In this document: positions 1-26,265 of the stretch, one piece after another
How the letters are laid out: every line of letters starts with the position of its first letter
Numbering within the stretch: position 1 is the first letter of the stretch
Virus record (IMG/VR): IMGVR_UViG_3300025098_000245
Location: 1-26,265 of that record
Source: a virus
Strand: one strand, 5' to 3'
Length of the DNA: 26,265 bases
Translations under genes and position numbers: made by a program
The notes under the pieces: model-generated
Databases searched by the model: none
The model's input: only the letters and a program-made list of their open reading frames with translations
Told to the model about the DNA's origin: nothing

Positions 1-1
1 A

Positions 2-1408
2 GCTTGCTTCCAGAAAGATCAGCGCATCCTTCTTGTAGCGAACAAAGAGGCTACTGCTATTGAAATCTTCTCTCGTGTAAGAATGGCTTATGAGGAACTT
101 CCTAACTGGCTTAAACCACCAGTAAAGGAATATGCTAAGACATCAATGACTCTTGAGAATGGTTCTCGTATTGGTATTACAACTACAACCGGTACAGCTG
201 CTCGTGGTCAGTCCGTTAACTGTTTGGTTATTGATGAGATGGCTTTCATTGAGAACCATTTGGTGGATGAGTTTTGGAAATCAGTCTATCCGATTATTTC
301 ATCATCTAAGAAATCTAAAGCATTCATTTGTTCTACTGCTAACGGAACACAGAACCTTTTCTATAAGATCTATAATGAGGCAGAGACTAATCCTGATAGT
401 GCCTGGGACTGTGGTAAGATTATGTGGAATGAGGTTCCTGGTCGAGATGAGAAATGGGCTGCTGATACTAAAGCATCAATTGGTTCAGAGGAAGCTTGGC
501 GACAGGAGTTCTGTTGTGAGTGGATTAACTCTGGTGAGTCTTCTCTTGATGATGAACTCTATGAGAAGATGGAACAGACTATCTGTGATCCTAAAGTAGT
601 GCTTGATGATGGCTGTTATAAGATTTGGGAAGAGGCTGACTCATCTAGAATTTATGCTGCTGGTGTTGATACAGCTGAAGGTGTTGGTAAAGATAGCTCA
701 GTAGTTCAGGTATTGGATGTAACCGATCCTGCAGAAGTTAGACAGGTTGCTGTATATAAGAATAACAAGATCTCTCCTCTTGAGTTTAGTAATAAGGTTC
801 ATCAGATACTTCGCAACTATGGCTCGCCGCTGGCTCTTATTGAGCGTAACAACTGCGGTGCACAAGTAGTAGATAGATTGCTACATGATATGGGCTATCC
901 TAAACTTGTTAGTTATGGTAATGCTAAAGCACATCGTAAGAATAGAATGTATGGTATGATTGCTCACACTAATACAAAGCATAAAGGTATCATGAACATG
1001 CGCTATTGGATGAATGACCTTCACTCTATCGTAATGCGTGACCAAGAGACATTAGATGAGTTTAGAGACTTTGTTCGTTATCCAAATGGTACATGGAAAG
1101 CTCAAAAGGGTAAGCATGATGATATGGTTATGGCTATTATGTATGGCTATTATGTTCTTGATAATGATATTGCTGAGCAGTACTTTGAGATCATCGAGAA
1201 AGATGATACTGGTCGACCTAAGATTATTGAGCCAATGGACTTTGGTTTACAGCTCTTTGAAGATCCAACATCCATTTATAATAATGAGAACATGGCTGGT
1301 GGTAGTCCTGATCTTAATCCTGTCTATTGGGGCATGAGTGATGGTACTGAGACGGAAATGGGTGATGATTATTATGACTTATTAGAGGCTGGATTCACTC
1401 CACTATAG
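2..1408 (+). CDS. 17: Terminase large subunit gp17 (5' end cut by window edge)
   Basis: ATPase-nuclease motor that packages DNA into the prohead. The frame is open from base 2, so the methionine at base 83 is internal; 468 residues are visible against about 610 in T4 gp17, and the N-terminus with Walker A lies outside the window. Seen directly: Walker B (CLVIDEMAFIE, about base 221-253), the coupling motif STANGTQNLFY, and the three acidic centres of the RNase H-like nuclease: AAGVDTAEGVGKD, the Glu of LIERNNCGAQVVDRLL, and KGKHDDMVMAIMYG. Order and spacing match T4 gp17. It is followed after 13 bp by a tube-fold gene with its own late box. The small subunit is not adjacent; it lies on the minus strand at 14403-14906. 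Family assignment is firm. Confidence 0.95.
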   Translation, partial: ACFQKDQRILLVANKEATAIEIFSRVRMAYEELPNWLKPPVKEYAKTSMTLENGSRIGITTTTGTAARGQSVNCLVIDEMAFIENHLVDEFWKSVYPIISSSKKSKAFICSTANGTQNLFYKIYNEAETNPDSAWDCGKIMWNEVPGRDEKWAADTKASIGSEEAWRQEFCCEWINSGESSLDDELYEKMEQTICDPKVVLDDGCYKIWEEADSSRIYAAGVDTAEGVGKDSSVVQVLDVTDPAEVRQVAVYKNNKISPLEFSNKVHQILRNYGSPLALIERNNCGAQVVDRLLHDMGYPKLVSYGNAKAHRKNRMYGMIAHTNTKHKGIMNMRYWMNDLHSIVMRDQETLDEFRDFVRYPNGTWKAQKGKHDDMVMAIMYGYYVLDNDIAEQYFEIIEKDDTGRPKIIEPMDFGLQLFEDPTSIYNNENMAGGSPDLNPVYWGMSDGTETEMGDDYYDLLEAGFTPL

Positions 1409-1416
1409 ATTAAATA
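1409..1416 (+). promoter_or_regulatory. T4-type late promoter box ATTAAATA
   Basis: The box starts directly after the gp17 stop codon. Five bases (AGTAT) separate it from the ATG at 1422. With T4 late-promoter geometry (box about -13 to -6) transcription would begin on the A of the ATG. No Shine-Dalgarno sequence is present. Confidence 0.7.
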
Positions 1417-1421
1417 AGTAT

Positions 1422-1994
1422 ATGGCTGCTAACACTAACAATCAATCCTTTCTTAACAAGAGCAGAGCAGATAAGTTTAAGCTCGTCTTTGATCTACCAC
1501 CTGCTTTAAAGAGACTTGATTCAAAGGATGAGAGAAGCACGTTCAATGTTAATAGAGACGCTATGCAGTTCTCTGTATATGGTGCTGTTGTTCCAGCCAT
1601 TACCGTTCCTGCTATTCAGATTGCTTATGCTGGATCGAACTTATATAACTCAGGTCACGCCAAGACACCATATGAGCCTGTAACAGTTAACTTTACAATC
1701 GATAATGGTTATAACAACTACTGGGTACTTTATAAGTGGCTCGACCTTATGCATGATGAGAAGGAAGGTCTCTTTGATGCCTCCAATCTTGTTACTGATG
1801 AAGACTTCAGACAGTATCAAACAGATATGACACTCTATGGATTGGATGAATATAACGAGCAGCGCATCAAGTTTACTTATACAAAAGCCTTTCCTATCAC
1901 TGTTGGCTCTATTGACTATAGCTACAGAGATGAAGCTGAGATTACAAGCTCTCTAACGTTTGTTTACTCTCAAATCCATACAGAATTGTTGTAG
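1422..1994 (+). CDS. Tail tube-like protein (gp19 fold), upstream of sheath
   Basis: 190 residues; T4 gp19 has 163. The order is that of the gp19/gp54 tube fold: an N-terminal strand (DKFKLVFDLP), the core strands with a proline-rich turn (VVPAITVPAIQIAYAG), a strand and helix (VNFTIDNGYNNYWVLYKWLDL), and closing strands (AFPITVGSIDYSYRDEAEI, then SLTFVYSQI). Such proteins form the hexameric rings of the tube inside the sheath or cap it at the baseplate. A second and more gp19-like protein lies after the sheath (5864-6403), so this one may be a tube paralogue, a tube terminator or a baseplate junction protein. It has its own late box and sits between gp17 and the sheath gene. The fold is likely; the exact role is open. 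Confidence 0.7.
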   Translation: MAANTNNQSFLNKSRADKFKLVFDLPPALKRLDSKDERSTFNVNRDAMQFSVYGAVVPAITVPAIQIAYAGSNLYNSGHAKTPYEPVTVNFTIDNGYNNYWVLYKWLDLMHDEKEGLFDASNLVTDEDFRQYQTDMTLYGLDEYNEQRIKFTYTKAFPITVGSIDYSYRDEAEITSSLTFVYSQIHTELL

Positions 1995-2005
1995 AGAAAA
2001 ATAGA

Positions 2006-2019
2006 TTTTCAGCTGAAAA
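2006..2019 (+). repeat. 14-bp perfect palindrome upstream of sheath promoter
   Basis: TTTTCAGCTGAAAA is its own reverse complement and ends two bases before the sheath late box at 2022. It is not followed by a T-run, so it does not look like a terminator. It may be a protein-binding dyad, a processing site or chance. Confidence 0.4.
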
Positions 2020-2021
2020 GC

Positions 2022-2029
2022 CATAAATA
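2022..2029 (+). promoter_or_regulatory. T4-type late promoter box CATAAATA (sheath)
   Basis: Five bases (TAAGT) separate the box from the ATG at 2035, the same geometry as at 1409. No Shine-Dalgarno sequence is seen before the sheath start. Confidence 0.75.
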
Positions 2030-2034
2030 TAAGT

Positions 2035-4368
2035 ATGGCTAAAAGGACAATCCAATCGCCGGGCGTTGAGATTCGTGAGAGTGATTTATCACTTCGCACA
2101 GCTCAAACCGGAACTACTACTTATGTAGCTGGCTTTGCATCTGAAGGACCTACCGACGAAGTTGTTGGACTTGGAAGTATTTCTGAGTTTGAGCAAATTT
2201 ATGGTACACCAAAGACTGCAGCTGAACGCTACTTCTATCACACTACACGTGCTACACTTAACTCTACAGGTTCAGTACTTGTTAACCGCTTGCCTTATGG
2301 TGCTAGCAACGGACAAGGCTTCGGTTCTAAGATTAGTGTATTGGCATACCCTGCTATTGTTTGGGATCGCGATGCTGATGCAATCGTAACTGACGCTGAT
2401 AAAGAGAACGCTACTTACCTTCTCGGTGCTCCTACTCAGTTCGAAATGACTGACGAGCAGTACATGCAGTACAAAAATGGTGAGTTGTTTGAACAAAGCA
2501 AAGAACTTAAGACATCCTTCTCAGGTATTTCTGACTTGAGTGGTGCTGCTCTTGTTGTTGTTAACAAGGGACAGACTGTTATTGATGGTCAGTTCAATGG
2601 TTACTATGTTGGTGTTTCTGATAACACTAACCTTAACCCAGCAACAGACTTCGACGCTATTGTTGATGTTAAGACAGCAACAGCTGCTCCAGGCGCTACT
2701 GGTCTTTCTGCTTTCACAGACGTTCCTGCTTCTCGCTTTGAGTTCGCTCTTACAGCTACTCCAGAATTTGGTACTAACCCTGCTACTAATTCCATCTCAC
2801 AAGTTATGGAAGATCGCATCGTTGGTTATGATATCGGTGATCGTGAGTTTGATGATACATTGAACATTGGTGTATTCAAACTTCGTCAGTCTGTATTCTC
2901 TAAGGACGCTAATCGTCTTGATTACCTTCTTGAAGAGGGCTACAATGGCTCCATTGGTCAGTATCGTCAACGTAACTCTGAGAGCGGTGGTGCTCCAGTT
3001 AACTTCTCTCTTGATACTGTAAATGACCAGTCACGCAATATTGACATCGTTGTTAACCCTTTTGTTGCTGACGCTCTTGGTGGTGTTAACCTTAATGCAG
3101 ATGGTACTCCAAAGAAGAAGATTCGTGTTTACACTGAGTCATTCAAAGATGGTCTTCAGGGTGGTGCTATTTCATCTGACGCTGCTGGTCTTCCAATTAA
3201 CTTCTTCGCTGCTACTTTCGCAGGTGAGGTTGCTAAAGCAGACAGTCTTATCCCACTTGGTTCTTACGGTGAAGTAAGTCTTACATCTAAAGAAATCGGC
3301 TCCATTCCACTTAAGCTTGATCGTGCTCTTGATCGTATTCGTAACGATCGTAAGTTTGACATCGATATTATTGCTGAAGGTGGTCTTGGTACTATTCACA
3401 CTTACATGGAGACAGCTAATGCTACTCTCTCTGCTCGTGGTTTTGATGATACTCGTACAACAGCAGCTATTGAAGCTCTTCGTACTTCTAGTGATCTTGA
3501 CTCTACTGGTGAAGAAGCTCGTACAGCTTACACAACAGTCTTTAACCGCTTTGCGACATTTGCAGGTCCTGTTAAGGATGGTGGTCGTGGTGACATTCTT
3601 TTCGTTGCTGATCCAATCCGTCAGATTCTTGTAGCTGGTAAGTCACAGAAGGTACAGAAGGATCCTACAAAGAACTTCTACACTGACATCTACTGGGCAA
3701 TGCGCCATCAGTTCTCTCTTGCTAATACATCCTATGCAACAGTGTTTGCTAACTGGATGAAGGTATATGATAACTATACCGGCCTTTATGTATATGTTCC
3801 ATCTTCTGGCTTTGCTTGTGCTAAGATGGCTTCTACAGATGCTCAGGTTGGTCCATGGGGTGCACCTGCTGGATTCAATCGTGGTATTATTCAAGATGCT
3901 GATGATATTGCAATCAGCCCTAACCAACGTCAACGTGATGATCTTTACACCGTTAACCTTAACCCAGTAGCTAACTTTGCTGATCAGGGTAATGTGTTCT
4001 TCGGTCAGAAGACTCTCCTCAAGAAGCCAAGTGCATTCGATCGTATTAACGTTCGTCGTACTTTCCTCTACCTTGAGAAGATCACTAAAAAGACAATGCA
4101 GTTCTTCCTCTTTGAGAACAACACATTGTTTACTCGTACAAGAGTAGCTAATACTTTGACACCATTCTTTGAGCGTGTTAAAGCTGCTGACGGCTTGTAT
4201 GACTTTATGATCGTCTGTGACGAGCGTAACAATACTGGTGAAGTAATTGACCAGAACGAGCTCGTTGTTGATATTTACCTTAAGCCAGTTCGTACTGCTG
4301 AGTTCATTCTAGTTAACTTCTATGCTACCCGCACTGATACTAACTTTGAAGAGCTTATTGGAGGTTAA
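2035..4368 (+). CDS. 18: Tail sheath protein gp18
   Basis: Contractile sheath subunit; hexameric rings surround the tail tube and shorten on infection. 777 residues, longer than T4 gp18 (659); the extra length probably lies in the variable outer domains. The N-terminus IQSPGVEIRESDLSLRTAQT is typical of sheath proteins (SPGVE followed by a linker arm), and the LVNRLP strand closes the N-terminal core. The C-terminal core DIYLKPVRTAEFILVNFYAT ending in FEELIGG is the characteristic sheath C-terminus that carries the inter-subunit handshake strands. Arginine codons are almost all CGN with a single AGA, unlike the AGA-rich baseplate genes, as expected for a very abundant protein. A late box precedes it and a strong hairpin terminator follows. 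Confidence 0.95.
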   Translation: MAKRTIQSPGVEIRESDLSLRTAQTGTTTYVAGFASEGPTDEVVGLGSISEFEQIYGTPKTAAERYFYHTTRATLNSTGSVLVNRLPYGASNGQGFGSKISVLAYPAIVWDRDADAIVTDADKENATYLLGAPTQFEMTDEQYMQYKNGELFEQSKELKTSFSGISDLSGAALVVVNKGQTVIDGQFNGYYVGVSDNTNLNPATDFDAIVDVKTATAAPGATGLSAFTDVPASRFEFALTATPEFGTNPATNSISQVMEDRIVGYDIGDREFDDTLNIGVFKLRQSVFSKDANRLDYLLEEGYNGSIGQYRQRNSESGGAPVNFSLDTVNDQSRNIDIVVNPFVADALGGVNLNADGTPKKKIRVYTESFKDGLQGGAISSDAAGLPINFFAATFAGEVAKADSLIPLGSYGEVSLTSKEIGSIPLKLDRALDRIRNDRKFDIDIIAEGGLGTIHTYMETANATLSARGFDDTRTTAAIEALRTSSDLDSTGEEARTAYTTVFNRFATFAGPVKDGGRGDILFVADPIRQILVAGKSQKVQKDPTKNFYTDIYWAMRHQFSLANTSYATVFANWMKVYDNYTGLYVYVPSSGFACAKMASTDAQVGPWGAPAGFNRGIIQDADDIAISPNQRQRDDLYTVNLNPVANFADQGNVFFGQKTLLKKPSAFDRINVRRTFLYLEKITKKTMQFFLFENNTLFTRTRVANTLTPFFERVKAADGLYDFMIVCDERNNTGEVIDQNELVVDIYLKPVRTAEFILVNFYATRTDTNFEELIGG

Positions 4369-4392
4369 TTTTATTGTCCAAACCAAACAAAC

Positions 4393-4424
4393 AAGGAGGG
4401 GGTCGAAAGACCTCCTCTTTTTTT
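4393..4424 (+). terminator. Rho-independent terminator after sheath gene
   Basis: Bases 4396-4404 pair with 4409-4417 (nine pairs, one G-T) around a stable GAAA tetraloop. The stem extends outward as A-T pairs and is followed by seven Ts (4418-4424). It ends the sheath transcript about 25 bases after the stop codon and isolates it from the next late box. Confidence 0.9.
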
Positions 4425-4445
4425 GTGGAGAAATAGCTACAGTTG

Positions 4446-4453
4446 TATAAATA
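4446..4453 (+). promoter_or_regulatory. T4-type late promoter box TATAAATA (perfect consensus)
   Basis: A perfect T4 late consensus. Five bases (ATGGT) separate it from the ATG at 4459. It lies just after the sheath terminator, so the next gene has its own transcript. Confidence 0.8.
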
Positions 4454-4458
4454 ATGGT

Positions 4459-5142
4459 ATGGCCCAACATAGTAATTATGCCAAAGATAGAGACCTTATG
4501 ATGGAAGCTTATGGCTCTGTTCAAGGTATTGTTCCAAAGACTGCATCCACAGCATTGCCACGTGGTTACGTTCTCACTGAAGCTCACTGCGATGAAGAGG
4601 ATTTAGAGTCTGTTGAGCTTGGTGGTAAGCTTTATGAATTAGGTAATGATGACCCAAATGATGATGGTCTTGTTATTAGGATTGACAAGTATGCTAATGG
4701 CTACTTCATTACAGGTGGTGTTTATACTGAGCCAGAAGATTATGTAAATGATCCGGGGAATCCAAGAGAAGGTTACGGTTATGCTCTTGACCTCGATGGT
4801 CAGCCTATGGAAGAAGACGATCTTGAAGATGGTTTAGGTCATGAAGACAATGAGCAGCAAGAGGGTGCTACAAATGAGTTTCCTGATGGTGAAGGTAAGT
4901 ATGAGGTAGCAAGCGTTGGTGGAATGCATGGCCAATCCATAATGGGTGGTAAGAAGTTTAACTCTTTGCAAGCTGCTTGTGATGCTGCTGGTGCTGATAT
5001 CAAGGATTGCTACGAAGATGTAGATGGTTGGATCGATATGGAAGGTGATGGAACAACTCTTGAATTCGTAGTAGATGAAGATACAGCTATTGTTATGCAT
5101 AAGAATGTTCCTGCTGAAGACGGCTCTTGTGCTTCTCACTAA
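4459..5142 (+). CDS. Acidic protein of unknown function
   Basis: 227 residues, not recognised. The ATG at 4459 is chosen because the late box lies exactly five bases before it; the in-frame TTG at 4423 lies inside the terminator T-run and is not credible. The protein is strongly acidic, with a central run rich in D, E and N (around MEEDDLEDGLGHEDNEQQEG). Two possible beta regions flank it: GLVIRIDKYANGYFITGGVY, and KYEVASVGGMHGQSIMGG followed by a short helix with two cysteines (LQAACDAAGADIKDCYED). Residues 8-17 include DLMMEAYG, where MME|A resembles a prohead protease site (hydrophobic-x-E|A), so a head or virion protein is possible. It is transcribed alone between two terminators, in the block that separates the sheath from the main tube gene. 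Function unknown. Confidence 0.8.
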   Translation: MAQHSNYAKDRDLMMEAYGSVQGIVPKTASTALPRGYVLTEAHCDEEDLESVELGGKLYELGNDDPNDDGLVIRIDKYANGYFITGGVYTEPEDYVNDPGNPREGYGYALDLDGQPMEEDDLEDGLGHEDNEQQEGATNEFPDGEGKYEVASVGGMHGQSIMGGKKFNSLQAACDAAGADIKDCYEDVDGWIDMEGDGTTLEFVVDEDTAIVMHKNVPAEDGSCASH

Positions 5143-5155
5143 TCTACATTAAAAT

Positions 5156-5186
5156 AAGAAAAGGAAGTTTTACTTCCTTTTCTTTT
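5156..5186 (+). terminator. Hairpin terminator after acidic gene
   Basis: Bases 5158-5167 (GAAAAGGAAG) pair perfectly with 5173-5182 around a TTTTA loop. The stem can extend by two A-T pairs and the 3' side runs into TTTT. It lies 14 bases after the stop codon. The T-run is short, so it is weaker than the one after the sheath. Confidence 0.75.
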
Positions 5187-5206
5187 GGCTATTACTATGC
5201 CAGTTA

Positions 5207-5214
5207 ATTAAATA
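5207..5214 (+). promoter_or_regulatory. T4-type late promoter box ATTAAATA (homing endonuclease)
   Basis: Five bases (CTTAT) separate it from the ATG at 5220. The endonuclease gene thus carries a promoter of the same design as the structural genes. Confidence 0.7.
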
Positions 5215-5219
5215 CTTAT

Positions 5220-5822
5220 ATGGGATGTGTATATGCTATAACTTGCTCTGATAGATACTATATTGGTTCTACTAAGAACTTTCATAAACGTATGGCTGAG
5301 CATAAAGGGTTACTTGAGAAAGGTACACATAAGAATGCCTATATGCAGAGAGTATTTGATAAGTATGGGGGCTTTGAATATAAGATACTTGAGAGTGTAG
5401 AGGATGATAAGCTTGTAGATAGAGAGCAAGTACATATTGATAGGCACTATGATGATGTTAAGTGTATGAATGCTTCTCCTCATGCTCATAGAGCTTATAA
5501 CCCCTGGACTGATGAGAGTAGAAAGAAGATGAGTGAGTCTTGCAAGGGTCGTACACTTACAGAAGAGACAAAGAAGAAGATTAGTGATACAAAGAAGGGT
5601 AAGCCGAGTCCTAATCATAGAGCTGTTAAGTTTATCTGGAACGATAAAGAGTATGAGTTCTATGCTATGAGCCACTTCCTAAAAGAGTTTGGTGATTCAT
5701 CTCGTTGTATCTATAGAAGATTAACGAAGAATGCTGGTAAGTGGATTACCTTATATCGTGTTAACGAGAGTAGTAAGCACCCTTTTTCTAATGGAGATAA
5801 GCTTTTTTTATCATGGAAGTAG
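5220..5822 (+). CDS. GIY-YIG homing endonuclease (free-standing)
   Basis: 200 residues. The N-terminal nuclease domain shows the GIY-type strand as CVY (residues 3-5), YIG (14-16), the catalytic-type Arg24 in HKRM, and Glu69 in VDREQVHID; the linking helix has the usual NAYMQRVFDKYGG. A DNA-binding tail follows: two NUMOD3-like repeats (SRKKMSESCKGRTLTEETKK, then KISDTKKGKPSPNH) and a helix-turn-helix-like segment (SHFLKEFGDSSRCIYRRL). All expected catalytic positions are present and the frame is intact, so it is probably active. It would cut an intron-less or HEG-less allele of a nearby gene in a co-infecting relative and spread by repair. It lies between the sheath and tube genes, which are adjacent in T4, and probably entered as a selfish insertion. 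Confidence 0.92.
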   Translation: MGCVYAITCSDRYYIGSTKNFHKRMAEHKGLLEKGTHKNAYMQRVFDKYGGFEYKILESVEDDKLVDREQVHIDRHYDDVKCMNASPHAHRAYNPWTDESRKKMSESCKGRTLTEETKKKISDTKKGKPSPNHRAVKFIWNDKEYEFYAMSHFLKEFGDSSRCIYRRLTKNAGKWITLYRVNESSKHPFSNGDKLFLSWK

Positions 5823-5831
5823 GCTGATTGC

Positions 5832-5839
5832 TATAAATA
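5832..5839 (+). promoter_or_regulatory. T4-type late promoter box TATAAATA with a leader (tail tube)
   Basis: A perfect consensus, but 24 bases from the ATG at 5864. The predicted start is near 5845, which gives a leader of about 19 bases, A-rich near the start codon and without a clear Shine-Dalgarno sequence. It is the main exception to the five-base rule in this window. Confidence 0.7.
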
Positions 5840-5863
5840 TTAGTACTAACCATACTATAAAAA

Positions 5864-6403
5864 ATGCCAGTTTCTCAGAATATCCAAAACTTCTATCGTA
5901 CCGCAGCTGATAAAGATTTCAGCCGTGATTTTCTTTTCCGTGTGACTCAGTTACAGTTACAAGGGGTACCTGCTCTCGATGAGGGTGACCTTGTATATGT
6001 TAAGACTGCACAGCTTCCAGGCCGTAACATTGGTAACGTTGCTGTACCTTATATGGGTCTTAACTTGAATGTTCCAGGTGCTGTAACATATCCAGGCTCT
6101 GAAGCTTATACACTTGACTTCTACCTTGATGGTGAGAGTTCACTTCGTAACTACTTTGAGACTGCTTCCCGTTCCCTCTTTGATGATCAGACATCTACAG
6201 GTGAATATGGTACTCCTGATGATGACTTCTACATTCAGCTCGCTCAGCTTGATAAAGACCTTGAGCCAATCACTGAATATAAGCTTGTAGGTGCTTCTCT
6301 TCGTGCAGTTAATGGTATTGGTTATGATATCGCCACAGGTACAGGTGCTACTGTAAGCGTTAACGCTACTGTCTCTTACCACTTCTACACAAAAGAGCGC
6401 TAA
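5864..6403 (+). CDS. 19: Tail tube protein gp19
   Basis: 179 residues (T4 gp19 163). It follows gp19 from end to end: DFLFRVTQLQLQG corresponds to the first T4 strand, KTAQLPGRNIGNVAVPYMG to the conserved ATALP loop and next strand, and SEAYTLDFYLDGESSLRNYF to the central strand and helix. The last strand is VSVNATVSYHFY. These proteins stack as hexameric rings to form the channel through which DNA passes. Compared with the protein at 1422-1994 this one is the better match in length and in the LPG loop, so I assign it as the main tube subunit. It is the first gene of a two-gene unit, with the next ATG five bases after its stop, and is the only early tail gene here with a predicted real leader. 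Confidence 0.8.
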   Translation: MPVSQNIQNFYRTAADKDFSRDFLFRVTQLQLQGVPALDEGDLVYVKTAQLPGRNIGNVAVPYMGLNLNVPGAVTYPGSEAYTLDFYLDGESSLRNYFETASRSLFDDQTSTGEYGTPDDDFYIQLAQLDKDLEPITEYKLVGASLRAVNGIGYDIATGTGATVSVNATVSYHFYTKER

Positions 6404-6408
6404 GCTAA

Positions 6409-7134
6409 ATGCCTAATAATATTCGAAAGCGTCTAAGTCTACACCAAGACTGGACAAACGACATCCCTCTCAAGAACATTTGGGGGATCAACTTCTCAGC
6501 TCGTACTGGCAGTGGAGCTATGGTTAATGTCGGAGAGGCTATCGAATATTATTTAGATATTTACAGACCACGTACATATAAGGTTGATAAGTCTCTTTTT
6601 GATAGAGTATCGGATTACGAGGCGGGCTTCCTTCTTGCACAAGACGTCAATCTTCCAACAGTAGGTTTAGCTATTCAGGAATTAGATGTTCCCAAGTCTG
6701 GTGGTATGCAAGCTATGCAATATGCTGATCGTATTGGTGAAGATCACAACATGACAGTATCATTTCTTGAGACAAATAGAGATGTATTTTCATTTTTTAT
6801 TCAACCGTGGATAGTTGCTTGTGCATATGCTGGTTTGATTGAAGACGATAACGAACCAGACATTAAATGTAACATTGATATTATACAATACTCACGCACA
6901 GCTGAGAAGTATGGTGATAAGCTTGGTGAGTCTAACAAGCGTCGAAGAAGTAATGATCCAGTTGAGTATGGTATTCGTAAGATGCACACATTTTATGATT
7001 GTGTACCTACTACCATAAATGCAGAGGCTATTAGCTACGGTAAGCAGTCCGTATCCGATATAACTAGAACAGTAGGCTGGAACTTTGCACACTACCAACT
7101 AAATACTCCTAGAGGAGTGTTAAATGGAATTTAG
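6409..7134 (+). CDS. Tube-fold baseplate or tube-junction protein
   Basis: 241 residues. Seen: a strand and helix resembling the tube fold (HNMTVSFLETNRDVFSFFIQ, then PWIVACAYAGL), a strand KCNIDIIQYSR, and a late strand set CVPTTINAEAISYG followed by VGWNFAHYQL, which is the arrangement of the closing strands of gp19, gp48 and gp54. The N-terminal 40 residues are probably an arm. In T4, gp54 starts tube polymerisation on the baseplate; its position next to gp19 suits such a role, but the exact T4 counterpart is unsure because another candidate lies at 10413. It begins five bases after the tube gene and has no late box, so it is co-transcribed. Its last 11 bases overlap the next gene. Confidence 0.65.
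   Translation: MPNNIRKRLSLHQDWTNDIPLKNIWGINFSARTGSGAMVNVGEAIEYYLDIYRPRTYKVDKSLFDRVSDYEAGFLLAQDVNLPTVGLAIQELDVPKSGGMQAMQYADRIGEDHNMTVSFLETNRDVFSFFIQPWIVACAYAGLIEDDNEPDIKCNIDIIQYSRTAEKYGDKLGESNKRRRSNDPVEYGIRKMHTFYDCVPTTINAEAISYGKQSVSDITRTVGWNFAHYQLNTPRGVLNGI
7098..7105 (+). promoter_or_regulatory. Internal late promoter box ACTAAATA
   Basis: The box lies inside the 3' end of the preceding gene, 18 bases before the ATG at 7124. It is identical to the box at 7933. The predicted start is 7111, the first A of the Shine-Dalgarno sequence AGAGGAG. Confidence 0.55.
7103..7126 (+). promoter_or_regulatory. Hairpin covering the Shine-Dalgarno sequence of the gp26-like gene
   Basis: AGAGGAG (7111-7117) is the best Shine-Dalgarno sequence in the window, six bases before the ATG at 7124. 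Bases 7103-7109 can pair with 7114-7120 (seven pairs, one T-G) around a TAGA loop and would hide it in read-through mRNA. mRNA from the box at 7098 would start at about 7111, lack the left arm and leave the site free. Confidence 0.55.
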
Positions 7135-7933
7135 TATTGAAGTAGCGTTACCATCAGGTAAGAAGGTTAGAGTAAAAGAGCTCAAGAATAAAGAGTATCT
7201 CTCTATTATTAAATTCATTGAGAATAGAGATTTTAGAGGCCTTAGTAGCTTCTTTGATGAGGGGTTTATACGCTCAGATTTAAATATAGTAGATAGAATA
7301 TATCTTCTCATCTATATGAGAATGACATTTATCGATCCAGATCTACACTTAACTATTAATGATAAATCTATAACGGTTAGTATTGCTTCAATGCTAGATA
7401 AAATTGAGGCTAACTATGTTGATCTTGAGACTAAGATTACAGTAAATGGTATCGTAGTTACTTTAGATCTACCATGTATAACATACTTCGAAAACTATGA
7501 TGATTTACTTATTGCTACAATTAAGCATATACAGATAGGTAATGACTCCATTGATTATAGTGAGCTAGATGATGAAGTGCGTGAGGAAGTATTAAGTAAC
7601 TTACCTGCTGCTATATTTGATCATACTGAGAACTTCTTGCAGACAATACAAGAAAATTTATTAAATGTAGATCTTATTGATGCGAATGAATCAATAGGGT
7701 TGGAAGGAACACGCATTAATTTAATGGCTAATAATATGCTAGAGTTTATATCTAGTCTGTTTAGTACTGATTTGAGCGGCTTCTATACTCTCATCTACTC
7801 CTTTGGTAATACAATCATGCCTGGTAGTAGCTTGTTCTTTAATATATCACCAATCGAATCTACAATTATATTACGAACACATCAGAAAAGAGTTAGTGAA
7901 GAGAATAACAAGTTGCAAAAGCAAAAGCAATAA
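7124..7933 (+). CDS. Baseplate hub assembly protein, gp26-like (first copy)
   Basis: 269 residues (T4 gp26 208, gp51 249). Typical of the T4 gp26/gp51 baseplate chaperone group: a short N-terminal strand pair and KVRVKELKNKEYLSIIKFIE, then a helical stretch IVDRIYLLIYMRM, a small beta segment (DKSITVSIASML, VNGIVVTLDLP), then mostly helices, including EEVLSNLPAAIFDHTENFLQ. In T4 these catalyse hub assembly and are present in few or no copies in the virion. The C-terminus is a basic, glutamine-rich tail (NNKLQKQKQ). The ORF overlaps the previous gene by 11 bp but has its own strong Shine-Dalgarno sequence and an upstream late box. Arginine is AGA-rich, unlike the sheath. Family assignment rests on pattern and gene order. 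Confidence 0.65.
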   Translation: MEFSIEVALPSGKKVRVKELKNKEYLSIIKFIENRDFRGLSSFFDEGFIRSDLNIVDRIYLLIYMRMTFIDPDLHLTINDKSITVSIASMLDKIEANYVDLETKITVNGIVVTLDLPCITYFENYDDLLIATIKHIQIGNDSIDYSELDDEVREEVLSNLPAAIFDHTENFLQTIQENLLNVDLIDANESIGLEGTRINLMANNMLEFISSLFSTDLSGFYTLIYSFGNTIMPGSSLFFNISPIESTIILRTHQKRVSEENNKLQKQKQ

Positions 7934-7940
7934 CTAAATA
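7933..7940 (+). promoter_or_regulatory. T4-type late promoter box ACTAAATA
   Basis: The first base is the last base of the preceding stop codon TAA (7931-7933). Five bases (AGTGT) separate the box from the ATG at 7946. Confidence 0.7.
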
Positions 7941-7945
7941 AGTGT

Positions 7946-8686
7946 ATGAGTTCAACCGCTAAAAGCTTTTTGACCAAACTTAAAGATCTTAATGACACCA
8001 ATACTGTTTCTGTTAAAGTACCATCTTTAGATAAGAATGTGGAGTTTAAGCTTCCGAGCATAAAACAGCAGAAGGATCTCCTTCGTACAACATTTGACGG
8101 TGTTGATGGTATTATTACTAGAACAGCTGCAGCTAATCAGATTATTGTAGAAAACGCTATCGGTGAAGAGGAGTTTCTTATCATTGATAAGCCAGCGATT
8201 TTTATTGCTCTCCGAACTGCTTCTATTGGTTCAAAGATTACTGTTAAAGATGAGCAGTACGATCTTAAAAAGGTTAAGCCAATTAAGCTAGATGATGTTA
8301 AGTTTACTGAATCTGTTGAGCATGATGGTATTACTGTCGAACTTAAGGTACCTACACTTGCTGTTGATACAGAGGTTTCAAAGAAGCTAGCTAAAGAGTT
8401 TGCAAAGTTTGATACTATTGATGATAAGCTTAAGCAAAGTATTGATACAGTTGTAGCATTTGAGTCTATTAAGTATATTGAGAGCATATCTGTTGGTGAA
8501 GATAATGTAACCTTTAATGACATTAGTGTTCATGAGAGGAACGAAATTGTAAATCAGCTACCAATTGCTCTAAATCATAAGATTGTTGACTATATCGGTA
8601 GTATTAAAGAGGTAACGGATAAGGCCATGACCGTTGCTGAGGAAGTAGTTGTAGAAATTGATGCAAGCTTCCTATCTAGTGATTAA
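7946..8686 (+). CDS. Baseplate hub assembly protein, gp26-like (second copy)
   Basis: 246 residues, with the same plan as the gene before it: an N-terminal strand-loop-strand (SVKVPSLDKNVEFKLPSI) leading into KQQKDLLRTTFDGVDGIITR, a middle helix (PAIFIALRTASIG), a beta pair (GITVELKVPTLAVD), and a C-terminal helical half with the shared element NEIVNQLPIALNHKIVDYIG, comparable to EEVLSNLPAAIFDHTENFLQ in the first copy. This suggests the two are diverged paralogues of the gp26/gp51 chaperone group. It has its own late box and is directly upstream of the tape measure gene, the place expected for a hub factor (in T4 the hub genes 26, 51, 27, 28, 29 are together). Which of the two corresponds to gp26 and which to gp51 cannot be decided by eye. 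Confidence 0.6.
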   Translation: MSSTAKSFLTKLKDLNDTNTVSVKVPSLDKNVEFKLPSIKQQKDLLRTTFDGVDGIITRTAAANQIIVENAIGEEEFLIIDKPAIFIALRTASIGSKITVKDEQYDLKKVKPIKLDDVKFTESVEHDGITVELKVPTLAVDTEVSKKLAKEFAKFDTIDDKLKQSIDTVVAFESIKYIESISVGEDNVTFNDISVHERNEIVNQLPIALNHKIVDYIGSIKEVTDKAMTVAEEVVVEIDASFLSSD

Positions 8687-8689
8687 ATA
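8682..8689 (+). promoter_or_regulatory. T4-type late promoter box ATTAAATA containing the upstream stop codon
   Basis: The stop codon of the preceding gene (TAA, 8684-8686) is the first half of the TAAATA core. Five bases (ATAAT) separate the box from the GTG at 8695. Confidence 0.7.
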
Positions 8690-8694
8690 ATAAT

Positions 8695-10413
8695 GTGGCC
8701 GAAGACTCATCCAATCCATTCGCTAGCATAATCGGTGCCCTCGCTAATAAGGAGGGTGCTAGAGGTGGTGTTCATGAAGGTGTAATTAAAGATAGCGCAC
8801 AAGGTGTGAGTCCAATCCTAACACCTGCCGAGACAGCTCGTTATGAGAAGATCTTCGGGGTGATGAAGAGGATCGTTAATCCTGGTCCTGAGGCCGGGCA
8901 GCTGGATAAAACATCTGCCGGTAAAGTTGGTGGTGTCGCAGCAATGCAAGCTGCTGCAAAAGGTAAAGCTGCAGAAGGTGGTGGTATAGATTTAGGACCG
9001 TTAGCATTAGCTGGTGTTGCTGCTGGTGTTATTGGTGCTGCCTTAACGCAGATGGAAGAGGATTTCATCAATAAGATTAAAAGTTGGGGTGAAGGTATTG
9101 TTGAGTTTGCTGATAGTACAGGTGATGAGTTTGGTAAGCTAGGTGCTATAGCTGCTAAAATTGCTAAGTTTCTTCCTCTTAAGTTTTTAAAGACATTGCC
9201 ATTTATTGGTTCATTAGTTAACTTCTACGATGCGTGGGTTCACTTTGAAAACGAAGAATATTTTGAAGGTGGCTGGGAACTTGTATCTGGTATAACTAAC
9301 TTCTTACCTGGGGGACAGTTTATATCTCCTTTAATGGATGGTTATAAGATTTATGCTGAGATTCTTGCTAATAAAGAAGCAAAGAAGACAGGAAAGAAGC
9401 CAGCACTTAAAGATATTTTAGGTAAGCAGCTTAAGGCAATTGGTACATATGTGGTGAATCTTATCGTGGATGGTAAAGTACCTATCCTTAGCACCTTCTA
9501 TAAGTTCGGTGAAGGTATTGGACTTATGCTTTCCGGTTCGCCTGATGGGCTCAGTCGTGGTTTAGAGGCATGGACACATATCCTTCCAAGTCTATTAGGT
9601 GGTAAAGAGTCTCCTGTTTATAAATACGTTTCAGAAGGTCTTGGTATCTTATGGGAAATGACAAAAGAGACAAGTTCATCTGCTTTTGAAACGGCTGGTC
9701 AGATGGCAGGTGATGCTTGGAGCTGGATGAGCGAACTCTTTTCCAGTATTGGTGAAACACTATCTAGCTTCTTTGATGGTATTAAGAGTTGGATAGGTGA
9801 TGTTGTGAGTAAAGGTAAAAAAGCTATTTACAACTCTCTACCGGGATGGGCACAAGATGCTTGGACAAGTCTATCTGGCTATGATCCTAATAAAGAGGAG
9901 AATGAGAGAATTGAAAGGGACCACGCCGCTGCGCGTCAGAAGTATCAAGATAGGAAAGCATTTGCGGAATGGCACGAACTGAACGATCCAGAAGGTATTG
10001 AGAAATGGTCGGCACCTCCAAAAAGTATCCCACGTAACTCCCCAGAAATGATGGAGTTTATTAAAGGTCAAAAAGCCTACTATAATTCATCATATGACGC
10101 TTATAAGGCTGAGATGGCGAAAAGAGGTGATGATTGGGTAGCTGAACAAATGAGTATCAACGATGGTATTGTTCATCAGAATGGTAGATCGACTCGCATT
10201 GATAGTATGGATTCTGGAATCTTTGCCAAAAAGGGTGGTCCTATTGACAAGCTACTTGATCAAAACTCTGAGGTAATGAAGACCATTCAAGGTATTAATA
10301 AGCAGCAACTTAGTGTCTTAATAGAGATTCGTGATGGCATCCTCGAACTACAGAAGCCAGCAGATGAACTATCCTTTAGCAGCCCATCCTTAACCCAAGA
10401 CTTCTTTTCATAA
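8695..10413 (+). CDS. 29: Tail length tape measure protein gp29
   Basis: 572 residues against 590 for T4 gp29; it sits directly before the gp48-like gene as in T4 (29, 48, 54). It extends along the tube lumen, sets the tail length and is attached to the hub. Seen: a small-residue hydrophobic segment at about 99-118 (DLGPLALAGVAAGVIGAAL), long helical stretches, several hydrophobic segments (LPFIGSLVNFYDAWVHF, AIGTYVVNLIVDG) and a charged helical C-terminal third with QKYQDRKAFAEWHELNDPEG. The near-equal length predicts a tail close to T4's. The start is GTG, supported by the late box five bases upstream; there is no ATG near. The stop overlaps the next ATG (TAATG). Identification rests on size, composition and gene order rather than a signature motif. 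Confidence 0.7.
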   Translation: MAEDSSNPFASIIGALANKEGARGGVHEGVIKDSAQGVSPILTPAETARYEKIFGVMKRIVNPGPEAGQLDKTSAGKVGGVAAMQAAAKGKAAEGGGIDLGPLALAGVAAGVIGAALTQMEEDFINKIKSWGEGIVEFADSTGDEFGKLGAIAAKIAKFLPLKFLKTLPFIGSLVNFYDAWVHFENEEYFEGGWELVSGITNFLPGGQFISPLMDGYKIYAEILANKEAKKTGKKPALKDILGKQLKAIGTYVVNLIVDGKVPILSTFYKFGEGIGLMLSGSPDGLSRGLEAWTHILPSLLGGKESPVYKYVSEGLGILWEMTKETSSSAFETAGQMAGDAWSWMSELFSSIGETLSSFFDGIKSWIGDVVSKGKKAIYNSLPGWAQDAWTSLSGYDPNKEENERIERDHAAARQKYQDRKAFAEWHELNDPEGIEKWSAPPKSIPRNSPEMMEFIKGQKAYYNSSYDAYKAEMAKRGDDWVAEQMSINDGIVHQNGRSTRIDSMDSGIFAKKGGPIDKLLDQNSEVMKTIQGINKQQLSVLIEIRDGILELQKPADELSFSSPSLTQDFFS

Positions 10414-11579
10414 TGAGCACAGTATTAATTAACACAACAGGTCAATCTAGATTCCTTGATGGTACAGAGATAGCGGACTTTGGTACCGGAGATAGTGTCT
10501 TTAGAAAAATGGGTATTGAGTTTACTGATACAGATAAAAAGCCTGTTCTTGTACCTACTCGTAAAGTGATTGATGTTGTCAATGACTTTAGCTGGTATGC
10601 TGGTCCTAAAGCTACAGAGCAGGCACTTAATAGAATCCCTTGCTGCTTTATTACAGAAAGAGAGCAGTTGTTAAGCTCACTTATTAGTGGTGGTATTTAC
10701 TATCTAAATGCTGGCGCTACAGGTCTTAATAATCTAGCTCAGAGTGATTTTGTTCAATCGTTATTAGGTAAAGCACAAGAGGGTGGTAATGTTCAGTCAT
10801 TTGGTAGTGCTGTTACTGATACAATTGCTGGTGTTACTAATGCAATTAATTCCCTCGCTGGTACAGAGATAGATAGAAAGCTCTTATCTATGCACAATCT
10901 TAAGTCACTTGATGGTATATATTATACAAGACCAACTGGCTTTCATTATAGATTTCCACTATATGAATCACCACAAGGAGAATTGAGTCGAGGCTTTGAT
11001 AGTGATCCAAGTGGACAAGTTGGTAAGTTGGCTGGTGAATTTATCAAGGGTATAACAGAACTTGGTGAGACAATAGGTAAGGGAGCAAACTTTGCTCAGC
11101 CAGGTGTATATATTGAGAAGCCAAAATACTTTCAAGGTGTTGGAGGTAGAACAGAGACAGTCGAATTTCCTCTATCTAATACAGTTAGAAGAGGTGCACA
11201 ATCACCTATTCAACAAAACTTTGAACTCCTATGGTTATTAGCATTTCAGAATAGACCATATAGGACTTCATTTGCTAGAACACCTCCTCCAAAGATCTAT
11301 ACAGTGCAAGTACCAGGTCACTTCTCTATGCCATATGCATATATTGATGACATGTCAGTTGAATTTGTAGGTACAGTTAGAAAGGCTAAAGTATATATAC
11401 CATCTGGTAATGGTGAAGGTGCACTATCCTTTAAACAAATTAAGACTGATGTACCTGAAGCTTATAATGTTAAGCTATCATTTAGGTCTCTTATTGGTGA
11501 GTATGCTAATACAATGGTTTCAGATGCATTTAGCTCAAATATCGATGGTGATGCTAACAAAGTAACAATAGGTAAGTAA
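10413..11579 (+). CDS. 48: Baseplate tube-junction protein, gp48/gp54-like
   Basis: 388 residues (T4 gp48 364, gp54 320). It follows the tape measure gene as gp48 does in T4. The C-terminal half shows the tube fold: TVEFPLSNTVRRG, NFELLWLLAFQNRP (strand and helix), IYTVQVPGHFSMPYAYI, DDMSVEFVGTVRKAKVYIP and AYNVKLSFRSLIGEY as closing strands. The middle (residues about 95-160) is glycine- and alanine-rich and probably flexible. gp48 and gp54 form the first rings on the hub from which the tube and sheath grow. Arginine is mostly AGA. It overlaps genes on both sides by one base, so it is translationally coupled to the tape measure and to the gp53-like gene. Choice between gp48 and gp54 is by gene order only. 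Confidence 0.65.
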   Translation: MSTVLINTTGQSRFLDGTEIADFGTGDSVFRKMGIEFTDTDKKPVLVPTRKVIDVVNDFSWYAGPKATEQALNRIPCCFITEREQLLSSLISGGIYYLNAGATGLNNLAQSDFVQSLLGKAQEGGNVQSFGSAVTDTIAGVTNAINSLAGTEIDRKLLSMHNLKSLDGIYYTRPTGFHYRFPLYESPQGELSRGFDSDPSGQVGKLAGEFIKGITELGETIGKGANFAQPGVYIEKPKYFQGVGGRTETVEFPLSNTVRRGAQSPIQQNFELLWLLAFQNRPYRTSFARTPPPKIYTVQVPGHFSMPYAYIDDMSVEFVGTVRKAKVYIPSGNGEGALSFKQIKTDVPEAYNVKLSFRSLIGEYANTMVSDAFSSNIDGDANKVTIGK

Positions 11580-11956
11580 TGAGTACAGTAATAAATGGCG
11601 CAACGCAGAATGAAGTAGAGGAATTAGAGTCCCTCACAAATGATTTGTATGAGAATATCTTTAAGATTAATCTTATTGATAAAGCTGGTAATGATCTTTA
11701 CTTCTATAATCTACTTAATAAAGTAGTATTCCCTGATAATATCTCTGATGAGATTGTATCTACATTTATACCACAAAATGATGTACCATGGACTATGCTA
11801 TCATATCAGTTGTACGGTACAATTAATTTATGGTGGACAGTTTACCTTTTGAATAAGCCAGACTATATATTTATGGCTAAAGCTGCAACTGAGTATAAGT
11901 ATATTAAGCCGGGTGCTATGAAGACTGTACTCAAGCAAATTACCCTCAATAAATAA
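11579..11956 (+). CDS. 53: Baseplate wedge protein, gp53-like
   Basis: 125 residues, shorter than T4 gp53 (196). The core signature is VPWTMLSYQLYGTINLWWTV followed by YLLNKPD, which corresponds to the gp53 segment in which a small LysM-like fold begins (ANAIYGNPQLYWVLLMCND in T4). Then YKYIKPGAMKTVLKQI closes the domain. In T4, gp53 clamps neighbouring wedges round the hub. The extra T4 C-terminal region is missing here, so this is a minimal form. One-base overlaps with both neighbours place it in a four-gene coupled run (tape measure, gp48-like, gp53-like, 816-residue protein). Confidence 0.7.
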   Translation: MSTVINGATQNEVEELESLTNDLYENIFKINLIDKAGNDLYFYNLLNKVVFPDNISDEIVSTFIPQNDVPWTMLSYQLYGTINLWWTVYLLNKPDYIFMAKAATEYKYIKPGAMKTVLKQITLNK

Positions 11957-14406
11957 TGGTCATCTATGGAAATAATCTGCATGAGAAGTTGCAGGGGCTT
12001 GCTATAAGTAAAGATTACTTAAAGTATAATACACCTTTCTGTGACCTTGTAGATAACCCAGATTGGGAACTTGATATTAATCTTGCTTTAGATTATAACA
12101 AAGCAATTAACGGTAATGCAGAAGCTGCTAATTCCTTTGTTCAAGATCTTACACTTAACTCAGCTATTTTAGATCCTTCTACCGTAGAGTTTTATATTCA
12201 TAAGTGCACTTATAACCCAATGTTCTCTGATGCTATTAAAGAGATGAGAATTAGATGGGATAATCTAGATGGTGTTGATGATGACTTTCAAGACAAGCTT
12301 AAAGATGCTCTTAAGGATTGCTTGAACTCTCCATGTAACTTATTTACAGAGACTTCTGATAGTATTGGTCGTATGGCTCAATCAGCCTCAACAAAGACAT
12401 CAGACAATACAATGGGCTCTTTGGTGTTTCGACCTGGAGGTGATGTTGATAACAATCAAGGTGATGGGTCCGATAGTGGTATAACTACATCTATCTCTAA
12501 CATGATTGATGGGCTAGATCAGACTATTACTAATAAGATACCAGGTATATTTTCAAACGCCTTTACAGAGGTTGTAGGTGTTGCTGATAAAGCATTTACT
12601 AATACACAAGAGGTATTGGCAGGTAAAAAGAACCTACTTGAGTTGACATCTAAAGTACAAGAAGGTAAGTCATTTAGAGACCCAGCAAAGATGTTTAGAT
12701 ATAGCCCTGATGTTAAGTCTTACTATGACTACTCGGCTGCTTCTTCTAATATATTGTCTAAGATTAAAGAGGATATTGGTGGATGCTTTAATAGATTTGA
12801 GTTTAAGTATAGGTATAATCCATATGAGAACAACATGTCTCGTCCTATTGGTACACGAGTAAGTTCAGTTAATGGCAGAAAGTATGATTCTAATGCTACA
12901 GGTACGCCAGATAGATCTAGCCGTTCAAACAGTCATGCATTTGATCGACAGACTACAATGAGTAATGTAGGTGATAACCTAAGACCTAATTCGATTACAT
13001 TAGGTAAAGGGTTAACAACCGATACCGTTAAGATATCAAAGTCATACATTCTCGATGAGAAAAGGACAGTAAATAATGTAACAAACAATCAGAACTACTC
13101 TGTATTTTCTTCTTTAATCGATGAAGATACAAAGACGTTATGGTATGAGAAGTATGCTGCTACTCCTGATGACAAGTTAACATTGCAAGGGGTTGGTAAT
13201 GTTGGTCAGAACTATCGTATTGGTATATCACAGTTTGGTACTAGTGCTGATTATATCAAACGTGCTTTAAATGGTGAAGGTACATCTATTGAAGAGAAAA
13301 AGAAGTATGGTACAACAACCCTTCCAGGTAACTACGATGTAGGTATTAAGCATCAGCTTGATGACGAGGGTATGGAGACACTCTTTAATACAACCGAAAC
13401 AAATATTATTAATGATGGTGTTGCTATTAGTAGAGCACTATTCCGTGAGTTTGTAAATGATCCTACCATTGGAGTTGGATCTGCATCATACAAAGACCCG
13501 CAATTGGCTAATGAGTTCTTTGTAGCAGCAAGACCTGCTAAAGCTTCAAAAGGTAGATCAAGAGAGTTTAAGTACTATAAGGTTTGTGATAGTAACTCTC
13601 AAAAGAGAATTAACGTTGACTTTACTGTCGGTGCTTGGAAGCATTTCATCGAGTCATTCGGCTATGGTCAACTAACTGCTGCTTCATCTGGTGCGGCTAA
13701 AAGAGAGGCTATTAAGGGTACAGATTGGACAAAGGTTCAAAAGATCTTTACTGAGAAGATTGGTGGTCCAATGGAGATCAGAGTTTGTACAGGTCCTCTT
13801 GAAGAGATCAAAGCAGCTATTGAGGGTGATACAACAGTCGTATCTAAAGAGGAAGCAGATGCTGCTTTTGAAGCTCTTGAGACGGGTACAGCACCTCGCA
13901 GTAGTGGTGGTAATGTTTCCTACAACTTAGGTAAAAAGATCAGAGGATTGCCACTTACTCCAAAATTAGATAATATAATTAGACAAATTAGTGCACAATC
14001 TGGTTATAGGATTGTTGTATTCTCAGGTGGTCAAATGCCTAAAGCAGAAGCACGAGCAAAAGGTGCTGTGGTGAAAGGTAAGACATGGTATGTAAATGGA
14101 AAGGCTGTAAGAACAGGTTCTACTAGACATGACGGTGGTTACGCTGCTGACATCCAGGTGTTTGATGGTAAGACTCAATTGAGCTCAGAGAACACTTCAC
14201 ACCACCCACGATTGAGAGAGTTTGCTAGACTTTGTAAGAGTTTAGGTATTGAGAGCTTTGGTTCAGGTCCAGGTTATATGGGTGGTGACCATCACATTGA
14301 CATTGCATTCAGTTCACCGACCCCAACAACCGGCTCACGTACATGGGGTACAGGTACAAGAAGAGTTACTACCCCACAATGGTTGAAAGATGGCTTCGGC
14401 TACTAA
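11956..14406 (+). CDS. Large baseplate or tail protein with C-terminal M15-like zinc peptidase
   Basis: 816 residues. The N-terminal 650 are not recognised: a helical start (EFYIHKCTYNPMFSDAIKEM), a Ser/Thr/Asn-rich middle and a beta-rich part with conserved-looking KYYKVCDSNSQKRINVDF. Residues about 655-790 form a domain of the M15/DUF882 peptidoglycan-peptidase type: GYRIVVFSGG, then STRHDGGYAADIQV with His725 and Asp732 (H-x6-D), then GGDHHIDIAF with His780 (in the HxD pair) as the probable third zinc ligand. A short tail follows (PQWLKDGFGY). This domain would cleave peptide bonds in cell-wall murein as DNA enters. It follows gp53 in a coupled operon, where T4 has its lysozyme-bearing spike gene elsewhere. 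The 3' end overlaps the minus-strand gp16 gene by four bases. Enzyme family likely; substrate inferred. Confidence 0.75.
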   Translation: MVIYGNNLHEKLQGLAISKDYLKYNTPFCDLVDNPDWELDINLALDYNKAINGNAEAANSFVQDLTLNSAILDPSTVEFYIHKCTYNPMFSDAIKEMRIRWDNLDGVDDDFQDKLKDALKDCLNSPCNLFTETSDSIGRMAQSASTKTSDNTMGSLVFRPGGDVDNNQGDGSDSGITTSISNMIDGLDQTITNKIPGIFSNAFTEVVGVADKAFTNTQEVLAGKKNLLELTSKVQEGKSFRDPAKMFRYSPDVKSYYDYSAASSNILSKIKEDIGGCFNRFEFKYRYNPYENNMSRPIGTRVSSVNGRKYDSNATGTPDRSSRSNSHAFDRQTTMSNVGDNLRPNSITLGKGLTTDTVKISKSYILDEKRTVNNVTNNQNYSVFSSLIDEDTKTLWYEKYAATPDDKLTLQGVGNVGQNYRIGISQFGTSADYIKRALNGEGTSIEEKKKYGTTTLPGNYDVGIKHQLDDEGMETLFNTTETNIINDGVAISRALFREFVNDPTIGVGSASYKDPQLANEFFVAARPAKASKGRSREFKYYKVCDSNSQKRINVDFTVGAWKHFIESFGYGQLTAASSGAAKREAIKGTDWTKVQKIFTEKIGGPMEIRVCTGPLEEIKAAIEGDTTVVSKEEADAAFEALETGTAPRSSGGNVSYNLGKKIRGLPLTPKLDNIIRQISAQSGYRIVVFSGGQMPKAEARAKGAVVKGKTWYVNGKAVRTGSTRHDGGYAADIQVFDGKTQLSSENTSHHPRLREFARLCKSLGIESFGSGPGYMGGDHHIDIAFSSPTPTTGSRTWGTGTRRVTTPQWLKDGFGY

Positions 14407-14906
14407 ACGTCAATAACGTCTTCGTCCTTCTTATCAGCTTCTGGCTCTGGAGCCTTTAACATTGCTTCCATTAGCTCTTCACGAGACATTACCAACTTAG
14501 TTTGGTTATCTTGAATGTTAAGTTGCTGTTTGGCTTCGATATCCATTGTCTTAAGCTCTTTACGAGCCTCGTTATTAGCCTTATTAGCATGAATCTTCTG
14601 CATTGTCTCAATAGAGCTGTTTGCAGATCTCATAAGCTCAGCCAAGGAAGCAACATCTCTATTCTCAGGTGCTGAAGAGATATAGTCCTTAACATTGTCT
14701 ACAGCATCAAGTGTAGTATCAATAAGCTTTGCTGTCTTCTTAATAAGATAGTCTTCAAGATCTTCTACATCAGGAATCTCTTCTTTTGACTTCTGCTGCC
14801 TAGTAATGGAGTGATGCTGTGTACTCAACTGAGATAAGATGTCATCAACTGCACCGTCGACTTCATTACCACCGTTAGGATCAAATGCTGGATCATACTC
14901 TTCCAT
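14403..14906 (-). CDS. 16: Terminase small subunit gp16
   Basis: 167 residues (T4 gp16 164). The small subunit recognises concatemeric DNA and regulates gp17. The C-terminal half reads LAELMRSANSSIETMQKIHA and later LNIQDNQTKLVMSREELMEA; T4 gp16 has [20 protein letters not shown] and [20 protein letters not shown] at the same spacing, a clear match. The middle is a helical coiled-coil region and both ends are acidic. I choose the start at 14906, not the longer 14942, because a late box lies exactly five bases upstream of it on the minus strand. It is the only minus-strand gene, far from gp17, and it meets the 816-residue gene tail to tail with a four-base overlap. Confidence 0.8.
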   Translation of the reverse strand: MEEYDPAFDPNGGNEVDGAVDDILSQLSTQHHSITRQQKSKEEIPDVEDLEDYLIKKTAKLIDTTLDAVDNVKDYISSAPENRDVASLAELMRSANSSIETMQKIHANKANNEARKELKTMDIEAKQQLNIQDNQTKLVMSREELMEAMLKAPEPEADKKDEDVIDV

Positions 14907-14911
14907 ATACA

Positions 14912-14919
14912 TATTTAAT
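14912..14919 (-). promoter_or_regulatory. T4-type late promoter box ATTAAATA on minus strand (gp16)
   Basis: The minus strand reads ATTAAATA, five bases (TGTAT), then ATG at 14906. The geometry is the same as on the plus strand and decides the start of gp16. Confidence 0.7.
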
Positions 14920-14946
14920 CTAATGGCATTACTTTGCAACATTTAG

Positions 14947-14974
14947 TTGATTATTGCATTCAATATGCCATAAT
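14947..14974 (+). promoter_or_regulatory. Possible host sigma-70-like promoter for dut
   Basis: TTGATT (14947-14952), 16 bases, then CATAAT (14969-14974), eight bases before the ATG at 14983. Matches are 4/6 and 5/6. This would fit a gene used early in infection. Chance in AT-rich DNA cannot be excluded. Confidence 0.4.
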
Positions 14975-14982
14975 AGAGTTAT

Positions 14983-15405
14983 ATGTTACTGCAATTTGAA
15001 AAGACTCATGTAGACGCTGTTCTGCCTGGTAAGAATCATGATAGCGATACTGGTATGGATGTTACTTGTATCGAGGACTTTACTATTCCAGCTCGTGGCT
15101 CTGCTGTTGTTGGTGTTGGACTTAAGTTTGCTTTTATTCAGCCTGGATATTGGGTTAAGGTAGAAGGTCGTTCTGGTCTTGGCTTTAAGCATGGTATCAT
15201 GCCTCATCCTGGTATCATTGATAGCGGCTATAGAGGAGACGCAGGAATTAAATTGTACAATCTTACTGATAAGGACTATGAAGGCAAGGCAGGTGATCGT
15301 ATTGCTCAGTTTGTTGTTTATACTAACCATGATGTAATCGTGACCGAAGGCGATGTTGTAGAGTCGGACCGAGGCGAGAAAGGCTTTGGTTCATCCGGTA
15401 AGTAA
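14983..15405 (+). CDS. dut: dUTP diphosphatase (trimeric dUTPase)
   Basis: 140 residues. Hydrolyses dUTP to dUMP and diphosphate, which keeps uracil out of DNA and supplies the dTMP precursor. All five motifs of the homotrimeric family are present: motif 1 SDTGMDV (21-27), motif 2 VEGRSGLG (60-67), motif 3 GIIDSGYRGDA (77-87) with catalytic Asp80 and Tyr83, motif 4 GDRIAQFVV (104-112), and motif 5 RGEKGFGSSGK (130-140), the glycine-rich arm that closes over the neighbouring active site. Complete and probably active. It has no late box; a sigma-70-like promoter may precede it. It lies between divergent gp16 and the clamp loader gene, as a small replication block inside the late region. Confidence 0.96.
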   Translation: MLLQFEKTHVDAVLPGKNHDSDTGMDVTCIEDFTIPARGSAVVGVGLKFAFIQPGYWVKVEGRSGLGFKHGIMPHPGIIDSGYRGDAGIKLYNLTDKDYEGKAGDRIAQFVVYTNHDVIVTEGDVVESDRGEKGFGSSGK

Positions 15406-15415
15406 GGAACTTATA

Positions 15416-15421
15416 TATAAT
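15416..15421 (+). promoter_or_regulatory. Possible -10 element TATAAT upstream of gp44
   Basis: TATAAT lies five bases (TAGAT) before the ATG at 15427. No good -35 hexamer is found at the expected distance. It could also be a degenerate late box. The nearest Shine-Dalgarno-like AAGGAA (15405-15410) is 16 bases from the ATG, too far to serve it. Confidence 0.35.
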
Positions 15422-15426
15422 TAGAT

Positions 15427-16353
15427 ATGGTTGATTTTGATAAGATTTGGGTTGAGAAGTATCGTCCGGCTAAGCTTGATGATCTTATTCTTGACGAAGG
15501 CTCTCTTAGAGTTGTTAGTCAGTTTAAGGATGAGATTCCTAACTTGCTATTCGTAGGAAGTCCTGGTACTGGTAAGACTACTCTTGCTCGTATCATTGTT
15601 AATGATATTCTAGGTTGTAACTTCCTCTACATTAATGCTTCTGATGAGTCTGGTATTGATGTTATTCGTCATAACATTACTAACTTTGCTCAGACCAAGT
15701 CATTTGATGGTGGTATTAAAGTAGTAGTTCTAGATGAGGCTGATGGACTTACTCCTCAGGCTCAAGCTGCTCTACGTAATACTATGGAGACGTACGCTAA
15801 GTACTGTCGTTTTATTCTTACTGCTAACTATAAGCATAAGATCATTCCAGCTCTTCAGTCAAGATGTCAGTCAATCGATCTTAAACCTGAGATCAAACAA
15901 GCAGCTAAGCGTTGCTTCAATATACTAAAACAAGAAAACGTAAACGTAAGTGATGAACAGAAAATTAAATTTGGTCAGCTGGTTAAAAGAACATTCCCTG
16001 ACCTCCGAAAAACTATCAACGAGCTCCAAAAGTCGGTTGTTGATGGGGAGTTGTTTATTGATAGCAGCGGGAGTGACAGTGAACTTCTTAAGGCAGTCAC
16101 GGAAGGACTCAAAGAAGACTCGATTAAGGTAAGAAAGTATCTTATCGAGAACGAAGATCGCTTTCAAGGTGACTATGATACCCTTCTTGCTAACTTGTTA
16201 GACTATCTCTATGAGCAGCCTATTGATGAGTTCAAGAAGAAGCAGATGATTACTATCATTGCTGATCATCTTTATAAGAGTGCCTTCGTTGTTGATAAAG
16301 AAATTAATGCTTTTGCTTGTATTGTTGCTTTAGAATTAGCCCTTAGGGCATAA
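15427..16353 (+). CDS. 44: Sliding clamp loader large subunit gp44
   Basis: 308 residues (T4 gp44 319). The AAA+ ATPase subunit of the gp44/62 complex that loads the gp45 clamp for replication and, in T4, indirectly for late transcription. Seen: the N-terminal VEKYRPAKLDDLI, Walker A GSPGTGKT (44-51), Walker B VVVLDEAD (99-106), sensor 1 FILTANY (129-135), and the arginine-finger SRC motif (145-147). A C-terminal helical collar follows (to LYEQPIDEFKKKQMITIIAD). All catalytic residues are present. Its stop codon TAA is part of the next late box. The gene is separated from dut by 21 bases and may share its transcript. Confidence 0.95.
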   Translation: MVDFDKIWVEKYRPAKLDDLILDEGSLRVVSQFKDEIPNLLFVGSPGTGKTTLARIIVNDILGCNFLYINASDESGIDVIRHNITNFAQTKSFDGGIKVVVLDEADGLTPQAQAALRNTMETYAKYCRFILTANYKHKIIPALQSRCQSIDLKPEIKQAAKRCFNILKQENVNVSDEQKIKFGQLVKRTFPDLRKTINELQKSVVDGELFIDSSGSDSELLKAVTEGLKEDSIKVRKYLIENEDRFQGDYDTLLANLLDYLYEQPIDEFKKKQMITIIADHLYKSAFVVDKEINAFACIVALELALRA

Positions 16354-16356
16354 ATA
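16349..16356 (+). promoter_or_regulatory. T4-type late promoter box CATAAATA containing gp44 stop codon
   Basis: The gp44 stop codon (TAA, 16351-16353) is the first half of the TAAATA core. Five bases (TATGC) separate it from the ATG at 16362. It should drive the three-gene operon to 18919. Confidence 0.7.
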
Positions 16357-16361
16357 TATGC

Positions 16362-17861
16362 ATGAAGTTTAACGACTCCTTCGATAAATACATGAGCCTC
16401 TTTAATGAGGCCAAGGAAGCTCCTAAAGGTAAGCATTACGATAAAGCTGGTAGACTTCAGTCTGGTGATGCTGACTCTGATGGTCGTGGAGGTCCTAAGT
16501 TTCGTTCTGACCCTACCTATAAGAATCCTAATGAGGATGAAGAAGGTAGAGAGTTCTTCTTTGGTTATGATATTGAAAATGTTCATCCAGTTGAAGAGTT
16601 TGTAAAAGCAAATTACAAAGAGGGTGAGTATGGGGTGTCTGTTGGTCATGGTGATGATGTAATGAATTACTTAAAAGTTAATGTTGATCTCGATGATGAG
16701 AGAGGTAAGAAACTTTTAGACATGATTGAAGATTGTGATGGTGAGGGTAATTTCGATGAGGATGATTACTTTGAGGATGAAGAAGGTAAGAAAAAGGGTC
16801 TCGATGGTAAAGCATGCTGGGATGGTTATGAGCTACGAGGTACTAAAAAGAAGGGTGGCAAGACTGTTGACAATTGTGTAAAGTCTTCTGATGAAGAGTC
16901 TTCAGAAGATAACGAGACTGCTAAGAAGATTGGTAAGGGTGCGTTAAAGCTTGCCGGTAAGGCTGCTTTAGGTACTGCGAAGTTAGCTGGTAAAGGTGCT
17001 CGTGAGGTTGCTCATTTTGCAACAGATGATGTGTATAGGAGTAAAAAAGAAGATTGCGAGACTTGTGGATGTGAAGAGAATCCAGAGTATGGTCACTTAG
17101 ATGATACTTACTCTAAATACATTGATCAGTACGAGCCTAAAGAAGATTGTGAGACTTGTGGATGTGAAGATGCTGAAGCTGGTTGTGAATGTGGCAATTG
17201 TCCGGACTGCACTCCTAAAGAAGATAACGAATATGATACGGGTGAAGTGTTTGATACAATTTCTGATGATATTAAAGCTGGTATGACAATGGCTGAACTT
17301 ATAGACGAGCATGGTGCTGATTACGTTAAGGAGTTTATGGAATATCTCGCTGTAAGTAAACGTGATAGACCTACTGCTAAAACAAACCCACGCCCACATG
17401 TCAATCGTAAGGTAGTCAAAAATATTAAGAATACACCTGGACCAGATCCAATTGAAGCTGAAGATGCTGAGTATGATATGGGTGAAGTGCTTGATGCAAT
17501 TGCTGCTGATTTTGCAAATGGTATGACTAAATCAGAACTTGAGGCTAGATATGGTACTGATGCTGTTGCAAAGTTCATTAAGTATGGTGATGAAGATGGA
17601 CTTACTGCCTCTGAAGATGGTGAAAGAGTAGACAAAGATCGTATGAAGTGTAACTCACCTCGTCGTACATCTGGTGGTTCTAAGAAGTTTGTTGTTAAGG
17701 CTTGTGAGAATGGTAAAGAGAAGGTTGTACGCTTCGGTGATCCAAATATGAAGATCAAGAAGAGTAATCCAAAGCGTCGTAAGTCTTTCCGTGCACGTCA
17801 TAAGTGTGACCAGAAGAAGAGCAAGTTCTCCGCTGGTTACTGGAGCTGTAAGAAGTGGTAA
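16362..17861 (+). CDS. Cysteine-rich multidomain protein with capsid-targeting-like N-terminus
   Basis: 499 residues in at least five parts. Residues 1-17, MKFNDSFDKYMSLFNEA, resemble the N-terminal targeting peptide of T4 internal proteins, with FNE|A as possible prohead-protease site. An acidic region leads to KACWDGYELRGTKKKGGKTV ending in DNC (Cys152 and Cys172), a module I recall from marine T4-like phages. Next is a Lys/Ala/Gly amphipathic stretch (KIGKGALKLAGKAALGTAKL). Residues 232-283 hold ten cysteines: two CETCGC copies, then CECGNCPDC. Two related helical repeats follow (YDTGEVFDTISDDIKAGMT at about 291, YDMGEVLDAIAADFANGMT at about 371). The last 70 residues are basic and end with RRKSFRARHKCD and GYWSCKKW, also familiar from this phage group. 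Function unknown; a packaged or head-internal role is inferred. Confidence 0.85.
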   Translation: MKFNDSFDKYMSLFNEAKEAPKGKHYDKAGRLQSGDADSDGRGGPKFRSDPTYKNPNEDEEGREFFFGYDIENVHPVEEFVKANYKEGEYGVSVGHGDDVMNYLKVNVDLDDERGKKLLDMIEDCDGEGNFDEDDYFEDEEGKKKGLDGKACWDGYELRGTKKKGGKTVDNCVKSSDEESSEDNETAKKIGKGALKLAGKAALGTAKLAGKGAREVAHFATDDVYRSKKEDCETCGCEENPEYGHLDDTYSKYIDQYEPKEDCETCGCEDAEAGCECGNCPDCTPKEDNEYDTGEVFDTISDDIKAGMTMAELIDEHGADYVKEFMEYLAVSKRDRPTAKTNPRPHVNRKVVKNIKNTPGPDPIEAEDAEYDMGEVLDAIAADFANGMTKSELEARYGTDAVAKFIKYGDEDGLTASEDGERVDKDRMKCNSPRRTSGGSKKFVVKACENGKEKVVRFGDPNMKIKKSNPKRRKSFRARHKCDQKKSKFSAGYWSCKKW

Positions 17862-17864
17862 GTT

Positions 17865-18716
17865 ATGGCTATTGATCCAAATGTACATGCCCCATATCAA
17901 TCAGTAGCATATGGAGCATATGTTGAAATTACTGATGATACAAGATTTCCAACAGTCTCATCAACAAGTTCAGGCTTCCAAGGAACCAAGACATCTGAGT
18001 TTCCACACTATGCACTATTAACTAAAGATATTGATGGTGGTGTTGGTGGTGGCAATTTACCTATTGCTGCTGGAGAGGTTGATGGTTATAGTTCAATCAA
18101 CAAGTTTGGTGCCACTGACGGTGATGTAACAGCAGGTACCATTTGGGATGGTAATGCAGGAACAGCAGTTTACCCTTATCCAGCAGCCGGTGTTATTACA
18201 ATTACATCAGCTTCTAATGCTGGTGCTGATGTTGAAGTTCAAGGTTTAGATAGTAATTTCGAACCAGCTACAGAAGTTGTATCAATTGGTGGCACAGGAA
18301 CAACTACATTTTCTCGTATATTCAGAGCTATTATGGTTGATACAAACAATGATAGTGATGTTACAATTAACCAAGGTGGTAGTATTGCTGCTAAAATTAT
18401 TGAAGATCAAGGTCAAACGTTGATGGCTGTTTATACAGTTCCTGCCGGTAAGACAGCTTATCTTACTCATGTTAATTACAGTTCTGATAAAGCTGCTACT
18501 AATTCAGCTATGCAGTTTAGATTGTTTGCTAGACCTGAGAACGGTACATTCAACATCAAAGGAGTCTTAAGCTCAGCTGGTGGTGCTGTTATTGACTATA
18601 AGTATGATGTACCTCTTAAGTTTACAGAGAAGACAGATATTAAAATAGATCTTGTTGCTGCGCAAGCTACAACATGTACAGCTACATTTGAAATTATTTT
18701 AGTGGATAACGTATAA
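17865..18716 (+). CDS. Beta-rich virion structural protein (marine phage type)
   Basis: 283 residues, Gly/Ala/Thr/Ser-rich, beta throughout with no clear enzyme motif. The C-terminal half has the clearest order: LMAVYTVPAGKTAYLTHVNY, MQFRLFARPENGTFNIKGVL, YDVPLKFTEKTDIKIDLVAA and CTATFEIILVDNV, a jelly-roll-like set of strands seen in structural proteins of marine phages. The first 150 residues contain ITITSASNAGADVEVQGLDS, which may be an immunoglobulin-like module. It starts three bases after the preceding stop and overlaps the next ATG by one base (TAATG), so all three genes are one translation-coupled unit. It may be a capsid decoration or tail surface protein. No firm family name. Confidence 0.7.
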   Translation: MAIDPNVHAPYQSVAYGAYVEITDDTRFPTVSSTSSGFQGTKTSEFPHYALLTKDIDGGVGGGNLPIAAGEVDGYSSINKFGATDGDVTAGTIWDGNAGTAVYPYPAAGVITITSASNAGADVEVQGLDSNFEPATEVVSIGGTGTTTFSRIFRAIMVDTNNDSDVTINQGGSIAAKIIEDQGQTLMAVYTVPAGKTAYLTHVNYSSDKAATNSAMQFRLFARPENGTFNIKGVLSSAGGAVIDYKYDVPLKFTEKTDIKIDLVAAQATTCTATFEIILVDNV

Positions 18717-18919
18717 TGAAATCTTTTAAAGAATTTTTTGAAGAGAACTTCAAGGACGGTAAGAAGAAAGGCAAGAGTCGTCCTGGTCGTGTTAAGAAGT
18801 CGGGTGCAAGCTGTAAAGGCTCTGTAACTGAGCTTCGTAAGAAGGCTAAGAAGTATGGTGGTGAGAAAGGTAAGATGTATCACTGGTGTGCTAACATGAA
18901 GAAGGGTAAAAAGAAGTAA
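18716..18919 (+). CDS. Small basic protein with T4-type capsid-targeting N-terminus
   Basis: 67 residues. The first ten, MKSFKEFFEE, match the T4 internal-protein targeting sequence MKTYQEFIAE almost position by position (M-K-S/T-F/Y-K/Q-E-F-x-x-E); FEE|N would be the prohead-protease site. The rest is lysine-rich: KSRPGRVKKSGASCKGSVTE, then LRKKAKKYGG, then KMYHWCANMKKGKKK, with two cysteines. This domain is familiar to me from marine T4-like phages, often fused to larger proteins. In T4 the internal proteins IPI-III are packed beside the DNA, cleaved by gp21 and injected with it. A DNA-binding, packaged, injected role here is inferred. Coupled to the gene before it. Intact frame; real gene by coupling and domain conservation. 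Confidence 0.75.
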   Translation: MKSFKEFFEENFKDGKKKGKSRPGRVKKSGASCKGSVTELRKKAKKYGGEKGKMYHWCANMKKGKKK

Positions 18920-18939
18920 TACATTTATTTTTACTTCTT
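18911..18939 (-). repeat. Inverted repeat AAGAAGTAA / TTACTTCTT at operon end
   Basis: Perfect nine-base arms (18911-18919 and 18931-18939) with an 11-base loop; the left arm holds the stop codon of the 67-residue gene. On the plus strand no T-run follows, so a plus-strand terminator would be weak. On the minus strand the stem is followed by Ts, which fits a terminator read in that direction or an RNA 3' end protector. Confidence 0.45.
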
Positions 18940-18961
18940 GCTTGTAATTACTATACTGGTG

Positions 18962-18969
18962 ATTAAATA
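18962..18969 (+). promoter_or_regulatory. T4-type late promoter box ATTAAATA (coiled-coil protein)
   Basis: Five bases (AGTGT) separate it from the ATG at 18975, the same spacer as at 7941-7945. Confidence 0.75.
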
Positions 18970-18974
18970 AGTGT

Positions 18975-20369
18975 ATGGTCAAAACACTTAATACTGAATT
19001 TCCAGTAGAGCATAGTAGTGATAATGTTAATATCATCTATGTTGAGTCACTTAATAATGTCTATAAAGACCTCTACCATGCTACAAGTAATGGTGAGAAG
19101 TCAGTATTGAAGGCCATTGAAGAAGGTAATGGCTTCATTGTAGCCTCTACAAACATTACTGTTGAAGGTGAGACTACTAAACAGTTAGTAAGAGTTGAAG
19201 AAGGTAAAGAGCCTAAAGTATGTCTTAATGATAGCCTTTATAGTGTTATTGAAGAGGCTAATAAAGTAGCTGAAGAAAAGGTTATTGAGGAAAAGAAAGC
19301 TGCTAAGAAGGCAAAGACAGAAGCTATTACAAATCTTATTGTAGGTGCTCTTGATGAGCAAGTTAAAGCTGTTCAAGAGAAGGCCAAGTTAAACTTTGAT
19401 AAGGTTGTTGAAGAGAGTAAGAAAAGAGTTAAGGCTGCAAAGAAGAAGCCAGTAGCTGTAAAGGTAGATGTTCAACAAAAAGAAGAAGTTGTTGTTGAGC
19501 AGGCTAAACAAGAGCTTGAGAAGGTTGAAGAAGAGATTGCTGAAACAAGTAAGTATATTCAGCATCAGGTTATGGAAGATTATGAACCTGAGAAGGGTGA
19601 TAAGAGCTTCCAGAGTGATATGAAAGCTCTTAAGTCTGAGTTAGAAACTAAGATTAATAACCTCTTTGATAATCAGACAAGAGACATTCGCAAGATTGCT
19701 GAGATGTCTTCTGGCGGTGGTGGTAATGAATCACGCTCTATTATCAATGAAACTAACATTGCTATATTGAGTGCTGATGTTGGTGAGTTTGAAAATGTTA
19801 CAGTTAACCAACGTGAGCAGTTCCAAGGTTATATTGCTCTCCTTTCACCAGTTTACTTCGGTGGTAGTGCTACTACATTTGACATACCTATTGAAGATGT
19901 TAATACGTGGGTAGATGTTGAGCTTGAAGTAGATCCAGAAGGTACATTTGACTATCGTGTTACTTCAATGAAGACAGCGGCGTTAAGTGGATATGAAGGT
20001 ACAGGTGCTAATGGTGATCCAATCATCTTCGATCTTGAGGGTCTTGAGTTAACTTCATCAGCTGATATTCGTGTATCAATGAGCTTTAACCCGGATGATG
20101 ATGGTGGTCGACTTGATAGTAGACTTAACTTCTTCCGTCATAGTGGTATTCCACTTTCAGCTACTAACTTCCACATTGAAGCTTCTTCTCTTGCAATGGA
20201 ATCAGGAGCTGATGAAAGTTATGCATACTTGCCAGGTATCAAGTTCTTTATTGGTGATACAATCGATACTAACGGTCCAGGTGATGCTGGTAGGGTCTGC
20301 TTCCAGATCAAATCAGACGTTCCTGGAACTGTAACAATGAACGAAATTGCAATGTTCATTCAGAAATAA
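18975..20369 (+). CDS. Coiled-coil fibre or tail-surface protein
   Basis: 464 residues in three parts. Residues 1-80: small domain with strands NVNIIYVESLNNVYKD and GFIVASTNITVEG. Residues about 85-240: long Lys/Glu/Ala helix (EEANKVAEEKVIEEKKAAKK and on), a likely trimeric coiled coil or stalk. A glycine hinge (SSGGGGNES) leads to a beta domain of about 210 residues (TFDIPIEDVNTWVDVELEV, DIRVSMSFNPDDDGGRLDSR, AYLPGIKFFIGDTID, GTVTMNEIAMFIQK), which may be a distal receptor-binding or trimerising domain. The plan is that of a short tail fibre or whisker. It has its own late box and stands just before the giant fibre gene, which suggests a shared adhesion apparatus. No homologue recognised. 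Confidence 0.6.
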   Translation: MVKTLNTEFPVEHSSDNVNIIYVESLNNVYKDLYHATSNGEKSVLKAIEEGNGFIVASTNITVEGETTKQLVRVEEGKEPKVCLNDSLYSVIEEANKVAEEKVIEEKKAAKKAKTEAITNLIVGALDEQVKAVQEKAKLNFDKVVEESKKRVKAAKKKPVAVKVDVQQKEEVVVEQAKQELEKVEEEIAETSKYIQHQVMEDYEPEKGDKSFQSDMKALKSELETKINNLFDNQTRDIRKIAEMSSGGGGNESRSIINETNIAILSADVGEFENVTVNQREQFQGYIALLSPVYFGGSATTFDIPIEDVNTWVDVELEVDPEGTFDYRVTSMKTAALSGYEGTGANGDPIIFDLEGLELTSSADIRVSMSFNPDDDGGRLDSRLNFFRHSGIPLSATNFHIEASSLAMESGADESYAYLPGIKFFIGDTIDTNGPGDAGRVCFQIKSDVPGTVTMNEIAMFIQK

Positions 20370-20398
20370 CTAGATTTTAACAAACAATACTTTATAAT

Positions 20399-20406
20399 TT
20401 TAAATA
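20399..20406 (+). promoter_or_regulatory. T4-type late promoter box TTTAAATA (giant fibre)
   Basis: Nine bases from the ATG at 20416, so the predicted start near 20412 leaves a leader of about four bases. It differs from the five-base rule but still leaves almost no leader. Confidence 0.55.
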
Positions 20407-20415
20407 CATAATACT

Positions 20416-23400
20416 ATGGGACAAATAAGAATATTCTCCGATACCAAGTCAGGTAAGGTTACCTTTGACGGATCTACTATTACCGATAAGGAAATTGGAT
20501 CCGTTGAAGCATTAGCTCACCCAACACAAGCAGAACGTATCATTATTAAATCAACACGTATCTTTAAGCGTGGTTCTACTACCGAATACAGAGTCTTTTT
20601 GAAGCGCTTGAAAGCCAGCCGTGTTCAGAATGAAGCAGCTGAAACTTTAACTGAAGCTCCTTATAACTATACAAGAGATCAAGTTGTTGAGTATTTGAAT
20701 CAGCAAATGAGTACTCCAATCATTACTGAATACTTCGAATACAATCCTACTACTGATAAACTTGTTGCACAGAGAGATATTCAGGTTAACAAAAATGGTT
20801 TCTTCTTGGGTGAGAAGCACAAGATGGCTTCTGGTGGTTCTAACATCTACTTCGAAGATCTTGATAACAATGCTAACTCTTATCCAGTATTCGGTGAAGT
20901 TCTTGACCAGTCTCTTTCAGCTAACCAACAGCCAGGTGCAGGTGTTACTCTTCCAAAGACTCGAGTATTCCAAGACTTTAACCCAGTTCCACTTGGTGGT
21001 AACCCTGTTGATGATACAGCCATTCCTTATGATGGTGATAACTTCTTCCCTTTCAATATTAGTGGTCAAGGTATTACTACAAGAGCAGGTGAGCCTCTTG
21101 CTGCTAATCAGCAGTTGAAGTATGAGATTGTTGTTAATGGCATTTCTGTGTATGTTCAGTATCTCCAGCCAGGTGCTTTGGCAGTTAACGATCCTATTAC
21201 ATGGTACTTCGATCAGCCACTTGACATTGAGGCTGGTACAACTCTTCGTGCTACAATTTATAAGATCTCCATTCAGAATAACCAAGAAGTTATTGATGGT
21301 ATCTTCAACGTTAACGAAGGTGATGCTACACCAACTCGTTATCAGACACAAGTGCTTGCTCGTCTCTTTACTGATAAGCAAATTGCTCTTAAAGAGGATG
21401 TTGATCAGCTATTGAATGGTTCTATCTACAAAGGCTCTTATGATGCTACTGGTACTGGTACACCTGCACTTCCAACTGGTACTGATGTACTTGGTGACTT
21501 CTATCGTGTTACCACTCCTAATGCTTTGAGTGGTTATAATACAGGTGACATTCTTGTATATAACGGTACTGATTATGATCACGTTGCTGAGTCAAGTGCT
21601 ACACAATCAGACATTAAGAACTCTGCTCTTCGTGTATACGACATTTACGTCAAGGCTGGTTATTCTGGTAGTGTTAAAGATGGCTCAGTACTCTACCCAT
21701 ATGATAGCATTGAGACAGCAGTTGCTTCTGCTAATGATGGTGATCAGATCTATCTAGAAGGTACATTTGAAATCTCTGGCGAGATTGAAATTCCTTCAAC
21801 TTTGTCATTGTTCTTCTATGGTGCTGATGATGCTGTTATTTCTTATACATCTTATGATGCTGCAAATGCTAACTTGATTAAGTTTACAGGTACAGACAAT
21901 ACTAAAGAGTTTAAGTTTGTAAACATTACATTCAAGAATGCTGGTGACTATGCTCTTGACATTACTAAAGCAGCTAAGGTTGAGATTGACGATTGTGAGT
22001 TTACAACTAATGGTTGGAACGGCACTGCTCTTAACACTGTCCTACCGTCTACCACTACTGCATTGCTTGGTTATGATTCTACTGATACAGATCTCCAAGC
22101 GTTCTATGCAGGGGCTAATGCTTCTGATGGTGGTGCTGTTAGTCTTACAGAAGTTACCCAAGCAGTTATAACAGGTAACACAGTAACAAAGAACTTCAGA
22201 GGTATTACTCTTGTTGATTGTGGTGTTGGTGGTGCTGGTGTTATTACTCGTAACCAGATTACACAGAACATTGATGCAGGTGTTAATCTTACAGCTGGTT
22301 CTACTCATTCCGGTTCACAGAACATTACAACAAGCATGAACGTTGTTGCTTACAATGCTGGTAATGGTCTTCAAGTAGTTGGTGGTCTTAATAATAAGTT
22401 CTCACAGAATGAAGTTAATGGTAACTGGAATGCAGGCTTCTATTCTGCAGGATCTGGTAACGCTACTCTTCGTGATTGTGGTTTGTATGATAATAACCGC
22501 TCTGCATATAGTGGTAGAGGTCTTACAGGTGCTAACGCTTCTATTGTTTTAGATGAATCTGCAAGTCTACTTGGTAATACTATTTCATTGAACGCAGCTG
22601 CTCGCTTCATTGCTGAGATTCTTGATACACAAGTTCATTATACTGGTCTTGGTTCTAATACAGAAAGGATTGGTATATGCATTACAGCTGCAGTAGGTGG
22701 TCTTGCAGATGATGATAAGAACATTATTAAGGTTGATGATGTTGGCTTTATTGGTCAAGATTATGCTATTGACTTGAGTCAATGTGATGTTACAAACTTG
22801 AGACTCGCTCTTGGTGATAACTCTTATCAGACTATTACAATCGCTGCCGTCAAGCCACCTTTGGTTGGTAACTATTCCGAGCTTCCATTCAGTAACCACG
22901 TTACAAGTGTTCCATCTGTTAATGTTGAAGTTGATACTCTTAACCAATCTGTTAAGTTGAGAGAATATGTAAGTGGTAATGTCATTAATGTTTATCATAT
23001 TAACGAGCTTGCAGCTCATGTAACAGGTAATAAAGCTGAGATTGTTCAGAAAGATTCTGATAAGATTCAGCTCCGTGATCTAACTCTTGGTAATGTTTAT
23101 GTTAACGGCCTTTCTGCAGGTAATACAATTAACTCAATGGTTGATACATTGAACTCAGCATTCTCTATGGATCTTGTTCAGTATGAAGACTTCCTTACAA
23201 CTACAGTTGGTGTAGCAAGTGCTGGTCCTGAAGAAGAACTACTTACCTTCTACTACATCGAATCTCCAGATGGTGTATTTACTTACCCATTGTTCACTAC
23301 TGATACAGAGGCTAATACATTTGACCTTTCAGCAGGTGGTACAGGTACTAGCGTTGGTTATACCTTCCCTGATGATCCAACTAATACAACTTGGAATGGT

Positions 23401-26265
23401 CCAGTATCTGGATTTACTAATAATGCTTCATCAGCTCCATCTAATGGTATAGTGGGTGCCTTTACAAGCGTTGTTTGGAATGAGATTCCTCAAGATGCAG
23501 ATAGTACAGCTGCTCCTACTCCATTCAGTGCTAATACAATTACATTGGATGAGCTAACAACTCTTAATACACAAGTACATCCTCAAGGTGCACAGTTTAC
23601 TACAACTATTGCTAATGCTCCATCTTGGATTACACAATCCCAGACAAATGGCAACATTACAGGTACAGCTCCTGAGGTTGAAGGTGATAATACGAACTAT
23701 CCATCTGTGACTTATACAGTTGATGTTGTAAGAACAAATGATTATGGTTCATCTACAGGAGTTCTTACAATTGTAGTTAATAACTTAGATGCTGCTCTCT
23801 CCCTTACAGGTGATACAGTTCATACAGGTTCTGCTGTTGCAGGAAGTGTTACTAACTCTGCTGGTAATGTATTTACTGGTAATAGTTCCCTCTCTGGTCA
23901 GTTCGTAATGGATCTTCAGTATGCTCTTGAAGATGGTGATAAGCTTGAATGGTATCACCAAGAAGAGTATATTGGTATCGGTATTGTTAGTTCTGGTGTT
24001 GATAAGACTACAGACATTCTTGATAAGGATTCAGCTCCTGGTTCACGTTGGGATCTACTTGCTCCATTTACTGGTGTTCCAAGTAATGCGCAAGGTCAGA
24101 ACTTTGGTAATGCTTATAGTATGGTTGGTTTAGTTCCAGTTGGTTGGGATGATAATACTAACCCACAAGCCATTCCAACACGTCCAGTTTATAATACAAG
24201 CGATGTATGGTCATTGTTTAATAATGCTGGTACAATTGAGCTTTCACTCAATGGTGTATTGTTCAGAAGTAGTTCTTCTACTCATACTGATCCAACAATT
24301 ACATTTGCTACACCAGCATTCCTTGACGGTCAAACAATACCTATCCCATCATTTACACATACTGCTAATGCTGCAAGTGCTCCATCAGGCTTTACTTTGT
24401 TGCAGGGTAATATGGATACAACAACTGAGCTTGCTGGTGATTCTGCAGCACAGTTTGATAACCTTACTCTTAGCCCTGGTCAGCGTTTGATCATTCCTAA
24501 GACTTATGCTAATACAAACATCCTACCTTCTCTTGATGGTGCAAGTGGTGAAGATAATAAAGCATTCATTGGTATTCCAAAGTTTAGTGCTAACTGGAGT
24601 AGTGTTGGTCTTAATGATGACTTCTTTGCTGTTCATAGGTATGAGAATAATACAGTTAATACAACAGGAATGACATTCAGATATGCTGGCCTAGCACCAA
24701 CTGAGAATACAGTTAATCATGCAAGTGATACGGATGCTAACTTCCACATGGGTATTGAATATATGCGTGATGGTAATATTGCAGTCTTCCGTGGTACTGA
24801 TTCTACTGCTTCATTAACTACTGAGCCAGTTGTAGGTGGTACATTTGCTACTAATCCAGCTATTTGGAATAATGCTGACTTAATTATTGGTCTTAGTGCT
24901 CAGCCATTAGTAGCTGCTACTAAAGGTGCTGAAGCTGGTATGATTCTTACAGAAACAGGATTGTCCATTATTGATGCTCCTCTACCTGCTAATGAGTTTA
25001 ATGTTACTGAAGATACAAGTAGCTTGCCATTGTTTAGCTTATCAGCTGCTGGTGATATTACTTTGAATGCTGGTCAGACTTATAAGTTCTGGTTGACTGA
25101 TTCATCTATTGAATCTACTGATGCTTTAGGTATTTGCCTTATTAGTGATAATAGTGATTATACTACTGGTGTTACTGTTGTTGGTACTCCTGGTGAGTTT
25201 GGTTCATATCTTCAGTTTGTTATTCCAAGTGATGTTCCTCCAGTTAAGTTCAAGTGGACTTCAAATGGTGTTGCTTATTATGCTACTCCGGTAGTTGCTG
25301 GTTCAACTTATACAGTAGCTGTTACAGGTGTTACTCCACAAGGTCCATCTGCTAACTTCTCTGGTACAGAAATACTATCTGGTGCAAAAGGTTGGTTGTC
25401 TATTGATGATACAATTGCTGCTGGTCAACGTCTTGTGCTTGACTCTGCATTTATTACTGACTTACATGCTGCAATGCCTGATAATAGTCTGGCATTTGTT
25501 GGATTTAAAGCAGATAACTGGACTAATACAATGACCCCACTTGGTTCTTATTTTGGTTTTGCTGGTATTAGATTCTGGAAGAGAGATAGTGCTACCGAAC
25601 CCGGTATTTATATGATTGGTTATGCCAATGGTGGTACTACAAGCCAGGCCTATACATTATCTCTTACTAATGCTCAAGCATTTATTGAAATAACCGGCTC
25701 TGGTAATAACATAAGAGTTGGACATACTGCTTCATCTTCTTATGATGTAACTACAGATACTTACGGTAACTGGGATGCTAACTCCAAGGTTCAGACAGGT
25801 GAGCAAGGTTATGGCATTACAACACTCGATCCATATTTCTTCTGGACTGCAATGCCTGATAATGATACTGGTTTTGATTACTCAGATGTTGACTGGACTG
25901 GTTTGTCTGAAATATCTGTTCCTGTTGCAGCTAGTATTCTTACTGATTGGGATAAGGCTGTTGACTTCTCTGGAGGTGCTGAACATGTTAAGCAAGTTTC
26001 TAACTCTTCAACAGCTAATCCTCTTAGTATGGGCTTTACTGGTACAACAGTACCTGCTCACAATTCATTCTCAGGTAAAACTTCTAACAATACTTATTCA
26101 AGACCTTGGGCTACAGCAATTGTATTTAAAGCTGATATACATAATAGTAATCAACACATTTGGAACTATGGAGAAGGCGCAGGTACTAATGATGATAATA
26201 TCTATTTAAGATTGGCTTCTAATGGTTATCTATACTTTGGATGGGGTCGTGAAGGAGTTGGATAT
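20416..26265 (+). CDS. Giant tail fibre/adhesin, beta-helix and lectin-like domains (3' end cut by window edge)
   Basis: The frame is open from the ATG at 20416 to the last base: 1950 codons with no stop. Parts: residues 1-300, attachment region (MGQIRIFSDTKSGKVTFDGS); 330-400, a fibre module with LKEDVDQLLNGSIYKGSYD and GDILVYNGTDYDHV; about 405-795, a pectate-lyase-like right-handed beta-helix (AVITGNTVTKNFRGITLVDC, GVITRNQITQNIDAGVNL and similar Asn-rich rungs); about 1036-1121, an Ig-like module (NAPSWITQSQTNGNITGTAP); about 1155-1770, at least four related beta modules; from about 1845, a concanavalin-like (LamG) domain (PWATAIVFKADIHNSNQHIW, NDDNIYLRLASNGYLYFGWG). Such domains bind cell-surface sugars; beta-helices in fibres may also cut them. 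No catalytic site is identified. Likely host-recognition fibre. Confidence 0.88.
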   Translation, partial: MGQIRIFSDTKSGKVTFDGSTITDKEIGSVEALAHPTQAERIIIKSTRIFKRGSTTEYRVFLKRLKASRVQNEAAETLTEAPYNYTRDQVVEYLNQQMSTPIITEYFEYNPTTDKLVAQRDIQVNKNGFFLGEKHKMASGGSNIYFEDLDNNANSYPVFGEVLDQSLSANQQPGAGVTLPKTRVFQDFNPVPLGGNPVDDTAIPYDGDNFFPFNISGQGITTRAGEPLAANQQLKYEIVVNGISVYVQYLQPGALAVNDPITWYFDQPLDIEAGTTLRATIYKISIQNNQEVIDGIFNVNEGDATPTRYQTQVLARLFTDKQIALKEDVDQLLNGSIYKGSYDATGTGTPALPTGTDVLGDFYRVTTPNALSGYNTGDILVYNGTDYDHVAESSATQSDIKNSALRVYDIYVKAGYSGSVKDGSVLYPYDSIETAVASANDGDQIYLEGTFEISGEIEIPSTLSLFFYGADDAVISYTSYDAANANLIKFTGTDNTKEFKFVNITFKNAGDYALDITKAAKVEIDDCEFTTNGWNGTALNTVLPSTTTALLGYDSTDTDLQAFYAGANASDGGAVSLTEVTQAVITGNTVTKNFRGITLVDCGVGGAGVITRNQITQNIDAGVNLTAGSTHSGSQNITTSMNVVAYNAGNGLQVVGGLNNKFSQNEVNGNWNAGFYSAGSGNATLRDCGLYDNNRSAYSGRGLTGANASIVLDESASLLGNTISLNAAARFIAEILDTQVHYTGLGSNTERIGICITAAVGGLADDDKNIIKVDDVGFIGQDYAIDLSQCDVTNLRLALGDNSYQTITIAAVKPPLVGNYSELPFSNHVTSVPSVNVEVDTLNQSVKLREYVSGNVINVYHINELAAHVTGNKAEIVQKDSDKIQLRDLTLGNVYVNGLSAGNTINSMVDTLNSAFSMDLVQYEDFLTTTVGVASAGPEEELLTFYYIESPDGVFTYPLFTTDTEANTFDLSAGGTGTSVGYTFPDDPTNTTWNGPVSGFTNNASSAPSNGIVGAFTSVVWNEIPQDADSTAAPTPFSANTITLDELTTLNTQVHPQGAQFTTTIANAPSWITQSQTNGNITGTAPEVEGDNTNYPSVTYTVDVVRTNDYGSSTGVLTIVVNNLDAALSLTGDTVHTGSAVAGSVTNSAGNVFTGNSSLSGQFVMDLQYALEDGDKLEWYHQEEYIGIGIVSSGVDKTTDILDKDSAPGSRWDLLAPFTGVPSNAQGQNFGNAYSMVGLVPVGWDDNTNPQAIPTRPVYNTSDVWSLFNNAGTIELSLNGVLFRSSSSTHTDPTITFATPAFLDGQTIPIPSFTHTANAASAPSGFTLLQGNMDTTTELAGDSAAQFDNLTLSPGQRLIIPKTYANTNILPSLDGASGEDNKAFIGIPKFSANWSSVGLNDDFFAVHRYENNTVNTTGMTFRYAGLAPTENTVNHASDTDANFHMGIEYMRDGNIAVFRGTDSTASLTTEPVVGGTFATNPAIWNNADLIIGLSAQPLVAATKGAEAGMILTETGLSIIDAPLPANEFNVTEDTSSLPLFSLSAAGDITLNAGQTYKFWLTDSSIESTDALGICLISDNSDYTTGVTVVGTPGEFGSYLQFVIPSDVPPVKFKWTSNGVAYYATPVVAGSTYTVAVTGVTPQGPSANFSGTEILSGAKGWLSIDDTIAAGQRLVLDSAFITDLHAAMPDNSLAFVGFKADNWTNTMTPLGSYFGFAGIRFWKRDSATEPGIYMIGYANGGTTSQAYTLSLTNAQAFIEITGSGNNIRVGHTASSSYDVTTDTYGNWDANSKVQTGEQGYGITTLDPYFFWTAMPDNDTGFDYSDVDWTGLSEISVPVAASILTDWDKAVDFSGGAEHVKQVSNSSTANPLSMGFTGTTVPAHNSFSGKTSNNTYSRPWATAIVFKADIHNSNQHIWNYGEGAGTNDDNIYLRLASNGYLYFGWGREGVGY

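Follow-up and report, generated by a model that had tools for sequence, protein, structure and literature searches.

A TAAATA box five bases upstream of start codons suggests leaderless late messages in a clade of uncultured T4-related viruses

The late genes of phage T4 are the textbook case of Shine-Dalgarno (SD)-led translation, and lambda cI, whose transcript begins at the AUG, is a single leaderless phage message. In T4, start codons lie mostly 21-30 bases from the late box (a peak at N21-30, Nn being n bases between box and start codon), with an SD sequence in between at most such genes; in the viral clade analyzed here the distance is five bases. The T4 late box occupies positions -13 to -6 (PMC1524935), so at N5 the +1 position would coincide with the start codon's initial base. 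Leaderless genes of Deinococcus-Thermus and Actinobacteria have a box approximately 6-12 bases before the start, as in the clade, and the -10 motif of D. radiodurans, approximately 6-7 bp upstream, resembles the TATAAT boxes of the clade's early genes (PMC3160421, PMC12340547).

The window, i.e. the whole stretch of DNA analyzed, comprises 26,265 nt (positions 1-26,265 of IMG/VR record IMGVR_UViG_3300025098_000245) of an uncultured T4-related virus from environmental DNA. TAAATA stands at 1411, 2024, 4448, 5209, 7935, 8684, 16351 and 18964 on the plus strand and at 14917-14912 on the minus strand, always N5 before a start codon (eight ATG and one GTG, the latter at 8695). The features are given below by coordinates, strand and basis; ortholog counts refer to distinct upstream regions, repeated contexts having been merged at 75% identity.

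1411..1424, plus strand: late box TAAATA, N5, ATG of the tail-tube-like gene 1422-1994 (sequence, orthologs)
2024..2037, plus strand: late box, N5, ATG of the tail sheath gene 2035-4368 (sequence, orthologs)
4395..4422, plus strand: terminator-like stem-loop with a T run, in the interval from the sheath gene to the following late box (read by eye, without a terminator program)
4448..4461, plus strand: late box, N5, ATG of gene 4459-5142 (N5 in 5/5 ortholog upstreams)
5209..5222, plus strand: late box, N5, ATG of the GIY-YIG homing endonuclease gene 5220-5822 (four upstreams: 3 N5, 1 N6)
5832..5866, plus strand: exception, TATAAATA, N24, ATG of the tail tube gene 5864-6403, predicted 19-base leader (sequence)
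7100..7126, plus strand: exception, box 7100-7105 inside gene 6409-7134, N18, ATG of the hub-like gene 7124-7933 (sequence)
7935..7948, plus strand: late box, N5, ATG of the baseplate hub-like gene 7946-8686 (15/27 ortholog upstreams N5, 7 without box)
8684..8697, plus strand: late box, N5, GTG of the tape-measure-like gene 8695-10413 (N5 with GTG in 7/7 ortholog upstreams)
14904..14917, minus strand: late box, N5, ATG of gene 14906-14403 (four upstreams: 3 N5, 1 N6)
14947..14985, plus strand: early-type promoter TTGATT-N16-CATAAT, N8, ATG of the dUTPase gene 14983-15405 (read in the sequence; TTGA-N16-TATAAT class)
15406..15429, plus strand: GGAACT-N4-TATAAT, N5, ATG of the clamp loader (gp44-like) gene 15427-16353; possible middle promoter (sequence)
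16351..16364, plus strand: late box, N5, ATG of gene 16362-17861 (2/2 upstreams N5)
18964..18977, plus strand: late box, N5, ATG of gene 18975-20369 (only the window's own copy in the ortholog test)
20401..20418, plus strand: late box, N9, ATG of the giant fibre gene 20416-window end, predicted leader of about 4 bases (window's own copy only)

A sequence-only reading of this DNA had reported nine TAAATA boxes exactly five bases 5' of start codons and had singled out three genes with other spacings. All nine were found again on re-reading, and the exceptions (5864, N24; 7124, N18; 20416, N9) were correctly identified. On both strands, TAAATA-N5-ATG was observed 8 times in the window versus 0.77 expected, and 100 dinucleotide-preserving shuffles gave a maximum of 3. 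As TATAAATA with at most one mismatch showed no excess by itself in the window (57 versus 55.5 expected), the signal lies in the spacing rather than in the number of boxes.

The spacing is conserved in orthologs. Each of the 71 sheath starts detected, a count that includes near-identical copies, carries a box, at N5 in 66, N6 in 4 and N7 in 1; among distinct upstreams, 37 of 41 are N5 and 41 of 41 lie within N5-N7. The tail-tube-like gene 1422-1994 (tube1) has a box at N5-N9 in 39/43 upstreams, at N5 in 32 and none in 4. For the tail tube gene 5864-6403, 30 of 36 upstreams are N5, the window copy being the only one at N24, and for the hub-like gene 7124-7933 a box stands at N18 in 7/28 and is absent in 13/28. 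The terL row was invalid and not counted, because the window holds only a fragment whose true start is not known. Boxes resembling TATAAATA precede virion genes (sheath, tube, hub, tape-measure), for which there are no timing data; at non-virion genes, the late-box test was positive in 0/9 dUTPase and 2/10 clamp loader upstreams, the latter at N4 and N17. The leader of gene 7124 contains AGAGGAG between box and ATG, in a stretch that is also coding.

The scan of relatives for an N5 excess, which the sequence-only reading had called for, was run on 182 partly overlapping clade loci with 2,515 called ORFs, and the excess was large. Non-redundant counts at N0-N10 were 7, 13, 3, 9, 2, 230, 81, 24, 28, 20 and 10, against a mean of 4.7 per spacing at N13-40, i.e. 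a peak at N5 followed by N6. The drop at N4 is explained if RNA starting at box+6 would remove the A of the AUG. GTG accounts for 35 of the 230 N5 starts. ORFs and starts came from a simple caller allowing several start candidates per gene, and TAAATA was a fixed search string, so that conservation within the box is by construction; the two preceding positions are loose. At N5 the first T of TAAATA lies 11 bases 5' of the start codon, in agreement with the distance of approximately 10-12 bp given for leaderless genes (PMC3160421). In a contrast set of 37 loci fetched with another gene (clade loci removed), a single N5 site was found among 678 ORFs. This set originally comprised L081-L120, of which L081-L083 proved to be clade members holding 4/5 of its non-redundant N5 sites; they were still included in the initial spacing scan, the SD/-1 test and the TATAAT spacing scan. 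A tested T4-like marker was present in only 23/40 of these loci, and for the rest a T4-like nature is not shown.

A TATAAT arrangement at early and replication genes is new here. The TATAAT-to-start spacing in the clade peaks at N6 (38 sites, versus 13 at N5 and 20 at N7), one base more than at late boxes, as expected in sigma-70 geometry if the -10 element spans -12 to -7. TTGA lies exactly 16 bases 5' of TATAAT in 30/70 early sites; upstream of the 230 N5 late sites, no such TTGA spacing peak was detected. The sequence-only reading had described the leaderless layout at late genes. The layout holds there but is not peculiar to them: since early and replication genes carry TATAAT mostly at N6, the predicted leaderlessness is genome-wide rather than a late-gene feature. 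In eight clade records (the window, G001-G005, G019 and G020), a promoter at leaderless distance precedes 90/121 divergent starts (27/32 in a 154.6-kb record; 1/18 in T4), while 26/121 have none of the tested promoters. Such a promoter is found at only 44/86 same-strand starts after a gap of at least 40 bases, and 215/297 closely spaced operon-internal starts lack one. Many operon-internal genes must start by another route.

The bases around the start codon also support a transcription start at this point. Pyrimidine occupies -1 at 186/195 N5 ATG sites versus 168/310 box-less starts, and at 209/230 N5 sites including GTG (Fisher p ~1e-21), being weaker at GTG starts (23/35). In the 82 sites with N7-N10, the pyrimidine-purine step ends at box+2 to box+7 in 25, 21, 34, 11, 46 and 20, i.e. 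most often at box+6, and also frequently at box+4. At the 81 N6 sites it lies at box+6 in 34 and at the ATG in 26, which probably leaves part of the messages with a leader of one base. The N6-N9 sites imply, as far as sequence can tell, leaders of roughly 0-4 bases; the earlier placement of +1 on the start codon is thus supported as an inference without mapped 5' ends, although not strictly for every message. The predicted absence of SD sequences held as well: SD occurs at 2% of 122 N5 starts (control 3%), 5% of 310 box-less starts (control 6%) and 11% of 28 starts with a farther box (control 4%). The SD/-1 test used ORFs of at least 300 bases, the first ATG only, in sheath loci and long contigs, excluding the helicase set. 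Over all gene positions in the eight clade records, SD was present at 21/641 starts (3%).

A candidate late sigma factor was found in relatives. A gp55-like protein is encoded by 4/8 helicase-bearing relatives (phrog_12791, run on these 8 records only), between uvsW-like and gp47-like genes, and aligns with gp55 of four phages at 34-37% identity. With phrog_234, gp55 was detected in 0/18 sheath-bearing records, and a home-made profile gave no convincing match. A gp45-like clamp (phrog_223) was found in two relatives, G004 and G002; the genome scan gave only 1/18 records. Neither gp55 nor gp45 is present in the window. We consider it very likely, in the absence of mapped 5' ends, that the late boxes are T4-type promoters read by a gp55-like factor and that the first-gene messages are leaderless, those of early genes likewise from sigma-70-type promoters. 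In this model, the gp55-like sigma factor would read TAAATA, and RNA would begin at box+6, as in T4, a position that in the clade usually coincides with the initial base of the start codon. Ribosomes, probably 70S, would then have to recognize an AUG or GUG at the very 5' end. The promoters of early and replication genes would be TTGANN-N16-TATAAT or GAACT-N4-TATAAT, with the start codon mostly one base further from the box, and operon-internal genes may be translated by coupling. The exact 5' end is inferred, on the basis of the observed box, spacing, ortholog conservation, -1/+1 signature, SD lack and gp55-like and gp45-like genes of relatives.

Alternatively, TAAATA at -11 might be an RNA-level translation signal (an AU-rich S1 site or a 30S standby site) in leadered mRNAs begun further upstream. 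Some SD-independent signal is indeed needed in a clade without SD, whose box-less starts are A-rich and G-poor upstream. However, two boxes with two peak spacings (N5 and N6) fit two promoter geometries, TTGA accompanies TATAAT at a fixed distance in 30/70 sites, box+6 is the most frequent place of the -1/+1 step even where the ATG lies elsewhere (N7-N10), and boxes occur behind terminator-like stems and between divergent genes; we regard this explanation as highly improbable. It is also unlikely that the late promoters start 1-3 bases off, giving 1-3-base leaders or a partly missing start codon. The distance from -10 to +1 is variable among known promoters, and both the N6-N9 sites and the box+6 step at 34/81 N6 sites are compatible with a shift, but only 2 sites are N4, N5 is almost three times as frequent as N6, and the -1 pyrimidine is nearly universal at N5 ATG sites.

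A further explanation disputes the meaning of the layout rather than its anatomy, so its odds overlap those of leaderless gp55-read transcription: in an SD-ignoring host, leaders may have been lost for space as a by-product of genome packing, without special initiation beyond the host's own. The rarity of SD at every gene position, beyond late genes, the similar placement of host-type promoters at early genes and the same-strand gaps, in majority shorter than 40 bases in the eight clade records, make this a serious if tentative possibility, but packing alone leaves the exact N5 peak above N6-N8 unexplained. Leaderless initiation itself meets a difficulty: E. coli ribosomes use leaderless GTG poorly, which counts against it given the 35 GTG starts at N5. 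It appears likely that leaders and SD have been abandoned clade-wide, with leaderless first genes in the majority of transcription units, whether early, middle or late, and an exact start-codon distance specific to each of two or three promoter types.

The host was not identified. Bacteroidota, despite the SD lack in the clade, are disfavoured by the sigma-70 kind of early promoters, and TTTG-N17,23-TANNTTTG was without excess in whole contigs and absent from 75 box-less upstream stretches. In the latter, TA..TTTG (10 versus 4.2) and TTG-N18,24-TA..TTTG (3 versus 0.5) are slightly elevated, so this rejection is not final and the host question is not closed. The MAG-based host search found one relative among genome contigs, which is 6.7 kb long, carries the label Brachyspira murdochii and encodes a sheath of 37% identity; its sheath start has GGAG upstream and no N5 box, one small minus-strand gene has an N6 box, and the contig was placed outside the clade and not used as evidence on the host. 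Phage-encoded ribosomal protein S21 was found in 0/18 records, tRNA genes were absent from the window and 20 stretches, and a Pfam analysis of 20 proteins encoded by relatives yielded no usable host marker. No isolated phage matched window bases 1-20400 at the DNA level or a relative's clamp; the N-terminal part of the sheath weakly matched two records of one isolated phage.

If the model is true, very high expression, as of tube, sheath and tape-measure proteins, can rest on leaderless initiation under T4-type machinery, and the clade points to an environmental host group dependent on it. If leaderlessness is clade-wide, the hosts would be bacteria in which ribosomes initiate efficiently at both AUG and GUG when these stand at the 5' end. 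In practice, the box pins start codons in clade genomes, which offer little signal to gene callers based on SD.

In comparison with known systems, the clade shares with the T4 late promoter (gp55, gp33, gp45) a TATA-type box without a -35 element, and its relatives also encode a gp55-like sigma factor and a gp45-like clamp. Among 19 phage records scanned for ATAAATA-N5-ATG against a reversed-pattern control, HTVC008M (9 versus 1) and Mosig (8 versus 0) stand out and Melnitz-1 (4 versus 0) does so weakly; counts were 2 versus 0 in T4, 3 versus 1 in an Ochrobactrum phage, 8 versus 4 in PA5oct, 5 versus 6 in phiKZ and 3 versus 3 in P-SSM2. With TAAATA-N5-ATG, they were 14 versus 4 in HTVC008M, 11 versus 3 in Mosig and 10 versus 5 in T4. 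In the Pelagibacter phages HTVC008M and Mosig, TAAATA-N5-start precedes 11/183 and 6/184 ORFs, including in each phage a gp3-like tail completion gene, the two being homologous, and in HTVC008M also the wedge gene at 49760, which makes the idea testable in cultured pelagiphages. Unlike in the clade, N5 genes are a minority there, and SD stands at approximately 45% of starts (79/176 and 77/175) versus 3%. Deinococcus-Thermus and Actinobacteria have one housekeeping promoter type, which is cellular, and GGAG-type genes coexist with the leaderless ones (PMC3160421, PMC12340547), whereas SD is almost lacking in the clade, whose promoters fall into two or three types, one of them presumably recognized by a sigma factor of the phage. 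Finally, lambda cI is one leaderless gene, while in the clade the layout extends to many first genes of the genome.

The 26,265-base window carries T4-like genes for the terminase large subunit (a fragment), tail-tube-like proteins, the sheath, a GIY-YIG endonuclease, baseplate hub proteins, a tape-measure-like protein, a dUTPase and a gp44-like clamp loader. Its bases 1-20400 had no DNA match among 50,697 phage records, and every match of its terminase and sheath to known phages was below 60% identity. The sequence-only reading placed the late box TAAATA exactly five bases before nine start codons (N5, where Nx means x intervening bases), and all nine were located. The eight ATG cases, against 0.77 expected, are far beyond chance. 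Since a relaxed box by itself showed no excess in the window, the signal is the placement of the box.

Relatives were then scanned for this spacing. ORFs were taken from a simple caller, the box string was fixed and duplicates were merged at 75% identity; many loci are fragments, some overlapping. In the window and 80 loci with a related sheath, 325 gene starts (96 non-redundant) were at N5, with 22 at N6. The peak was absent from a contrast set of 40 loci fetched with window gene 17865 (5 non-redundant N5 sites); 4 of these sites belong to L081-L083, which are clade members, leaving 1 in 678 ORFs of the other 37 loci. Adding long contigs and 67 loci recovered through a gp41-like helicase brought the set to 2,515 called ORFs in 182 loci that overlap in part. 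The expected N5 excess was found there: 230 non-redundant sites, with 81 at N6, 24 at N7, 28 at N8, 20 at N9, 10 at N10 and a mean of 4.7 per spacing over N13-N40. A 116-kb relative has 38 ORFs flagged for a box at N5-N7, and 29 of them fall within 38-95 kb, a region holding sheath, terminase and clamp-loader homologs.

The spacing is also kept at orthologous genes. All 71 sheath starts found carry the box (66 N5, 4 N6 and 1 N7, near-identical copies included), and N5 occurs in 37 of 41 distinct upstreams (45-100% protein identity). Among distinct upstreams, the box lies at N5-N9 in 39/43 for the tail-tube-like gene at 1422, and at N5 in 30/36 for the tail tube gene at 5864, 15/27 for the hub-like gene at 7946 and 7/7, with GTG, for the tape measure. 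The GTG start of the latter (window 8684-8697) perhaps keeps a low-copy protein low. Gene 18716 lacks the box in the window, yet has it at N5 in 5/6 distinct upstreams. The late box was found in none of 9 distinct upstreams of the dUTPase, none of 10 of the operon-internal gene 10413, and two of 10 of the clamp loader (N4 and N17).

Two of the exceptions proposed earlier, both confirmed in the window, can be set against their orthologs. Among 36 distinct upstreams, N24 occurs solely at the window's own tail tube gene (5864); directly upstream of this gene lies the GIY-YIG homing endonuclease gene (window 5209-5863 region) with its own late box at N5, from which we infer that endonuclease insertion may have displaced the tube promoter. 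Of 28 distinct ortholog upstreams, 7 keep the internal box (7100 in the window) at N18; AGAGGAG lies downstream of it, but this stretch is also coding. A terminator-like stem-loop (window 4395-4422) stands immediately 5' of a late box, and several orthologous tube starts have T runs ahead of their boxes, which suggests short late units.

The claimed absence of Shine-Dalgarno sequences at N5 late-box starts held up. With AGGA, GGAG or GAGG at -18 to -4 as the test, 2% of 122 N5 starts in the clade were positive (upstream control 3%), as were 5% of 310 box-less starts (control 6%) and 11% of 28 starts with a farther box (control 4%). In the contrast set the share was 62% among 32 starts that have a far box and 37% among 295 that lack one. 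Over gene positions, the counts were 21/641 in eight clade records, 113/220 in T4, 79/176 in HTVC008M and 77/175 in Mosig.

T4 late boxes occupy -13 to -6 (PMC1524935), so that at N5 transcription would begin with the start codon's first base; a review gives these boxes the form of an 8-bp TATA box with no -35 element (PMC2988020). This predicted +1 agrees with three signs, in the absence of RNA data: the lower edge of the spacing peak (only 2 sites at N4), the pyrimidine at -1 and the step at the sixth base after the box (box+6). Bacterial RNA polymerase favours a purine at +1 preceded by a pyrimidine. T or C precedes ATG at 186 of 195 N5 sites and at 168 of 310 starts without a box; the preference is weaker at GTG starts (23/35). 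At N7-N10, where ATG lies elsewhere, the pyrimidine-purine step is commonest at box+6 (46/82; +2 25, +3 21, +4 34, +5 11, +7 20). N6 sites are mixed, with the step at box+6 in 34/81 and at ATG in 26/81, so some of their messages likely have one-base leaders, judging from sequence.

The predicted leaderless layout, claimed for late genes, is supported for these but is not confined to them, as early genes with TATAAT show it mostly at N6. TATAAT is enriched in 75 intergenic upstream stretches without a late box (32 versus 12.3 shuffled), and its spacing to the start peaks at N6 (38 non-redundant; N5 13, N7 20). A -10 element occupies -12 to -7, which predicts a leaderless start at N6; the TATAAT and late-box peaks differ by exactly this one base. 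In D. radiodurans, a -10 motif lies ~6-7 bp from the ORF at genes taken as leaderless (PMC12340547). T4, HTVC008M, Mosig, the contrast set and the 49-kb pieces of S-PM2 and Melnitz-1, where counts were small, showed no such TATAAT peak. In 30 of 70 such promoters, TTGA begins a hexamer separated from TATAAT by exactly 16 bases. GAACT lies within 12 bases of TATAAT in 13 of 70, standing exactly four bases upstream of it in 10 of these, and follows G or C in 12/13. It is possibly a middle-promoter element, and differs in sequence from the T4 MotA box. It occurs at:
window 15406-15426, GAACT element
relatives L195, L043, L046, L064, L132, L134, L159, L215, L175, L217 and L226, GAACT element

Divergent gene starts need their own promoter. 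Of 121 such starts in eight clade records, 71 have the late box between N5 and N9, and another 19 have a TATAAT-like box between N5 and N8; either promoter was found at 1/18 in all in T4, 4/14 in HTVC008M and 2/11 in Mosig. Same-strand starts after a gap of at least 40 bases are less clear (44/86 with a promoter). None of the tested promoters was present at 215 of 297 closely spaced starts, and we infer that operon-internal genes start by translational coupling.

Evidence for the late transcription machinery comes from relatives only, the window being too short to show gp55 or gp45. A gp55-like protein, 34-37% identical to gp55 of S-PM2, HTVC008M, Mosig and Melnitz-1, was found in 4 of 8 helicase-bearing records; the four genes themselves carry TATAAT at N6-N8. 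Their neighbours, arranged in the T4-like order, are homologs of S-PM2 uvsW (E 1e-58 and 3e-64 for the pair examined) and of gp47 (three cases, E 4e-18 to 3e-22). Two relatives, G002 and G004, encode gp45-like clamps. In a 154.6-kb relative, a FecR-domain protein adjoins a CHASE2 and adenylate/guanylate cyclase protein (L221 4179-7324), and a sugar and radical-SAM cluster is also present:
L218 10377-19629 and L219 580-2719, epimerase, DegT aminotransferase, glycosyltransferases and B12-binding radical SAM

T4-type late promoters and leaderless genes are each already known, the latter in bacteria (PMC3160421). No paper pairing them was found among the matches listed, which is not proof of absence as most subscription journals lie outside coverage; in the one match joining 'late promoter', 'leaderless' and 'T4-like', 'leaderless' occurs in a reference title only. 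A paper on the giant phage AR9 gives 5' UTRs of 26-491 bases and notes, as an aside, that leaderless transcripts are frequent in phages (PMC5312081). Among 19 isolates scanned, HTVC008M (L122, L242-L246) and Mosig (L124, L247-L251) stood most clearly above a reversed-pattern control, and Melnitz-1 weakly. N5 starts number 11 of 183 ORFs in HTVC008M and 6 of 184 in Mosig, including a homologous gp3-like gene in both. In these cultured pelagiphages N5 genes are a minority beside many Shine-Dalgarno-led ones, and the two phages provide a cultured system in which the idea can be tested.

Follow-up and report, generated by a model that had tools for sequence, protein, structure and literature searches.

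The closest described counterparts of the protein considered here are the internal head proteins of phage T4. According to published descriptions, all that T-even internal proteins have in common is a conserved targeting sequence. In T4 this capsid-targeting leader runs to 10–19 residues, with positions 4, 7, 8 and 10 important: targeting information lies mainly in residues 4 and 7, and processing at 8 and 10 (PMC9026906), with 4, 7 and 10 picked out by mutagenesis. The T4 prohead protease gp21 cuts after L/I-x-E, and the propeptide of T4 gp23 is 65 residues long. In the T4 genome record (NC_000866), the leaders read MKTYQEFIAE in IPII and IPIII, and MKTFKEFTSTTTPVSTITE in IPI. T4 also packages an ADP-ribosyltransferase, Alt. 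Beyond T4, polyvalent proteins carry mixed effector domains in one chain, and their packaging and injection have been predicted (Iyer et al. 2017, PMC5512222), and the head ejection proteins of phiKZ and SPN3US belong to a system in which many head proteins are cut after x-E by a gp21-like protease.

The window analysed here is a stretch of 26,265 nucleotides, the IMG/VR virus record IMGVR_UViG_3300025098_000245 from position 1 to 26,265. The features that concern us are the following, a down arrow marking a predicted cut here and below.

16349..16356, + strand: T4-late-promoter-like CATAAATA, before the 499-aa gene
16362..17861, + strand: gene of a 499-aa companion protein with the leader-like start MKFNDSFDKYMSLFNE↓AKEAPKGKHYD (MSLFNE↓AKEAPKGKHYD) and a DUF5754-like basic C-terminal end
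17865..18716, + strand: 283-aa gene (phrog_8198)
18716..18919, + strand: 67-aa gene, ATG at 18716, stop at 18919
18716..18745, + strand: capsid-targeting-like leader MKSFKEFFEE, whose tail F-E-E is a predicted prohead-protease mark
18746..18916, + strand: predicted mature 57-aa basic NFxDGK module (NFKDGKKKGKSRPGRVKKSGASCKGSV...KMYHWCANMKKGKKK)

The 67-aa reading frame proposed in the original prediction is real. An independent 41-kb contig encodes the identical protein in the same gene order, and comparison with relatives (amino acid identity 80–93%, dN 0.07–0.18, dS saturated in most pairs) indicates that the gene is under purifying selection. The description of the 57-residue remainder as lysine-rich with two cysteines was likewise borne out: it holds 19 Lys, 3 Arg and 3 acidic residues, a net charge of about +19. 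The gene's start codon and the stop codon of the 283-aa gene overlap (TAATGA); the 283-aa gene is missing from the sister phage G033 (sheath 91% and clamp loader 98% identical). The promoter-like box is present in G033 too, and homologues of the 499-aa protein start MKFDDSFDKYMSLYNE↓AKEAP in G033 and MQFDDLVEKLLRE↓AKEAP in G007. The 499-aa, 283-aa and 67-aa genes would form one late unit transcribed from CATAAATA at 16349.

Several observations concern the surroundings of the gene. The DUF5754-like end of the 499-aa protein is common to HTVC008M, Roseobacter phages and others, and inner segments of the same protein reappear in module-bearing proteins such as L064. T4-late-promoter-like TAAATA boxes lie at window positions 1411, 2022, 7935, 16349 and 18964 and at the starts of genes 5220 and 8695; they stand just ~5–8 bases 5' of several start codons, where a clear Shine-Dalgarno site is not seen, and late transcripts in this lineage may have little or no 5' untranslated region. 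A GIY-YIG homing endonuclease gene (5220–5822) sits among the tail genes.

Like T4 IPI, IPII and IPIII, the window protein combines a short N-terminal leader with a small predicted mature part and a predicted cut after Glu. The leader, with F4, F7, F8 and E10, has the length and the key residues of the T4 class, and only position 8 (Ile in T4) departs from T4. The description of this N-terminus as near-perfect T4 was overstated, since identity amounts to 5/10 against MKTYQEFIAE of IPII and IPIII and 6/7 against MKTFKEF of IPI; the fit at residues 4, 7 and 10 stands. Identity of at least 5/7 to a T4 internal protein leader recurs in only 3 of ~1,700 other N-termini of 14 related records, so that the likeness exceeds chance. 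Leaders in the T4 register, defined as hydrophobic residues at 4, 7 and 8 with Glu at 10, were found at 25 of 1715 predicted N-termini against 8 of 6708 internal methionines in the 14 records (Fisher p=1e-11); the gene calls behind this count are crude, and it takes in the genes of the module along with a few obvious false positives. Several small basic proteins have such N-termini, and so do gp22-like scaffold proteins. Leader-like starts are also more frequent in module proteins (59/149) than in other genes (127/1715; p=2e-24), many of the sequences being mutually related.

Sister phages carry MKTFKEFFTE, MKTFKEFFAE, MKTFKEFYTE or MKTFKQYFTE in the equivalent slot. In G033, another basic module, GLWANINAKKKRGGKSARKG..., comes after MKTFKEFFTE, and the remainder of the NFxDGK module from PGRVK on comes next. 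The GLWANINAKKKRGGKSARKG stretch also follows MKTFKEFYTE in G049, MKTFKEFFAE in G055 and MKTFKQYFTE in G056, with a further C-terminal module there. These arrangements indicate that the cargo varies behind a retained leader. Three other relatives (L004, L005 and L007) have KTFKEFFEE↓N within a longer chain, preceded by another small module (MPYSVRKVNGKYCVYKK...); the arrangement resembles the joining of a leader-bearing gene to an upstream gene.

In the original prediction the protein was a packaged one that would condense DNA or act in the host on entry. The mature part is not a one-off cargo: it is a conserved module with at least 547 relatives in IMG/VR, also found at the end of or inside many proteins. 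An alignment of 60 diverse members has 30 invariant columns out of 67 and a mean column identity of 79%; a single module copy was present in every one of 13 records covered completely or for the most part. No corresponding family was found in Pfam, PHROGs or NCBIfam, and no member in 84,980 bacterial and archaeal species of a genome collection or in 50,697 named phage records, where a further query returned only E>=3. Relatives would have scored 1e-6 to 1e-30 in a local control of the named-phage search; the absence is therefore real at that sensitivity, and a masking artefact was rejected, as the control search would detect relatives. By these searches the module is a conserved, previously undescribed family. 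T4 internal proteins diverge fast, and no mature sequence in common with them was noted; the module, by contrast, is strongly conserved and is shuffled from protein to protein. Its conservation suggests that it has a conserved binding partner in addition to DNA.

The AlphaFold2 model built from 60 sequences (mean pLDDT 69.5) shows no secondary structure in its first half, where confidence is low, and predicted helices at residues 37–46 and 49–66 of the 67-aa protein; fold comparison gave no PDB match and nothing at E<=0.001. Two candidate similarities were set aside. A match to the OAR motif of animal homeodomains (Pfam PF03826) at residues 32–47 is a 16-residue likeness taken as chance (a match just above the Pfam cut-off in L032 is probably chance too), and that to an Ino80 chain (E=0.018, residues 6–29) is a chance match of a basic stretch.

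In what contexts does the module occur? As a free-standing protein it follows several different leaders, MKSFKEFFEE, MNSFIQFFSE, MITFSTYFLE, MINFQTYFE, MRAxEFITE, MKINEIITE and MRISDIINE, all ending in E↓N; in the L031 group the genes start with GTG or TTG, and the leaders then read MKDFKSFYLE and similar. In fused form it stands at the end of, or within, larger proteins with dozens of unrelated partners, usually at the C-terminus of enzyme-like proteins that bear their own leaders, and in L003, L018 and L227 it is N-terminal or internal. The L227 protein (match at 3001) reverses the usual order, with MRAKEFITE and the module preceding several hundred further residues. Partner regions match the ART-PolyVal, GNAT, nucleotidyltransferase, NT5C and ParB_N families, some of them below Pfam cut-offs. 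Some precursors contain a second E-N-F-x-D-G-K copy further upstream, between domains. What is a single fused protein in G022 (..IREAINE↓ADPKKGTGKKP...NTE↓NFRDGKKK) is represented in G008 and G014 by two adjacent genes, each with its own leader (in G008 ..QILQE↓ADPKKGTGKKP and MITFSTYFLE↓NFKDKK).

The fused forms invite comparison with Alt: they, for example the ART-like L026, resemble it in joining an enzyme-like cargo to a leader and in having a gp21-type mark close to the C-terminal end. The window protein differs from Alt in having no enzyme domain, and in the fused forms, unlike Alt, the C-terminal module is conserved as a unit and recurs on many different partners. They share ART-PolyVal and ParB-like matches with polyvalent proteins, but their domains are bounded by repeated prohead-protease marks and occur in T4-like phages; at least two disparate domains, the hallmark of polyvalent proteins, are present in the fused relatives, and the window protein has a leader and one module. 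A companion module, KYDVWPSAYASG, is joined to NFxDGK in several relatives and links them to the cyanophage T4-GC0119 proteins (Syn9 gp114, S-CREM2 gp160). The latter lack the NFxDGK module, and S-CREM2 gp160 lacks a T4-register leader.

The junction before the module was compared over 185 distinct upstream sequences grouped into 134 clusters less than 50% alike. The residue preceding the module (P1) is Glu in 134/134 clusters, and P3 is hydrophobic in 118 of them (88%) against 29% at P5–P14 (p=1.5e-46); as a control, the position two residues ahead of Glu anywhere in the partner regions is hydrophobic in 29.5%. The P3 residues are V in 35 clusters, I in 32, L in 16, M in 15, F in 13 and Y in 7, L or I thus accounting for 36%, and 16 clusters have no hydrophobic P3. 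Positions P2, P4 and P5 show no hydrophobic enrichment across the 134 clusters. As far as sequence can tell, the junction is the T4 gp21 mark L/I-x-E with a wider P3, extended to V, M and F. The window junction, F-E-E↓N, has Phe at P3, outside the L/I of T4 and unlike the I-A-E of its internal proteins. Probable major-capsid cut sites in these phages, found by aligning their sequences with T4 gp23 by eye, read VAE, VTE, LKE, LNE, LAE and IEE; V at P3 is to be expected in these phages in view of VAE and VTE. phiKZ cuts at S/A-x-E, so that its P3 differs from that of the module junction, and no sequence relation is claimed.

Is a suitable protease available in this lineage? The window fragment has no head genes, gp21 and gp23 included, and a search of 22 records, belonging to the window lineage or to related fragments, found neither of these two. 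Both occur together, in the same nine records, among 24 examined (the window and 23 module-bearing records, many of them fragments). In the window lineage, portal, gp21 (S77) and gp23 are present in two near-complete relatives whose terminases are 66–68% identical, G044 (171 kb) and G045 (155 kb). The gp21 (S77) and gp23 that accompany capsid-targeting leaders are thus found in the near-complete relatives and in the nine module-bearing records. The module is present in neither G044 nor G045 despite their gp21, which marks it as an accessory trait.

Virion proteomes of cultured relatives offer a further line of evidence. In the Synechococcus phage S-CREM2, whose virion proteome is published (PMC10665884), 5 of 6 proteins with T4-register leaders are in virions (5/51 detected against 1/167 undetected proteins, p=0.003): gp6 SAM hydrolase, gp13, gp14 kinase, gp136 and gp154 cytidylyltransferase. 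The KYDVWPSAYASG companion module is present in S-CREM2 gp160, also a virion protein. The result was not repeated in S-SZBM1, where none of four T4-register N-termini belongs to the 30 proteins detected in virions (PMC9146016); two of the four are plainly not cargo (endonuclease V and RecA). With the two phages pooled (p = 0.02), virion enrichment of leader-bearing proteins is suggestive only. The Cas9-like gp12 of S-CREM2 (L374, record 7704–10313), detected in virions, starts MTSRWSNWSTGSDKKPLRFASFMAE↓AAVD, with a possible leader ending further in.

Taken together, comparison supports well the original proposal of capsid targeting and cleavage, through the sister-phage leaders, the invariant E↓N with hydrophobic P3, the gp21 of the lineage and the S-CREM2 virions, with the amendment that the mark here is F-E-E instead of L/I-x-E. 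We consider it probable (roughly 0.7) that the 67-aa protein is a cleaved, DNA-bound and injected internal head protein of an uncultivated T4-like phage, and that the modules of its relatives are protease-delimited cassettes. Residues 1–10 would act as a capsid-targeting sequence that binds the prohead core and brings the protein into it, whereupon a gp21-type prohead protease would cut after Glu10. The very basic 57-aa NFKDGK... protein left by the cut would stay bound to the packaged DNA, as its charge predicts, and the mature +19 piece would be ejected into the host together with the genome. In relatives, a like cut would free the module from larger precursors, making the family a set of protease-delimited cargo cassettes.

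Another possibility for the role of the module is that it serves as an address label or DNA tether for fused enzymes in the head and is later cut off at the junction. Its usual C-terminal place on enzyme-like proteins with leaders of their own agrees with this, as do its strong conservation beside mutually unrelated partners and the trimming of T4 Alt by gp21 at both ends, C-terminus included. Yet the window protein and about 20 other N-terminal variants have no partner to carry, and the N-terminal or internal position in L003, L018 and L227 fits poorly with such a role, which we regard as unlikely while granting it the greatest weight among the alternatives.

It is improbable, in our estimate, that the protein remains in the cell as a late protein that binds DNA or acts on the host; the leader likeness would then be incidental and E-N-[FY]-x-D-G-K a domain start. 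The weakness of the structure model and the commonness of small basic proteins around module genes would suit such a protein; a lone hydrophobic P3 with free P2 and P4 is the gp21 pattern and not helix periodicity, however, and the leader is retained before another cargo. Slightly less probable still is a component of the prohead core, a scaffold like gp67 or gp68 that is cut up and expelled before DNA packaging. Although gp22-like proteins beside gp23 in some phages start similarly (MKNISDILRE, MSDIKTILGE), T4 gp67 is strongly acidic as against about +19 for the 67-aa protein, whose sequence past residue 10 contains few internal cut marks.

On balance, the internal head protein reading is preferred: the 67-aa protein is predicted to work like a T4 internal protein, and its family would represent a new, modular variant of that class. 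More tentatively, and at somewhat less than even odds, uncultivated aquatic T4-like phages may share a head-loading grammar of leader, effector domains and NFxDGK, bounded by hydrophobic-x-E, in which the prohead protease would free several cargoes per precursor in polyprotein-like fashion and NFxDGK would be the shared DNA-bound piece. The sequence rule that emerges, a short hydrophobic leader ending in x-E and a hydrophobic-x-E↓N before a conserved module, could pick out proteins likely to be head-loaded and injected by uncultivated T4-like phages, and with it the generality of T4 internal-protein packaging, an old question, becomes directly testable.
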